Positions 1 through 64,000 of a DNA stretch of 64,000 nucleotides are shown here, piece by piece (within the stretch, counting starts at the first letter, position 1; each line of letters starts with the position of its first letter). The DNA is taken from contig CAILLK010000044.1 in assembly GCA_903835005.1 (NCBI GenBank), forward strand, positions 1 through 64,000, read 5' to 3'. A program made the translations under genes and the position numbers. Source of the stretch: an uncultured Bacteroidota bacterium (GTDB lineage: Bacteria; Bacteroidota; Bacteroidia; Chitinophagales; Chitinophagaceae). The notes below the pieces were generated by a model that was not told the DNA's origin, searched no databases, and saw only the letters and a program-made list of their open reading frames with translations.

Positions 1-2285
1 AATACCTGATGGTGGAAATAGACCCGGCCGGAGGGACAGCTTATGCAGCAGCCGGTACCAGCCAGTTGCTGAGTGTGCCCTATGCACTCTATGCAGCATC
101 GGGAACCGCAGGCCCTCAAGGGCCAAAGGGTGATACAGGAGCGGCCGGGCCGACCGGCCCGGCCGGACCAACTGGTCCTGCTGGCCCCACCGGCCCGACA
201 GGCCTCACCGGAGCTACAGGAGCAACCGGCGCTACCGGCGCCACCGGAGCAACCGGCCCTGCCGGCCCGACAGGCCCAACCGGATTAACGGGAGCTACGG
301 GATCTACCGGCCCTGCCGGTCCGACAGGCCCTGCCGGCCCAACAGGATTAACCGGGGCTACCGGCCCTGTAGGTCCGACCGGTCCGATAGGATTAACCGG
401 CGCTACGGGCTCAACCGGCCCTGCCGGCCCAACCGGACCAGCCGGACCTACAGGCCCTGCAGGTCCTACCGGAGCCACAGGCCCGATGGGATTACCCGGA
501 ACAGGTTCAGGAACCATTACCTCAATCAACACAACTGCACCGCTTTCCGGCGGGCCGATTACCTCATCAGGAACAATCAGCATGACGACTTCGGGTGTAT
601 CTCCGGGTAGTTATGGAACTGCAACCTCTGTGCCCACTCTTACAGTAGACAGTTGGGGCAGGGTTACCGGTGCATTCAATACCACCATATCCGGCACAAC
701 TCCGGGTGGCGCAGCAGGCGGCGATCTTACTGGTACTTATCCAAGCCCAACCCTGGTTACTACAGGTGTAGCAGCAGGAACCTATGGAACTGCCACATCC
801 ACATCCACAATTACTGTGGATGCAAAAGGCAGAGTAACTTCAGCATCCAATACCCCGATTTCCGGTATTGCCCCAAGCGGACCCGCAGGTGGCGACCTTG
901 TTGGTACATATCCAAACCCTACATTATCATTATCAGGTGTTACAGCAGGAAGTTACGGTAGCGCTACACAGGTTGGTACTTTTACCGTGGATGCAAAAGG
1001 CAGACTGACCCTTGCCGGAAATACCACTATCAGTGGAACCACCCCAGGCGGCGCAGCAGGTGGCGACCTTACAGGTACTTATCCTAACCCTAGTTTAGTA
1101 ACTTCAGGTGTTACTGCTGGTTCTTATGGTACCACATCTTCTGTACCTACCATTACTGTAGATGCAAAAGGAAGAATAACCAGCGCCGTTAATACAGCTA
1201 TCACTACAGGCGTAGCCGGTACAACCAATTACATACCGGTATTTACCAGTGCAACTGCGATTGGCAACTCCATCATGTATCAGAACCCTGCCGCAGGAAA
1301 CCGTATCGGTATCAATTATGGTACTACAAACCATGGTTTGGTAGCTATCAAAGCAACATCAGATACCGAGGCGATCTATATTAATATGAATAATTCTCCC
1401 TCAGCTGTTACCTCTGGTCTCGGTACTTCAGGTGGAGGATATGGAATTATTCGTCAGGAATATACCGGGCCTAATGATAATGTAAGGGTTGGTATTTTGG
1501 CCACAACTATCAAGTCTGTGGCAGATAAGGAGGGAATGGGTATTGAGGGGGCTGGTAATGCAGTAGGGGTAAGGGGCCTTGGAGAGGGCAGCGCTACAGG
1601 AACTACAATTTATGGCATTCAAGGACAATCTTATGGATCAGGGACCTACTCTGTTGGTGTTAGTGGGGATGCTGAAAATTACATTGGCGCACCTACATCT
1701 GCCTATGGAGTATATGGATATGCCACTGGGGGAACTACTAACTATGCGGTTTATTCTGATGGCGCCTGCCGTGTAAACGGAGCGCTTAGTAAAGCAAGTG
1801 GTACATTCGAAATTGACCATCCTCTTGATCCGGCTAATAAATACCTTTATCACAGCTTTGTGGAAAGCCCTGATATGATGAACATCTATAACGGCAATAT
1901 CACTACAGATGCTACAGGTATTGCAATAGTAACTATGCCTGACTATTTTAATGCATTGAATAAGGATTTTCGTTACCAACTTACAGTTATCGGTTCTTTT
2001 GCACAGGCTATGATCTCTAAAGAAATGAGTGGTAATACCTTCGAGATCAAAACCAATCAGCCCAATACAAAAGTAAGCTGGCAGGTAACGGGTGTTAGGC
2101 AAGATGCGTGGGCAAACGCTCACCGTATAGTTCCGGAAGTTGATAAACCAGAAGTTGAAAAAGGCAAATATCTTCATCCTGAATTATTCGGGCAATCTAA
2201 GGATTTGAAAATTGGCTCTCCAAAACGTAATAGCGCTAAAAACGACCCAGCTATAATTTCTCATGGCGACAGAGTACAGAAATAA
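1..2285 (+). CDS. Collagen-like, fibre-type surface protein (5' end outside window)
   Basis: This gene is partial: the frame is open to the left edge, and its first residues (VEIDPAGGT...[12 protein letters not shown]) match residues about 105-130 of the paralogue at 3084, so the signal peptide and N-terminal domain lie upstream. After that comes a Gly-X-Y collagen-like stalk of about 45 triplets (mostly GPT, GPA, GAT, GLT; about 108-500). Next are four copies of a roughly 65-residue module with [17 protein letters not shown] and [11 protein letters not shown] motifs, then a less repetitive region. The C-terminal domain ([17 protein letters not shown] ... [12 protein letters not shown]) is shared with the paralogue. 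The architecture resembles trimeric phage tail fibres and exported adhesins. An extracellular binding role is inferred; no catalytic motif is visible. A strong terminator follows the stop. Confidence 0.8.
108..500 (+). repeat. Collagen-like GXY triplet repeat tract
   Basis: This is a GC-rich in-frame tract that codes for Gly-X-Y triplets with Pro, Ala, Leu and Thr at X/Y. At the DNA level it is a mosaic of nearly identical 9- and 18-base units (GGCCCGACAGGCC-like), so length change by slippage or recombination is plausible. The opposite strand is also open here only because of this base composition. Confidence 0.85.
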
Positions 2286-2310
2286 TATAAATAAATATAT
2301 GATTTTGTAT

Positions 2311-2346
2311 AAAACAGGCTGCCCTTAAAGGCGGCCTGTTTTGTTA
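2311..2346 (+). terminator. Rho-independent terminator after the collagen-like gene
   Basis: AAAACAGGCTGCC and GGCGGCCTGTTTT form a 13-bp stem with one G-U pair around a short CTTAAA loop, followed by a T-rich run. It starts 26 bases after the stop codon. Confidence 0.85.
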
Positions 2347-2554
2347 TTTAAAATCAAATAAATTATTGTCTTATTGTTAAGTTGGAAATTTACCTGTCAG
2401 GTACAAATTATTTCGCTTACTTTTATTTTAACATAATTTTCTAAATTGGCTATATTTTGAGTATCAGGTCGTTATTTTTTCAATATTTGTGGCTTCTGTT
2501 ATAAGTTTTTTCTGCAATTATTTTGCTTTCACTTTTTTAAAAACCAGATTCAAT

Positions 2555-3064
2555 ATGACCAGAACTATTTTATTAATTCCTATTGCACTGGCAGCAATAA
2601 CCAATTTGCAAGCGCAAACCATAGGGCCTGCTACCCTTAATTCAGCAGGTGGCAGCAAAATAATCGGCACCAGCGAATTTGACTGGTCGGTAGGCGAGAT
2701 GACCATGATCAGCACTTTCACTACATCGAATGTGATTGTTACGCAAGGTATCCTTCAACCGTCTGATGCGATGACCGGTGTGCCGCAAACATCATTGCTG
2801 ACAGATAATATGCAGGTATTTCCAAATCCTGCTACATCGGTTATTACCATTAAATACTCATCCCGGGCCACTGGAACTCTTGATTTCCGGCTGATTGACA
2901 TGACCGGTAAAACAATGATCAATAATACAATTTATGTAAAAGAGGGAATCAATGACCAGCAGGTAGATCTGACCGGCCTTGCCTGTGCATCCTACATTCT
3001 TGAAATAACCGCTCATACTCTGCACACGGAAACCAAATCTTATAAAATTCAAAAAATTAAATAA
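2555..3064 (+). CDS. Small exported protein with T9SS type A sorting domain
   Basis: This 169-residue protein has a signal peptide (MTRTILLIPIALAAITNLQA, then QTIGP). The ATG at 2555 is chosen because it places this signal peptide first; the frame is open to 2489 but would add 22 unrelated residues. Residues about 20-75 (LNSAGGSKIIGTSEFDWSVGEM ... GILQP) look like the short N-terminal region seen in many Bacteroidota sorting-domain proteins. Residues about 88-169 carry a type A T9SS C-terminal domain: VFPNPATSVITIKY, then LIDMTGKTM and a basic C-terminus. T9SS cargo is exported by Sec, crosses the outer membrane through the T9SS, and is released or anchored. It lies 20 bases upstream of the large fibre gene and may be co-transcribed with it. 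No enzymatic function is recognised. Confidence 0.8.
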   Translation: MTRTILLIPIALAAITNLQAQTIGPATLNSAGGSKIIGTSEFDWSVGEMTMISTFTTSNVIVTQGILQPSDAMTGVPQTSLLTDNMQVFPNPATSVITIKYSSRATGTLDFRLIDMTGKTMINNTIYVKEGINDQQVDLTGLACASYILEITAHTLHTETKSYKIQKIK

Positions 3065-3083
3065 CCTAAAAACAGAACACAGT

Positions 3084-6000
3084 ATGAAGAAGATAGTACT
3101 TTTTGCGGCATTATATCTGGCTGCAGCAATAACCGTAAAAGCTCAGGCGCCGCAGGCCTTAAATTACCAGGGAGTAGCCCGCAATGTTTCCGGTTCTCCA
3201 TTGGCCGCAACACCAATTGGTCTGCAACTTATCATACATGACGGATCAGCCGGCGGAACTATTATTTACCAGGAGACACAGACACCTACCACAAATTCCT
3301 TTGGTATCTACACAGTGCAGATTGGTACCGGAAATGTTGTATCGGGCACCTTCAATGGCATTAACTGGGGCAGTGGCAATAAATTTCTTGAGGTTGGTAT
3401 TGACCCTGCGGGCGGCACAAGTTTTACCTCTGCAGGTACATCTCAATTAGTAAGTGTGCCTTATGCGGTATATGCCAACAATGCAGGAAATGCACTTACT
3501 GCAACCAGTGCAGGAACACTTTCGGGTACAGTGCCGATGAGTGGCGATGTTACAGGTACCAATACTGCCGCGAATGTGGTTAAGTTGCAGGGCAACAGTA
3601 TAAGCAGCGCCAGTCCGGCAGCAGGGCAACGGCTTACCTGGGATGCCGGAACAAGCTCCTGGACACCGCAGACGGATATGGGTACTGTAGATACAATTAT
3701 TGCCGGTACCGGTTTATCAGGAGGAATCATAACTTCATCAGGTACAATAAGTATGCCTGATGTGGGAACCGCAGGAACATACGGATCTGCTACACAGGTG
3801 CCCGTAATTACCACAGATGCACAGGGACGCGTGAGCGGAGTGACCAATACAACCATTGCCGGAGACAATTGGGGAACACAATCCGTGGTAACTGATGCAA
3901 CGCTGGCCGGAAACGGACTGACGGCAACACCTCTTAAAATAGCACAGCACGGAGCAACAACCGGGCAGGCACTTGAATGGAACGGAACAACCTGGCTGCC
4001 GGCTACAATTCCTGCACCGGTTACATATGCTGCAGGTACAGGTTTATTACTCGCAGGAACCACCTTCAGCGCACAGAGTACCACAGCAATGTGGAATGCC
4101 AATGAATTGCAGGGAAATACGATCAGCACAACCACTCCTACAGCAGGACAGGGTTTAATTTGGAGCGGCACGTCTTGGGCGCCAGCTTCTTTGCCCAGCT
4201 ATACTGCAGGCACAGGACTCTCGCTTGCAGGGTCGGTTTTCAGCGCACAGAATACTGCTGCACTCTGGAATGCAAACCAACTGCAGGGCAATGCCGTAAG
4301 TGCCACAGCGCCTGCTGCAGGCCAGGGATTGGTATGGAGCGGCACATCGTGGTCACCTGCAGCACTTACACCAGCTTATACTGCCGGCACAGGGTTATCG
4401 CTTGCGGGAACAACTTTCAATGCGCAAAATGCTACCGCATTATGGAATGCAAACGAACTTCAGGGTAACGCAATAAGTACAACAGCGCCGGCTTCCGGGC
4501 AGGGATTGGTATGGACCGGAAGTGCATGGGCTCCGGGCACACTTTCCGGAACGGTAATTTCGGCAGGTACAGGTATTAATATTGCATCGGGGGTGGTTAG
4601 TGCACAAACTACCACTGCGCTATGGAATGCCAATGAGCTGCAGGGTAAAAATATAAGCGCCACAGCTCCGACTTCAGGGCAGGAACTAACCTGGAACTCC
4701 GGGACCAGTTCATGGACTCCAACCAACCCATCGGGAGGGACAGTAACAACTATTAATACTACAGCAGGACAGTTAACCGGAGGGCCAATAACCACAACAG
4801 GAACACTTGGCCTGGCTACCACTTCAGTTACAGCAGGCACTTATGGCTCAGGTACTCAGGTGCCTAGCATAGCAGTAGATGCCTATGGCAGAATAACCAG
4901 CGCAAGCAATACCACTATTGCCGGAACCACACCGGGAGGAGCCGCTGGCGGCGACCTTACAGGAACCTATCCTAATCCTGCATTGGTAGCCACTGGTGTA
5001 ACCACCGGTTCATATGGTACCACAACACAGGTGCCAACAATAACTGTTGATGCAAAAGGAAGGATCACTTCGGCATCTAATACTACAATTTCCGGTGTTG
5101 CTCCGGGTGGTGCAGCAGGTGGTGACCTTACCGGCACTTATCCGAACCCGGCAGTAGCTACAGGGGCCATAACCAACGCAAAAGTTGCTCCGGCAGCAGG
5201 TATTGTATATTCAAAACTTAATCTGACCGGCAGCATCGCCATTGCCGACCACAGCGCTACAGGAGCGCCATCTGCAACTACTTTTCTCAGAGGTGACAAT
5301 ACATGGAATACACCAACCGGTATTACCCCCGGCGGAACAGCAGGCGGCGACCTTGCCGGTACCTATCCAAACCCAACGGTTTCAACAGGCGCTATTACGA
5401 ATGCCAAAGTTGCCCCTGCAGCGGCAATCGCTTACTCAAAACTTAATTTAACAGGCAGTATTGCAATAGCAGACCACAGCGCTACAGGAGTTCCTTCTGC
5501 TGCAACCTTCCTGAGAGGAGACAATACGTGGAGCACACCGGCAGGTGGAGCACCAAGCGGCCCTGCAGGCGGCGACCTTAGCGGTACATATCCTAATCCG
5601 GCTTTAACTACTTCAGGTGTTACTGCAGGCTCTTATGGTAATGCAACGAACATACCAACAGTTGTGGTAGATGCGAAAGGCAGGGTAACATCAGCATCCA
5701 ATAATGCTGTTACTATTCCTGTGGTTTCAGGTACTACAAATTATATCTCTAAATTCACTTCCCCGACTGCTATTGGCAATTCAGAGGTATTTGATAATGG
5801 CACAGCTGTGGGAATAGGAACAACAACTCCGTCAGCAACTGATAAGCTGGAGGTTATAAACTCAAGTACAGCTACAAATTACAAGGCCATTCATGGTGTG
5901 TCCGGTGGGGTATCCACAGGTTCTATAACCGTTGCATCGGGTGTTTACGGCGAATCAAATACAGGCATAGGCATTTCGGGTGTAGGCCAGGCCAACGACG

Positions 6001-7175
6001 GTATTTTCGGCTACACTACATCTGCAACAAACGCGGGTGTAGAGGGATATAATTCCACAGCCGGCGGTGCAGGCGTTTTAGGTTCTGTTTCAGCATCCGG
6101 TGGAGTTGCCGGTTACTTTGATGGTGGAACAAGCGGTGGTATAGGTGTAGGAGTTTATGAAGGTAAATCTGGTTTTGAAACGCTGACACCAAGGGCAACA
6201 ATTGAGGCAAAATCAACGGCAGATACTATGGCGGGATGGTTTTCTACAAGTACATCTGCTCCAGCTACCTCTCACGGGATTGTTGAAGTGGATTATTCGG
6301 GCACTACTGATAATGCTACCGCATTTATTGCCAATGCAAATAATGTTTCAACTAATAATGGTACAGTAGGTGTGGGTGCATATGGAACTGGTGTAGGTCT
6401 TGATGCGCAGGGTTCATCAAGCCTGGTATCAGGTACTGCAAGTTCAAGAGGTTTGGATGGATCTGGATACAGTAATGATCAGTATGCTCTGGGTGTGGGC
6501 GCCTACGGTAATAAGAATGGCACAGGCGCTGCTCCTGCCACATGTTATGGCATTGTGGGTAATGCTACAGGCGGAACTACCAATTACGGGGCTTACTTCT
6601 TTGGAGACGTACATCTTACAGGTACTTTAACCGGAGGAACTAAAGCATTCAAAATCGACCATCCTCTTGACCCGGCAAATAAATACCTGTATCATTCCTG
6701 CATAGAATCAGATGAAATGGTTAATATTTATTCAGGTAATGTAACTACAGATGCTACAGGAACAGCTGTAGTTAATATGCCTGATTATTTTGAAGCATTA
6801 AACAAAGATTTCAGATACCAGCTTACTGTTATCGGAACTTTTGCTCAGGCAATTATTTCAAAGGAAGTAAGCGGTAATTCATTTGAAATAAAAAGCAGTC
6901 AGCCAAATGTGAAAGTGAGCTGGCAGGTAACTGGCGTTCGTCATGATGCCTATGCAAACGCTCACCGCATTGTGCCCGAGGTCGAGAAAGAGTCTTATAA
7001 TAAAGGCAGGTACTTAGACCCGGCTGATTATGGCAAACCAGAAAACCAGATGATTGGTTATGAGGTTTCAAAGCCAGCCAAAGCAAAGATCAGCCATACA
7101 ACTGTTGAAGCTAATAAATCTCAGCAGCCATCAGTAAATCATATTGTCACTCATCAGGGTGTAGATAAAAACTAG
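3084..7175 (+). CDS. Large fibre-like repeat surface protein (1363 aa)
   Basis: The start at 3084 opens a signal peptide (MKKIVLFAALYLAAAITVKA, then QAPQALNYQG). Residues about 20-130 form an N-terminal domain (LNYQGVARN, GIDPAGGT, SVPYAVYA), whose end is also seen in the truncated paralogue at the window edge. About 190-530 holds tandem modules with AGTGLSLAG, ALWNANELQGN and GQGLVWSGTSW. About 550-880 holds the [11 protein letters not shown] / [15 protein letters not shown] / LRGDNTW modules common to phage tail fibres and Bacteroidota exported proteins. After a region with enzyme-free, Gly/Ser-rich sequence, the last 170 residues repeat the [17 protein letters not shown] ... [12 protein letters not shown] domain of the upstream paralogue. 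No collagen-like stalk is present: the two genes share both ends but differ in the stalk. A surface filament or adhesin is inferred. A terminator follows. Confidence 0.8.
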   Translation: MKKIVLFAALYLAAAITVKAQAPQALNYQGVARNVSGSPLAATPIGLQLIIHDGSAGGTIIYQETQTPTTNSFGIYTVQIGTGNVVSGTFNGINWGSGNKFLEVGIDPAGGTSFTSAGTSQLVSVPYAVYANNAGNALTATSAGTLSGTVPMSGDVTGTNTAANVVKLQGNSISSASPAAGQRLTWDAGTSSWTPQTDMGTVDTIIAGTGLSGGIITSSGTISMPDVGTAGTYGSATQVPVITTDAQGRVSGVTNTTIAGDNWGTQSVVTDATLAGNGLTATPLKIAQHGATTGQALEWNGTTWLPATIPAPVTYAAGTGLLLAGTTFSAQSTTAMWNANELQGNTISTTTPTAGQGLIWSGTSWAPASLPSYTAGTGLSLAGSVFSAQNTAALWNANQLQGNAVSATAPAAGQGLVWSGTSWSPAALTPAYTAGTGLSLAGTTFNAQNATALWNANELQGNAISTTAPASGQGLVWTGSAWAPGTLSGTVISAGTGINIASGVVSAQTTTALWNANELQGKNISATAPTSGQELTWNSGTSSWTPTNPSGGTVTTINTTAGQLTGGPITTTGTLGLATTSVTAGTYGSGTQVPSIAVDAYGRITSASNTTIAGTTPGGAAGGDLTGTYPNPALVATGVTTGSYGTTTQVPTITVDAKGRITSASNTTISGVAPGGAAGGDLTGTYPNPAVATGAITNAKVAPAAGIVYSKLNLTGSIAIADHSATGAPSATTFLRGDNTWNTPTGITPGGTAGGDLAGTYPNPTVSTGAITNAKVAPAAAIAYSKLNLTGSIAIADHSATGVPSAATFLRGDNTWSTPAGGAPSGPAGGDLSGTYPNPALTTSGVTAGSYGNATNIPTVVVDAKGRVTSASNNAVTIPVVSGTTNYISKFTSPTAIGNSEVFDNGTAVGIGTTTPSATDKLEVINSSTATNYKAIHGVSGGVSTGSITVASGVYGESNTGIGISGVGQANDGIFGYTTSATNAGVEGYNSTAGGAGVLGSVSASGGVAGYFDGGTSGGIGVGVYEGKSGFETLTPRATIEAKSTADTMAGWFSTSTSAPATSHGIVEVDYSGTTDNATAFIANANNVSTNNGTVGVGAYGTGVGLDAQGSSSLVSGTASSRGLDGSGYSNDQYALGVGAYGNKNGTGAAPATCYGIVGNATGGTTNYGAYFFGDVHLTGTLTGGTKAFKIDHPLDPANKYLYHSCIESDEMVNIYSGNVTTDATGTAVVNMPDYFEALNKDFRYQLTVIGTFAQAIISKEVSGNSFEIKSSQPNVKVSWQVTGVRHDAYANAHRIVPEVEKESYNKGRYLDPADYGKPENQMIGYEVSKPAKAKISHTTVEANKSQQPSVNHIVTHQGVDKN

Positions 7176-7220
7176 CCTGAATTATCAGGCTTGTCCGAAA
7201 TTGTTATTATTGATACGGAG

Positions 7221-7256
7221 AAGGGGTTGCCGATATTGTTGGCAGCCCTTTTTTAT
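7221..7256 (+). terminator. Rho-independent terminator after the large fibre gene
   Basis: AAGGGGTTGCC and GGCAGCCCTTT pair over about 11 bp (two G-U pairs) around GATATTGTT, then a T run. It lies within the open frame upstream of the GH2 gene, which argues that GH2 translation starts further downstream. Confidence 0.75.
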
Positions 7257-7361
7257 GTATTATATGGTCAGGTAACTATTGTTTGTTTTAGAACCTATGT
7301 TATCCACCTTCAACCAACCCGGCTACCTGAATTTATTCACTTGGATACTTTTATCTACTTT

Positions 7362-10013
7362 GTGGAAAAAATACGGGTAGTGCATATAAGGCTGGTCATA
7401 ATTATACTTCTTTCCTGGTTCTGGTGCATACCGAATGGCAGCTACGCCCAGCAACAATATGAACTCAATCAGAACTGGCATTGTATCAAAGCCTCTGAGC
7501 TCAATAAATCCGGGGAGCAATTATCTGTTATTTCCTTTCCCCTCAGCGGTTTTATGCCTGCGGTAGTACCGGGTACTGTACTTACAACCTTGCTTGAAAA
7601 CAAAAAGATTCCGGATCCGTTTTATGGTATGAATAATGAATTGATTCCTGATATTTATAAGGTGGGCAGGGACTATTATACCTATTGGTTTGTGACTGAT
7701 TTTAAAGAATCTTTTCCGGGTAAAGAAGATAAAGTGTGGCTTAACTTTCGTGGGATAAATTACAGCGCCGATATTTTCCTTAACGGGCATAAACTGAATG
7801 ATAAACCAGATAAGGGAATGTTTCTGAGGCAGAGTTATGATATTACTCCGCTGCTGAATAAAGACAGGCAAAACCGCCTTGCAGTAATCGTTTATCCTCC
7901 CGACCCGGTGGGTAACCCTAATGGAGGGCAGGGTGGTGATGGGACCATTGCACACAGCATTACCAATCAATATGTGGCGGGGTGGGACTGGATTCAACCA
8001 GTGAGGGACAGAAACACAGGTATATGGGATAAAGTGTTTATAAAGCAAACAAGGCAGGTGCATGTGGAGAACACCCATGTGGTTACGCTTGTGCCAGGGC
8101 GCCGCACCCCGGATGGCAAGCAGAAACCGGCAATTCTTAAAGTGACCACTGAAGTGGAGAACCCTGATAGTACTGCCGATATAGAGGGGGTTGCGCAGTA
8201 TGAAGTAGAAGGTAAAAAAGTCTCGTTAAAGGTTAGGGTAGCTCCCGGAACATCTGAATTTGTTGAGTTTCCGCCACTCTCCCTGGATAGTCCGAGGTTA
8301 TGGTGGCCCAATGGATACGGCCCGCAGAATTTATATAATCTGAAGGTTCGTTTTCTGATTAACGGTAAAATTGTTTCGGATGAAGAGCAGGTTGTTTTTG
8401 GAGTTCGCGAACTTAAGGCGGTATGGAATAAAAAGACCAGCAGCAGGGAGCTGCATGTAAATGGGCAAAAGATATTTATCAAAGGGGGCAACCGTATCCT
8501 TTCTGATGAAATGCTGCGCTTTTCAAAAGAGCGTTATGATGCCGAAGTAAGGTATCACCGGGATATGAACCTGAACCTGATAAGGGTATGGGGTGGGGGG
8601 ATAACCGAGCGGCCTGAATTTTATGAAGCCTGCGATAAATACGGGCTGATGGTGATGCAGGATTTCTGGGTGTCGGGCGATTGCAATGGCCGCTGGTACG
8701 ACCCTATGAAGCTGGAGGATACCAATGCGCGCAGAAATTATCCCGATGATCACGGATTGTTGCTGGAATCACTGGCAGACCAGGTAATGCTGCTGCGCAA
8801 TCATCCATCTCTCGTGTATTGGTGCGGCGGAAATGAGATAAGGCTGCCGGCTGATGTGCTGATGCCGTTCAGGGATTCGGTACTGCATGAACTGGACAGC
8901 ACCCGATTCTTTTTTGAGTACTCGAATGATGACAGCATGTCGCTGCATAGCGGAGACGGGCCGTATACTATTCAGCCCGATACTTTTTTCTGGAACCACC
9001 GGTCATTCCCGTTTAACTCGGAGGTAGGCTCGGTAGGTATTGGTGATCTTGAATCCCTGGAGCGGTTTATTCCGAAAGAGCATCTTGTTCCTCCGTTTTA
9101 TGATGCCAAAACGCATTCATGGACTGTAGATTCAGTATGGAAATACCACAAGTTTATTGGTTATGATTCGGCAATAGAGGCTTATGGTCATCCCAGGGAT
9201 ATAGCAGACTTTGCGATGAAGGCGCAGTTGGTAAACTATAATCAGTACCGTGCACTTATGGAAGGGTACACCAATCATATGTGGGACTGGTATACAGGTG
9301 CGATTATCTGGAAGACACAGAATCCATGGACTGCCATGGTCGGGCAGATGTATGATGTATATCTCGATCCTAATGCCTGCCTGTATGGATTGAGGGAGGG
9401 GGCCAAGCCTCTGCATGTAATGTATGACCAGACTACTAAAAATTTACAATTGGCGAATAATGGCTGCAAAGCAAGTCCGATACTGGAGGTTTCAGCGCTG
9501 ATTCTGGATAAGCAGGGAGAGATACTATCGCGCGAAACGATTTATATTTCTGCTTCGGCTAACAAGACCATTGTGTGCGGCAAATTGAAAGAAGGATGGG
9601 AGCAAAAAGGAGCTTTTTTTTATCTGTGTGCGATCGACACTGCTAAAGACTCAGTATATGACTGCAACCTTTATTGGCTGCCCGATAAAAATGGGAAATA
9701 TACAGCCCTGCAGGAAATGCCTAAGGCAGAGCCGGAGGTAAGGGCGCAACTTACAGCACCGGGTGTGGTAAAGGTGCAGGTTACAAACTTCCATGGAGCC
9801 TATGCTTTTTTCATGCGAGCATCAGTTGTTGACAGTAAAACAAAAAAAAGGATATTACCTGCTTTCTGCAATAATAACTATTTTTCAGTTTTTCCACAGT
9901 TCACCGAAGAGATCCAAATTGATTTTACCCCGGTTCCTGGAGTAACCCCAATGCTTGAGCTGGAAGGTTGGAATGTGGATAAAATGTACATTGACTTAAA
10001 AACAGCAAAATGA
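7362..10013 (+). CDS. Secreted GH2 beta-mannosidase / endo-beta-mannosidase-like hydrolase
   Basis: This is a glycoside hydrolase family 2 protein. The N-terminal sugar-binding fold (LNFRGINYSADIFLNGHKL) is followed by the Ig-like domain and a TIM barrel with IRVWGGGITERPEFYEACD. The likely acid/base is Glu of WCGGNE (codon 8835) and the likely nucleophile is Glu of FNSEVGSVGI (codon 9021). The stretch AQLVNYNQYRALMEGY ... IWKTQNPWT closely recalls plant mannosylglycoprotein endo-beta-mannosidases and, less so, exo-beta-D-glucosaminidases; the exact substrate is inferred. No ATG precedes the signal peptide (HIRLVIIILLSWFWCIPNGSYA). Non-ATG starts lie at 7341 (TTG), 7362 (GTG) and 7380 (GTG). 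I chose 7362 because it gives a basic N-region, but the start is uncertain. The frame is open to 7191 across a terminator. The stop overlaps the next gene's start by ATGA, so translation is probably coupled. Confidence 0.85.
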   Translation: MEKIRVVHIRLVIIILLSWFWCIPNGSYAQQQYELNQNWHCIKASELNKSGEQLSVISFPLSGFMPAVVPGTVLTTLLENKKIPDPFYGMNNELIPDIYKVGRDYYTYWFVTDFKESFPGKEDKVWLNFRGINYSADIFLNGHKLNDKPDKGMFLRQSYDITPLLNKDRQNRLAVIVYPPDPVGNPNGGQGGDGTIAHSITNQYVAGWDWIQPVRDRNTGIWDKVFIKQTRQVHVENTHVVTLVPGRRTPDGKQKPAILKVTTEVENPDSTADIEGVAQYEVEGKKVSLKVRVAPGTSEFVEFPPLSLDSPRLWWPNGYGPQNLYNLKVRFLINGKIVSDEEQVVFGVRELKAVWNKKTSSRELHVNGQKIFIKGGNRILSDEMLRFSKERYDAEVRYHRDMNLNLIRVWGGGITERPEFYEACDKYGLMVMQDFWVSGDCNGRWYDPMKLEDTNARRNYPDDHGLLLESLADQVMLLRNHPSLVYWCGGNEIRLPADVLMPFRDSVLHELDSTRFFFEYSNDDSMSLHSGDGPYTIQPDTFFWNHRSFPFNSEVGSVGIGDLESLERFIPKEHLVPPFYDAKTHSWTVDSVWKYHKFIGYDSAIEAYGHPRDIADFAMKAQLVNYNQYRALMEGYTNHMWDWYTGAIIWKTQNPWTAMVGQMYDVYLDPNACLYGLREGAKPLHVMYDQTTKNLQLANNGCKASPILEVSALILDKQGEILSRETIYISASANKTIVCGKLKEGWEQKGAFFYLCAIDTAKDSVYDCNLYWLPDKNGKYTALQEMPKAEPEVRAQLTAPGVVKVQVTNFHGAYAFFMRASVVDSKTKKRILPAFCNNNYFSVFPQFTEEIQIDFTPVPGVTPMLELEGWNVDKMYIDLKTAK

Positions 10014-11860
10014 GAATTATATTTTTTATTGCCTTAGTCATATTATCTGCACAGGCATTTGCGCAGCATGATCCATACCTGGGTATTATACCGGCTCCGG
10101 TATCAGTAAAGAAATCAGGTGGCGAATTCAGGCTTACGTCAGAGACAATTATTATGGCTGATTCCCCAGCCCAGAAGGCGGTGCAGTTTTTTGCAGAATA
10201 TCTGAAAAAAGCGGGTTTCAGTAATGGTATTACAGATATGAATTCATTGAACAAAAGCCAGAAGGGAATGAAAAATTCCATATCCCTGTATGTGAATTTC
10301 AAAGCCGATTTGCCGCCGGAAGGTTACCAGCTGATGGTATTTGAGGACCATATTGTGCTGAACGGAAAAGGGGCTGGCTTATTTTATGGCATCCAGACAC
10401 TCATTCAGTTAATACAGGTAAAGAACAATAACCTGGCAACAATACCCTGCGGCGATATTAAAGATTACCCCCGTTTTGGCTACAGGGGCATGCACCTTGA
10501 TGTTTCGCGGCATTTCTTTAATGTAGATTTTGTAAAAAGGTACCTGGATGTAATGGCAGCTTATAAACTCAACACATTCCACTGGCACCTTACTGATGAT
10601 CAGGGCTGGCGTATAGAGATCAAGAAATACCCTAAGCTTACGGATATTGGGAGCAAGCGTGCGCAAACCAAAATTAACCGAGCCGGAGTGGATACCTTTC
10701 TCTTTGATAATATTCCTTACGAAGGGTACTATACCCAGGACCAGATAAGGGAAGTGGTTAACTATGCCAGTAATTTGTTTATAACAATTGTGCCCGAAAT
10801 AGAATTGCCCGGACATTCTATGGCTGCTGTAGCTGCCTACCCTGAACTGAGCTGCGATGCTAATAAAACCTATAAAGTTGCCGAGACCTGGGGCGAATTC
10901 AAGGATGTATACTGCCCCACAGAGGAAACCTTTAAAATGCTGGATGATATACTGTTTGAGGTAATGCTGTTATTCCCCGGAAAGTATATACATATAGGGG
11001 GTGATGAGTGCAATAAATTTGCCTGGAAGAATTCTGATTTCTGCCAGCGGCTGATTGCTGATAAAGGCCTGGTAAATGAGGAAGGCCTTCAAAGCTATTT
11101 TATAAGCCGTATAGAACAGTATGTGAATGCCCAGGGGCATAGTATTATAGGCTGGGATGAGATACTGGAAGGGGGGCTTGCCCCCAACGCCACAGTAATG
11201 AGCTGGCGCGGCGAAGCAGGAGGAATAAAGGCAGCCCAGGCTAATCATGATGTGATTATGACCCCGGGAAGCGGGGGGCTGTATTTCGATCATACCCAGT
11301 ATAAATCGCCGCTGGAGCCACTTTCTATAGGGGGTAATGCTCCATTGTCTAAAACTTATAGTTACGATCCAGTGCCATCAGAACTAACTAAAGAACAGCA
11401 GAAACATATTATAGGTGTTCAGGCCAATTTATGGACAGAGTATATACCTACACCGGCTAAGGCTGAATATATGCTGCTACCCCGGATGCTGGCCCTGGCC
11501 GAAGTAGCCTGGTCTCCAAAAGGAAATAAAGATTATACCAATTTTTCGGAAGCACGCCTGCCCCGCCATCTGGCAAAACTTGATGCCAGCGGTTATAACT
11601 ACAGGGTGCCGGTTGCAATAGGTGCGAGTGATACGGTTCTTACCGGTTCTAAATTCTCTATCGATCTTGCTCCTTCGGTAGAAGGGGCCACCATCTATTA
11701 TACACTTGATGGTTACAACCCAAGAGAAACGGATATACCCTATACCGTGCCAATAAAAGTTACAGTTCCTGAGAATAAAACTGTAGAATTGAAAACAATA
11801 GTAATTACCCCTTCAGGGAAACGAAGTATTGTAGCCGATATGAAGTTGCAGAACAAATAA
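10010..11860 (+). CDS. Secreted GH20 beta-N-acetylhexosaminidase
   Basis: This 616-residue protein removes terminal GlcNAc/GalNAc from glycans. The signal peptide is MRIIFFIALVILSAQAFA, then QHDPY. The GH20 N-terminal domain (about 22-140) is followed by the catalytic barrel (about 150-495), which shows GYRGMHLDVSRHF, FHWHLTDDQGWRIEIKKYP, PEIELPGH and the signature HIGGDE with the catalytic Asp332-Glu333 pair. The C-terminal part (about 540-616; IYYTLDGYNPRE) resembles the chitobiase/hexosaminidase C-terminal domain. Its start overlaps the GH2 stop by four bases, and the acyltransferase begins 16 bases after its stop, so the three genes probably form one operon. Pairing with a mannosidase-like GH2 suggests sequential trimming of an N-glycan-like or GlcNAc-containing glycan. 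Periplasmic or surface location is inferred. Confidence 0.95.
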   Translation: MRIIFFIALVILSAQAFAQHDPYLGIIPAPVSVKKSGGEFRLTSETIIMADSPAQKAVQFFAEYLKKAGFSNGITDMNSLNKSQKGMKNSISLYVNFKADLPPEGYQLMVFEDHIVLNGKGAGLFYGIQTLIQLIQVKNNNLATIPCGDIKDYPRFGYRGMHLDVSRHFFNVDFVKRYLDVMAAYKLNTFHWHLTDDQGWRIEIKKYPKLTDIGSKRAQTKINRAGVDTFLFDNIPYEGYYTQDQIREVVNYASNLFITIVPEIELPGHSMAAVAAYPELSCDANKTYKVAETWGEFKDVYCPTEETFKMLDDILFEVMLLFPGKYIHIGGDECNKFAWKNSDFCQRLIADKGLVNEEGLQSYFISRIEQYVNAQGHSIIGWDEILEGGLAPNATVMSWRGEAGGIKAAQANHDVIMTPGSGGLYFDHTQYKSPLEPLSIGGNAPLSKTYSYDPVPSELTKEQQKHIIGVQANLWTEYIPTPAKAEYMLLPRMLALAEVAWSPKGNKDYTNFSEARLPRHLAKLDASGYNYRVPVAIGASDTVLTGSKFSIDLAPSVEGATIYYTLDGYNPRETDIPYTVPIKVTVPENKTVELKTIVITPSGKRSIVADMKLQNK

Positions 11861-11876
11861 AATTCGGGTAACTATT

Positions 11877-12983
11877 ATGCCACTTCAACTGCAAAATGAC
11901 AAAGAAAATCATCTTCGCTTTCTGGATTCAGCCCGGGGGATAGCCGCATTGATGGTTTGCATAAGCCATTTTATAGACAAGGGCTACCATGATAGCCCAG
12001 CAGAAAAATATCTTTTCTTCCTGTTCAACGGCAATGATGCGGTATCTTTCTTTTTTGTGCTCAGTGGTTTTGTGCTTTCCTATAAATACCTGGTATTAAA
12101 TAAACCACTGGACATAAAAAAATTCTGGGTGCAGCGTGTTTTCCGGATATATCCGGCATATATACTTACGGTAGCTATAAATATGTTGCTTTACAGAAGA
12201 AGTGAGCTATGCGGGAAGGGGCTGGTTGATATATTTGTTTTCGACAAGGGCGAATTCTGGCAGGAAGCATTTCTGCTGAGATTTCATAACAATTATTATT
12301 TTCCCGGCTGGACACTGACCATGGAGATGGTTTGTTCCTTTTTTATGCCCTTTTTTATAATACTGGCAATAAAGGACAGAAGAGTGGTATTTTATTTTTT
12401 TATAGCCTTGCTGATAACCGGGATTAACCTTTTTAACAGTACTCATTTCCTGTTGGGGACAATTATCAGTTGTTATTTTGTTGAATTAAAAAGTCCCTCC
12501 TTCCGCACAACGAAGTGGTACCGGCACCGCTACATTCTTTTACTTGCATCGGTGGTGTTATTCTCCATCAGGAGGATTGACATTGTTTTTCCCCTCGGGT
12601 CGGGGTATAAAAGCCTGGCCGAATTCCTGAGCATTGATTTTTTCCTGTACAGCGGGCTGGCTTCTTTCGTTTTTATTGCAGCTATCTTAATCAGCCGCAA
12701 TTCACAGAAATTTCTTGAACTCAAACCACTGGTGTTCATCGGTAAAATATCATACAGCATCTACCTTGTGCATTCGTTCGCTATTTCACTGTTGTACATA
12801 TACATATTGCCATTACTGCATATACCCGGTAAACTGTTGTTCCTGGTTACAACATTGGCCATTTATGCGGTTATTACCATTCTATCGGCAACATTGATGC
12901 ACCGTTTTGCAGAGCTTCCATTTATAGCTATTGGCAGACGGATTACAAACAAAATGAAACCTTCAGTAGTGGTATCAAAATAG
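11877..12983 (+). CDS. Membrane acyltransferase, family 3 (OafA-like)
   Basis: This is a 368-residue polytopic membrane protein of the acyltransferase-3 family, which O-acylates extracytoplasmic sugars or lipids. The family motif LRFLDSARGIAALMVCISH with the proposed catalytic His31 lies in the first membrane segment. It is followed by FFFVLSGFVLSYKY and RVFRIYPAYILTV, both typical of the family, and about ten hydrophobic segments in total. FIGKISYSIYLVHSF near the C-terminus is also characteristic. It lacks a C-terminal SGNH domain. It follows the GH20 gene by 16 bases and is convergent with the TPR gene. The substrate cannot be read from the sequence; modification of surface polysaccharide is a reasonable inference. 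Confidence 0.85.
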   Translation: MPLQLQNDKENHLRFLDSARGIAALMVCISHFIDKGYHDSPAEKYLFFLFNGNDAVSFFFVLSGFVLSYKYLVLNKPLDIKKFWVQRVFRIYPAYILTVAINMLLYRRSELCGKGLVDIFVFDKGEFWQEAFLLRFHNNYYFPGWTLTMEMVCSFFMPFFIILAIKDRRVVFYFFIALLITGINLFNSTHFLLGTIISCYFVELKSPSFRTTKWYRHRYILLLASVVLFSIRRIDIVFPLGSGYKSLAEFLSIDFFLYSGLASFVFIAAILISRNSQKFLELKPLVFIGKISYSIYLVHSFAISLLYIYILPLLHIPGKLLFLVTTLAIYAVITILSATLMHRFAELPFIAIGRRITNKMKPSVVVSK

Positions 12984-13035
12984 AATACCTGGCTACAGGA
13001 TTGGCCTGCAATCCTGATGGCTTTTAAATGCTTGG

Positions 13036-14964
13036 TTACCTGCCTGCGGAGATCCGTTTTTCTTCAGCTTCATACTTTTTTACTGAGTCTGGTTTTCCGG
13101 CTGACTGATATGCCATAACAAGGAATCTGCAGGTAGTTGGGTAATCGGGGTCTACTGCAATGGCTTTATATAGCCATGCAATGCCGGAATCAGACCGGCC
13201 CATACTGAGGAAAGAGGCGGCAACATTTGTATACATATCCACTACTCCCGGCTGGATGGAGATAGCTTTTTCGCATAATGAAATTGTACCCTGATAATCT
13301 TTTTGATTAAAAGCTATACCGCCCATATTGTTGAGTGTATATGGGTTATTTGGATTAAGGGCCAGCGAAAGCTTGCCATGAACTGCTGCCGAATCAAACC
13401 TGCCGCAGCGAAAGTAAGCATCGCACAATTCAGATTGTGCATCATCATAACCGGGATAGATGGCCAGTGATCTGGTGAGGTAATTGATGCCATTTTCTAA
13501 GCCTTTTTTCTGCTTGATGGGGTCTTTTTCATCTTTTGAACTATTAAGGTATTCCATACCCAGCAGATAATTGAGTTTTACGGAACGTGGCGCTTTTTCT
13601 ATATCGGCAGAATAGAGGGTCAGGTTATCGATCCAGTCTCTGTTTCGGTTGATGGTGAGGGCAGCAAGAATAAAAGATATGGGCAGTAGAACAGCCAGCA
13701 GTTTAGGGGTTTTTAAGATGGTTAGGTTATCCGCATCTTCTTTTATTATCCATTTACCGATCAGCAGTGCCAGCAACAGGCAAAAGCCTGCGGATGGGAA
13801 AAACAGGAACCGCTCGCCAAGGGTGGCAGCTATGAGCATGAATGTATTGGAGTATAGCGAGATGGTAATCAGGAACCAGTGTATGCTGAAGGCAAAAGGG
13901 TCTTTGCGGTTATTGATAAAGCGCCTGAGACTGAATACAAGCAGAAATAACCAGGTTGCCATTGAAAGGATTACCAGAGGATTACTAATTGTAACAAGGG
14001 GTATGTGATCGTAAGAGTAATCCATGATGAGCGGGTAGGGCACAAAAAGAAGTTTAATGTAGTAACCCAGTACCAGGAATGCTGAAGCAATACGGGTAGC
14101 AAATGGAAGGCCCGGAGTGGCAAGGGCATTATCTATAATCTGGATGTTGGCAAACTGATTGATGTGGTAATTGGTAAATACTGTATTACGGATAAAAAAG
14201 AACAGGAGTACCGCAATTGCTGAGCCAGCGCTGATATGAATGCTTCGTTTCCGGTTTTCATTTTTGTAAGAGAGGAAAATGAGGAGGATGAGAACGGTGA
14301 AAGATATAACTGTTTCTTTGGCCAGGAGAGCGAGCAAAAAACAGAAGGCGCCCAGGATTAATTGCCAGATTTTGCCTGACCCGGAATACTTTAAGAATAC
14401 GTTGAGGCTTAAGAAAGCGAACAGGAAGCACAGCAATTCGTCGCAACTTTTGATGTTGGCAACTACTTCTGTGTGAATGGGGTGGAGGGCAAAAAGCAGG
14501 GAGGCTATAAAGGCCACAGCCGTTCGGCGTCGGCTGAACAAGGAATCGAAAAAGAGGAACAGCAGGGCCACACAGGCTGCATAGAGCAGTAGGGTGACGA
14601 AGTGAAATATGGCTGGGTTCTTGCCGGAAATCTGGTATTCTATGGCGAAAAGCACTAACGAGAGCGGGCGATAGGTATCATTGGGAACTACCCAATAGCC
14701 ATAGCGGTAGGGGGTAGACAGTATTTCGGGGATGGCCCGTATGCCTTTTTCAACTATTGTATTTTTTGTTATAGCAGAGAGATCATCGTATACAAATCCG
14801 TTACTGAGCGTATTGGCATAGACTATGAAGGAGATAGCAGCCAGCAACAATGCCAGTTTCCACCTTAGGGTGAACTTTGAAGGCGCTACAGGAGCAGGGG
14901 CAGGCGACTGCCTGGCTGTGATGGGTGGCTTTATATTATTATTTATGGTATTTTGTTTTGACAT
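13036..14964 (-). CDS. GT-C-like membrane protein with C-terminal TPRs (TMTC-like)
   Basis: This 642-residue protein has a first membrane segment at about 31-49 followed by the acidic loop NGFVYDDLSAITKN. After that come DTYRPLSLVLFAIEY, IFHFVTLLLYA and LLFALHPIHTEVVANIKS, a pattern seen in TMTC/DUF1736-type and protein-mannosyltransferase-like GT-C enzymes. About ten to twelve membrane helices run to roughly residue 440. From about 455 to 630 there are four or five tetratricopeptide repeats (for example NPYTLNNMGGIAFNQKDYQGTISLCEKAI). The family suggests transfer of a sugar from a lipid carrier to protein, but the activity is inferred. It is transcribed against the upstream cluster and has no obvious operon partner. 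Confidence 0.75.
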   Translation of the reverse strand: MSKQNTINNNIKPPITARQSPAPAPVAPSKFTLRWKLALLLAAISFIVYANTLSNGFVYDDLSAITKNTIVEKGIRAIPEILSTPYRYGYWVVPNDTYRPLSLVLFAIEYQISGKNPAIFHFVTLLLYAACVALLFLFFDSLFSRRRTAVAFIASLLFALHPIHTEVVANIKSCDELLCFLFAFLSLNVFLKYSGSGKIWQLILGAFCFLLALLAKETVISFTVLILLIFLSYKNENRKRSIHISAGSAIAVLLFFFIRNTVFTNYHINQFANIQIIDNALATPGLPFATRIASAFLVLGYYIKLLFVPYPLIMDYSYDHIPLVTISNPLVILSMATWLFLLVFSLRRFINNRKDPFAFSIHWFLITISLYSNTFMLIAATLGERFLFFPSAGFCLLLALLIGKWIIKEDADNLTILKTPKLLAVLLPISFILAALTINRNRDWIDNLTLYSADIEKAPRSVKLNYLLGMEYLNSSKDEKDPIKQKKGLENGINYLTRSLAIYPGYDDAQSELCDAYFRCGRFDSAAVHGKLSLALNPNNPYTLNNMGGIAFNQKDYQGTISLCEKAISIQPGVVDMYTNVAASFLSMGRSDSGIAWLYKAIAVDPDYPTTCRFLVMAYQSAGKPDSVKKYEAEEKRISAGR

Positions 14965-15399
14965 AATATTAATTTCATCAATACCTGGCTTAGGTATGGA
15001 ATAATCATTGAGCCTGATTTCTGATGCAACAATATTACAAATTAAGGTGGATTTTTAAAATAATAGAGCTGGTTTGGTTGAATGTCAAATTGGTTTTATT
15101 GCTATTAATTGGGTTTAAGGTTCTTTATAAGACGCAAAAGAGTAATTATTAAATAGTGATACAGGAATTGCGCACTGGCGTGCAAAAAAAAATTGCGCAA
15201 GTTTTTGTTGATAATCAATCGGTAGATTTTATGAAATTGCCTGTTTGGTCATCCGGGAGCCGTATTTTGGGGTGAAGTGTGCAATTTTGTGTGCAATTTC
15301 AGGGTGGTGCATGCAATGGAGTAATTTAACTTGATGAATAATTTAAATATGAAGAACGCGAACCCTTTGGTGAATTTGATTTTTAGCTGGGTTTTGTAA

Positions 15400-15960
15400 A
15401 AGTGTACAGTTTTGGTAAATATAAAATTGTACAGGGTTTTATTGATAATCAGTGGTTTGTGTTTGAAAAACTGAACATTAACTGTACAGTATGGCATTGG
15501 GGTTGCTATTTTGGTGGTTACTCCGGCAGGCAATATATTATTATAGATATTTATTTGTTATGTGTGTTTTGTCAATTATTGTTAGCTGTTATCTGAATTG
15601 GTTCTGGTTTGCAATCTGAAATTCCTGGTTTTGTTTCCGGATTGCTAATGGTTTTTCTGGTTTTGGGTTGAAGACTACTGGTTTGCTTCTGTTGGCTTCC
15701 GGTAACCGAAAAAGTGTACAGTTTTGTAGAAAATAAAATTGAACAGTGTTTTATTGATAATCAGTGGTTTGTGTTTGAAAAACTGAACATTAACTGTACA
15801 GTATGGGATTTGGGTTGCTATTTTGGTGGTTACTCCGGCAAGCTCTGTACAGTTGTTTGTGTAGGTAATACATGGTTGTAGGTATTTATTTGTTATGTGT
15901 GTTTTATCAATTATTGTGAGCTGTCATTTGAATTGTTTTTGGGTTTCTTCCTGAAATTCC
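15400..15960. repeat. Imperfect direct repeat, 312-base offset, with TGTACAG sites
   Basis: Segments at about 15400-15640 and 15712-15960 align with a constant offset of 312 bases. One example is ATTGATAATCAGTGGTTTG at 15441 and 15753; another is ACTGTACAGTATGG at 15481 and 15793. The palindrome-like TGTACAG/CTGTACAG occurs about six times across both copies and in a further site at 15845. No coding function is evident. Confidence 0.8.
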
Positions 15961-16047
15961 TGGTTTGCTTCCGGTGCAATTTCCTTGGTTTTATTTGTTT
16001 ATATATTTAACTGGCAGATGCGGCAGAGATGGTATTTTTCAGGATCA

Positions 16048-16611
16048 GGTTTTGTGCTTTTGGTGGTTAATTAGTGAGAAAAATATTGGAATAATGATTG
16101 TTTTATTCGTTGTATAGTGGGATAAGGGGTAAATTGGGAGTCAAATGTATAATTAATAGTTGGAAATTCCAAATATTATAACGTGATTATTTTTGGTTTC
16201 ATTGATAATTTGATTTGGAAGCGGGGCTTAGCAGTGGTTGATTTGGAAACGGGACATCGCAGTTGGTAATTTTATTCGGAAGCGGGACGCTTCCGAGAGC
16301 TGGGACGAAGCGAGACGCTTCGACCAGTGGGTTTTGTGCTTTTGGTGGTTAATTAGTGAGAAAAATATTGGAATAATGATTGTTTTATTCGTTGGATAGT
16401 GAGATAAGGGGTAAATTGGGAGCCAAATGTATAATTAATAGTTGGAAATTCCAAATTTTATAACGTAATTATTTTTGGTTTCATTGATAATTTGATTTGG
16501 AAGCGGGGCTTCGCAGTGGTTGATTTGGAAACGGGACATCGCAGTTGGTAATTTTATTCGGAAGCGGGACGCTTCCGAGAGCTGGGACGAAGCGAGACGC
16601 TTCGACCAGTG
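16048..16611. repeat. 282-base tandem duplication
   Basis: 16048-16329 is repeated as 16330-16611 with only a few differences (for example TTCGTTGTATAG versus TTCGTTGGATAG). Each copy ends with two small hairpins: GGAAGC/GCTTCC around GGGAC, and CGAAGCG/CGCTTCG around AGA. The high identity suggests a recent event. Confidence 0.9.
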
Positions 16612-16810
16612 GCATCGACCAGCGAGGGGAAAAACAGGTGGTGTAAATGTATTGACAGGTTTTTATATAAAAAATGCGTTTGAAGATTTGTTAATACTTA
16701 CATTCTGTTTTATTTTTTCTTTAAAAGAACAGAAAATCTTTTTGTTTTCTGAATTTTCTTTTTAGATTTAACCGACAATTTTATTTTCTCACACAAAACA
16801 AACAAAAAAA

Positions 16811-17338
16811 ATGGATCCACTTATGGGTATGATTCAGTATTGGGGCTGCAATTTTTCCCCAATGAACTACCATCAATGTGATGGTACAATATTATCGATT
16901 TCATCGAATACAGCATTGTTCGCATTGCTGGGTACTACTTATGGCGGAAATGGTCAACAAACTTTCGGATTACCGGACCTACGTGGCCGGACCATTGTAG
17001 GCTTTAGCAACACTGCACCTATGGGTACAACGGCAGGAACTGAAACAGGTGTACTGAGTGCAAATAATATGGCAGCGCACACGCATTATGGAAATGTGCA
17101 GATTGGCGCAAGTATTGCCGGTGGACAATCATCACCTGGAGGTAATGTACCTGGTATCAATGGTAAAGCAGGTAATATTTATGGTACTCCTTTAACAACC
17201 GGATCGAATCTTGGTGGCACGCCAACGGTTACAGTTGGAAATGCAGGTGGAACTCCAGCGCCATTTTCAATTTTATCTCCTTACCTGGCATTAACCTGCA
17301 CAATTGCGACTCAAGGAATTTTCCCTGCAAGAAATTAA
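16811..17338 (+). CDS. Phage tail-collar domain protein, copy 1
   Basis: This 175-residue protein belongs to the tail-collar / microcystin-dependent protein family. Residues about 1-60 carry the collar motif (WGCNFSPMNYHQCDGTILSI ... LFALLGTTYGGNG, then TFGLPDLRGR). The middle is a variable Gly/Thr-rich stretch after AAHTH. The C-terminus is SPYLALTCTIATQGIFPARN. It has no signal peptide. It is first of three tandem homologues at 31-34 base spacings, clearly one operon. Such cassettes are common in Bacteroidota chromosomes without a surrounding prophage, and no other phage genes are seen here. A receptor-binding or fibre-tip role is inferred from the phage fold; the cellular role is unknown. 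Confidence 0.85.
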   Translation: MDPLMGMIQYWGCNFSPMNYHQCDGTILSISSNTALFALLGTTYGGNGQQTFGLPDLRGRTIVGFSNTAPMGTTAGTETGVLSANNMAAHTHYGNVQIGASIAGGQSSPGGNVPGINGKAGNIYGTPLTTGSNLGGTPTVTVGNAGGTPAPFSILSPYLALTCTIATQGIFPARN

Positions 17339-17369
17339 TTTTTTCATCAAACAAAAAAACTAAAAAATT

Positions 17370-17921
17370 ATGGACCAATTTATAGGCACAGTTTGTGCAT
17401 TCGGTTTTAATTACGCTCCGGTCGACTGGATGTTTTGCCAAGGCCAGTCAATGCCAATTAACAATTATCAGGCGTTATTTGCTTTAATAGGTACAACCTA
17501 TGGTGGAGATGGGATAAGTACATTTAATCTGCCAAACCTGCAAGGTGCAGCTGCCATAGGCGATGGGCAGGGGCCAGGATTAAGTAATTATGTCTGGGGC
17601 CAAAAAGGGGGATCTAACACTGTTACATTGACAGCAACAAACCTTCCTGGACATACTCATCCGATTTCTTTTACCTTTAATGGATCGAATACTACTGCTA
17701 CCACCGGTACTCCGACAGGAGGGTACCCTGCAGATGAGAAAAACGGTACACCTTATGCTACACCACCCGCCACAGCCAATACCTATATGGGGGCATTGGC
17801 AGCGGCTAATCAACCAGTTTTGGCAGCTACAGGTGGCAATCAGCCGCTCAGCATTCAACGACCCTCTCTGGCAATGAATTACTGTATTGCAATAAATGGA
17901 ATTTTTCCATCAAGAAACTAA
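17370..17921 (+). CDS. Phage tail-collar domain protein, copy 2
   Basis: This 183-residue homologue of its neighbours has collar-domain motifs APVDWMFCQGQSMPINNYQALF, ALIGTTYGGDGISTFNLPNLQG and LPGHTHPISF. The variable central part is rich in Thr, Gly, Asn and Ala. The end, NYCIAINGIFPSRN, matches the other two copies. No signal peptide is seen. The ATG at 17370 sits shortly after a run of A residues, as do the other two starts. Divergence is concentrated between the HTH motif and the C-terminal SLAMNYC block, the part that would form the exposed tip if the phage fold is kept. Confidence 0.85.
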   Translation: MDQFIGTVCAFGFNYAPVDWMFCQGQSMPINNYQALFALIGTTYGGDGISTFNLPNLQGAAAIGDGQGPGLSNYVWGQKGGSNTVTLTATNLPGHTHPISFTFNGSNTTATTGTPTGGYPADEKNGTPYATPPATANTYMGALAAANQPVLAATGGNQPLSIQRPSLAMNYCIAINGIFPSRN

Positions 17922-17955
17922 AACATATTTATTCACAAACAAAAAAAATATCTAT

Positions 17956-18504
17956 ATGGACGCATATATAAGTCAAGTTTGGTTATTCGCATTCAATTTT
18001 GCCCCTAGAGGATGGATGCAGTGTAATGGTCAGATATTATCAATTCAGCAGTATACTGCATTGTTTAGTCTTTTGGGAACAACCTATGGTGGCAACGGAT
18101 CTTCAACATTCGGCCTGCCTGATCTCCGTGGCCGTGTGCCAATCGGTACCGGGCAGGGATCTGGATTAGCTTATTATCAGTTAGGCCAGGTAGGCGGCAC
18201 TGAAAATGTTGCACTTTTGCCATCAAATTTGCCAGCACATACACATACTGTGGTATCTTCTGGTTCTGTTCCAGTGGCAAATTCTACTGCTAACAGCAGC
18301 AGCCCAGCAGGTAACTATTACGCCATCAGTGGTTCAAAATCTGTACCACTTAATATGTATGCAGCATCTGGAAGTAATGCGATGGCTCCAAATGTTGGTG
18401 TTACTGGTGTTACTGGTGCCAGCCAGGGTATAGCATTGAATAATCCTTATGTGGCTATGACTTATTGTATTTGTGTACAAGGGCTTTATCCTTCGAGGAA
18501 TTAA
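17956..18504 (+). CDS. Phage tail-collar domain protein, copy 3
   Basis: This 182-residue third copy opens MDAYISQVWLFAFNFAPRGW and continues with QCNGQILSIQQYTALFSLLGTTYGGNGSSTFGLPDLRGR, LPAHTHTVVSS and the C-terminus CICVQGLYPSRN. The frame is open to 17896, overlapping copy 2. I take 17956 because it aligns with the starts of the other copies and follows an A-rich leader like theirs. A terminator follows the stop, ending the operon. Confidence 0.85.
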   Translation: MDAYISQVWLFAFNFAPRGWMQCNGQILSIQQYTALFSLLGTTYGGNGSSTFGLPDLRGRVPIGTGQGSGLAYYQLGQVGGTENVALLPSNLPAHTHTVVSSGSVPVANSTANSSSPAGNYYAISGSKSVPLNMYAASGSNAMAPNVGVTGVTGASQGIALNNPYVAMTYCICVQGLYPSRN

Positions 18505-18530
18505 ATTTCCAGTATATTTTTAAAAATTGT

Positions 18531-18562
18531 AACCGGTGGCGGGGCGCTGCCGGTTATTTTTT
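18531..18562 (+). terminator. Rho-independent terminator after the tail-collar operon
   Basis: AACCGGTGGC and GCTGCCGGTT pair over 10 bp with two G-U pairs around GGGGC, followed by ATTTTTT. It lies 26 bases after the third collar gene. Confidence 0.75.
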
Positions 18563-18599
18563 GGCCTTACCCCGGCGCTCGTTCGGCGAAAGCTCACGA

Positions 18600-18860
18600 G
18601 GAAAAAAGGAGCGGGTGTTATTTCCTGATGGGTGCGAGTTAACCACCCCTGGTTTCATGAGGCAAAAGGCCTCATAAAACCTGTCCCCTCCTAAAAACAG
18701 GAGGGGAGTTGCGAACCAGGAGAGTGTTTCCGGATGGGCGCGATTCGATCACCCCTGGTTGCACTCTCCGCTGCGGCGGATCGTTCAACCGGTCCCCTCT
18801 TTGAAAAAAAGAGGGGAGTGTGCAAAAAACCGGATGTGCGTTTCGTGATGGGTGTTTCCG
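18600..18860. repeat. Palindromic mosaic repeats, two copies
   Basis: These are two units of the repeat family that dominates 21.9-23.3 kb. The first has ACCACCCCTGG, then a self-complementary insert (CATGAGGC ... GCCTCAT), then CCTGTCCCCTCC and the hairpin CCTCC/GGAGG. The second, from about 18744, has the same outer blocks but a different insert (CTCCGC ... GCGGATC). A TTATTTCCTGATGGG block precedes unit 1 at about 18616. Confidence 0.75.
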
Positions 18861-18905
18861 GTTTCAATAACCATCAATATTGGAGGGGTATGCCTTTGTG
18901 TTTAC

Positions 18906-19140
18906 TTTCGGCTTTATGCAAAATTACTGAGATTGCTTCGATGCGTTAGGCTTGATTTTCTTTGATTTGGCTAAAGTAACATCTCGCAATGACCATCAAT
19001 TTTTGGGTTTGCTTTATTGGTTAATTTCGGCTTAATGCAAAATTACTGAGGTTGCTTCGATGCGATTGGCTTGATTTTCTTTGATTTGGCTAAAGTAACA
19101 TCTGCGCCATGGCGGCACAATGTCGCAATGACCATCATTT
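18906..19140. repeat. 119-base tandem repeat
   Basis: TTTCGGCTTTATGCAAAATT at 18906 recurs at 19025 as TTTCGGCTTAATGCAAAATT, and the match continues through TTGATTTGGCTAAAGTAACA and CGCAATGACCATCA. The second copy carries an extra block of about 20 bases with GCGCCATGGCGGC. Confidence 0.8.
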
Positions 19141-19240
19141 TTATTATTTTGGGCCGTAAAATTTAATTTTTGCCTTGAAATAAACTTTTAGACCTGAATT
19201 GAACTTTAGACTAAATACTTAATACTATATACTAAAAGAA

Positions 19241-20389
19241 ATGGCAAACAAAATAGGTTTATTGTTACCGAGGTCGGTGATGTACCCGACGATGAGTTTT
19301 GATATGATGGCGGGGCTGCGGCAGGGGCTGGCAGAACTGGGCATTAAGGATGCCGAAATAAAAACGGAGAATGCAGGCCTGGGGGCTGAGCCGAAGGATA
19401 TATATGCGGCGTGCGAAAAACTGATATTTGATGGTTGCATGGTGGTGGTGGGGTATGTGAACCCTGTGGCGGCTGAGGCACTGGAACCGCTGTTTGCGAG
19501 CGCGGGGGCTATATTTATTGCGCTGGAGGCGGGTTATCATTATCCGATGGGCGGGCTGAGGGCGCTGCCGCATGTGTTTACGGTGAGCCTGGATGGCGTG
19601 CTGTGCTGCCGCATTATGGCCCGCACGGCGGTGGCTGATGGCTGCAAAAGGCTGGCTTATGCGGGATCGTTTTATGAGGCGGGTTACAGGAGTGTGCAGG
19701 GCTACCATAAGGCAGTGGAAGAAGCGGGGGCGGCTATAAGCTATAACCTGATAACGCCGCTGAAGCGGGCAGATTTTTCGCTGGCGCCACTGATGCAGCA
19801 CATAGAGGCGGAGCAACCGGATGGTGTGCTGGCAAGCTTTTGCGGCGATATGCTGCAGGATTTCTGCACGGCGGCTGCGGCAAATACCGCGCTTGCAGAT
19901 ACCGCTGTGTATGGCAGCTCTTTTATGGCCGATGAAATATGGCTGGGGCAATGCACCTACCCTGGCATGGATATAAAGGTGGCTACCACCTGGGGCAGCG
20001 GGCTGGTGAATGAGGCTAATACAAAATTTAAAGAAACAATGGCTGCCGCAAAGCAGCGGGTGAATATATGGAGCCTACTGGCATGGGATGCTGCGCGGCT
20101 GGTGGCAGTGGCCCTGCTATATGAGGCAGATGGGGCTATTGCTACTCTGGAGGCGCTGGCCTATGATGGGCCACGCGGGCATGTGGTGGTGAGCGCGGCT
20201 ACGCACAGGGCCAATGGGCCGGTGTATACGGGCGTGGTGGTTAAGTCGGCTACCGGGAACTGCCAGTTGGAAATTACGGGGGTGTCGCCATTTCTGGCGG
20301 AGCAGCGGGAGGCGCTGGAGGCGGATATTAATAACTTTGACGGGATAGCGACGAGCTGGAAGAATGCTTATGGGTGTCTGGAGTCATAG
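19241..20389 (+). CDS. Periplasmic-binding-protein-like (type 1 fold) protein without signal peptide
   Basis: This 382-residue protein resembles the type-1 periplasmic binding fold of branched-chain amino acid ABC receptors (MANKIGLLLPRSVMYPTMSFDMMAGLRQGL, then GCMVVVGYVNP and KRLAYAGSFYEAGYRSVQGYHKAVEEAG). No signal peptide or lipobox is visible, so a cytoplasmic location is likely if the start at 19241 is correct. No permease or ATPase gene is nearby. Codons end strongly in G and C (GCGGGG-rich), unlike the AT-rich flanks. The formyltransferase starts 400 bases downstream on the same strand. The ligand is unknown; a sensor or metabolite-binding role is only inference. Confidence 0.6.
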   Translation: MANKIGLLLPRSVMYPTMSFDMMAGLRQGLAELGIKDAEIKTENAGLGAEPKDIYAACEKLIFDGCMVVVGYVNPVAAEALEPLFASAGAIFIALEAGYHYPMGGLRALPHVFTVSLDGVLCCRIMARTAVADGCKRLAYAGSFYEAGYRSVQGYHKAVEEAGAAISYNLITPLKRADFSLAPLMQHIEAEQPDGVLASFCGDMLQDFCTAAAANTALADTAVYGSSFMADEIWLGQCTYPGMDIKVATTWGSGLVNEANTKFKETMAAAKQRVNIWSLLAWDAARLVAVALLYEADGAIATLEALAYDGPRGHVVVSAATHRANGPVYTGVVVKSATGNCQLEITGVSPFLAEQREALEADINNFDGIATSWKNAYGCLES

Positions 20390-20788
20390 GGCCCCAAAGG
20401 CTCACCCCCTACCCCTAAAGGGGAGTACGTTGGTGTTAAGATATTGGGCTTCGGTGGTTCTGTCGGGGGTGGAGTGTTTACCACAAAGGGTACGAAGGTT
20501 AGCACAAAGGGCACAATCGGGTTGATGCAATTCTGTTGGGAGTGTTTTAATTTTTCGTTTTGTAGAGGGATTGAATCCGTCTTCGTGTGAACGGGTTTCG
20601 TATTTGCATATCCGGATTTTTATTTCCTGATGTGCGCGATTGAGACGGATTCAATCCGACTCTACGTGTGAACGGGTTTCGTATTTGTATATCCGGATTT
20701 TTATTTCCTGATGGGCGCAATTGAGACGGATTCAATCCGTCTCTACGTGTATCCTGTTTTTTATTTTTTTTTAAAATCGAATTTCCAC
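20390..20788. repeat. Intergenic repeats: CCCCTAAAGGGG element and 81-base tandem palindromic repeat
   Basis: A CCCCTAAAGGGG palindrome lies just after the upstream stop. At about 20565-20755 an 81-base unit is tandemly repeated (GTGTGAACGGGTTTCG at 20585 and 20666). Each unit includes TTTTTATTTCCTGATG and GAGACGGATTC. At 20723-20743 the arms GAGACGGATT and AATCCGTCTC form a perfect 21-base palindrome, ending 45 bases before the formyltransferase ATG. Confidence 0.8.
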
Positions 20789-21871
20789 ATGACCAAACAA
20801 AAAATAAAAGTAGGGTTGCTGTGCAACAACAAGATGGCGGTGCCGGCCCTGATGCGGCTGCTGAGGGAGGGGGTGCTGTGTGGCGTGGCTACGGCAGATA
20901 CGGATGCGGAGGCGATGCACATGGTGCGGGCTTCGTGCGGCGATGTGCCGTATACAGTTATTAGCCGTAAGGGACATAAGGGGCAGTTGCGCGACTGGGT
21001 CTGGGCGGTGCAGCCGGATGTGGTGATGGTGATAACGTTTCCGTACCGGATACCGGGCGATGTGCTGGCGATGCCGCGGCTTGGGTTTCTGAACATCCAC
21101 TTTGGGCTGCTGCCGGAGATGCGGGGGGCGGACCCGATATTTGAGAGTATACGTCAGCGGCTACCGGTGGCGGGGGCTACTGTGCATGTGATGGATGAGG
21201 GGCTGGATACCGGGCCGATAGTGCTGCGGGAGGAATTTCCGCTGTCGCCCGATTTTACCTATGGTATGCTGAGCGGGCAGATGGCTATGCTGGGGGAGAA
21301 GATGTGCGGGGAGGTGATGGGGATGCTTCAAAGTTCGGAGAGCAGTGTAGAGACCTCTCCCCGGCCCTTCCCGATGAAGGATCGGGATGGACTTCCGAAG
21401 GAGAGGGTGTTATTTCCTGATGGGCGAACCTATGAGCATTTGCCTGTAGAGACCTCTCCCCAGCCCTCTCCGAAGGAGAGGGTGTTATTTCCCGCTGCGG
21501 TGCAGGATGAGAATAAGGCGAAGTACTGGCCGAAGGTGGGGGAGGGGGAGATAACCATCAGGTGGGATAAGATGAATGCTGATGAGATCGTTGCGCTGGT
21601 GCGGGCGTGCAACCCGATTGGCAAGGGAGCGCCTACGAGCATTAATGGTTGGAAAATAGGTGTGGTGGATATTTGCCATGTTAACCTGGATGGCGATGCA
21701 AGCGCGATAGCGCCGGGCACCATCATTGCCATTGACCACCAAAACGGCCTGATTGTGTGCTGCCTGGGCGGCAGGGCGGTGAAGCTGGAGGTGGTGTATA
21801 CCAGCGAGGGGTATTTTCCGGGGTATAAAATTGCTTTTTTTGGGGTGGGGCAGTGGGGAGTGTTTAGTTAG
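20789..21871 (+). CDS. Formyltransferase-family protein with in-frame repeat insertion
   Basis: This 360-residue relative of methionyl-tRNA formyltransferase and sugar N-formyltransferases uses a 10-formyl-tetrahydrofolate type domain. The N-terminal domain (about 1-180) has the catalytic set Asn102 and His104 in LNIHFGLLPEMRG and Asp140 in MDEGLDTGPI. A C-terminal domain resembling Formyl_trans_C follows from about 240 (KYWPKVGEGEITIRWDKMNADE). Between them, residues about 187-236 are translated from two copies of a dispersed repeat (VETSPRPFP ... and VETSPQPSPKERVLFP), so repeat DNA sits in frame at the domain junction. The start at 20789 gives the compact MTKQKIKVGLLCNN Rossmann start; the frame is open to 20711 but only through repeat DNA. 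The true substrate is unknown. It is not clearly the housekeeping fmt gene, so no symbol is given. Confidence 0.8.
   Translation: MTKQKIKVGLLCNNKMAVPALMRLLREGVLCGVATADTDAEAMHMVRASCGDVPYTVISRKGHKGQLRDWVWAVQPDVVMVITFPYRIPGDVLAMPRLGFLNIHFGLLPEMRGADPIFESIRQRLPVAGATVHVMDEGLDTGPIVLREEFPLSPDFTYGMLSGQMAMLGEKMCGEVMGMLQSSESSVETSPRPFPMKDRDGLPKERVLFPDGRTYEHLPVETSPQPSPKERVLFPAAVQDENKAKYWPKVGEGEITIRWDKMNADEIVALVRACNPIGKGAPTSINGWKIGVVDICHVNLDGDASAIAPGTIIAIDHQNGLIVCCLGGRAVKLEVVYTSEGYFPGYKIAFFGVGQWGVFS
21347..21500 (+). repeat. Two in-frame copies of a dispersed palindromic repeat inside a gene
   Basis: GTAGAGACCTCTCCCC starts at 21347 and again at 21446; each copy runs to GAAGGAGAGGGTGTTATTTCC. The palindromic core CCCTCTCC ... 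GGAGAGGG is intact in copy 2. In copy 1 its loop is extended by a second palindrome, TCCCGAT ... ATCGGGA. Both copies are read in frame by the formyltransferase gene. Confidence 0.85.
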
Positions 21872-22335
21872 TAGGCAGTAGGCAGTTTACAATTGGCAGT
21901 TTACAGTTCGCGCTTTAGAGTTTTTTAGTCGCTGTTAGCCGGGTGTGCAGGCTCCCCTCCTGTTTTTGCGCCACCGCTAAAGCTAAGGCGGCACGCGGTA
22001 GGAGGGGACAGGATATTTGAGGCCTTTTGTTTCAAATATCCAGGGGTGGTAGGGTCGCGGCTGTACAGGATGTTACACCTGTATTTCCGGTAAAGTATTT
22101 CCTGAGCAGCCGCGAGTTAACCACCCCTGGTTTGGGGCTTAACGCCCAAACCTGTCCCCTCCTAAAAACAGGAGGGGAGTCTGCGAACCGGGAGAGTTTT
22201 TCCTGGTTATTATTTCCAGAGCAGCCGCGAGTTAACCACCCCTGGTCACACTCGACATTCGCCTCGTATAACCGGTCCCCTCCTAAAAACAGGAGGGGAG
22301 TCCGTTGCGAACCGGGAGAGTTTATCCTGCTGTGT
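21872..22335. repeat. Cluster of palindromic mosaic repeats (left of the DUF559 gene)
   Basis: No gene is seen. At about 21949-22055 a unit lies in reverse orientation (CTCCCCTCC ... GGAGGGGAC, then ATATTTGAGGC/TTTCAAATAT, then CCAGGGGTGGT). At about 22111-22190 and 22229-22320 two units lie in forward orientation. Their outer blocks are the same, but the inner self-complementary inserts differ (TTTGGGGC ... GCCCAAA in one, CACTCGACATTCGCCTCG in the other). The blocks GAGCAGCCGCGAGTTAACC and GCGAACCGGGAGAGTT link units. Confidence 0.8.
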
Positions 22336-22836
22336 TTAATATAATATTTCAGGGTTTTTAAAATGCCTTTCTATTTCTGCAAGCACGAGATCAGGGGTTT
22401 GGAAGATGAGTTTGTTTTCCAATCTTAGAATTGTGTTGCCGAGGGCCATCAGGTTTTTGTCGCGGTCGGCATCAAGAATTGCCATATCGGTGTTAAAGTG
22501 GCCCTGGCCATCGAGTTCGATTATCAGTTTTTCGGAGGGGCAATAAAAATCTACTATGTAATTTTGTATGCTATGTTGCCTGCGGAACTTTCGGCCTTTC
22601 AGTGCACCGTTTTTGAGTAGTGTCCAGAGTTTTGCTTCGGCGGGGGTAAGGTTGCTACGGAGATCTTTTCTGCGGTCTTTAAGGTAGGTTACGTTTTTGA
22701 TCTGGTTTTGGCGCACGGGCTTATTTTTTTGAAAAATATAAAATGTTTTTTGTTTTTCAAATCGCTGATAGCAGGATGTGGAGGTTCCCCTACTGTTTTT
22801 AGGAGGGGACCGGATATTTGAGGCCTTTTGCCTCAA
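22336..22836 (-). CDS. DUF559 endonuclease-like protein embedded in repeats
   Basis: This protein carries a DUF559 domain, related to the very-short-patch-repair / PD-(D/E)XK nuclease group. Visible motifs are LRSNLTPAEAKLWTLLKNGALKGRKFRRQHSI, then IVDFYCPSEKLIIELDGQGH with the acidic E-x-D pair, and the LRLEN-type strand. The full open frame is 166 residues from the ATG at 22836, but its first 26 or so codons are translated repeat DNA (MRQKASNIRSPPKN). The conserved domain starts near residue 48. An in-frame GTG at 22716 would give a compact 126-residue protein of the usual DUF559 length and may be the real start. Repeat units lie on both sides in opposite orientations. The role is unknown; association with repeat spread is speculation. 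Confidence 0.75.
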   Translation of the reverse strand: MRQKASNIRSPPKNSRGTSTSCYQRFEKQKTFYIFQKNKPVRQNQIKNVTYLKDRRKDLRSNLTPAEAKLWTLLKNGALKGRKFRRQHSIQNYIVDFYCPSEKLIIELDGQGHFNTDMAILDADRDKNLMALGNTILRLENKLIFQTPDLVLAEIERHFKNPEILY

Positions 22837-23260
22837 ATATCCAGGGGTGGTAGGGTCGCGGCTGTGCGGGATGTTACACCTGTATTTCCGGTTTATTATT
22901 TCCTGAGCAGCCGCGAGTTAACCACCCCTGGTTACACTCGGCATTCGCCTCGTATAACCGGTCCCCTCCTTCCCGAAAAATCGGGATCCGGAAAAAACAG
23001 GGGGGAGTCTGTTGTGAACCAGGTGAGTGTGTCCGGATGGGCGCGAGTTAACCACCCCTGGTTTCATGAGGCAAAATGCCTCATAAAACCGGTCCCCTCC
23101 TTCCCGAAAAATCGGGATCCGGAAAAAACAGGAGGGGAGTTTGCGAACCGGGAGAGTTTTTCCGGATGGGCGCGAGTTAACCACCCCTGGTTTCATGAGG
23201 CAAAAGGCCTCATAAAACCGGTCCCCTCCTAAAAACAGGAGGGGAGTTTGCGCTACCGGC
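22785..23260. repeat. Cluster of palindromic mosaic repeats (right of the DUF559 gene)
   Basis: Four units are seen. One is reversed at about 22785-22855, with inner palindrome ATATTTGAGGC ... GCCTCAAATAT. Three are forward, at about 22914-23030, 23045-23155 and 23175-23255. In the first two forward units the CCTCC/GGAGG hairpin loop is filled by a second palindrome, TTCCCGA ... TCGGGAT; in the third the short loop TAAAAACA remains. The open frames across this cluster on both strands are repeat translations, not genes. From 23260 to 23522 nothing else is evident beyond a short CCCCG/CGGGG hairpin at 23467-23484. Confidence 0.8.
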
Positions 23261-23522
23261 TAGTTAGTCTTTTTAATTTTATCCGGATGGATGGCCAGCA
23301 CAATTTTTTTTTGTTTACCTATGATTTTGTGTGGCGGGCTATTGTGGATGGAAATCTCTCTTTTCATTAACAATTAAATAATATGGAAAAAAAACCTGTG
23401 CCGAATCATTGTAATTGCGGATTATTTTTCTACATTTAACCCACTAAAAAAATATTGTTAAAAAAACCCCGCCGAAGACGGGGGAATTTATATTTAAAAA
23501 ACACTCATAAAAACCAAATAAA

Positions 23523-24365
23523 ATGATACAGAAACATCTACTCACAATCGCTATTGCCGCTACAATACTGATGGGCGCACAGGGCGCCATGGCCCAGACC
23601 CCGGGTACAGCCATTAACACTACAGGTACGGCTGCGGCTGCCAGCGCTATACTGGATGTGAACAGTTCCACTCAGGGTATGCTGGTGCCAAGGACTACAC
23701 CTGGATCTATTAGCGGCACACCGGCTACCGGGCTTATGATTTATAATACTTCGACCAACCAGTTTAACTACTTTAACGGCACTGCATGGACAGCGATAGG
23801 CGATGGCGCCGGAACCGGAGCTGCAGGTGGTAACCTAGGGGGCAATTACCCTAACCCAACCATTGCCAGCTTACCGGCAATAAGCGGGGCAAACCTTACC
23901 AACCTGAATGGCAGCAACATTTCTTCCGGTACTATACCAGTGGCCCGACTGGGATCAGGTTCCGGGTCTTCAACTACCTACCTTAATGGTGCCGGTGCAT
24001 TTACCGGTGTAAGCCCTTCCAGCGCAGTTCTTGGTAATGTGCGGACTTTTGCCAGCGGTACCACACCTGCAAATGCAGTTTTATCAACCGATGGCCTGGA
24101 TGTAGGCACCTCAAGCGCAGGTACTGTATATTTTACATTACCTGGGGCAAGTACGGTCCCTGCAGGGAGAGTGGTATGGCTGGCAATTATGACCACAGGT
24201 CCAACATGTAACATTTATGTCAACCTTGCGGTAACCTCCGACCATATTTACAATGTAACAAATGCAACTAATATAACCGGTTCAAGCACTATGGATATCA
24301 ATACCTGTACTTGTCCATTGGTAAGTGACGGTGTAGGTGGCTGGTATGATGTGAGTACTAACTAA
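23523..24365 (+). CDS. Exported fibre-like protein (280 aa)
   Basis: The signal peptide is MIQKHLLTIAIAATILMGAQGAMA, then QTPGTA. Residues about 36-90 (AILDVNSSTQGMLVPRTTPG ... TGLMIYNTSTNQFNYFNGTAW) form the N-terminal block that opens many Bacteroidota tail-fibre-like proteins. It is followed by a GGNLGGNYPNPTI module like those at 5 kb, then LNGSNISSGTIPVARLG and STTYLNGAGAFTGV. The C-terminal 100 residues (VYFTLPGASTVPAGRVVWL ... VSDGVGGWYDV) look like a small beta-rich tip domain. No T9SS domain is present. A surface or fibre role is inferred. The gene stands alone between repeat regions. Confidence 0.7.
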   Translation: MIQKHLLTIAIAATILMGAQGAMAQTPGTAINTTGTAAAASAILDVNSSTQGMLVPRTTPGSISGTPATGLMIYNTSTNQFNYFNGTAWTAIGDGAGTGAAGGNLGGNYPNPTIASLPAISGANLTNLNGSNISSGTIPVARLGSGSGSSTTYLNGAGAFTGVSPSSAVLGNVRTFASGTTPANAVLSTDGLDVGTSSAGTVYFTLPGASTVPAGRVVWLAIMTTGPTCNIYVNLAVTSDHIYNVTNATNITGSSTMDINTCTCPLVSDGVGGWYDVSTN

Positions 24366-24707
24366 ATTACATATATAAATTCAGTTTCCGCCATTGTTAG
24401 TGTTTTTTACCAACAATATCGTGAAGGGAATGGATGGTTTTCAGAATTGGGATTTTTGGGATTGGATATCTGAATCAGGATTTACAGGATTAAAGGATTT
24501 TCAGGATTGTGGGTAAGGTTGTCTGAACTGGGATTTTTGGGATTAAAGGATTATGGGATTGGATGTCTGAATCAGGATTTTTGGGATTAAAGGATTATGG
24601 GATTGTGAGGGTGATAAATTAAAAAAAGCAAACGATGAGGGTAAGGACGGATTTTAGCCATGTGGTAGAGTGTTTATAAACTGCCTATTGAGTTCAAGGA
24701 GGAATTA
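24366..24707. repeat. Intergenic stretch with degenerate GGATTAAAGGATT repeats
   Basis: No gene is seen. Between about 24430 and 24605 there are three or four degenerate direct repeats of TCTGAATCAGGATTT plus GGGATTAAAGGATTATGGG. This type of sequence recurs between genes in many Bacteroidota. The last 40 bases lead into a small open frame with a good ribosome-binding site. Confidence 0.7.
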
Positions 24708-24854
24708 ATGAACCTGCTGGAACATAATATATCTGAAATAAGAAGGGATGAAATGCTGAAGAGTTATAATGAGGCAAAAGCGGAGCAAAAGGAAGGGAAG
24801 TTGAAATTTTCGGACAATGTGGATGAATTGATGGGCATGGGTTCGTTTGTATAA
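24708..24854 (+). CDS. Small protein upstream of the toxin-antitoxin pair (48 aa)
   Basis: The 48-residue frame opens MNLLEHNISEIRRDEMLKSY and ends with KLKFSDNVDELMGMGSFV, preceded by a strong ribosome-binding site (AAGGAGG) 6 bases upstream of ATG. It is acidic/basic and helical in character. The frame reads on upstream for about 13 codons (KLPIEFKEEL) to a stop, which recalls the start of ribbon-helix-helix antitoxins, so it could be the remains of a longer antitoxin. It ends 14 bases before the next gene and may be part of the same transcript. Function is unknown. Confidence 0.45.
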   Translation: MNLLEHNISEIRRDEMLKSYNEAKAEQKEGKLKFSDNVDELMGMGSFV

Positions 24855-24868
24855 AAAAAGAAATTTGT

Positions 24869-25069
24869 ATGATTTATATTGCAATAGACAATAGTAGTAT
24901 TACGGCAAAGAAGATGGTACAATTGATAGAGGAAATGCCTTTTGCTACAGTGTACAGAGAGTTTAACAAGACTACTAAAAAGGCTTTTAAGGAAATTGAA
25001 GAGGGTAAAGTAATTAAAGCAGATAGTGTGAAGGGATTGCTGGCTAAATTAAAACAGAAGGATGCTTAA
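24869..25069 (+). CDS. Putative antitoxin partner of the YafQ-like toxin (66 aa)
   Basis: This 66-residue protein opens MIYIAIDNSSITAKKMVQLIEEMPFATVYREFN and continues with a charged helical stretch ending LLAKLKQKDA. Its last eight bases overlap the start of the YafQ-like toxin, the usual antitoxin-toxin arrangement. It has no clear DinJ/RelB ribbon-helix-helix start. Similar small proteins precede YafQ/RelE toxins in Bacteroidota, but assignment here rests on position. It is expected to bind and silence the toxin. Confidence 0.65.
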   Translation: MIYIAIDNSSITAKKMVQLIEEMPFATVYREFNKTTKKAFKEIEEGKVIKADSVKGLLAKLKQKDA

Positions 25070-25337
25070 TGTAATATCCTCCGGTCAATTTGGTAAAGAT
25101 TACCGGAAGTGTATGAAAAAGCATTTAGAAATTGGGTTATTAGATAAAGTAATTACAGACATTTCAGAGAAAAAAGTGTTGCCAGCTAAGTTTAAAGTGC
25201 ATAAACTATCTGGGGAATACAAAAACTGCTGGGAATGTCATTTGTTGCCGGATTGGTTATTAATCTGGCAAATAAATGAAGATAGAGAAGAATTGTACCT
25301 GATAAGAACAGGATCGCATTCTGATTTATTTAAGTGA
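25062..25337 (+). CDS. YafQ-family mRNA interferase toxin
   Basis: This 91-residue type II toxin belongs to the RelE/ParE superfamily, YafQ branch, which cleaves mRNA on the ribosome. The pattern of residues known to matter in E. coli YafQ is conserved: His47 (VHKLSGEYK), His60 and Asp64 (CHLLPDWLLIW), His86 and Phe90 (RTGSHSDLF). Length matches the family (about 90). It overlaps the preceding small gene, its likely antitoxin, by eight bases. Expression is presumably autoregulated by the complex, but no operator was identified. Confidence 0.85.
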   Translation: MLNVISSGQFGKDYRKCMKKHLEIGLLDKVITDISEKKVLPAKFKVHKLSGEYKNCWECHLLPDWLLIWQINEDREELYLIRTGSHSDLFK

Positions 25338-25586
25338 GATTTGGAGCGTCGGTTAATAGGTTGATAAGTTGATATGTCAAGTGAATAGAAGAGGTATATA
25401 TTAAATATAATTTTTAAAGAGATTGAAAATAAGATTTGTCAACTTTTGAAAAGTTGTCGGATCTGCCAGAGGATAAAATATTGAGTACGGATTAAAGAAA
25501 AGATTACTAATAAGATTTGTCAACTTTCGAAAAGTTGCCAAATCTGCCAGATGATAAAATATTCAGTACGGACTAAAGAAAAGATT
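25338..25586. repeat. 81-base tandem repeat with palindrome, leader of the giant gene
   Basis: AAGATTTGTCAACTTT occurs at 25431 and 25512 (81-base offset) and the match continues through GATAAAATATT and AGAAAAGATTA. Each copy contains a palindrome, at 25432-25464 and 25513-25545. The second pairs AGATTTGTCAACTTT with AAAGTTGCCAAATCT, with one mismatch. The second hairpin ends 41 bases before the giant gene's ATG, so it may lie in its transcript leader. Confidence 0.8.
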
Positions 25587-28500
25587 ATGAGAAAACTACT
25601 ATTTTCACTGTGTTGCGTTTTGGGAATTGCTGCTGCGAACGGGCAGACGACTACCACTATCAATTCGGGTACTACTGTTATCAATACGGGCGCTACTTAC
25701 AATATACCCTTCGGGTTTTTTGTGAATAACGGCCAGTATACCGATACTGTTAGTCCTGGCGCTATGAACGTAACCGGAGGGGTAACCTTCAGCGGCAGCG
25801 GCTTCACACAGGAGTGGAACCTTAATTTTCTCACATCGGGCACCAATGATATGAGCGCCTCCGGGGTGCAGGTGTTTCATACCGCTACGCTGAATAGCGG
25901 TGTGAGCCTGAATGCCGGCGCTGCAAATCTGAACCTGAGGACGGATGATTTCGTGGCCGGGGCTTACCGTATTGCCAGCCTGGTGAATAACGGCTTGCTT
26001 ACGGGTACGGTTAACGGGCTTTCGGTCTATTTGGGCGGGGTAGACTACCGCACGGCTACCACCAGCGGGGCGTGCCCTTTTTCTCCGGTACTTTCTACGA
26101 ATGTTACAGGAACATCGATGGTTTACCAGTGGCAGAAGTCTTCAGACAATATAACTTTTAGTGCAATATCGGGCGCTACCAGCGCTACTTATACACCTAC
26201 AGTAACAGCAGTAGGTTACTATCGTTGTGCGCTGAGTACGAGTAATACCGCTTATACGCAAAATACGCCAAGTGTGCAGCTTACGCCTACGGGATTGCCT
26301 TCAATTACCATAACCGGTGGTAATGTGCCATTATGTACAGGCAGCGGTTACGGTGTATCGGGCAGCGGCTGGCCTGTAGTAGCAGGAACAAACGATACAC
26401 TTACGGCTACCAGTGCGGGCGCAACTTTTACCTGGGCGCCGAGTACGGGTCTGGGTTCTACCACATCGGGGGCAACGGTGCATCCGGGTATCAGCGCACT
26501 TACCACAAATACTACTTATACCGTTACAGCAACTGTGGGCGGCTGCAGCAATACTGCTACCAAAACAGTAAGTGTGAACACTACATCGCCGGTTAGTGTA
26601 ACCGGGGCGCATGACAAAGGTTCGTGCCAGAATTCTTCTTGCGCGCCGGGATGTCATACTCCTGTACCCATTACTGCTACGGGCGGAACTTCCTATACAT
26701 GGCTGCCTTATCTGCAGCTTACGGCCAGTACAGGCGCAGTTGTAACGTGTACTATCAATCTGCTGCCGAGCTATGCCCGAACCTATACGGTAACGGGAAC
26801 GGATGCAAACGGGTGTAAGTCGAAAGACACGGTAAAAGTAGAAGTTGTGAATAATTTGGCATTAGCGACCTTCGACGGCAACTCTACCATCAATTATGTG
26901 CCTGGGCAGTCAATTCCTATCCAGATGTACGCAGTTAACAATGCTACTTATCTCTCCGGCTTTGATGGCTACCAATACCACGACTCTATTAGTTATACCT
27001 GGGCCCCAACGACGGGAATAACGGGACATAATGTATACTGGGACACCTTTACCATAGCGCCTGTGGGTATACAAACGTATACGTATACGGGAACCTACCT
27101 GGGGTGCCCTGTAGACACGAGCGACGGGAACGGGGCTGGGGATACCGTACAGTTTGTGCCGTTCGGGATATCGGGCGGAGGAACAATAAGTCCCGGAGGG
27201 CATACTACGCTTACCCAGACCGGAGGTGCCAATATAATGGGCTGGAGCTGGGCCCCGACTACGGGGCTTGCAAACAGCACCGCTGCCACGACAATGGCCT
27301 CGCCGACTGTAACTACTGTTTACACATTAACGATTACGGACATTTTTTACTACACCACCACTGATACTGTAACGGTGGCAGTGTCGACGTTCGCGGTCGG
27401 GGCAACAGGAGGAGGCACTATATGTACAGGGGGGACAGGAACCCCCCTTACCGGAACTGGTGCGACGACCTATACATGGGCCCCTGCCGGAGGCCTGTCG
27501 GCTACGACAGGAACTACGGTGACGGCAAACCCTACGGTTACGACCACCTATACGGTAACTGGGGTAACGGGTATAAATACGGGTACGGCAACAGTAACGG
27601 TAAGTGTGAACACGACACCAACAACAGGCATCAGCGGGGGAGGTGTGCCCATATGTGCCGGAGGATCGGGGGCAGTGCTGTCCGGAACGGGTGCAACAAC
27701 TTATACGTGGGCGCCGAATACAAATATTACGGCAACATCTGGCAGCCCCGTGACGGTAACGCCGACAACGACTATAACCTATACGGTAACCGGAACCAGC
27801 AGCGGGTGCAGCAGTACAGCAACGCAGCAGGTGACGGTGAACCCCGTGCCAACGATAACACTGGGGCTGAACCCGAGTGTGGCAACGGGCTTTACAAAGG
27901 CCAACCTGCCGTACTCGGCAACTACAGGGTCTCCAACTACCTATAGTATAGCCTACAGCAGTGCGGCGCACACAGCAGGATTTACAGATGTAACCACCAA
28001 TGCATTGCCGGCATCACCAATAGTGCTGACACTACCGGGGGCTGCACCTGCAGCTACCTATACAGGTACGCTTACGGTAACTGCGGCGGGATGCAGCAGC
28101 ACCAACTACCCGATAAGTGTGAATATAAATACGACCGGAACATGGTCATTACTCACCAACGTGGCGCCTAATTTTAATGCAGGGGTAATGTTGCTGATGA
28201 CCGATGGAACGGTGATATGTAAAAATAACAGCGGTGGCGGCTATGGTACCGGATGGGACAAACTGACCCCTGATGCTACCGGCAGCTATAAAAACGGATC
28301 ATGGACCAGCATTGCCAGTATGGCTAATGACCGCCTGTACTTCTCATCGCAGGTATTGCCAGATGGCAGGGTGTATGTAGCCGGAGGTGAGTATGGAGCC
28401 GGAGGTAATAAAAGTGAGGTATATGATCCGGTAGCGAATACCTGGACTGCATGCCCGCAGATAGTATATGGCGCTAATATTTCGGATGCGAATTCGGAAT

Positions 28501-31500
28501 TACTGGCCAATGGAAATGTGTTGCAGGCAGTAGTGGATTCCGGAGGTACTGTATTGAATTATTTTTATAATCCGACCTCTAATACTTATACCCATGCGCC
28601 ATCGTGCCTCAGGGTAGATAACGAAGCGCCGTGGGTTAAGCTTCCGGATGGCAGCATTCTTTTTGTAGACAACTACGGCACAACTTCAGAGCGGTATATA
28701 CCCGGATCGAATACCTGGGTAAATGACGGTACGGTGCCGGTATCGTTGTTTGACCCATATGGCGAAGAGGCAGGTGCAGCATTTTTACTGCCCAACGGAC
28801 AGGCCTTCTTCCTTGGATCTACCGGGCATACTGCCTATTATACTCCATCCGGTACCAGCACCCCCGGCACCTGGACAGCAGGCCCTGACATGCCAAACGG
28901 CCAGGGAACACCAGATGCGGCAGCATCCATGATGGTGAATGGTAAAATAATATGTGCGGTAGCTCCGGCTCCTTATGGCGCGAGCCATGGTACCACTCCG
29001 GATAGTCTTTTCCGTACACCTACTTCATTTTATGAGTTTGATTATACAGTTAATACATTTACCAGGCTTCATGCGCCAACGCTGCTGACAGGCGATACAA
29101 TGAGCGGCGCTAGCTATACAACAAATTTCCTTGAGTTGCCCGATGGTAATATTATGTTTACCAAGCAGGGGTATAAGAACTACTGGTTATATACCCCATC
29201 AGGTACGCCGCTTGTAGCAGGCCAGCCAACACTGGACAGTGTGATAGAAACAAGTTGTACCACCTATACTGCAACCGGTAAATTGTTTAACGGTATCAGT
29301 GAAGGAGCCTGTTATGGAGATGACTGGCAGATGTCGACCAACTATCCTATAGTAAGGCTTACTGCAGGTACCAATGTATATTATGGCAAGGCGACCAACT
29401 GGAACAGGCTGGGTGCGGTAATGACCGGATCGGCGCTGGATACAGTACAGTTTGCACTGCCATCGGGATTACCTAATGGTACCTACACTGTAGTCATTTC
29501 AGCCAACGGTAATTCATCAAATTCCAAGACCATCACCACAGGGCCACCAACGATTGTTGGTACCGGCGGCAGTATATGCTCAGGCGCTGGCCCGGTTGCG
29601 ATATCGGCATCAGGCGCCAGCACTTATACCTGGACGCCGGCAGCTACACTTTCGGCCAGTACTGGTGCAACTGTTTCTGCAAACCCGACAGTTACAACAG
29701 TATATACCATAACAGGAACCACCGGAGGTTGCAGCGCAACTGCTTTAGACACAGTGAATGTGGCATCTTTGCCAACGGTTGGCGTAACAGCAGGCACAAA
29801 CCCCACATGCGCAGGCAGCCCGACAAGCCTCAACGGAAGCGGGGCAGCTACCTATACCTGGGCGCCAAATACAGCCCTGAGCGCAACAACGGGAACTACA
29901 GTAACCGCTTCGCCGACAACCACCGTTACCTATACGGTAACCGGTACGGCATCGGGCTGCAGCAACACTGCGACTGTGCAGGTGACGGTGAATCCTTTAC
30001 CGACAATTGGCATTACCGGTGGTACTACCCCTATTTGTACCGGTGGAACCGGCACTTCACTATCTGCCACAGGCACTTCAACTACTTATATATGGTCGCC
30101 TTCTACAGGTTTATCGGTAACGACAGGAACACCTGTAACGGCTAATCCGACTGTTACAACAACTTATACTTTAACCGGAACAGATATTAATTCCTGTCAG
30201 AATACTGCAACGCGGCAGGTAACTGTTAACACAACGCCAACCGTAAATGCAACACCAGCATCGCAATCGGTGTGTAACGGAAACAATAATACTGCAATCA
30301 ATTTCACTGGCGCTACCGGATATACCTGGAGTAACAGCACATCCGCTATAGGAATCGGATCGTCCGGCACAGGGAATTCTATTATTTCTACCACTTTGTC
30401 GAATACCGGGACTTCGCCAGTTATAGCAACCTTCACAGTTACCGGTACTACCAGCGGCTGTGCAAGCGCACCGGTTAATTTTACGATTACCGTGAATCCG
30501 ACACCTGTGATGACGGTAACACCAACCAGCCAGACAGTATGTAACGGTAGCAATACGACAACAGAGACATTTAATTCGGGTGTAACAGGAACTACTTATG
30601 CCTGGATTAACAGCAATACTTCAATAGGTACAGGAGCTTCGGGCACCAGCAGCGGAATAACGTCATTTACCGCTGTTAATACCGGTACAGCAACTGCCAC
30701 AGCCAGCTTTACAGTAACACCTACCGCAAACACCTGCCCCGGCCCGATACAGACATTTACTATAAATGTGAATCCTACGCCTGTAATGACGGTATCGCCA
30801 ACCAGCCAGACGGTATGTAATGGTAATAATACCACGATGGAGACATTTACATCGAATGTTACCGGTACTACTTATGCCTGGAGCAACAGTAACCCGACAA
30901 TAGGTGTACTGGGATCGGGTGTGGGTAACCTTATTAACTCATTTACGGCAACCAATACCGGAACGGCACCTACGGCAGGTAACTTTACTGTAACACCGAC
31001 AGCAAACAGCTGCCCCGGCCCGATACAGACATTTACCATAAATGTGAACCCAACACCGATAATGACGGTGACACCTACCAGCCAGACGGTGTGTAACGGT
31101 AGCAATACTACAACAGAGACCTTCAGTTCGGGTGTAGCGGGTACAACCTATGCCTGGACCAACAGCAATACTTCAATAGGTACAGGAGCTTCTGGCACCA
31201 GCAGCGGAATAGTCTCTTTTACCGCTGTTAATACCGGTACAGTAACTGCCACAGGTAGCTTTACAGTAACACCTACAGCAAATAGCTGCCCCGGACCGAT
31301 ACAGACATTTACCATAAATGTGAACCCGACACCGGTAATGACGGTATCGCCAACCAGCCAGACGGTTTGTAATGGTAACAATACTACGATGGAGACTTTT
31401 ACATCGAGTGTAACCGGTACTACTTATGCATGGACTAACAGTAACCCGACAATAGGTGTACTGGGATCAGGTGTGGGTAACCTTATTAACTCATTTACCG

Positions 31501-34500
31501 CAACCAATACCGGAACGGCACCAATAGCAGGTAACTTTACTGTAACACCAACAGCAAACACCTGCCCCGGCCCGGTAAAGACATTTACCATAAATGTGAA
31601 CCCGACACCGATAATGACGGTGACACCAACATCGCAGGCTGTTTGTAAAAATAGCAGTACGACGGCGGAGTTATTCAGTTCGAGTGTGGCAGGTACAACC
31701 TATGCATGGACCAACAGTAATACTGCAATAGGTACAGGTGCCAGCGGTATTGGCTCTTCGATTTCTTCATTTACAGCAACCAATGCCGGTTCAACGCCAA
31801 TAAGCGGCAATTTTACAGTAACTCCTACAGCTAACAGCTGTCCGGGACCGATACAGACATTTAGCATTACAGTAAACCCACTGCCGGTTGTAACGTTTAC
31901 GGCACAGCCTGGCGCCAATGCCTGCACATCTACCAATGTTACTTATACTACACAATCGGGTATGAGCAGCTATGTGTGGGGTTTCACCGGCACTGCAGGT
32001 GTTGATTATAATATCATGTCGGGTGGCACATCGGGCAGCAATACTGTTACGCTTCAGTACTTCACTGCCGGCCCTCAGGTGGTAAGTGTCAATTATACAG
32101 ACGGCAACGGCTGTACTGCAGCGAGCGCCACTACTTCCACCCCAACAGCCATTAAGCTGGCTCCTGCAATAACATCAGTTTCAGCAGCATCGGGCATACC
32201 GGGCAACTCAGTAACACTCACGGGTACCGGATTTAATTCAACTGCGGCGAACGATATCGTTTATTTCGGTTCGGTAAAAGCAAATGTAACCACAGCAAGC
32301 GCTACCTCGCTTACGGTAAACATACCTAATGAGGCAGTGTATTACCCGATGATATCGGTAGAGAACAACAGTTGCGGATTGATGGCTTATGCGCCAAGCC
32401 CGTTCCTGCCAACTTATAATAATACCGGAACAGTTTTAAGTACTGTCAACTTTGATCCGAAGGTTAATTTTACCGTTGGTAGCTCTGCAAACCGTATAGG
32501 ATACGGAGATGTGGACGGTGATGGCAAAACAGACATTATTGTAAACAATTCAGGCACTGGTACTGTTTCGGTTTACCCCAATACCAGCACTTCAGGCACG
32601 GTGAGTTTCGGATCTGCAGTGGTTGTAGCAACAGGCTTATCATTCCCCGGACAGCCATCAATGGCAGATTTTGACGGTGACGGTAAACTCGACCTGGTGT
32701 TCCTGGCGGCTACCGGGCCTGCATCTGTTCGTGTTTATCAGAATACCAGTACCGTTGGGTCATTTAGTTTTGCTCTGCCCGTGATCATACCTTATGTTAC
32801 CAACGCCAATGTATCGGCAATAGCCGACGTGGATGGTGATGGCAGGCCGGATATCATTGGCAACTGGCTGAGTACTATGTCGGTGTTCCGCAATACCAGC
32901 ACGGTGGGTAGCTTAAGTTTTGCAACGAGGGTGGATTTTTCTACCCCGGCCAATATTAACTACATCTGTGCCGGCGACCTGGACGGAGATAAGAAACAGG
33001 ATATCCTGGTGTCGACTTCAGGAGGTACTACCTCGCTTTCCATTTTCAGGAATACCAGTACCCCCGGCAGTATAAGCCTGGCAACACGCCAGGACTTTAC
33101 AACGCCGGCGGGATCGGGTAATTATGTAGCTACCGGAGATATAGACGGTGATGGCAAGCAGGATGTACTCATTATTGATCAAGGTTCAAGCCAGTGGTCA
33201 TTATTCCCGAATACAAGTACATCAGGTTCTATAAGCCTGGGTACAAGAACTGATTATACAGTAGGACCGAATTCGGCCAGCCTGTTTGTGGCTGATTTTG
33301 ACGGCGACACCAAGCCTGATGTGGTAGCAACCAGCATCTCAGGAAGCACGGCACAGGTATTCCGCAACACAAGTACACCGGGCAGTTTCTCATTTGCACC
33401 ATCCGTGCCATTCGCAACAGGCAGCGGCGGTGCCAGCCTGGCAGCATTTGATATAGACGGTGACGGAAAACCAGATTTTGTGACACTGAACCAAAGCACC
33501 ACGACAATGTCGGTATTCCTGAACGATCCGTTGAAGCCGATAACCGGGCCTACACAGGTATGTGCACAGGGAACCACACTGACAACCATTACGCTGGCTG
33601 ATGCCACACCAAACGGTACCTGGACCAGCAGCAATACTTTGCTCGCTACAGTAGGTTCGACAACCGGCGTGGTAACCGGTTTATCTGCAGGAGTAGTAAC
33701 TATTACTTATGCAGGTACCTCAACCGGCGGGCCAAACCTGGGCAACTATACTACTTATACTGTTACTGTAAATGCATTGCCATCGCCAACATTTACTTCG
33801 GCACCGGCCGCAAACATCTGCCCCAATACAGTACAGACTTACACCACGCAAACACCTGAGAGCAATTATATCTGGAGTGTTCCGGGTTCAGCACCTACCG
33901 ATTATGTGATAACCGGTGGTGGTATAGGAACAGGCAGCAATACTGTATCACTGATGTGGTATTCATCGGGCAGTAAAACTGTTACTGTAACTTATACCAA
34001 TGCAGCAGGATGTACCAATGGTACGGCTGCTACCAATACAACAAGTGTGACCCCAGTGCCCACCATTACCGGCGTGAGCCCGACTGTAGACAGTGCAGGT
34101 CAGCTGGTAACACTTACAGGTACAGGGTTTAATACTTCATCACCGAATATAATCTGGTTCGGGGCAACTAAGACGATGGCAACTTCTGCCGGTGGAACAT
34201 CGGTAACCGCAACAGTACCCAATGAAGGAACAATACGCATGATAACCCTGGATAATCCGGGTTGTAATTCGATAGCTTATTCTTCACCTTACTTTGTACC
34301 TTCATATACACCATTGATTACCAACCTGGTTCATTTTCAGCCTAAGGCAGATTTCGGGATTAATGCATTATCTGGTGTAACAGTTATTGCCGATATGGAT
34401 GGAGATGGCAAAGCGGATCTGCTTACAATAAGTTCTTCATTAAATAACTTCTCGGTATTGCAGAATACCTGTACGACTCCCGGAACTGCCAGTTTCGGCA

Positions 34501-37500
34501 CCCAGCAGATATTCAGCCTGGGCGCCAGCGCCAATCCTTCATTTGTAACTACTGCAGATGTGGATGGTGATGGTAAACAAGATGTAATTGTATCGGATTA
34601 TGGTACCAATTCCATAGCTGTATACCGGAATACAACCACTGTGCCGGGGACGTTTACGTTTGCACCTGTTGTAACAATACCCGGAATTACGAATCCGGCA
34701 TTGATCTCGATTGCTGATATAGACGGCGATGGCAGACCGGATATCATAGCCGGTAACAATTCGGACAATAATATGCGTATTTTCCTGAACACAGGCTCGG
34801 TAGGATCTCCTTCGTTTGGCACTGCGTATTTACTTGCTTCAGCTGTTGGTTATAAAGCAACTTCTGTAGCCATCGGGGATTTTGATGGTGATGGCAAGAA
34901 AGATATTGCGATTGGCAATCAGGCAGCCGGATCAGGTTCTGTTTCCGTATTCCGTAATACCAGTATTCCTGGTACGCTTAGTTTCGGAACAATCAACACA
35001 TTCACTGCCGGAAGGAATGTTTACGCGACCGCAGTTGCAGATATTGATGGAGATGGACATGCTGATATAGCAGTTACGAATTTTACTGATGGTACCGTTT
35101 CGAGTTTCCGTAATACCAGTTCGGGTATAGGGAATATCAATTTTGCCACACAAGTAATTTCAACAGTAGGAAGCGGCCCGCTTGCTCTGGATTTTGGTGA
35201 TTTTAACGGAGACGGACTTCCTGATATTGCGGTAGCCAATTTTAGTTCAACGGCAGCAAGCGGCGCTTCGGTGCTGAGGAACACAACAGTGGGTACAACA
35301 ATCAGTTTTGCAACAGCAGTACCTGAAGCAATAGACGGCAATGCAAATGGTATAGCCGTGGGTGATCTGGATGGTGATGGTAAAGCTGATTTTGCAGTAA
35401 CCAATCAGTCGGTTTCTCAGATGTCGGTAATTATTAACCAGCCAGACAGTCCGCCAATATTTACAGCAGGTAACCCGCAGACTTTAACAGTATGCCAGGG
35501 CAGCAATAATCATGTTAATACCAATCTGCAGATCAGTGATGCAGACCTTGGACAGACTGAAACCTGGACTGTGGTAACTCTTCCTTCGCATGGTGTGCTG
35601 ACCGGTGTGGCTTCTTATACAGCAACATCAACCGGCGGTGTAATTACCCCGGCAGGTATGAGCTACATACCCAACTATACTTATTCTGGAAGTGATGTGT
35701 TTGTGGTGCAGGTAAATGACGGATTCATTACTACTACCACTACTGTGAACGTAACGGTTACACCGTTCCCGATCAGTGTAAGCCCATCTTATTCGCCATT
35801 TGTGTGCGGTGGTGTACCAACTACACTTACCGTTACCGGAGGTTCGGGATACTCGTGGAGTCCAAGCGCTTCATTATCGGCATCAACAGGCAATCCGGTT
35901 ACAGCTACACCAACAGTTACCACAGTTTATACTGTAGTAGTAACAGGCGGTGCAGGCTGCAGCGCAACCACTACAGCAACTGTTAACATTAATCCATCGC
36001 CAGGGCTAACTGCTACCGGCGGGGCTTATTGTACCGGCGGATTTACACCAATATCGGCAGCAGGAGGTACTACCTATACCTGGACGCCAAACAGTTACCT
36101 TACAGCCTCAACGGGTTATGCGGTAATCGCCAATCCACCAACAACAACAACTTATTCAGTATCGACCACCAACAGCTTTGGCTGTACCAGTGTTGTACCG
36201 GTGCAGGTAACGGTTAATCCGTATCCGGTACTTACCGTTACACCGAGCTTCTCGGGATGTACGGGAGTAGGTGCTCCATTAAGCGTATCGGGCGCTACTA
36301 CCTATTCATGGTATCCGTCCTTCGGTCTTTCTACCACTACAGGATCAAGTACGGTGTTTACCACAACCGTTACCGGTATCTACACAATAGGCGTATGGGG
36401 AACCAGCAACGGCTGCTCTACACCAGGATCACTGACAGTCACTATTAATCCGGTGCCGGGAGCGCTGACTACCAGCCCGAATGTGGCTATATGCAACGGC
36501 GGCAGTACTACAATGACAGTGAGCGGGGCAACCTCATACAGCTGGGCCCCTTCGGGCAGTTTGTCATCTGCTACAGGTGCATCAGTTGTAGCTTCACCTA
36601 CAGCTACCACCACCTATACGGTAACCGGCAGCAACGGATATGGCTGCAGCACCACTGCACTGATTACCGTATCTGTGAACAGTACACCAACGATAAGCGC
36701 AGGACCAGGCGTGGCTATATGTAACGGAAGTTCAACACCGCTTACCGCTACAGGGGCAACTACCTATACATGGGCGCCATTCTCAACACTTTCTTCATCA
36801 GCAGGCACAACAGTTACTGCGAGCCCGACAACAACCACTACTTATACCATAACAGGATCGAGCGGCGTAGGTTGCGTGGGCACGGGCCTGGTAACCGTAA
36901 CGGTTAATCCGTTACCAACTATAGGTGTTTCCGGCGGCGGCGCAATTTGTGCCGGTGGTTCCGGAGCAACGCTGACAGCCACAGGTGGCACTACTTATAC
37001 CTGGTCTCCAGGTACAGGTTTATCGGCAACTTCCGGATCAACGGTAACAGCAAATCCGCCTTCCATAACAAGCTATATTGTAACCGGAACAACAGCCGGA
37101 TGTTCGAACACAGCTTCTGTAACTGTAACGGTTAATCCGCTGCCAACAGTCGGAGCAGTGGCCGGAGCGGCTTACTGCTCAGGCGGCAGCACCAGCCTTA
37201 CGGCCAGCGGGGCAAGCACTTATACCTGGTCGCCATCAACAGGGCTTTCAGCAACTAGCGGTTCGCCAATAACAGCCAACCCGACAAGCACAACAATATA
37301 TACTGTAACAGGAACCAATGGCCTGGGCTGCAGCAATACAGCCACAGCAACGGTAACTGTGAACCCGATACCAACCATTACGGCGGTAGCAACGGGCGGC
37401 GCCATATGCCCCGGTGGTTCAAATACGCTGACAGCGGGCGGTGGTACATTGTACTCATGGGCGCCATCAACCGGCCTTCTGGTAACAACCGGATCGCCTG

Positions 37501-40500
37501 TAACGGCGACACCGACTGTTACAACAACTTATACGGTAACGGGAACTGCCAGCGGCTGCAGCAATACTGCATCAGTAACAGTTACTGTTAATCCGGCACC
37601 TGTAGTGAGCGCTGGTTCTGGTGCAGGCATCTGTACAGGAGGCAATACAACACTTACAGCTACCGGCGCGGCAACCTATACATGGGCGCCAGCAGGTTCA
37701 TTGAATGCATCTACCGGATTTAATGTAACGGCAACACCGACAACAACAACAACCTATACCATAACAGGAACCAGCGGCGCAGGCTGTACCGGTACCGGTT
37801 ATGTAACAGTAACAGTGAGTCCGATACCAAGTATATCCATTGCTACGGTAACACCAATCTGTTCCGGTAATTCAACTACTCTGACAGCCAGTGGAGGTAC
37901 TACTTATTCATGGGCACCATCAGCAGGCTTATCCGCTTCAAGCGGGGCAAGCGTTACAGCTAATCCAGGATCAACAACTACCTATACCGTAACCGGCACG
38001 ACAGCAGGTTGCAGCGGCACTGCTACCAGAACAGTAACAGTTAATCCATCACCGACACTTACGTTTACACCATCATCAACAGTTTGTTTCACGGGTTCAA
38101 CATCAGTCAGTGTCAGCGGCTCGGGCAGTTATACCTGGACTCCGGGTACTGGGCTATCAACCACAGCCGGATCTACGGTAACCGCTAACCCGGGATCATC
38201 AACTGTTTATACTGTAACAGAAGGTGCAAGCGGCTGTAATACCCATGCAACAGTAACCATTACTCCATATCCTACAGTACTGGCTAGTGGTGGAACGACG
38301 GTATGTGCCGGTTCACCAGCCGTATTGGGAGCCAGTGGCGCTTCATCTTTTTCATGGTCGCCATCAGGCAGTTTGTCCTGCGGCGGATGTTCAAATCCGA
38401 CTGCAACACCGGGATCAACCACAACTTACACAGTAACCGGTACAACTGCAGGTTGCAGCAACACATCAACGGTAACTGTGTCGGTTAATCCGTTGCCAAC
38501 GGTAACTGCATCGGCAGGAGCGCCTTATTGCAGCGGTGCAGGTTCTGCTTCACTGACGGCAGGCGGGGCAACAACTTATTCATGGGCTCCGAATACCAAT
38601 CTTTCTGCTTCGGTGGGATCACCGGTAACAGCCAGCCCGACAGTAACTACGATATATACTGTAACCGGAACAGCAGCAGGATGCAGCAATACTGCAACTG
38701 CTACCGTAACAGTAAATCCGTTGCCAACGATCAGCGCTGGTCCGGGAGTAGCTATCTGTGCCGGTAATAATACAGCATTGAATGCGACAGGAGGTTTAAC
38801 TTATACATGGGCGCCGGCTGCAACATTGAATTCTACAACAGGCATGAGCGTAACGGCCACACCAACGACAACAACTACTTATACTATTACAGGTGTGGGA
38901 ACTACCTGTACGGGTACAGGCTATGTAACCGTTACAGTTAACGGCCTGCCTGCCAATATTAACTTACCAGTGAATTCATATGTGATCAACCTGCTTGCAG
39001 GTAATGGCACAGGTACCTTTGGCGGGGACAGTGGCCCTGCAACATCCGCAGGAATCTCTAATCCTTATAATGTAGCCGTAGATGGTGCGGGTAACATATA
39101 TATTGTTGATTATGGTAACAACCGAATCCGGAAAGTAACAACGTCAGGTGTAATCACTACGGTTGCAGGAAGCAGCGGTACCGGCTATACAGGGGATAAC
39201 GGCCCGGCCACTTCTGCTACTTTCAGCGGTGATATAGAAGGCCTTGCAGTAGATGGACCAGGCAATTTGTATATTGCCGATGCTATTAACTCTGTGATAC
39301 GAAAAGTTAATACTTCTGGTATTATCACCACAATAGCAGGTGGTGGTGTTTCAACTGCTGACGGAGTTCAGGCAACCGCAGAATCCCTGAATTATCCTAC
39401 CGGAGTTGCTACTGACCTTACCGGAAATATCTATATTGCAGATGACGGAAACAGTACTATACGTAAAGTGAGCACATCAGGTATCATTACGACAGTAGCA
39501 GGTACCACAGGTTCACCTGGTTTCAGCGGAGACGGAATGGCTGCAACACTGGCACAACTTCATGATCCATATAACCTGACAGTTGACGCTTCGGGTAATC
39601 TTTATATTGCGGATTATACCAATCAACGTATACGTAAGGTAAATACATCGGGAATCATCAGCACTTTTGCCGGAACTGGTACTTTTGGATACTCAGGTGA
39701 TGGAGGAGCAGCTACCAGTGCGAACATTAACGGTCCCTATGCAATTACAACAGATGGTATAGGAAATGTGTATTTTGCAGAGTATGATGGCAAGCGTTTA
39801 AGGGTTATCAATAGTTCCGGAATTATCAATTCACTTGCAGGTACAGGTGCAGATGCATATGGCGGTTCAGGAGGTTTATCTACACTGTCTCCAATAGGAG
39901 GCCCTGCAGGAATTGCAGTGGATGGCAACGGAAATATTTATGCCGGTGAATTTGATGTAAACCGTGTGGTGAAAATAAGCGGTGCCAGCCTTTGTGTCGG
40001 GTCGGGCCTTACACTCAGCGATAATGTAGGTGGCGGTATATGGAGCAGCAGTAATCCTTCTGTAGCAACAGTAGCTGCTTCAACCGGCTCGGTCAGCGGA
40101 CTTGCACCTGGTACAACAACGATCAGCTATACCAATGGAAGTAGTTGTGCGAAGACCATCAGTTTAACTGTAAATGCATTGCCAACTGTTTCAGCAACCG
40201 GCAACAGCTTGTGTGCTGGCGGAGCAGCAGTTGCTATTTCGGCATCGGGAGCAACAACTTATAACTGGGCGCCAAATACTGCTCTTTCTGCAACAACAGG
40301 AGCAAGTGTAAATGCCAACCCTGGTTCAAGTGTAACTTATACTGTAACAGGTACCAATAATCTGGGTTGCAGCAATACAGCCACAGCGGTAGTTACAGTT
40401 AATCCGCTGCCAACAGTAAGCGCAGGTTCCGGTACAACAACGTGCAGCAATGTATCCGTAACACTTAGCGGAACGGGCGCTTCGACATATGCATGGTCTC

Positions 40501-43500
40501 CGGCCGGCAGCTTATCAGCTACCAGCGGCGCAAGTGTAACAGCATCGCCTACCACTACTACTACCTATAGTGTTATCGGAACCTCGGCAGCAGGATGTCA
40601 TAACAGTCCGGCAGCAACAGTTACCGTAACAGTTAATACTGCACCCGCAATTGGAATCACCGGTGGTACATCAGCAGTATGTTCTGGCACAGGAACATCG
40701 CTTTCCGGAACCGGAGGTTCTTCCTATACATGGTCGCCTGCCGGCAGTCTTTCTTCATCAGCAGGAACAACGGTAACAGCAACACCACTTACTACCACTA
40801 CGTATACAGTGACAGGAACAAACGGTACGTGCAGCAATACGGCTACAAAGACAGTAACTGTAAATGCATTGCCAACCGTTACGGTCAGCTCAGGAGTAAC
40901 GATCTGCAGCGGAACAAATACAACTTTAACCGCAGGCGGAGCAACTACCTATTCGTGGTCTCCGTCTACAGGGTTATCATCAACAGTTGGTTCAGCAATA
41001 TCTGCAAGCCCAACCGTAACTACAACCTATACCGTAACAGGTTCGAACGGAACCTGCAACAATACCGCAACAGTTATGGTGTCGGTTAATCCGTCGCCAA
41101 CTCCTAGCTTTACCACATCTCCAGGTGCTTCCAGCTGCGTAGGAGACCAGGTCACGTATACAACGCAATCGGGTTACAGCAATTACAGCTGGTCGATACC
41201 AGGCGGGTATACTTTAATATCAGGCAGCGCAGGTACAGGAAGCAATACAATTACGCTTAGCTGGCCGAGCACCGGACCTGAAACGGTTACGGTCAATTAT
41301 CAAAATATCTATGGATGTTCAGGAGTTACTGCAGCTAGCAATACTACTACTGTAAATGCATCACCATTGCCGATAGCAGGAGCATCGGCAGTATGCCCCG
41401 GAACTACTGCATTGGTAACAGAATCATCACCAAGCGGAAGCTGGAGCAGTTCTTCTCCTTCCAATGCATCCATTGGTTCGGGAACAGGTATAATTACCGG
41501 TATTGCGGCAGGTACTGCAACGATCAGTTATACTATAGGTACCAGCGGATGCTATGTTGTCCGTCCGTTAACAGTAAATCCTTTGCCGGCGCTTATTTCA
41601 GGACTGCCGTTTATGTGTGCAGGGAGTACATCTACATTTACTGACGCTTCTTCAGGCGGTACATGGGCGAGTCTGAACACTTCAATTGCCACTATAACTT
41701 CCGGAGGACTGGTATCGGCATTGATGGTTGACTCTGTAGAGATTACTTATACCTTACCAACAACGTGTCTGACCTCAACCTGGGTTTATATTAATCCGAA
41801 CCCATCGGCAATAGCAGGTACGTTTACACTTTGCGGTGGAGCAACCACTACACTTACAGATCCGACACCTTTCGGAACATGGACCAGCAGCAATACTACC
41901 GTGGCTTCGATAGGCAGTACAACCGGACTTCTTACAGGCCTTACGCCAGGTAACTCAACCATTACCTACTCATTAGGTACCGGTTGCCAGGTAACCCAGG
42001 TTATTACAATCAATGCAATACCTTCAGTTTCGCCAATTGGCGGAACACCGACAGTGTGTAATGGCCTTACCACTACTCTTACCGATGGTACACCATCAGG
42101 TACCTGGAGCAGTATCAATCCATCGGTTGCACTGGTAACCGGTGGTGTAGTAAGCGGAGTAGGGGTAGGTACCTCTACAATATCTTATACAGTAACCAGT
42201 GGCGGATGTACCGGATATGCGTTGCAGTTGGTAACAGTTAATCCGTTGCCATCAGCAATTGCTGGCAATGTGCCGGTTTGTGTTGGTAATAACATTACAC
42301 TTACAGATGCAGGCGGTGGTACCTGGAGCAGTTCTGCAACAGGAGTTGCCGGTATAGGCGCCAGTACCGGTGTTGTTACCGGAGCGGGTCCGGGTAATTC
42401 TACAATTACCTATACATTACCTGTTACCGGTTGTACTACAACAGCCACTGTAACAGTAAATTCATTGCCGGTTGTAACCGCAATAGGCGGCGCTACCCAG
42501 GAATGTATCGGGCAGACAACAACGCTGACTGAATCAACCGGTTCGGGCACATGGAGCAGCAGCAATCTTGCTGTTGGTACCATCAATTCCGGAAGCGGAG
42601 CAATAACCGGTATCGGAGCAGGCACAACTACTATTACATACAGTGTTACAAATGGTGCAGGATGTACCAACTATGTAACCTATACATTTACAGTTAATCC
42701 GCTTCCGGCAGCAATTGGCGGAACAATGGTTATCTGTCAGGGTGCAATTACCGGATTGAGTGACCTGACGACAGGCGGCACCTGGAGCAGCAGTGCATCA
42801 GCTGTAGGTACCATAGGAGCTACTACAGGTATCCTAACAGGTACCGGTCCCGGAAATACTACAGTTACTTATACCTTAAGTACAGGATGCACGGCAACAG
42901 CAGTTGTAACCGTGAATGGTATACCATCAGCACCATCCGGAACACTGAGTGTGTGCGTTGGATTAACAACAACTCTTACTGCAACACCTTCAGGTGGAAC
43001 CTGGTCGAGCAGTAATCCTGGTCAGGGATCCATAAACAGTTCGGGAGTTGTTACAGGTCTTGCAGCAGGAACGCCAACAATTACTTATACTTCAACAGCA
43101 GGCTGCTTTAATACACAGCAGATAACAGTTAATCCGTTACCGTCTGCAATATCGGGTACTCTAAGCGCCTGTGCCGGCTCAACCAGCCTGCTTGCAGATG
43201 CAGGTGGTGGAACATGGACAAGCGGAACAACATCTGTAGCGGGTATCGGTCCAGTAACCGGTTTGGTTACTGCTTCAACAGCTGGTAATTCCACAATTAC
43301 ATATACTTTACCAACAGGATGTCAGATTACAGCTGTGTTTACTGTTAACACCATGCCAGGTGCGATTACAGGTACAGCATCAGCCTGCGTTGGCAACAGC
43401 ACAGTATTATCATCACTGCCAGGAGGCGGAATATGGAGCAGCAGCGACCCATCGTTTGCGACAGTTGCTGCTTCAACGGGTTCTGTAACAGGTGTAACTG

Positions 43501-46500
43501 CGGGAATTATTACTATTACTTATACACTCGGGGCAGGTTGCTATACAACAGTTCCGTTTACAGTTAACCCATTGCCATCCGCAATTATGGGTACTGCATC
43601 AGTTTGCTCCGGGCTTACAACCACCCTGAGTGATTTCGGCGGTGGTAGCTGGACCAGCAGTGCACCATTAACTGCAGGTGTTGGTCTGACCACAGGACTT
43701 GTTACGGGCGGAACGCCGGGAACTGCAACGATTACTTATACATTGCCGGTAACGGGATGTACTACCAATGTAATTGTTACGGTTAATCCATTACCAACTT
43801 CTATTACCGGAACACTGAGCATGTGTGCAGGTTTAACTACAACCCTGACACCAACACCAGGCGGCGGGTCGTGGAGCAGCAGCAATGCTACCATTGCATC
43901 AGTAACCGGCGGAGTAGTAACCGGTTTAACAGCAGGTACAGCAACAATAACCTATACATTAAGTACCGGCTGTATTCTGACCACAATTGTAACGGTTAAT
44001 CCAAATCCGGCTGCAATAAGCGGCACACCAACAGTATGTACCGGTAATACTTCCTTGCTTACAGATGCCTCTTCAGGAGGTACCTGGAGCAGCAGTTCAA
44101 GTGTAAATGCACCAGTAGGAAGTACAACAGGTGTAGTTACAGGAAACGTTGCCGGAACATATACAATTACGTATACCCTGACATCAACAGGCTGTATCAA
44201 TACCACTTCATTTACGGTTAATCCAAATCCGACAGCATTCACCGGTATTACCAATGTATGCGTTGGGCTGACAACAACTCTGAATTCGACGCCATCGGGT
44301 GGTACCTGGACCAGCAGCCTTCCGGCAGAAGGTTCGATATCAGGCCCCGGATTCGTAACAGGGGTATCGGCAGGAGCACCGGTTATCAGTTATACTTTAG
44401 GTACCGGCTGTTATACAACAGGTTCGGTTACAGTTAATGCTCTGCCATCGGCAATAACCGGTGCAACAGTATTATGTACCGGCACTTCCGGAACAGTGAC
44501 TTCAAGCCCTGCCGGTGGCAGCTGGTCGAGCGGCACAACATCAGTAGCAGGTATCGGTACATCTACAGGTATTATTAATGCACTTATTGCAGGTAACAGT
44601 ACCATTACGTACACTTTACCGACAGGATGTCTGACAACAGTTGTGGAGACTGTTAATGGCACCCCGACAGCTATTTCTGGTATAGCATCAGTTTGCGTTG
44701 GCCTCACCACCACGCTGAACTCAACTCCCGGCACAGGTACCTGGACCAGCAGCAATACAGCTGAAGCTACAGTATCCGCGACTACCGGAATAGTTTCGGG
44801 CGTAGCGGCTGGAACGCCGGTAATAACTTATACACTGGGCAGTGGTTGCTACATTACTAAACAGGTTACTGTTAATGCGCTCCCTGCATTAATATCGGGT
44901 GCATCTTCGGTATGTGTGGGACAAACTGCACTGGTTATGGATGCCACTTCGGGTGGTACGTGGTCAAGCAGCAGCCCGTCTAACGGCAGTATCAATACCT
45001 CAGGAGTAATTACCGGAAATATTGCCGGTGTGGTAACGATCAGCTATACTTTACCAACAACCTGCGTTGCAACATGGCCGTTTACAGTTAATCCGATGCC
45101 ATCAGCAATTACCGGAATGGGTGCAATATGCCCGGGTTCAACCCTGACCTTGAGCAGCTCACCAACAGGTGGTACATGGAGCAGCAGCAATCCTTCGGAA
45201 GCCACTATCGGCTCATCTACGGGATTGGTTACAGGCGTGTCAGCAAGTACGCCAACAATGACGTACACTCTTGCCGCGGGTTGCAATGTAACGGCACAGG
45301 TAACTGTAAATCCTGCTCCGAATGTGAGCGTATTTACAGCACCTTCAGCATCATCACAGTGTATCGGCTTACCATCTACAGTTAATATTAATTCTATCAG
45401 TCTCGGCGCGGCTACCTACACAATGGGTTATACATTATCTGGCGCCAACAGTGGTTCAGGTACGCCATCGGTTACCATGTTGTCAGGTTTCGGATCATTT
45501 ACCATTCCGGCTACTTCTCTGACATCATCAGGAACAACTAATGTTACAATCAATACAATTACCAATTCACTGGGTTGCGTTACGACATTAACCGGCAGTA
45601 ATGTGGCTATATTCTCAGTATATCCGTTACCAACTGTGTTTACGGTTTCCGGCACAGGCAGCTATTGCTCAGGTGGCGCCGGATTGCATGTACTGCTTTC
45701 AGGATCAACAGCCGGTGTTAACTACCAGCTTTACCTTGGCGGTGTTGCTACAGGCGGACCGGTTGCGGGTACGGGATCTCCGATAGATTTCGGAGCCTAT
45801 ACTACTGCAGGCACCTATACAGTTGTAGCTACCAATGCGACAACCGGTTGTGTGAGCAATATGACCGGCAGTGCAGTTATTACTGTTAATCCATTACCTG
45901 TTGCCCAGACGGTTACCGGCGGTGGCAGTTATTGTGCAGGTGGTACCGGTGTTACAATAGGTCTTGGCGGGTCACAGACCGGGGTAAACTACCAGTTATA
46001 TCTTGCCGGCTCTACAGTAGGTATACCTGTAGCAGGCAGCGGAGGCTCTATCAGCTTCGGGCTTGAGACAGCAGCCGGTATTTATACTGTAATTGCTACC
46101 AACACAAGTACAACCTGTGTTAATGCAATGACGGGTACTGCAACAATTACCATCAATCCTTTGCCAACTGTGATTACCGGAACGTTCAGTGTTTGTTCGG
46201 GCCAGAGCACAACTTTGGGTTCAACACCATCGGGAGGTACCTGGTCAAGCAGTGCGCCTACAGTAGCATCTTTCGGAACATCGGCAGGAACAGTTACAGG
46301 AGGTATTGCCGGCACTGCAACACTTACTTATACGTTACCAACAGGCTGTGCCGTTACTGCACCATTTACAGTTAATGCGTTGCCTTCATCAATTGCAGGC
46401 CCAACGGCGGTGTGTGTGGGTAACAGCATATCTTTAGCATCATTACCATCAGGAGGTACCTGGAGCAGCAGTGATATTTCGCTGGCAACAGCATCAGGCA

Positions 46501-49500
46501 GTGTTGTAACCGGAGTATCTGCAGGTGCAATAACCATCACTTATGCCTTATCTACCGGATGCCAGGTTACTTATCCGATAACAGTCAATCCATTACCAGG
46601 TTCAATTACCGGCCCTTCTGCAATCTGTAATGGAACTTGTGTAACTTATACAGACCTTACTTCAGGCGGAACATGGAGCAGCAGTACTCCAGCAGTGGCT
46701 ACTATAGGGTCAGCAACAGGAACACTATGCGGTGTAGCTGCAGGCACCACCAATGTTGTCTATACTATTACCGCAACAGGTTGTTTGATTTCAACTCCTG
46801 TAACGGTTAGTCCGATACCTGCTTCAATAGGTGGAACACTTGCTGCATGTGTGGGTGGTGGAACGACCCTAACCAATACAGTATCGGGCGGAACATGGAG
46901 CAGCAGTAACCCTTCTATTGCCTCAATTGGCACAGGTGGAGCTGTAAGTGCAATTTCTGCAGGTGTTACCCAGATTACTTATTTATTGCCCGCAGGTTGT
47001 TATGTAACTGCCAATTATACAGTCAACGCACTGCCTTCTGCAATCACAGGGACCAATGTAATATGCCAGGGCCTGACCACAACATTGTCTGATGCAACAC
47101 CGGGTGGTGCCTGGACAGCTTCAGGAACTGTGGCAGTAGGTGGAACAACAGGAATCGTAACAGGCAGCTCAGCAGGAACTGGTACAGTAACTTATACCAT
47201 TGCCGGCTCATGTATTGCAACCTACCCGATGACGGTTAATCCGCTTCCGGCAGCAATTACCGGAACAGTTAATGTATGCGTGGGATTAACTACAACACTC
47301 AGTACAACGAGCACCGGCGGAAGCTGGACCAGCAGTAATCCTGCAGAAGCTACCGTAACAGCAGGTGTGGTTACCGGCGTTCTGGCTGGAACACCAACAA
47401 TTACTTATACATTACCTACCGGCTGTATTATTACCAAGCCAATAACTGTAAATCCAAACCCGGCTGCAATTACAGGTATACTTACCGTATGTGCAGGAAG
47501 CACAGTAATACTGGCCGACGCTACACCTGGCGGAAGCTGGAGCAGTTCAGCTCCTGCAACAGCAACGGCGCTGTCGGGCCTCAGTGTTATTTCAGGGGTA
47601 TCAGCTGGTACAGCAACCATCAGTTATATAGTTACTGCAACCAGTTGTTATGCAACTACAACTGTAACCGTAAATGCAAGCCCTGCACCAATTGTAGGTT
47701 CTCCGGTTATATGTATTGGTCATTCAACAACTTTGACAGATGCAGTTGCCGGCGGAACATGGAGCAGCAGTAATGCCTCTCTGGCTACTGTAGGCGGTAC
47801 AACCGGTGTGGTTAACGGGCTTCTGCCTGGAAACCCGGTTATTACGTATACATTGGGCAGCTGTTCCACTTCTGTAACAGCTTCTGTTAACCCGGCTCCT
47901 GCAGCCATAACAGGTACGTTCACTGCATGTCCGGGAGCGACTACCTTCCTGATTGATGCAACATCAGGCGGAACATGGAGCAGCAGTAATCTTGCAATAT
48001 CTACAGTATCAACAACGGGTATTGTGACCGGACTGCTTCCAGGAAACGATACCATCACTTATACGTTACCTACAGGATGTGCTGTAACAGCAGGAATGAC
48101 GGTTAATCCGTTGCCGTCAGCAATTACCGGAAGTAATTCCGTTTGCCTTGGGTCAACAATTATCCTTACCGATACCACTTCAGGCGGATCGTGGAGCAGC
48201 AGCAACACAACGTTGGCAACGGTGTCGGGTGGCCTGGTAACGGGTGTTGGAATAGGGAGTACAAGTATAGTTTATACATTGCCTACAGGCTGTAGTATAC
48301 CAAGACTAATTACTATTAATCCGCTTCCATCTTCTATTTCAGGTATTACTACTGTATGCGCAGGAAGCGCGATTACATTGAGTGATGCTACCCCAGGCGG
48401 AACCTGGAGCAGCAGCCCTTCATCTGTAGCTACAATAGGATCCACAACCGGAGTCGTTACCGGGGTGGGAGCAGGAAGTTTTACAATCACCTACTCATTG
48501 CCTACAACATGTTCGGCCTATTCAACCGGCACCGTTAATGCGTTACCAACTATATTTACTCTTACCGGCGGCGGTAGTTACTGCGCAGGCGGAGCTGGAG
48601 TGCATATCGGGTTAAGCGGTTCGGCAACTGGTATCAATTACCAGTTATACAACGGAACTACCCCGGTTGGCAGCGCACTTGCAGGTACAGGTTTGGCTTT
48701 AGACTTTGGTCTGATTACCGCAACAGGTACCTCATATACGGCAATTGCTACCAACCCTCTGACCGGATGTACACAAACAATGAATCATACTGATACTGTT
48801 GCAGGGTATGCTCTGCCAGGTGTATTCACGGTTACCGGTGGTGGCACTTATTGTGCCGGCGGTTCAGGAGTCCATATCGGATTATCCGGATCAGCAACAG
48901 GCATCAATTACCAGTTATTCATCGGCTCTTTACCGGTTTCAACCCTTATAGGTACAGGGGGTACGCTGGATTTCGGCGCTCTGACTGCAGCAGGTTTATA
49001 TACTGTAGTTGCCACAAACCTGTCTACGGGTTGTGTTAACAATATGACAGGAAGCGCTACAATTTCAATTAATCCGTTGCCAACGGTTTATTCCGTAACA
49101 GGTGGAGGTAATTATTGCAGTGGCGGAACAGGTGTGCATGTTGGATTGAGTGGCTCACAGTCAGGATACAGCTACCAGTTGTATAACTCCGGAACTCCGG
49201 GAGTTACGCTGACAGGAACAGGAGCTGCTCTTGATTTCGGCCTGATAACAGCCACCGGCACCTACACAATTGTAGGAACATCAACTACCAGTTGCACAGT
49301 AAATATGTCGGGCAGCACAATAGTGGGTATTAATCCACCGCCAGCGGTGTTTAGTTTAACTTCAACAGGAAGTCTGACTTATTGTATCGGCGGTACTCCT
49401 CCGCATATTGGTCTTTCAGGTTCAGCTTCAGGAATAAGCTATCAGTTATACAACGGAGTAGTACCTTATGGCAGCGCTGTAACCAGTACAACCGGCGGAA

Positions 49501-52500
49501 CAATTGATTTCGGCCCGATTACTTCTTCAGGCACATATACAGCCATAGCAACCAATCTGACTACCGGCTGTACAATTTCAATGTCACTGAGTATTACTGT
49601 AACAGTTAACCCATTGCCGGCTGTATATACAGTAACAGGCGGAGGCAGCGCTTGTGCAGGCGGTTCAGTAGCAATAGGGTTGAGCGGGTCTCAAACCAGC
49701 ACTACTTATTATTTGTATAGCGGAGCAACACTTTATGCTTCGTCAACTCCAGGTTCTACAACAGGCTTCAGCTTCGGTACATTCACCACTGCAGGTACCT
49801 ATACAGTTACTGCAACCAGCGGAACATGCAGTTCTTCAATGACCGGAAGCGCATCAATTACAATTAATCCGCTGCCAACATTATATACCGTTACCGGTGG
49901 CGGCGGATATTGTGCAGGTGGAAGCGGCACGCTGGTAGGCCTGAGTGGTTCACAGAGCGGTGTAAACTACCAGTTATTAATAGGAGGATCTGCTATCGGA
50001 TCACCAGTGGCCGGAACAGGTTCCTCAATCAGTTTCGGATTACAGACAACAACAGGAACCTATACTGTTCAGGCTACAAATACCGGAACACTCTGTACTG
50101 CTACAATGACCGGAAGCGCAGCAGTTTCAGTTAACGCGCTGCCAACAGCCTATGCAGTTACTGTATCAGGTGGCGGCGCTTATTGCAGCGGCGGTGCTGG
50201 CGATTCAGTTGGTGTTGCCAATTCGCAAAGCGGCGTAAGTTACCAGTTGTTCCTTGGCGGCACGCCATCGGGCAGTGCAGTAACCGGGGTTACCGGTTCA
50301 CCGGTTAGTTTCGGTACCCGGACAACTCCAGGCGCATACACAGTTACAGCAACTAATATCACAACCGGATGTACGAATACTATGACCGGAAGCATTACCA
50401 TCACTGTAACCGGCTTGCCAACGGTATATTATATGACCGGTGGCGGCGAGTTCTGTGCCGGTGGAAGCGGTGTTAGTGTTGGCCTAAGTGGTTCCCAGAC
50501 AGGGGTTAACTACCAGTTGTTTACGGGAGGCACTCCGGGAGCTACAGTTGGCGGAACAGGTTCACCGATCACTTTCGGATTAATCTCAATACCAGGTACA
50601 TACACAGTTGTTGCAACCAGTGGTACTACTTCCTGCTCCAATAATATGTCGGGAACTGCAGTAGTGGCAGTGAATTCCTTACCTACAGCATATACCGTTA
50701 CAGGAGGTGGCAGTTATTGTGCAGGTGGTACAGGAGTTGATGTAGCATTGGGCGGATCAGCTTCAGGTGTGAGTTACCAGTTATCTGTTGGTGGTGTAGC
50801 TACCGGCGGTGCGATTTCAGGAACTGGTGCAGCGCTTGATTTTGGTATGCAGACAACTTCTGGTACTTACACAGTAACAGCTACCAATATTTATACCGGG
50901 TGTACTGCAACCATGACCGGTTCAGTAACTGTGTCAATCACATCATTACCTACAGCCTTTACGGTGACCGGTGGTGGTACTATTTGTGCAGGCAGCTCAG
51001 TTGCAGTTGGTCTAAGCGGTTCGCAGTATGGCTTAACCTATCAGTTATATAATGGTTACACATTAGTGGCCACGGCTGTAGGAACCAATTTTGCAATCAG
51101 TTTTGGCAGCTATTCCACAGGAGGCACTTATACAGTAGTAGCAACAGGTGGCGGTTCATGCGTAAGCAGCATGACCGGCAGTGCGACTATTACTGTTAAT
51201 CCATTGCCGATTGCCTACAATGTAACCGGTGGCGGCAGCTTCTGCTCAGGCGGTACAGGCGTATCAGTTGGCTTAGACGGATCGGATCCGGGAGTTAACT
51301 ATCAGTTATATGCAGGTGGGGTACTTGTTCCCGGAGCGCTTATTTCCGGTACAGGGTACGCACTCAGTTTCGGATTACAGACTACCGGAGGCGCTTACAC
51401 AGTTATCGGTACCAATTCTTCCACAAGCTGCAGCAGTACAATGACCGGCAGTGCAACCGTTTCTCCAAGTGCGTTACCAACCCTGTTCCCTGTAACAGGT
51501 GGCGGAGCTTATTGCTCGGGCAGTACTGGCGTTCATGTAGGTCTGGGTGGATCAACATATGGGGTTAGTTATCAGCTTTATTATGGCTCAACAATTGAAA
51601 TCGGGCCATTGACCGGCACTGGTTCTTCTCTGGACTTTGGGTTAATGAGCGGAGCAGGTACTTATACTGTTGTAGCAACAGATCCTTCAACCGGTTGTGT
51701 ATCTACTATGTCGGGAAGCGCAACTATTACCATCAATCCGCTACCAGGATTATTTACTGTAACCGGCGGCGGAGCATTCTGCAGCGGTGGTACAGGATAC
51801 CCGGTAGGGCTTAGTGGTTCGGCTACAGGTGTAACATACCAGTTGTATCGCAGCGGTGCATCAGTTGGTACTCCATTATCCGGCACAGGCGGTACCCTCA
51901 GCTTCGGAACATTTACTATGGCAGGTACCTATACAGTAATTGCAACTATTACTGCTACAGGCTGTACCAGATCAATGACAGGAAGCGCAACAATTACAGT
52001 TAATCCGTTACCTACATTATTTACAGTTACCGGCGGCGGCAGTTATTGCCCGGGTGGTTCCGGTTTCCATGTAGGGCTGAGCGGATCCACCAGCGGTATT
52101 CACTATCAATTATACAGAGGCACTACTCCGGTAGGAGCTTATATGACAGGAACCGGTGGTACGCTTGATTTCGGGCTGCAGTCTGTTGCAGGTACCTATA
52201 CAGTAACAGCTACCAACCCCGCTACATTATGCAGCGCTACAATGACCGGCAGTGCAGTAATTACAATTAATACTGTACCGACTTCTTATACCGTTACCGG
52301 TGGCGGCAGTTATTGCTCCGGATCGGGTGGAAGTATAGTAGGCCTTAGCAACTCTGATGGCTCAGTAAGTTACCAGTTATATATAGGAGGTGTAGCTACA
52401 GGTTCGGCAATGACAGGTACAGGCAGCAGTATTAGCTTCGGTGCACAGACAGCTGCCGGAACGTACACAGTGGTTGCAACTAATACTACAACAGGTTGTA

Positions 52501-54350
52501 CGGCTACAATGTCGGGCAGCGTAACAGTCAGCATATCTTCATTGCCATTAACCTATACGGTTACCGGTGGTGGTGTATCATGCAGCGGTGGTACTTACTT
52601 CCATGTTGGCCTCAGCAGTTCGCAGGCTGGTATCACCTATGTATTATCGAATGGCGGTACAAGTGTAGCTACCTTAACCGGAACAGGTGTTGCTCTTGAC
52701 TTTGGTACATTCAGTGCACTGGGTACCTATACCGTTACCGGTACCAACCCATCTACGTCATGTACCAATAATATGACCGGCAGCGCTGTAATAGGCCTTG
52801 CAGGAGGTATTACCGGATATACAGTGACGGGAGGTGGTACATATTGTGCCGGCGGAACAGGATACCACATTTACCTGAGCGGATCCACAACGGGTATCAA
52901 TTACCAGTTGTACCGGGGCACAACTGCTGTTGGCAGCACAGTGTCAGGAACCGGAGCTTCACTTGATTTCGGATTGCAGACAATAGCCGGAGGTTATAAT
53001 GTCGTAGCAACTAATCCGTCTACAGGATGTTCGCTGTCTATGACCGGTAGCGCATCGATAGCTGTAAACGCACTGCCTGCTGCATATACCGTAACCGGTG
53101 GTGGCAGCTATTGTACAGGCGGTTTCGGTTTGCATGTCGGTTTAAGTTCATCAGATGCCGGAATGCACTACCAGCTGTATCTTGGATCAACAATGGTGGG
53201 ATCTTACCTTACCGGTACGGGTGGGGCGCTTGATTTCGGTACCGTGACTTCTGCCGGTACCTATACGGTAGTAGCAACCAACATCTATACTACCTGTACC
53301 AATACAATGACAGGAAGCGCAACAATTACAATTCTGTCTCTGCCATCAGCAGGAACAATATCTGGTCCGACTACTGTGCATACGGGCGCAACGATAACCC
53401 TGACCTCCACCGTTAGCGGCGGAGTATGGTCATCGGCCAGCGGACATGTATCCATCGGGTCTTCTACAGGTATTGCAACCGGTGTATCGGCAGGTGGTAC
53501 AACTATACATTATACTGTAACCAACACCTGCGGATCGTCTGTAGCCAGTTATGCAGTTTCAGAAGTTGGAGCGAAGAGCACTCCGGCAGGAACAACGGAA
53601 ATCTGTGTTGGCGCTGCTGAATCACTGCCAGCACCAGCTGCCGGCGGTATCTGGAGCAGCGATAATAACGATGTAGCTACCGTAGATGCCCAGAGCGGAA
53701 TGGTAACCGGTGTGGCAGTGGGTACAACTCATATCAGCTACCTTGAAACAGATATGACCGGGGCGTCGTCAGCAACCATTACTCCGGTTATTGTGGTTCC
53801 GGCCCCTGATGCTGTGATCCTGAAAGCTGATCCGGGTACAACAATTGCTGCTGGCCAGAAACTGACCCTTACTGCTGCTGTTAATAACAACAGTCCTGTA
53901 GTAGCTTACAGCTGGTCGGTAAATAATGTGGTTGTGCCGGGCGCAAATACCAAAACTTACACCAGCAGTGCATTTGCTGATAATGATGTGGTGAACTGCA
54001 GTATTGTTGGCCAGTGCAACAGCACAGTGCTGTCATCCTCGGTTAAGATATCTATTACCAGCGAAACTGTTCAGCCTCTCAGTGTAACCAGCGATATCAG
54101 GGTAGTACCTAATCCGAACAATGGTACATTTATCATAATGGGAACAACCGGAAGCACTGCTGATGAGGTGGTAAGAATAGAACTGACTGATGTGCTCGGA
54201 CAGGTTATCTACAAGGGCAATGCAACTGCAAAGGGTGGCGCTCTGAATGAGAAAGTACTGCTGGGCGGTCAGATTGCAAATGGAATGTATCTGCTTAATG
54301 TGAACACTACAAAACAACAACTGGTATTCCATGTGGTTGTAGAGCAATAA
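25587..54350 (+). CDS. Giant T9SS-secreted repeat protein with four beta-propellers (about 9,587 aa)
   Basis: One frame of 28.8 kb. The start at 25587 gives a signal peptide (MRKLLFSLCCVLGIAAANGQ); the frame is open to 25551. Approximate order by residue: Ig-like region (20-850), kelch/galactose-oxidase-like domain (850-1310), Ig-like and PKD-like repeats (1318-2190), TIG plus seven FG-GAP repeats (2195-2650), PKD-TIG plus seven FG-GAP repeats (2730-3285), cadherin-like domain (3288-3395), Ig-like tract (3400-4450), six NHL repeats (4455-4800), Ig-like (4865-5260), BIG2-like tracts (5260-6575, 6860-7655), YQLY modules (6682-6858, 7655-9250), BIG2/PKD-like (9250-9500) and a type A T9SS sorting domain (VVPNPNNGTFII ... 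LTDVLGQVIY, 9502-9587). Nearly every repeat carries two Cys. FG-GAP DxDGDG loops suggest calcium binding. Secretion and surface display are well supported; adhesion or matrix function is inferred. It has its own terminator and no obvious operon partner. Confidence 0.92.
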   Translation: MRKLLFSLCCVLGIAAANGQTTTTINSGTTVINTGATYNIPFGFFVNNGQYTDTVSPGAMNVTGGVTFSGSGFTQEWNLNFLTSGTNDMSASGVQVFHTATLNSGVSLNAGAANLNLRTDDFVAGAYRIASLVNNGLLTGTVNGLSVYLGGVDYRTATTSGACPFSPVLSTNVTGTSMVYQWQKSSDNITFSAISGATSATYTPTVTAVGYYRCALSTSNTAYTQNTPSVQLTPTGLPSITITGGNVPLCTGSGYGVSGSGWPVVAGTNDTLTATSAGATFTWAPSTGLGSTTSGATVHPGISALTTNTTYTVTATVGGCSNTATKTVSVNTTSPVSVTGAHDKGSCQNSSCAPGCHTPVPITATGGTSYTWLPYLQLTASTGAVVTCTINLLPSYARTYTVTGTDANGCKSKDTVKVEVVNNLALATFDGNSTINYVPGQSIPIQMYAVNNATYLSGFDGYQYHDSISYTWAPTTGITGHNVYWDTFTIAPVGIQTYTYTGTYLGCPVDTSDGNGAGDTVQFVPFGISGGGTISPGGHTTLTQTGGANIMGWSWAPTTGLANSTAATTMASPTVTTVYTLTITDIFYYTTTDTVTVAVSTFAVGATGGGTICTGGTGTPLTGTGATTYTWAPAGGLSATTGTTVTANPTVTTTYTVTGVTGINTGTATVTVSVNTTPTTGISGGGVPICAGGSGAVLSGTGATTYTWAPNTNITATSGSPVTVTPTTTITYTVTGTSSGCSSTATQQVTVNPVPTITLGLNPSVATGFTKANLPYSATTGSPTTYSIAYSSAAHTAGFTDVTTNALPASPIVLTLPGAAPAATYTGTLTVTAAGCSSTNYPISVNINTTGTWSLLTNVAPNFNAGVMLLMTDGTVICKNNSGGGYGTGWDKLTPDATGSYKNGSWTSIASMANDRLYFSSQVLPDGRVYVAGGEYGAGGNKSEVYDPVANTWTACPQIVYGANISDANSELLANGNVLQAVVDSGGTVLNYFYNPTSNTYTHAPSCLRVDNEAPWVKLPDGSILFVDNYGTTSERYIPGSNTWVNDGTVPVSLFDPYGEEAGAAFLLPNGQAFFLGSTGHTAYYTPSGTSTPGTWTAGPDMPNGQGTPDAAASMMVNGKIICAVAPAPYGASHGTTPDSLFRTPTSFYEFDYTVNTFTRLHAPTLLTGDTMSGASYTTNFLELPDGNIMFTKQGYKNYWLYTPSGTPLVAGQPTLDSVIETSCTTYTATGKLFNGISEGACYGDDWQMSTNYPIVRLTAGTNVYYGKATNWNRLGAVMTGSALDTVQFALPSGLPNGTYTVVISANGNSSNSKTITTGPPTIVGTGGSICSGAGPVAISASGASTYTWTPAATLSASTGATVSANPTVTTVYTITGTTGGCSATALDTVNVASLPTVGVTAGTNPTCAGSPTSLNGSGAATYTWAPNTALSATTGTTVTASPTTTVTYTVTGTASGCSNTATVQVTVNPLPTIGITGGTTPICTGGTGTSLSATGTSTTYIWSPSTGLSVTTGTPVTANPTVTTTYTLTGTDINSCQNTATRQVTVNTTPTVNATPASQSVCNGNNNTAINFTGATGYTWSNSTSAIGIGSSGTGNSIISTTLSNTGTSPVIATFTVTGTTSGCASAPVNFTITVNPTPVMTVTPTSQTVCNGSNTTTETFNSGVTGTTYAWINSNTSIGTGASGTSSGITSFTAVNTGTATATASFTVTPTANTCPGPIQTFTINVNPTPVMTVSPTSQTVCNGNNTTMETFTSNVTGTTYAWSNSNPTIGVLGSGVGNLINSFTATNTGTAPTAGNFTVTPTANSCPGPIQTFTINVNPTPIMTVTPTSQTVCNGSNTTTETFSSGVAGTTYAWTNSNTSIGTGASGTSSGIVSFTAVNTGTVTATGSFTVTPTANSCPGPIQTFTINVNPTPVMTVSPTSQTVCNGNNTTMETFTSSVTGTTYAWTNSNPTIGVLGSGVGNLINSFTATNTGTAPIAGNFTVTPTANTCPGPVKTFTINVNPTPIMTVTPTSQAVCKNSSTTAELFSSSVAGTTYAWTNSNTAIGTGASGIGSSISSFTATNAGSTPISGNFTVTPTANSCPGPIQTFSITVNPLPVVTFTAQPGANACTSTNVTYTTQSGMSSYVWGFTGTAGVDYNIMSGGTSGSNTVTLQYFTAGPQVVSVNYTDGNGCTAASATTSTPTAIKLAPAITSVSAASGIPGNSVTLTGTGFNSTAANDIVYFGSVKANVTTASATSLTVNIPNEAVYYPMISVENNSCGLMAYAPSPFLPTYNNTGTVLSTVNFDPKVNFTVGSSANRIGYGDVDGDGKTDIIVNNSGTGTVSVYPNTSTSGTVSFGSAVVVATGLSFPGQPSMADFDGDGKLDLVFLAATGPASVRVYQNTSTVGSFSFALPVIIPYVTNANVSAIADVDGDGRPDIIGNWLSTMSVFRNTSTVGSLSFATRVDFSTPANINYICAGDLDGDKKQDILVSTSGGTTSLSIFRNTSTPGSISLATRQDFTTPAGSGNYVATGDIDGDGKQDVLIIDQGSSQWSLFPNTSTSGSISLGTRTDYTVGPNSASLFVADFDGDTKPDVVATSISGSTAQVFRNTSTPGSFSFAPSVPFATGSGGASLAAFDIDGDGKPDFVTLNQSTTTMSVFLNDPLKPITGPTQVCAQGTTLTTITLADATPNGTWTSSNTLLATVGSTTGVVTGLSAGVVTITYAGTSTGGPNLGNYTTYTVTVNALPSPTFTSAPAANICPNTVQTYTTQTPESNYIWSVPGSAPTDYVITGGGIGTGSNTVSLMWYSSGSKTVTVTYTNAAGCTNGTAATNTTSVTPVPTITGVSPTVDSAGQLVTLTGTGFNTSSPNIIWFGATKTMATSAGGTSVTATVPNEGTIRMITLDNPGCNSIAYSSPYFVPSYTPLITNLVHFQPKADFGINALSGVTVIADMDGDGKADLLTISSSLNNFSVLQNTCTTPGTASFGTQQIFSLGASANPSFVTTADVDGDGKQDVIVSDYGTNSIAVYRNTTTVPGTFTFAPVVTIPGITNPALISIADIDGDGRPDIIAGNNSDNNMRIFLNTGSVGSPSFGTAYLLASAVGYKATSVAIGDFDGDGKKDIAIGNQAAGSGSVSVFRNTSIPGTLSFGTINTFTAGRNVYATAVADIDGDGHADIAVTNFTDGTVSSFRNTSSGIGNINFATQVISTVGSGPLALDFGDFNGDGLPDIAVANFSSTAASGASVLRNTTVGTTISFATAVPEAIDGNANGIAVGDLDGDGKADFAVTNQSVSQMSVIINQPDSPPIFTAGNPQTLTVCQGSNNHVNTNLQISDADLGQTETWTVVTLPSHGVLTGVASYTATSTGGVITPAGMSYIPNYTYSGSDVFVVQVNDGFITTTTTVNVTVTPFPISVSPSYSPFVCGGVPTTLTVTGGSGYSWSPSASLSASTGNPVTATPTVTTVYTVVVTGGAGCSATTTATVNINPSPGLTATGGAYCTGGFTPISAAGGTTYTWTPNSYLTASTGYAVIANPPTTTTYSVSTTNSFGCTSVVPVQVTVNPYPVLTVTPSFSGCTGVGAPLSVSGATTYSWYPSFGLSTTTGSSTVFTTTVTGIYTIGVWGTSNGCSTPGSLTVTINPVPGALTTSPNVAICNGGSTTMTVSGATSYSWAPSGSLSSATGASVVASPTATTTYTVTGSNGYGCSTTALITVSVNSTPTISAGPGVAICNGSSTPLTATGATTYTWAPFSTLSSSAGTTVTASPTTTTTYTITGSSGVGCVGTGLVTVTVNPLPTIGVSGGGAICAGGSGATLTATGGTTYTWSPGTGLSATSGSTVTANPPSITSYIVTGTTAGCSNTASVTVTVNPLPTVGAVAGAAYCSGGSTSLTASGASTYTWSPSTGLSATSGSPITANPTSTTIYTVTGTNGLGCSNTATATVTVNPIPTITAVATGGAICPGGSNTLTAGGGTLYSWAPSTGLLVTTGSPVTATPTVTTTYTVTGTASGCSNTASVTVTVNPAPVVSAGSGAGICTGGNTTLTATGAATYTWAPAGSLNASTGFNVTATPTTTTTYTITGTSGAGCTGTGYVTVTVSPIPSISIATVTPICSGNSTTLTASGGTTYSWAPSAGLSASSGASVTANPGSTTTYTVTGTTAGCSGTATRTVTVNPSPTLTFTPSSTVCFTGSTSVSVSGSGSYTWTPGTGLSTTAGSTVTANPGSSTVYTVTEGASGCNTHATVTITPYPTVLASGGTTVCAGSPAVLGASGASSFSWSPSGSLSCGGCSNPTATPGSTTTYTVTGTTAGCSNTSTVTVSVNPLPTVTASAGAPYCSGAGSASLTAGGATTYSWAPNTNLSASVGSPVTASPTVTTIYTVTGTAAGCSNTATATVTVNPLPTISAGPGVAICAGNNTALNATGGLTYTWAPAATLNSTTGMSVTATPTTTTTYTITGVGTTCTGTGYVTVTVNGLPANINLPVNSYVINLLAGNGTGTFGGDSGPATSAGISNPYNVAVDGAGNIYIVDYGNNRIRKVTTSGVITTVAGSSGTGYTGDNGPATSATFSGDIEGLAVDGPGNLYIADAINSVIRKVNTSGIITTIAGGGVSTADGVQATAESLNYPTGVATDLTGNIYIADDGNSTIRKVSTSGIITTVAGTTGSPGFSGDGMAATLAQLHDPYNLTVDASGNLYIADYTNQRIRKVNTSGIISTFAGTGTFGYSGDGGAATSANINGPYAITTDGIGNVYFAEYDGKRLRVINSSGIINSLAGTGADAYGGSGGLSTLSPIGGPAGIAVDGNGNIYAGEFDVNRVVKISGASLCVGSGLTLSDNVGGGIWSSSNPSVATVAASTGSVSGLAPGTTTISYTNGSSCAKTISLTVNALPTVSATGNSLCAGGAAVAISASGATTYNWAPNTALSATTGASVNANPGSSVTYTVTGTNNLGCSNTATAVVTVNPLPTVSAGSGTTTCSNVSVTLSGTGASTYAWSPAGSLSATSGASVTASPTTTTTYSVIGTSAAGCHNSPAATVTVTVNTAPAIGITGGTSAVCSGTGTSLSGTGGSSYTWSPAGSLSSSAGTTVTATPLTTTTYTVTGTNGTCSNTATKTVTVNALPTVTVSSGVTICSGTNTTLTAGGATTYSWSPSTGLSSTVGSAISASPTVTTTYTVTGSNGTCNNTATVMVSVNPSPTPSFTTSPGASSCVGDQVTYTTQSGYSNYSWSIPGGYTLISGSAGTGSNTITLSWPSTGPETVTVNYQNIYGCSGVTAASNTTTVNASPLPIAGASAVCPGTTALVTESSPSGSWSSSSPSNASIGSGTGIITGIAAGTATISYTIGTSGCYVVRPLTVNPLPALISGLPFMCAGSTSTFTDASSGGTWASLNTSIATITSGGLVSALMVDSVEITYTLPTTCLTSTWVYINPNPSAIAGTFTLCGGATTTLTDPTPFGTWTSSNTTVASIGSTTGLLTGLTPGNSTITYSLGTGCQVTQVITINAIPSVSPIGGTPTVCNGLTTTLTDGTPSGTWSSINPSVALVTGGVVSGVGVGTSTISYTVTSGGCTGYALQLVTVNPLPSAIAGNVPVCVGNNITLTDAGGGTWSSSATGVAGIGASTGVVTGAGPGNSTITYTLPVTGCTTTATVTVNSLPVVTAIGGATQECIGQTTTLTESTGSGTWSSSNLAVGTINSGSGAITGIGAGTTTITYSVTNGAGCTNYVTYTFTVNPLPAAIGGTMVICQGAITGLSDLTTGGTWSSSASAVGTIGATTGILTGTGPGNTTVTYTLSTGCTATAVVTVNGIPSAPSGTLSVCVGLTTTLTATPSGGTWSSSNPGQGSINSSGVVTGLAAGTPTITYTSTAGCFNTQQITVNPLPSAISGTLSACAGSTSLLADAGGGTWTSGTTSVAGIGPVTGLVTASTAGNSTITYTLPTGCQITAVFTVNTMPGAITGTASACVGNSTVLSSLPGGGIWSSSDPSFATVAASTGSVTGVTAGIITITYTLGAGCYTTVPFTVNPLPSAIMGTASVCSGLTTTLSDFGGGSWTSSAPLTAGVGLTTGLVTGGTPGTATITYTLPVTGCTTNVIVTVNPLPTSITGTLSMCAGLTTTLTPTPGGGSWSSSNATIASVTGGVVTGLTAGTATITYTLSTGCILTTIVTVNPNPAAISGTPTVCTGNTSLLTDASSGGTWSSSSSVNAPVGSTTGVVTGNVAGTYTITYTLTSTGCINTTSFTVNPNPTAFTGITNVCVGLTTTLNSTPSGGTWTSSLPAEGSISGPGFVTGVSAGAPVISYTLGTGCYTTGSVTVNALPSAITGATVLCTGTSGTVTSSPAGGSWSSGTTSVAGIGTSTGIINALIAGNSTITYTLPTGCLTTVVETVNGTPTAISGIASVCVGLTTTLNSTPGTGTWTSSNTAEATVSATTGIVSGVAAGTPVITYTLGSGCYITKQVTVNALPALISGASSVCVGQTALVMDATSGGTWSSSSPSNGSINTSGVITGNIAGVVTISYTLPTTCVATWPFTVNPMPSAITGMGAICPGSTLTLSSSPTGGTWSSSNPSEATIGSSTGLVTGVSASTPTMTYTLAAGCNVTAQVTVNPAPNVSVFTAPSASSQCIGLPSTVNINSISLGAATYTMGYTLSGANSGSGTPSVTMLSGFGSFTIPATSLTSSGTTNVTINTITNSLGCVTTLTGSNVAIFSVYPLPTVFTVSGTGSYCSGGAGLHVLLSGSTAGVNYQLYLGGVATGGPVAGTGSPIDFGAYTTAGTYTVVATNATTGCVSNMTGSAVITVNPLPVAQTVTGGGSYCAGGTGVTIGLGGSQTGVNYQLYLAGSTVGIPVAGSGGSISFGLETAAGIYTVIATNTSTTCVNAMTGTATITINPLPTVITGTFSVCSGQSTTLGSTPSGGTWSSSAPTVASFGTSAGTVTGGIAGTATLTYTLPTGCAVTAPFTVNALPSSIAGPTAVCVGNSISLASLPSGGTWSSSDISLATASGSVVTGVSAGAITITYALSTGCQVTYPITVNPLPGSITGPSAICNGTCVTYTDLTSGGTWSSSTPAVATIGSATGTLCGVAAGTTNVVYTITATGCLISTPVTVSPIPASIGGTLAACVGGGTTLTNTVSGGTWSSSNPSIASIGTGGAVSAISAGVTQITYLLPAGCYVTANYTVNALPSAITGTNVICQGLTTTLSDATPGGAWTASGTVAVGGTTGIVTGSSAGTGTVTYTIAGSCIATYPMTVNPLPAAITGTVNVCVGLTTTLSTTSTGGSWTSSNPAEATVTAGVVTGVLAGTPTITYTLPTGCIITKPITVNPNPAAITGILTVCAGSTVILADATPGGSWSSSAPATATALSGLSVISGVSAGTATISYIVTATSCYATTTVTVNASPAPIVGSPVICIGHSTTLTDAVAGGTWSSSNASLATVGGTTGVVNGLLPGNPVITYTLGSCSTSVTASVNPAPAAITGTFTACPGATTFLIDATSGGTWSSSNLAISTVSTTGIVTGLLPGNDTITYTLPTGCAVTAGMTVNPLPSAITGSNSVCLGSTIILTDTTSGGSWSSSNTTLATVSGGLVTGVGIGSTSIVYTLPTGCSIPRLITINPLPSSISGITTVCAGSAITLSDATPGGTWSSSPSSVATIGSTTGVVTGVGAGSFTITYSLPTTCSAYSTGTVNALPTIFTLTGGGSYCAGGAGVHIGLSGSATGINYQLYNGTTPVGSALAGTGLALDFGLITATGTSYTAIATNPLTGCTQTMNHTDTVAGYALPGVFTVTGGGTYCAGGSGVHIGLSGSATGINYQLFIGSLPVSTLIGTGGTLDFGALTAAGLYTVVATNLSTGCVNNMTGSATISINPLPTVYSVTGGGNYCSGGTGVHVGLSGSQSGYSYQLYNSGTPGVTLTGTGAALDFGLITATGTYTIVGTSTTSCTVNMSGSTIVGINPPPAVFSLTSTGSLTYCIGGTPPHIGLSGSASGISYQLYNGVVPYGSAVTSTTGGTIDFGPITSSGTYTAIATNLTTGCTISMSLSITVTVNPLPAVYTVTGGGSACAGGSVAIGLSGSQTSTTYYLYSGATLYASSTPGSTTGFSFGTFTTAGTYTVTATSGTCSSSMTGSASITINPLPTLYTVTGGGGYCAGGSGTLVGLSGSQSGVNYQLLIGGSAIGSPVAGTGSSISFGLQTTTGTYTVQATNTGTLCTATMTGSAAVSVNALPTAYAVTVSGGGAYCSGGAGDSVGVANSQSGVSYQLFLGGTPSGSAVTGVTGSPVSFGTRTTPGAYTVTATNITTGCTNTMTGSITITVTGLPTVYYMTGGGEFCAGGSGVSVGLSGSQTGVNYQLFTGGTPGATVGGTGSPITFGLISIPGTYTVVATSGTTSCSNNMSGTAVVAVNSLPTAYTVTGGGSYCAGGTGVDVALGGSASGVSYQLSVGGVATGGAISGTGAALDFGMQTTSGTYTVTATNIYTGCTATMTGSVTVSITSLPTAFTVTGGGTICAGSSVAVGLSGSQYGLTYQLYNGYTLVATAVGTNFAISFGSYSTGGTYTVVATGGGSCVSSMTGSATITVNPLPIAYNVTGGGSFCSGGTGVSVGLDGSDPGVNYQLYAGGVLVPGALISGTGYALSFGLQTTGGAYTVIGTNSSTSCSSTMTGSATVSPSALPTLFPVTGGGAYCSGSTGVHVGLGGSTYGVSYQLYYGSTIEIGPLTGTGSSLDFGLMSGAGTYTVVATDPSTGCVSTMSGSATITINPLPGLFTVTGGGAFCSGGTGYPVGLSGSATGVTYQLYRSGASVGTPLSGTGGTLSFGTFTMAGTYTVIATITATGCTRSMTGSATITVNPLPTLFTVTGGGSYCPGGSGFHVGLSGSTSGIHYQLYRGTTPVGAYMTGTGGTLDFGLQSVAGTYTVTATNPATLCSATMTGSAVITINTVPTSYTVTGGGSYCSGSGGSIVGLSNSDGSVSYQLYIGGVATGSAMTGTGSSISFGAQTAAGTYTVVATNTTTGCTATMSGSVTVSISSLPLTYTVTGGGVSCSGGTYFHVGLSSSQAGITYVLSNGGTSVATLTGTGVALDFGTFSALGTYTVTGTNPSTSCTNNMTGSAVIGLAGGITGYTVTGGGTYCAGGTGYHIYLSGSTTGINYQLYRGTTAVGSTVSGTGASLDFGLQTIAGGYNVVATNPSTGCSLSMTGSASIAVNALPAAYTVTGGGSYCTGGFGLHVGLSSSDAGMHYQLYLGSTMVGSYLTGTGGALDFGTVTSAGTYTVVATNIYTTCTNTMTGSATITILSLPSAGTISGPTTVHTGATITLTSTVSGGVWSSASGHVSIGSSTGIATGVSAGGTTIHYTVTNTCGSSVASYAVSEVGAKSTPAGTTEICVGAAESLPAPAAGGIWSSDNNDVATVDAQSGMVTGVAVGTTHISYLETDMTGASSATITPVIVVPAPDAVILKADPGTTIAAGQKLTLTAAVNNNSPVVAYSWSVNNVVVPGANTKTYTSSAFADNDVVNCSIVGQCNSTVLSSSVKISITSETVQPLSVTSDIRVVPNPNNGTFIIMGTTGSTADEVVRIELTDVLGQVIYKGNATAKGGALNEKVLLGGQIANGMYLLNVNTTKQQLVFHVVVEQ
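28140..29530 (+). other. Kelch / galactose-oxidase-like beta-propeller domain in the giant protein
   Basis: Residues about 850-1310 contain kelch-type blades: MLLMTDGTVICK, DRLYFSSQVLPDGRVYVAGG, KSEVYDPVANTWT, ERYIPGSNTWVNDG and NFLELPDGNIMFTKQG. The final part (TYTVVISANGNSSNSKTI) resembles the beta-sandwich domain that follows galactose-oxidase-like propellers. No copper ligand set was verified, so catalytic activity is not claimed. Confidence 0.7.
30505..31890 (+). repeat. 276-base in-gene repeats in alternating A/B arrangement
   Basis: Five 92-residue units start near 30505, 30781, 31057, 31333 and 31609 with MTV(T/S)PTSQTVCNG and end with CPGPIQTFTINVNP. Units 1, 3 and 5 share TVTPTSQ openings; units 2 and 4 share TVSPTSQ with TTMETFTS and IGVLGSGVGNL. 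The longer similarity is therefore between units 552 bases apart, showing duplication of a two-unit block. Confidence 0.85.
32170..35450 (+). other. Duplicated PKD-TIG-FG-GAP block with two seven-repeat propellers
   Basis: Each block has a TIG domain (VTLTGTGFN) followed by seven FG-GAP repeats with D-x-DGDG-type loops. Set one runs GDVDGDGKTD, ADFDGDGKLD, ADVDGDGRPD, GDLDGDKKQD, GDIDGDGKQD, ADFDGDTKPD, FDIDGDGKPD. Set two runs ADMDGDGKAD, ADVDGDGKQD, ADIDGDGRPD, GDFDGDGKKD, ADIDGDGHAD, GDFNGDGLPD, GDLDGDGKAD. Seven repeats is the number expected for a closed integrin-alpha-like propeller. Confidence 0.8.
38950..39990 (+). other. NHL-repeat beta-propeller in the giant protein
   Basis: Residues about 4455-4800 carry six NHL repeats with the pattern VAVDGAGNIYIVDYGNNRIRKV, separated by GDGGPAT-like loops (TYTGDNGPATSA, GFSGDGMAAT, GYSGDGGAATSA). 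Six blades fit a closed NHL propeller. The region interrupts two Ig-like tracts. Confidence 0.8.
48550..53340 (+). repeat. Array of 18 YQLY modules near the C-terminus of the giant protein
   Basis: Units of about 85 to 90 residues follow the consensus VTGGGSYC-GG-G-HVGLSGS--GVNYQLY, then a short variable loop, G-G--L-FG, a TYTV-ATN strand, a second Cys and MTGSA-ITINPLP. Two further copies lie at 45630-46160 between BIG2-like tracts, 20 in all. The variable loop after YQLY differs most between units. I do not recognise a named domain family. Confidence 0.8.
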
Positions 54351-54377
54351 TATTGCTGGTTCATAAATAGAAATAAA

Positions 54378-54410
54378 TAAAGGAGAGGCTCGGTGCCTCT
54401 CCTTTATTTT
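54378..54410 (+). terminator. Rho-independent terminator after the giant gene
   Basis: TAAAGGAGAGGC and GCCTCTCCTTTA form a perfect 12-bp stem around TCGGT, followed by TTTT. It starts 28 bases after the stop codon. Confidence 0.9.
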
Positions 54411-54891
54411 AAAGTCTGTTTGGAGTACGATATGCAGATTTTTAATCGCTTGTTGCAAATCTTTTTTTAGTCATCCAAAAAAAATGTGACACCTTCAGCA
54501 TCGGCAAAATATGTATATTGTTTACAATAAAAATATAATCCCATTTGTATTGCCATCGAAAGGTGCATTTCAAATCTTCGCATTTAATTTCTTACAATTG
54601 CTCCGCCAGGAACTACAACTTTGTAGTAAATTTTAGTGGTTATGTATTTTGCTGCATAGAAGCTAATTATATGTGCTTGAAGGGGTTAGCTCAGATGGCG
54701 TATAGCCCCAATAATTTTTTATAACTACAAATCTGTAGTTCCTATCGGAGATGCCAATTTGAATGGCAATCAATTACAGCGAGGATTTGAATTACACCTC
54801 CATCAGACCAGTAATAATAAGCCTGAAAAAAGCGATTGAAGTCATTGAACTTATGTTTATAGTAACTGGGTATGCATATTGGATTGTCAAC
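54411..54891. other. Non-coding interval with an inverted-repeat element
   Basis: No gene is seen in this AT-rich stretch. Segments 54601-54630 and 54721-54750 are inverted copies of each other (CTCCG--AGGAACTACA and TGTAGTTCCTATCGGAG), each also holding a small internal hairpin (ACTACAA/TTGTAGT; AACTACA/TGTAGTT). The 90 bases between them include a tRNA-like GGGGTTAGCTCAG phrase with no tRNA around it. Confidence 0.6.
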
Positions 54892-56184
54892 TTATTGGCG
54901 CGCTATTATTGCTTTGGTTCTATTGTTGCTCCAGGCATCTGCGAGTAAGGCTGAACTAATAATGGCTGGTACGAGGAAGAGGTATTTGTAGGGTATTTGT
55001 ATAAAGGCATAAAAAACTGCCAGGTATACTTTGAAGGAAAACATAAGGAATACATTAAGTGAAATGGTTGCTTTATGCCGCCAGAAATACACCAGCAGCG
55101 CAGTAACTGTTAGCAGGCAAAGGGATAAATGTATAGCCTGGTATACTGATATAATGTGTTTCAGATCGCCGGGAAGCAGCTTCAGGGCCCAGGAAGTAAA
55201 ACCTAAACCATTCATAAGGTAAAATTTGCTATGCAGCATCTGAATATCGCGCTGCCACTCGAGCAGGGCAGCGGTGGAGTGGTAATGGTAGCCATTAAGA
55301 AAGATCGCCGGATCTTTGCGCATAAAGGGGAACCAGTAAAAGACAATTATAAACAGCAGGATAATGCCGCTGGTTATAAGTGCATTCTTCTGCTGGCCGG
55401 TGATGGTATAAGCCAGCAGGCAGAGGGGTACCCATAATATAATACTATATCGCGATAACAAGCACAGTGCAATACCGATGGCAAGCCACCCCACTTTTTT
55501 ATTACTTATTGATGTGGCAACAAAAAGATAATAGGCTGCTATAAGCCCCTCGACCGTGAGTTTGAACATGGGGTTAAAGTGCATTATGGCTGTATACCAA
55601 ACTATTAGCGGCCAAACAGGTATCAGGATGGAGGCCAATAAAGGCATATTCAGTTTGAAGAGGGAACAGTTTCTGATAAAGAAATAAGTGCACGATAGCC
55701 AGAGTGCTATAGCGGGTACCCAGCGGTAATCTTTATGAGCCAGTTCGGTGAGGATGTAGGGCATCCATTGAAATGGCAGGTATGTGGGGTAGAGGTCGTA
55801 TTCTTTGAAATGGATGAAGGCATAGGGCTGTTGATGACCGAGGAAGCGGGTAACCAGCACGGTGATTTGCTGAATTATATCGCTTTTATCAATACCGCTA
55901 TCCTGGGTCATATCCCACCACCAGATGGTTTTGAGGGTTTTGATGACAAGGTAAGATAGGGTGCCATATATTACCAGTTGGGCTGCAAATACCACTTTGG
56001 GATTAATCTGGATTTTTACCGGTATTTCAGAGGTTGGTGTAGTGGTTACCTTTAGATAAGTAAAGCCGATTCCCAGTGAGGCAAAAAGGAAAAGCAATGG
56101 TGATAAATAGGGACCTGCTATGTTTTGCCAGTAAGTAATGAACAGCAATTCAATGGTGCATAAAATAAGTAGGAGGTACTTCAT
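54892..56184 (-). CDS. Polytopic membrane protein, GT-C glycosyltransferase-like
   Basis: This 430-residue protein has about eleven hydrophobic segments, starting with MKYLLLILCTIELLFITYW. A long first extracytoplasmic stretch carries acidic residues (WWWDMTQDSGIDKSD) and aromatic clusters (FKEYDLYPTYLPFQWMPYI), and the middle has SRYSIILWVPLCLLAY. The plan, many helices with a loop of acidic and aromatic residues after the first helices, fits lipid-linked-sugar glycosyltransferases of the GT-C type, but no family motif is decisive. It stands alone, convergent with the giant gene. It could act in surface glycan or protein glycosylation together with the other envelope genes; this is inference. 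Confidence 0.55.
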   Translation of the reverse strand: MKYLLLILCTIELLFITYWQNIAGPYLSPLLFLFASLGIGFTYLKVTTTPTSEIPVKIQINPKVVFAAQLVIYGTLSYLVIKTLKTIWWWDMTQDSGIDKSDIIQQITVLVTRFLGHQQPYAFIHFKEYDLYPTYLPFQWMPYILTELAHKDYRWVPAIALWLSCTYFFIRNCSLFKLNMPLLASILIPVWPLIVWYTAIMHFNPMFKLTVEGLIAAYYLFVATSISNKKVGWLAIGIALCLLSRYSIILWVPLCLLAYTITGQQKNALITSGIILLFIIVFYWFPFMRKDPAIFLNGYHYHSTAALLEWQRDIQMLHSKFYLMNGLGFTSWALKLLPGDLKHIISVYQAIHLSLCLLTVTALLVYFWRHKATISLNVFLMFSFKVYLAVFYAFIQIPYKYLFLVPAIISSALLADAWSNNRTKAIIARQ

Positions 56185-56312
56185 TTTAGTAGTATGTGTT
56201 GCTGTGATGGTTTAAATTTAGTCAATAGTAAGGAAAAGGTGTAATAAATGGATTGGGAATTTTGGAGGGATGATCAGGTAGTCAAAGGTTTCATATATAG
56301 GTTGCTATTCAA

Positions 56313-56420
56313 CAAAGTTTATAAACCCCCATTATAGCCGTAACTTCGCGCACCTTAATAAAAGTTTATATTATAAATGAGTTCGGTTGTAGAAAGTTTA
56401 TGGCAATAAAGGGGCGGTTA
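56313..56420 (+). pseudogene. Partial copy of the prfA promoter and first codons
   Basis: This stretch matches 56996-57103 with a constant offset of 683 bases and scattered mismatches. It includes CCCCCATTATAGCCGTAACTTCGC and ATGAGTTCGGTTGTAGAAA, shown here in two parts for length. The ATG at 56377 corresponds to the prfA start at 57060, but the frame stops after ten codons (MSSVVESLWQ). Similarity ends near 56420. It is a truncated duplicate, not a working gene; the -7-like TAACTTCG is kept while the -33 TTTG is TTTA. Confidence 0.85.
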
Positions 56421-56477
56421 GGATATTGATGATATTCAAATAACCCAATTTTTTGTATCTTTACTTAAATATCTTTT

Positions 56478-56693
56478 ATGAAGCTAACTGCTATAATAGA
56501 ACAGGGTGAAAATGGCTGGCTTGTGGGGCAGATAGAAGAAATTCCAGCTGTTTTATCGCAGGGTAAAACAACCGAGGAACTAAAGGCAAATCTGATTGAT
56601 GCTTTGCATTTGTACCTTGAGACTCAGAAAGAGTTAACTGAAATTGATTATAAGGGCAAAATCATTATCAGAGAAGAACTTATTCTGGCATAA
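56478..56693 (+). CDS. hicB: HicB-family antitoxin
   Basis: This 71-residue protein has the short HicB fold: MKLTAIIEQGENGWLVGQIEEIPAVLSQGKTTEELKANLIDAL, a partial RNase-H-like domain that neutralises HicA. No separate DNA-binding domain follows, as in other short HicB proteins. Its TAA shares one base with the ATG of hicA (TAATG), so the pair is translationally coupled in the antitoxin-first order. A possible -7 element TATCTTTA lies at 56456-56463. The pair lies between a truncated copy of the prfA 5' end and prfA itself. Confidence 0.85.
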   Translation: MKLTAIIEQGENGWLVGQIEEIPAVLSQGKTTEELKANLIDALHLYLETQKELTEIDYKGKIIIREELILA

Positions 56694-56878
56694 TGAAGAG
56701 AAACGATTTGCTTAAGCATCTGAAGGCTAATAATTGTGAGTTGCTTCGGGAAGGCAATAATCATTCCATTTACAGGAATAAATCAAATGATAAGCAATCG
56801 GCTATTGGCCGGCATCTGGAATTGGATAATCTCCTATGTCGAAAAATTTGTAAACAATTGGATATTCCTCTGATTTAA
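56693..56878 (+). CDS. hicA: HicA-family mRNA interferase toxin
   Basis: This 61-residue protein has a double-stranded-RNA-binding-like fold: MKRNDLLKHLKANNCELLREGNNHSIYRN, with His24 as the expected catalytic residue, and SAIGRHLELDNLLCRKICKQLDI matching the family end. Length is normal. HicA cleaves mRNA when HicB is lost. It overlaps hicB by one base and ends 181 bases before prfA on the same strand. Confidence 0.85.
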   Translation: MKRNDLLKHLKANNCELLREGNNHSIYRNKSNDKQSAIGRHLELDNLLCRKICKQLDIPLI

Positions 56879-57000
56879 TTGCCCCTCACCAAACTGCATT
56901 TCTGAAATTTTTATGTAAATGGGTTAGTAATGAAAAGGGAACCTTGAAGTATGCTATTGAGTATATTCTCAACTTCGTTCTACTGGTCAACCATTCAAAG

Positions 57001-57031
57001 TTTGTAATCCCCCATTATAGCCGTAACTTCG
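57001..57031 (+). promoter_or_regulatory. Predicted Bacteroidota-type promoter of prfA
   Basis: TTTG at 57001-57004 and TAACTTCG at 57024-57031 are separated by 19 bases, the spacing of the Bacteroidota primary sigma factor consensus TTTG-N19-21-TAnnTTTG (one mismatch in the -7 box). Transcription would begin about 25 bases before the prfA ATG. Confidence 0.6.
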
Positions 57032-57059
57032 CACACCTTAGAAATAATATTATTATAAA

Positions 57060-58145
57060 ATGAGTTCGGTTGTAGAAAAGTTGGAGGCAATAAAGGCGCG
57101 GTTTGATGACCTGGGCGTGGCATTGACCAATCCGGAGATTGTGAGTAATAACAGCCGTTTTTCGCAGATCAGCAAGGAGTACCGTAAGCTGGAGAAGATA
57201 GTAGACGTGTATAAAGCTTACCGCACCTGTACGGACAGCCTGGATTTTGCGCGGGAGGTGCTGGAAACGGAAAGCGATGAGGAACTGCGCGATATGGCCA
57301 AGGAAGACCTTGTGAAACTGGAGGAGCAGAAGGAAGAAATGGAAACGGAGATCAGGAACCTGCTGATACCCAAGGACCCCCAGGATGAGAAAAACGCTAT
57401 TATAGAAATACGCGGAGGTACAGGTGGCGATGAAGCAAGCATATTTGCCGGCGACCTGCTGCGCATGTATACCCGGTATTGTGAGCGTAAGGGCTGGAAG
57501 GTGTCGTTGCTGAGTGAAACCGAAGGAACTGTAGGCGGCTATAAAGAAGTGCAGATAGAGGTGACGGGTGAGGATGTGTATGGCACGCTGAAATTTGAAA
57601 GCGGTGTGCACCGGGTGCAGCGCGTGCCGGCTACAGAGGCCAGCGGCAGGGTGCACACATCGGCAGCTACAGTAGCTGTGATGCCTGAGGCTGAGGAAAT
57701 AGATTTTGAACTGAAGGAGAGCGACCTGAAAATGGAAACGGCACGTAGCGGTGGTGCCGGCGGACAGAATGTGAATAAAGTGGAAACAAAGGTGATACTG
57801 ACACACATACCTACCGGCACAGTGATAACCTGCCAGACTGAGCGCAGCCAGCTGGGCAACCGCGACAAGGCTACGAGCATGATGCGCAGCAGGCTTTATG
57901 AAGAGCAGGTGAGGAAGCAGGAGGATGAGATAAGCCGCAGGCGTAAGAGCCTGGTGAGCACAGGAGACAGGAGTGCAAAAATAAGAACATACAATTATCC
58001 GCAGGGGAGGGTAACCGACCACAGGATAAATATGACCATTTACAGCCTGGATAACTTTATGAACGGCGATATACAGGAAATGAGTGATGCGCTGCAGTTT
58101 GCAGAGAATGCCGAGAAGCTGCAGGCAGGGGAAACGGTGATTTGA
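57060..58145 (+). CDS. prfA: Peptide chain release factor 1
   Basis: This 361-residue class I release factor ends translation at UAA and UAG. The stop-codon recognition tripeptide Pro-Ala-Thr is at about 190-192 ([15 protein letters not shown]), as in E. coli RF1, and separates it from RF2. The catalytic GGQ is at 234-236 ([18 protein letters not shown]). The C-terminus has [15 protein letters not shown]. Length is normal. The start at 57060 follows a predicted promoter. A truncated duplicate of the promoter and first codons lies 683 bases upstream on the far side of hicBA. Confidence 0.97.
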
Positions 58146-58365
58146 GTCGTTAGTCGTTAGTCGTTTTTATTGAGTTTTATTTTTGAGGCAATAGAGTTTT
58201 GTGTTTGGCGTTTAAGTGTATTGGATGGGTTTTCGGTTTGTAGTAAAGATCAATATGTTACTGGGATTTTAGTACTTACGACTTTAGACTTACGACTTTA
58301 GACTTAAATAATAGGCGCTTTGTGGTAATTTTTATAAGTTTAAGGTTTAAAAACAGATAGTTCAG
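58146..58365. other. Intergenic stretch with short TCGTTAG / GACTTTAGACTTAC repeats
   Basis: No gene is seen. GTCGTTAGTCGTTAGTCG lies just after the prfA stop, and near 58273-58305 the units ACTTACGACTTTAG are repeated. The two motifs are partly complementary and may pair in RNA. This kind of intergenic repeat is common in Bacteroidota. Confidence 0.5.
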
Positions 58366-59328
58366 ATGGCCAGTTCGGGTTTTAGCCTGCCTGATGTGAT
58401 ACAGAGCATCAGGAAGCACAGGAGGGTAATTATTGTTGTTACTGTTCTATCGGCTATAGGGGGCGCAATATTTCATGTAGCAGGCCCCAAGAAATTTGAG
58501 GCCAAAACGGAGTTTGTGCTTCGTAATCCGCAGTACAGCGACAGGATCAACCTGTATAATGCAGAGAACAGATTGTTCGATTATTTTGCCAATGAGGATG
58601 ATATAGACAGGCTGATGCTGATGGCTGAGGCTGATATTGTGCAGGGGCAGGTAATTAAAAACATGCACCTGGCTGAAGCGTATGGCATAGATGCATCGAA
58701 CAGGAAAGGGGAAATGCAACTGGAGCGGAAATTCAGCAAAAATTTCAACATAACCCGTACAGAATACAAAGACCTGGTTTTGACGTATATAGATACAGAC
58801 CCTGAAAGAGCAGCGGCTGTGGCCAATGAGTGCGAAAAGGTGCTGGAGATTACTTTCGGGAATTACTATAAGGAAATGCGTACAGGAATGTACCAATCTA
58901 TAATGGAAAAGGTGAATGAGGAAGACAGTGCAATTGTGGTGCTGACTGATTCACTTGCCAGGATGAGGGATGAGTATGGAATTTTTGATATTATAAGTCC
59001 GGCGCGGTATAACCTGATGCTGGGGAGCATTAAGACCAACGGGAAGAAGGATTTCGGGAAGGCGCTGGAACTGATACAGAATACAGAATCGATAAAGGAT
59101 GAAATAGTTGCGCAGCATACCAAGCAGCTAACCCTGATAACGCAGTATAAAACCGGATTGGGCGTAGACCAACTGCCAATGCTGAAGGTGGTAACTGTGG
59201 CCAAGAACCCGGTGAGCCCAAAGGGGCTGGGCGGTATGTATACTATGCTTGCGTGTGCTTTGCTGGGGTTCTTTTTCAGTGCGCTTTTTTTGCTGATGGT
59301 GGACAATGCCGTGGTGAAGAAAAATTAA
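58366..59328 (+). CDS. Wzz-like polysaccharide chain-length protein, copy 1
   Basis: This 320-residue inner-membrane protein has two terminal membrane helices (about 19-41, VIIVVTVLSAIGGAIFHV; about 290-312, MLACALLGFFFSALFLLMV) around a long periplasmic helical domain, the plan of Wzz/polysaccharide co-polymerases that set chain length. The segment KNPVSPKGLGG precedes the second helix, as the Pro/Gly-rich motif does in that family. Shared stretches with the next gene (EYKDLVLTYIDTDPERAAAVAN) show recent paralogy. No kinase domain is fused. It heads a three-gene cluster with a Wzz paralogue and an O-antigen ligase/polymerase. Confidence 0.75.
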   Translation: MASSGFSLPDVIQSIRKHRRVIIVVTVLSAIGGAIFHVAGPKKFEAKTEFVLRNPQYSDRINLYNAENRLFDYFANEDDIDRLMLMAEADIVQGQVIKNMHLAEAYGIDASNRKGEMQLERKFSKNFNITRTEYKDLVLTYIDTDPERAAAVANECEKVLEITFGNYYKEMRTGMYQSIMEKVNEEDSAIVVLTDSLARMRDEYGIFDIISPARYNLMLGSIKTNGKKDFGKALELIQNTESIKDEIVAQHTKQLTLITQYKTGLGVDQLPMLKVVTVAKNPVSPKGLGGMYTMLACALLGFFFSALFLLMVDNAVVKKN

Positions 59329-59417
59329 TGTGAGATAAGGAGTAGAGGAGGTAGTTAATATATTGAATCCTTTTTTTAGATTTACGTAATATTCAGGTTT
59401 AAACTTATCAAAATAAA

Positions 59418-60386
59418 ATGACGGCACCCTCTTTCAACCTGGTAGAAATAATCAGGATATTGCTGAAACAAAAGCGATTGATCATCCTTATCACGGTGCT
59501 GGCAGTGGCTCTTGGAGGAGTTTTTATGCTGGTTAAAAAGAAAAAATATAAGGCAGAAGCACGTTTTTTTGTAAACAATCCATTATATGGAGACCGGAAT
59601 ACGCTTTTCAGGACGAGTGAGCAGCGGTATGTTGATTACTTCGGCGGTGATGATGACCTGGATAAAATTACAGCTCTTGGCAACTCAGATACTGTGATGG
59701 ACCGGATCATCAGGAATTGTGATTTTGATAAAATATACAAGTTTGGCGATATGAACAATGATACATCGCATGCGATGTATATGTCGACTTTTGAAAAGAA
59801 TTTCAATCTGAAGCGTACAGAGTATAAGGATATCGTTGTTTCGTATACCGCCTACCGGCCAGAGGATGCCGCCAATGTTGCCAATATGTCGGTAAAGGTG
59901 CTTGAGGAAACCTTCAGGCATTATTACACTTCGATGAAAGAGGGGATGGCCAAGTCGATAAATGATAAGGTGAAGCAACTGGACAGTTCAATATCCAGCC
60001 TGACGGATACATTAGCCAATTTGCGCGATAAGTATGGTATTTATAATATCATTAGTCCGGACAGACATAACATCACATCGGGCGATATGAAAGGTGGCGG
60101 AAAGGGATATGGCAAAGGAATGGAGGAGATACAGAATATTGAATCTATAAAGGATCAGCTGGTAACAGACAGGTCGCATTATATTTCTTTGCTCAATGAA
60201 TATTCGGCTGCATCAGGCAGCTCGATGGAATACCTGAAACTGATAACAAGGGCGCTGCCGCCTACATCGCCTACCGGGCCTAGTATGCGCATGGTGCTGA
60301 TTGTATCGGGTATGCTGGGGTTGTTTTTCAGTATGATCTATGTGCTGATGATAGAGTATTTCCGAAGGCTAAAAGCTATGATCTGA
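59418..60386 (+). CDS. Wzz-like polysaccharide chain-length protein, copy 2
   Basis: This 322-residue paralogue of the preceding gene has helix 1 at about 20-38 (IILITVLAVALGGVFMLV) and helix 2 at about 295-313 (MVLIVSGMLGLFFSMIYVLM), with RALPPTSPTGPSM before it. The periplasmic part has EYKDIVVSYTAYRPEDAANVAN, matching copy 1. Its TGA overlaps the ATG of the next gene (TGATG), so translation is coupled to the ligase/polymerase. Two different chain-length proteins may act as a hetero-oligomer or give two chain lengths; this is inference. Confidence 0.75.
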   Translation: MTAPSFNLVEIIRILLKQKRLIILITVLAVALGGVFMLVKKKKYKAEARFFVNNPLYGDRNTLFRTSEQRYVDYFGGDDDLDKITALGNSDTVMDRIIRNCDFDKIYKFGDMNNDTSHAMYMSTFEKNFNLKRTEYKDIVVSYTAYRPEDAANVANMSVKVLEETFRHYYTSMKEGMAKSINDKVKQLDSSISSLTDTLANLRDKYGIYNIISPDRHNITSGDMKGGGKGYGKGMEEIQNIESIKDQLVTDRSHYISLLNEYSAASGSSMEYLKLITRALPPTSPTGPSMRMVLIVSGMLGLFFSMIYVLMIEYFRRLKAMI

Positions 60387-61849
60387 TGGTTGCATCTGTG
60401 TTAAAAAATAACTGGTTCAACATTGCATCGTTTTCCCTGCTTTTTGCCAGCATCCTGGCATTTGTGTTTACAGGTGAATACTTTCTGCTGCTGGTGCCAC
60501 CCGTTTATTTGTACCTGGTGCTGATAGGGGTAAACTGGCAGATGGCGTATTGGATATTCCTTTTCATGATTCCGGTATCTGTCCAGATTAATTTTTCGGG
60601 TGATACAATGGCCATTACCCTGCCCGATGAGCCGGTGATGTGGATATTCCTGTTGCTTTTTACACTTGTATTTGCCCGCAACCCGTCTGCACTGCCCAAG
60701 TGGTGGTGGAAAGATAACCTGGTGTTTATAGTAGTACTGCAGTTTATCTGGACCATAATCGCGGTTGTCTTCTCTAAGATGTTGTTTTTCTCGGTCAAAT
60801 TTCTGCTGGTGAAGAGCTGGCTGCTGGTGTGCTTCTTTGTATTGCCCATATGGATATTCCGGGAAAAGAAAGATTATGTAAGGGGGTTCCTCGTGATGCT
60901 GGTTCCTATGCTGATAACCATTATAGTGATATTGATACATCATTCAATGCTTGGTTTCAAGTTTGATAAGGTGCAGAAATCCATGAGCGGGCTGTATTAC
61001 AACCATGTTGATTACTCAACGGTGATATCCATGTTTTTCCCGTTATTAATTATTGCCTGGCCGCTGACGAAGGGTAAAGGGGTGCTGATAAGGACCCTGC
61101 TGCTGGCAATAATCCTGACCTTTGTTGCAGGTATTACTTTTGCTTATGCAAGGGCTGCGGTAGTAGGTATAGTATTTGCCCTAATTGTGGGCCTGGCCAT
61201 GCGGGCAAGGCTGGTAAACTTTGTGATGCCCATCTTCTATGGCCTGATAATAGCGCTGATCTGCTACATGGTGCCTAATAATAAGTATATAGAGTTCAGG
61301 CCGGATTACAATAAGACTTACATGCATAAGAATTTTACCGACCATCTTATTGCCACCATTAAGGGTAAGGATATGTCATCGATGGAGCGGCTGTACAGGT
61401 GGGTGGCCGCAATAAGGATGAGCAATGACCGGCCAATAACCGGCTATGGCCCAAGGACTTTTTATTACTATTATAAACCTTATGCGGTTACCTCTTTCCA
61501 GACTTATGTGAGCAGGAATAAGGAACATAGTACTACCCACAATTACTTCCTGTATATGCTGGTGGAGCAGGGCTGGCCTGCAATGCTGCTTTATGCGCTG
61601 CTGATGATGGTGATATTTGCGAAGGCGCAGAAAATATACCACCGGTTTAAGGACCGGTTTTACCGGATAGTAACCATAGGGCTGGCAATGGTAATAGCAG
61701 TAGGCTTTATTAATAATTTCTTCTCTGAGCTTATTGAGAACCATAAGGTGGCAGCGCTGTTTTATATACCTATTGCCATGCTGGTAATGCTGGATAAGAA
61801 GAGCCGGGAAACGCCTGAGCCCCTAAAGGGGGACCAGGCATTGGGCTGA
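60386..61849 (+). CDS. O-antigen ligase / polymerase family membrane protein
   Basis: This 487-residue protein has about ten or more membrane helices and the large periplasmic loop of the Wzy_C/WaaL family: MERLYRWVAAIRMSNDRPITGYGPRTF, then NKEHSTTHNYFLYMLVEQGWPAMLLYALLMM, where the H-N pattern is typical. It either polymerises repeat units or ligates chains to a lipid or protein carrier; which one cannot be told. It overlaps the Wzz-like gene upstream, so the three genes form a glycan export/assembly unit. The last residues (TPEPLKGDQALG) are encoded by a CCCCTAAAGGGG-type dispersed repeat, so the C-terminal tail is probably recent. Confidence 0.8.
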   Translation: MVASVLKNNWFNIASFSLLFASILAFVFTGEYFLLLVPPVYLYLVLIGVNWQMAYWIFLFMIPVSVQINFSGDTMAITLPDEPVMWIFLLLFTLVFARNPSALPKWWWKDNLVFIVVLQFIWTIIAVVFSKMLFFSVKFLLVKSWLLVCFFVLPIWIFREKKDYVRGFLVMLVPMLITIIVILIHHSMLGFKFDKVQKSMSGLYYNHVDYSTVISMFFPLLIIAWPLTKGKGVLIRTLLLAIILTFVAGITFAYARAAVVGIVFALIVGLAMRARLVNFVMPIFYGLIIALICYMVPNNKYIEFRPDYNKTYMHKNFTDHLIATIKGKDMSSMERLYRWVAAIRMSNDRPITGYGPRTFYYYYKPYAVTSFQTYVSRNKEHSTTHNYFLYMLVEQGWPAMLLYALLMMVIFAKAQKIYHRFKDRFYRIVTIGLAMVIAVGFINNFFSELIENHKVAALFYIPIAMLVMLDKKSRETPEPLKGDQALG

Positions 61850-61988
61850 TGTGCTTTTTTGTTCTGCTGTTTTTCAATTTAGCAAGCGGGTTGTAAAATC
61901 CGGAAAAATCATTCTGATATTTGTCAACAGTATGTACAAGGGGAATCAAGTATTTGCCAAATAGACTAATTTGCTACAATAAAATAAC

Positions 61989-61996
61989 TAAATTTG
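61989..61996 (+). promoter_or_regulatory. Possible -7 element of the Rpn-family gene
   Basis: TAAATTTG matches the Bacteroidota -7 consensus TAnnTTTG and lies 22 bases before the ATG at 62019. The nearest upstream TTTG is only 15 bases away, shorter than usual, so support is partial. The rest of 61850-62018 shows nothing else. Confidence 0.4.
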
Positions 61997-62018
61997 CACT
62001 AATACAATTTGCTTGATA

Positions 62019-62906
62019 ATGGCAAAATATCTGGACATATTCACAGATTACGGTTTTAAGAAAATTTTTGGGGAAGAAGCCAATAAGGATATACTTATTG
62101 ATTTTCTGAATGCTCTTTTGCCTATAAGTTCACCTATTGCAAACCTTACTTTTAAGAACACTGAAAAATTGGGCAGAATGCCTGTTGACAGGAAAGCAAT
62201 CTATGACATCTATTGTGAGAATGAGCGGGGCGAAAAATTTATAGTAGAGCTGCAAAAAAATAAACAGGATTATTTTAAAGAGCGTACCATCTATTATTCT
62301 ACATTCCCTATCAGCGAGCAAGCCCAAAAAGGGAAATGGTTGTTTGATCTGAAAGCGGTGTATTGCATCGGATTACTGGATTTTAAATTCAGCGACTATG
62401 CCAATGCCAATGAAAAACGGGAAGTAGTACACAGAATAACACTGAAAGACCAGAATGGCAGGCAGTTTTACGACAAGCTTACCTATATCTACTTAGAAAT
62501 GCCGAATTTCAAAAAGACGGTAAAGCAACTCGAAACGCGCCTTGATAAATGGCTTTACTTTATTAAAAACCTGGAAGACTTTCAGACCATACCGAAAATA
62601 TTTAAAAATGAAGTAGTATTTGTAGAGGCGATGGAAAAAGCCGAACTATCGAAGATGAACGACAGAGACCGCTTTCTGTATGAAGCGAGCCTGAAAGTGT
62701 ACCGGGACAGCATTGCAATTGTTGAAACTGCCAGGAATGAAGGATTGAGGGAAGGTGCAGCCATAAAGGAAAAATATGCTGAAGAGAAAGCTATGGAAAG
62801 GGTACTGGAAATGGCAATAAACTGCCTGAAAGATGGTTTGAGTATAACCAAAACTGCAAAATTAACAGGGCTTGCTGAAGATGAAGTAAGGAAAATAAAA
62901 TTGTAG
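62019..62906 (+). CDS. Rpn-family PD-(D/E)XK nuclease / transposase-like protein
   Basis: This 295-residue protein is of the Rpn (recombination-promoting nuclease) / PD-(D/E)XK transposase-like family. MAKYLDIFTDYGFKKIFGEEANKDILIDFLNALL is the family's usual opening, followed by the nuclease core DIYCENERGEKFIVELQKNKQ, where the Asp and the E-x-Q/K set form the metal site. The C-terminus is a charged coiled segment (EKYAEEKAMERVLEMA) and a short helix-turn-helix-like end (SITKTAKLTGLAEDEVRKI). ATG 62019 is chosen over the in-frame TTG at 62013. It is full length by eye. It stands alone; these genes are often multi-copy in Bacteroidota. Activity here is inferred from the motif. Confidence 0.85.
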   Translation: MAKYLDIFTDYGFKKIFGEEANKDILIDFLNALLPISSPIANLTFKNTEKLGRMPVDRKAIYDIYCENERGEKFIVELQKNKQDYFKERTIYYSTFPISEQAQKGKWLFDLKAVYCIGLLDFKFSDYANANEKREVVHRITLKDQNGRQFYDKLTYIYLEMPNFKKTVKQLETRLDKWLYFIKNLEDFQTIPKIFKNEVVFVEAMEKAELSKMNDRDRFLYEASLKVYRDSIAIVETARNEGLREGAAIKEKYAEEKAMERVLEMAINCLKDGLSITKTAKLTGLAEDEVRKIKL

Positions 62907-63006
62907 AGTTGAATACGCCTAACAATAAATCCAAACTGAGGATTCACAACTAATCAAGCCGATCTTTTACAATACTTTTCTGCCAGATAGGGCTATTTTA
63001 TCACAG

Positions 63007-63987
63007 TTAATTACGGTCTTCAAAATATTTCACCTCTTCACCCAAATCGAGGAAAGGATATTTATTCATCATTGCGAGTGCCTTTGCCGCATAGGTTGTT
63101 TTGAATTTTTTATGTGCTTCAGTTTCCGGGAAGCGGGAGCGGTGGGAGCGGGCGGTGTTGATGTCCTGTACCTGCTCCATTATTTCGATAATTGCAGGAT
63201 CGATACATGACTTTGTAAATTGCTCCCAGACATAGCTTGTACCCATGTAATTGGGATGAACCATATCCACATCATAAAAACGATAATCGCGGAGAATATC
63301 TATGACCAGCTCGTAGGCCGGGAAGTAGTGGGCTTTTTCGTGTTTTGCGCAGAGGGTATGCACTGCCTCTATGAGGCGGGCTTTGCTCCTGTTATTTTCT
63401 ATAACCCCATCGCGGATGTGGCGCACAGGGCTGATGGTGAAGAGTACCTGTGCAAAAGAATTTGCCTCTTTCAGTTTCAGTATTGTGGCATCAAGCGCAT
63501 GGATTATTTCACTGGTTTCGAGTAACCTTTTTTCGAACCACTGGGCCGGGGCGCGGTGATTGTTTGCAACTGGGGCGTTGGTTTCTTTAAGGTAATACTG
63601 GAAGGCAGAGCCGAGTGTGATGATGACCCAATCGGCCTTGCGGATAAACACTGAGGCACTCTGTTGCGATTCATTGATTGTTTTGAAGGCAGCAGCCATA
63701 TCAATATTGGAGAAGCGGGTGTGGTGGTCCCAACTGTTCCAGAGTTCGTTGAGGTAAAAGAGGTCGGATGCCTGGTACTGTTTATTGCCGAGGTAGCTGT
63801 TAAGGCTATCAGCAACGCTGAGGGGGTTAAAGAGAATACCATGCGGGTTGGACAGAACATTGAATTTATGCTGTTGCAGCCTGTCGGAGATATGCTCGGT
63901 GAAGCAAGACCCTATAAGGAGGATATTGTCGGAATAGAGGAGAGGGCGGGGCAGGGAAGGGATATCGAGAGAAAGCGAGAACTGCAT
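63007..63987 (-). CDS. GSCFA-domain protein
   Basis: This 326-residue protein carries the GSCFA motif at about 27-31 (ILLIGSCFTEHISDRL), followed by NPHGILFNPLSVADSL, WVITLGSAFQYYL and ISPVRHIRDG, with DMVHPNYMGTSYVWEQF near the C-terminus. The family is related to SGNH/GDSL esterases, with Ser of GSCF and the late D-x-x-HPN set as the probable catalytic residues. No signal peptide is seen. Substrate and pathway are unknown. It is convergent with the Rpn-family gene, 100 bases away. The start at 63987 is 13 bases from the window edge and appears complete. Confidence 0.9.
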   Translation of the reverse strand: MQFSLSLDIPSLPRPLLYSDNILLIGSCFTEHISDRLQQHKFNVLSNPHGILFNPLSVADSLNSYLGNKQYQASDLFYLNELWNSWDHHTRFSNIDMAAAFKTINESQQSASVFIRKADWVIITLGSAFQYYLKETNAPVANNHRAPAQWFEKRLLETSEIIHALDATILKLKEANSFAQVLFTISPVRHIRDGVIENNRSKARLIEAVHTLCAKHEKAHYFPAYELVIDILRDYRFYDVDMVHPNYMGTSYVWEQFTKSCIDPAIIEIMEQVQDINTARSHRSRFPETEAHKKFKTTYAAKALAMMNKYPFLDLGEEVKYFEDRN

Positions 63988-64000
63988 AAATTTGATTGCT

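Follow-up and report, generated by a model that had tools for sequence, protein, structure and literature searches.

Very large repetitive proteins exported by the T9SS (SprB, GhpA) are already known, as are bacterial reading frames longer than the one described here. The closest solved homologue of the present protein is GhpA, grappling hook protein A of Aureispira sp. CCB-QB1 (PDB 9flp, 9fls, 9flu, 9flv, 9flw, 9flx, 9fly and 9g8b), for which the facts given are drawn from PDB tables and from part of PMC11205867; in that part grappling hooks are described as heptamers that the T9SS secretes and that work alongside a T6SS, and from the PDB titles we infer that these heptamers are GhpA. SprB of Flavobacterium johnsoniae, a 669 kDa motility adhesin, is a highly repetitive T9SS-exported surface protein according to the portion of PMC9143113 drawn on here. 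It carries a type B tail and has SprF as a required partner. To our knowledge, Giant1–5 of Apilactobacillus kunkeei are not T9SS proteins. In the excerpted text of PMC12863079 these products of a lactic acid bacterium are 3,000–8,000 residues long and under purifying selection, and share with the present protein a signal peptide, a long internal repeat region and a conserved C-terminal segment, but the repeats of Giant1–3 are alpha-helical. Giant frames of Omnitrophota are single frames of more than 20 kb, some with adhesion domains and one of 39,678 residues; the part of PMC10066038 used here describes them as mostly poorly conserved and sparse in annotated domains, and mentions no T9SS Ig stalk.

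The gene considered here lies in the window, the whole stretch of 64,000 nucleotides of an uncultured Bacteroidota bacterium that was analysed. Like GhpA (5,898 residues, and a T9SS substrate in the same part of PMC11205867), its product is a very long chain with Ig-like arrays; it differs in being 1.6 times longer, in possessing four propeller modules, and in coming from a genome (99% complete) in which TssC (PF17541), the T6SS sheath gene, gave no match, this gene being detected in five of the 35 genomes of the genus. It differs from SprB in having a type A tail. Size alone is not novel; the new point is a stalk of fixed length with differing heads.

An unbroken frame of 28.8 kb coding for about 9,587 residues had been claimed in the original prediction, and this was borne out by the window sequence: the forward-strand frame at 25587–54350 contains no internal stop and one terminal stop, whereas the remaining five frames over the gene contain 287–758. 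A base-composition model predicts about 466 stops in the giant frame and a chance of about 1e-208 that it would be open. The product has a computed mass of 938 kDa, in agreement with the near-megadalton chain foreseen, and a computed pI of 4.3. From stop to stop the frame spans 9,621 residues, and with the alternative in-frame ATG at 25551 as its start the product would have 9,599; the ATG at 25587 is preferred because a methionine, followed by a signal-peptide-like stretch, is placed there in 12 of 15 aligned relatives. The source assembly consists of 163 contigs and the window contains 0 N. Despite the repetitive look of the gene, short-read collapse is unlikely because the longest exact DNA repeat inside the frame is 32 nt (repeated 35-mers cover 0 positions), and, with common exact stretches of at most 26 nt between the gene and the 12 other loci of its own genome compared, an assembly artefact was set aside. 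Profiles built from the protein itself, when run back over it, covered 96% of its length, and the resultant features of the gene and its leader are as follows.

25428..25587, + strand, leader: a tandem pair of 81-nt copies that reaches the start codon, with a 17-nt near-palindrome in each copy (repeat search)
25587..54350, + strand, giant gene, 9,587 residues plus stop (open frame in the sequence)
25587..25646, + strand, signal peptide, residues 1–20 (sequence; model helix 3–17; start aligned with 12 of 15 relatives)
25647..26354, + strand, N-terminal tip, residues 21–256: beta-rich region and one Ig-like domain (sequence comparison, model)
26358..27845, + strand, six Ig76 domains, of Pfam Ig_7 type (own profile, Pfam)
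28134..29546, + strand, Kelch or galactose-oxidase-like beta-propeller module, residues 850–1320 (Pfam, PDB matches)
29556..30233, + strand, three Ig76 domains (own profile)
30240..31880, + strand, six Ig92 domains in a 276-nt tandem array (resembling PKD_5, below its cut-off)
31890..33542, + strand, PKD, TIG and FG-GAP propeller module 1 (Pfam, own profiles)
33540..35456, + strand, Big72, PKD, TIG and FG-GAP propeller module 2 (Pfam, own profiles)
35457..35762, + strand, Cad-labelled module (weak tandem-95 match, 18.7 bits against a cut-off of 90)
35781..38945, + strand, fourteen Ig76 domains (own profile; sequence homology to GhpA arrays, E 1.4e-93)
38961..39974, + strand, NHL or teneurin-type beta-propeller module (Pfam, own profile)
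39975..41354, + strand, one Big72, four Ig76 and a PKD domain (own profiles)
41373..45320, + strand, distal array of 18 Big72 domains (own profile)
45321..45626, + strand, D6580 marker module, with which the proximal stalk begins (own profile)
45627..46157, + strand, two Ig89 domains (own profile)
46173..48548, + strand, eleven Big72 domains, a count equal to that of 13 canonical stalks (own profile)
48543..53336, + strand, eighteen Ig89 domains, against 20 in the canonical stalk (own profile)
53358..54083, + strand, two Big72 domains and a stretch with a weak Ig match (own profile, Pfam)
54084..54350, + strand, T9SS type A sorting domain (Por_Secre_tail) and stop (Pfam, NCBIfam)

The protein thus comprises four beta-propeller modules (Kelch, two FG-GAP and NHL) and 86 domains in four Ig-type repeat families, with a 97-residue module between the first six Ig76 domains and the Kelch module. 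Matches over the Pfam or NCBIfam cut-off were obtained for FG-GAP, Kelch, NHL/teneurin NHL, Ig_7, Big_2 and Por_Secre_tail, and those of the PKD and tandem-95 types fell below it; the Cad label we take to mean cadherin-like. Nearly the whole of the N-terminal tip has relatives in other genus proteins, at 35–68% identity. A tandem Ig fold is confidently predicted by structure modelling. Exactly two cysteines are present in 76 of the 86 repeats. Neither of the two varies in the alignments of Ig89 and Big72, and in that of Ig76 one is invariant and the other almost so, which suggests one disulfide per bead.

The one intact frame bears the marks of secreted T9SS cargo at both ends of the chain. 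The signal peptide that had been proposed stood up on each of the grounds listed above, as did the type A sorting domain at the other end, which scored just over the Pfam cut-off (PF18962: 28.1 bits against 27, and 32.6 bits with the tail alone) and clearly over that of TIGR04183 (30.8 bits against 23). Only type A sorting-domain models matched this tail. Profile searches of the organism's own genome detected SprA, PorV-family proteins and two PorU-type sortases, each over cut-off, together with no fewer than 150 type A tails, 150 of the 334 candidates having been scored. An extreme load for the T9SS had also been anticipated; at 1.4 times the 669 kDa of SprB, that load would be an extension and not a new order of magnitude.

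The sequences of 36 other long proteins of the genus were read, several of them cut by contig or stretch ends, and a canonical C-terminal (cell-side) section became apparent: D6580, two Ig89, eleven Big72 and twenty Ig89 domains, approximately 280 residues, and a type A tail. The 2 + 11 + 20 counts recur in 13 proteins from eight genomes (in one of them the second Ig89 position is occupied by an Ig76), the proximal length being 3,221–3,262 residues (mean 3,236, sd 12, n = 13) at pairwise identities of 51–89% with a median of 56%. By way of contrast, the part N-terminal to D6580 in the 12 full-length canonical proteins (G025_C80, cut at its N-terminus, being excluded from the distal figures) varies from 1,202 to 2,281 residues and from 9 to 22 Big72 copies, counts that may be too low where the profile missed copies. 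Part of this distal variation comes from heads of different kinds: among the six proteins that have a Cad module, the distal Big72 count differs by only two (20–22 copies).

Averaged over twelve canonical proteins, the thirteenth having been fetched later, copies of the same index were 59.4% identical for Big72 and 56.3% for Ig89, as against 53.9% and 51.1% for copies of other index, and 55.1% and 51.5% for copies within one protein. Since same-index copies are more alike than others, the canonical arrays appear to descend from one ancestral block; the register shows in averages but is often blurred pairwise, the best-matching copy in pairs with the first reference protein mostly not being the same-numbered one. 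These giants were sampled from top-scoring matches and not at random. The 16 best D6580 matches comprised the 13 canonical proteins, the giant, and two proteins apparently running off contig ends (G018:C70, and G023:C542, which proved cut when read), and proteins with lower D6580 scores differed in layout, with 25 Ig89 domains in three proteins, and four Big72 plus 21 Ig89 in one from G030; the fixed counts are accordingly a property of one family and not of all giants, because other D6580 proteins have other layouts. The three proteins with 25 Ig89 domains (L167, L168 and L170, from two genomes) carry two or three D6580 modules, then exactly 25 Ig89 domains, then a tail. From the proximal constancy we infer selection for stalk length, although it could instead mean slow gain and loss of repeats.

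The giant is a deviant member of this stalk family (2 + 11 + 18 + 2) under an exceptionally long mosaic head. It keeps D6580, the two Ig89 and the eleven Big72 domains, followed by 18 Ig89 and two Big72, in a proximal part of 3,009 residues that is 49–53% identical to canonical stalks, but it lacks both the twenty Ig89 domains and the canonical length. A one-to-one register of its proximal repeats with those of canonical stalks was attempted and failed, the copies being out of register. Its 6,578 distal residues form a mosaic whose modules, among the 36 proteins compared, found their best matches in different places: the tip in G011_C205 (50%), the Kelch module in G031_C189 (57%), the first FG-GAP unit in C93 of its own genome (52%), the Cad module in G031_C179 (65%) and the NHL module in G027_C16 (54%). 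A genome-wide search revealed closer relatives in its own genome for the tip (C65, a frame of 1,287 residues, 68%) and the Kelch module (C135, 65%), both in shorter proteins. An orthologue of the giant gene was not found.

The original prediction had held that very few bacterial proteins reach such a size, which calls for correction: such size is not rare within the genus, and a bacterial frame of 39,678 residues is in print (same part of PMC10066038). The view of a lone record-breaking gene was rejected, because stop-to-stop genus frames of 11,279 (G029) and 9,551 residues (G027) were recorded, plus many of 4,000–7,900, and other members of the order contain frames of 5,000–6,400 residues that bear Ig89-like domains. 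The longest of these (G029:C10, L071–L073), an open frame that exceeds the window gene, has 62 Ig89 domains and matches the type A tail of the giant; that in G027:C16 (L074–L076), likewise open, has 51 Big72 domains and 15 NHL-profile matches. Big72 and Ig89 profiles matched in all 35 genus genomes, and the Ig89 domain is not confined to the genus, since 54 of 298 order genomes, its own counted, match at E ≤ 1e-12.

The surroundings of the gene were also surveyed. At the start of the window a 758-residue protein with collagen-like Gly-x-y repeats (9–2285) precedes a small protein that bears a type A tail of its own (2489–3064), and GH2 and GH20 genes lie at 7191–11860. Three adjoining phage tail collar genes occupy 16811–18504, with no other phage-type family among the 20 window ORFs scanned, and several intergenic tandem repeats were recorded upstream of the giant, at 16048–16612, 18918–19139, 20564–20750, 22912–23230 and 24503–24605, one 282-nt unit occurring twice at 97%. 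Each 81-nt leader copy contains the near-palindrome CAACTTTNGAAAAGTTG; the 33-nt core of the leader repeat has no further match in the window at up to three mismatches, and an exact shorter core matched only two of 212 fetched loci, both containing this place. Downstream of the giant are an ORF that hit nothing in Pfam, prfA, a pair of Wzz-type genes, a gene for a Wzy_C/O-antigen ligase and one for a transposase. The two Wzz-type chain-length genes (one below cut-off) and the ligase gene, at 58366–61849 just past prfA, are surface polysaccharide genes that could matter for the anchoring of type A cargo. The prfA gene was detected in 32 of the 35 genus genomes, the organism's own included, and its locus was read in 20 of the 31 others over 8.3–19.2 kb upstream. 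No syntenic orthologue was found at these places, 0 of the 20 loci containing the giant's N-terminus, Kelch module or C-terminus, and an ordered copy of the window's neighbours was likewise seen in 0 of 20; a TPR-protein match of 23–30% was present in three and a 101-residue match to the 280-aa ORF in one.

It had further been argued that keeping such a frame open implies selection for the full-length product. Estimates of dN/dS by NG86 uphold this for long products in the family (0.09–0.29), on the basis of relatives and internal copies: ratios were 0.11–0.29 between five internal Ig92 copies (10 pairs), and 0.09–0.19 overall for four pairs of full-length relatives of 4.4–5.5 thousand residues, the latter being rough because dS exceeded 1. 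In 250-codon windows of these four pairs the ratio was below 0.3 bar one at 0.53, and five windows gave no value.

Taken together, these data suggest, with a probability that we put at roughly 0.7, that the protein is a T9SS-exported, surface-held giant adhesin or capture fibre with a multi-propeller tip. It would be exported as a single type A cargo via SprA and PorV and trimmed by PorU, its C-terminal end holding it on the outer surface. Some ninety Ig-like beads, most with one cysteine pair, would form a long flexible fibre in which the cell-side section serves as a stalk of nearly fixed length, lifting from the cell a mosaic head, borne at the far end of the fibre, with four beta-propellers and a small N-terminal domain. 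That head most likely binds a target beyond the cell's own polysaccharide layer, be it a glycan, a particle or another cell. The length of an Ig domain is about 4 nm. At that spacing per bead the fibre would reach roughly 0.3–0.4 micrometre.

A strict grappling hook, in which a GhpA-like multimeric hook catches prey that a contractile injection system then kills, would account for the similarity to GhpA, which was the only PDB match to the stalk query at E ≤ 0.01 (E 2.2e-40), the best of three matches to the fourteen Ig76 domains (E 1.4e-93), and the source of the best structural match to the Ig89 model and of 8 of its top 13; the Ig89 profile alone found no GhpA match by sequence. However, a control protein of the genus also matches GhpA (E 1.2e-62), so that the similarity belongs to the repeat family, and the combination of hook and T6SS for predation, in the partnership described for grappling hooks, is unsupported because TssC was not found in the organism's own genome; this reading is improbable. 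Still more doubtful is a motility adhesin of the SprB kind, drawn along the surface by gliding machinery: it would suit a very large repetitive cargo in a genome with SprA, but the tail matches type A models, and 0 of the 20 window ORFs scanned gave a PorP/SprF-type Pfam hit, two being hitless, one of which is the next gene downstream.

A cell-anchored enzyme scaffold, the propellers acting on polysaccharides and the Ig array merely setting their distance, would make sense of the upstream GH2 and GH20 genes and of the Kelch_4 'Galactose oxidase, central domain' match over cut-off. It is nevertheless distinctly improbable, Kelch-motif families alone being over Pfam cut-offs (Glyoxal_oxid_N scored 19.1 against 37.5), and the PDB matches of the Kelch module, 60 listed of 68, being mostly Kelch-like, with 'Kelch domain-containing protein' entries 6ryv and 6ryw included and none named galactose oxidase. 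The scatter of head matches over different proteins, the lack of synteny at the loci read and a drop in third-codon GC along the gene from 0.50 to 0.32–0.43 would fit the view that several ordinary T9SS proteins were recently joined in frame, in a region prone to recombination, and that the full length has no function, but the frame is intact over 28.8 kb, the internal repeats are under purifying selection, and the parts must be old because the modules are only 34–68% identical to their best relatives; such an origin is scarcely credible. A wider proposal, that this Chitinophagaceae-related genus possesses a system of exchangeable heads on a molecular-ruler stalk held by selection, with heads shuffled and stacked four propellers deep in the giant to give GhpA-like, possibly multimeric capture organs without a T6SS, is speculative and, as a whole, unlikely.

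As far as literature searches show, two things are new: a family spread across the genus in which the cell-side stalk has fixed counts and the heads vary, and within it a chain of 9,587 residues with four propeller modules stacked together; in the portions of the literature retrieved, no report was found on giant proteins of the genus or on a fixed-count T9SS stalk. If the reading of a surface-held adhesin or capture fibre is right, plausible T9SS cargo would stretch from the 669 kDa of SprB to about 940 kDa, and past 1 MDa should the relative of 11,279 residues be exported too. Grappling-hook relatives would extend to a genus with the T6SS sheath gene found in only 5 of 35 genomes, in which hook-like capture without injection would become testable. 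Within the same genes, beads of the same kind would be fixed in number towards the cell and variable in number away from it, and the family would offer a naturally replicated case in which to ask what sets the length of bacterial fibres.
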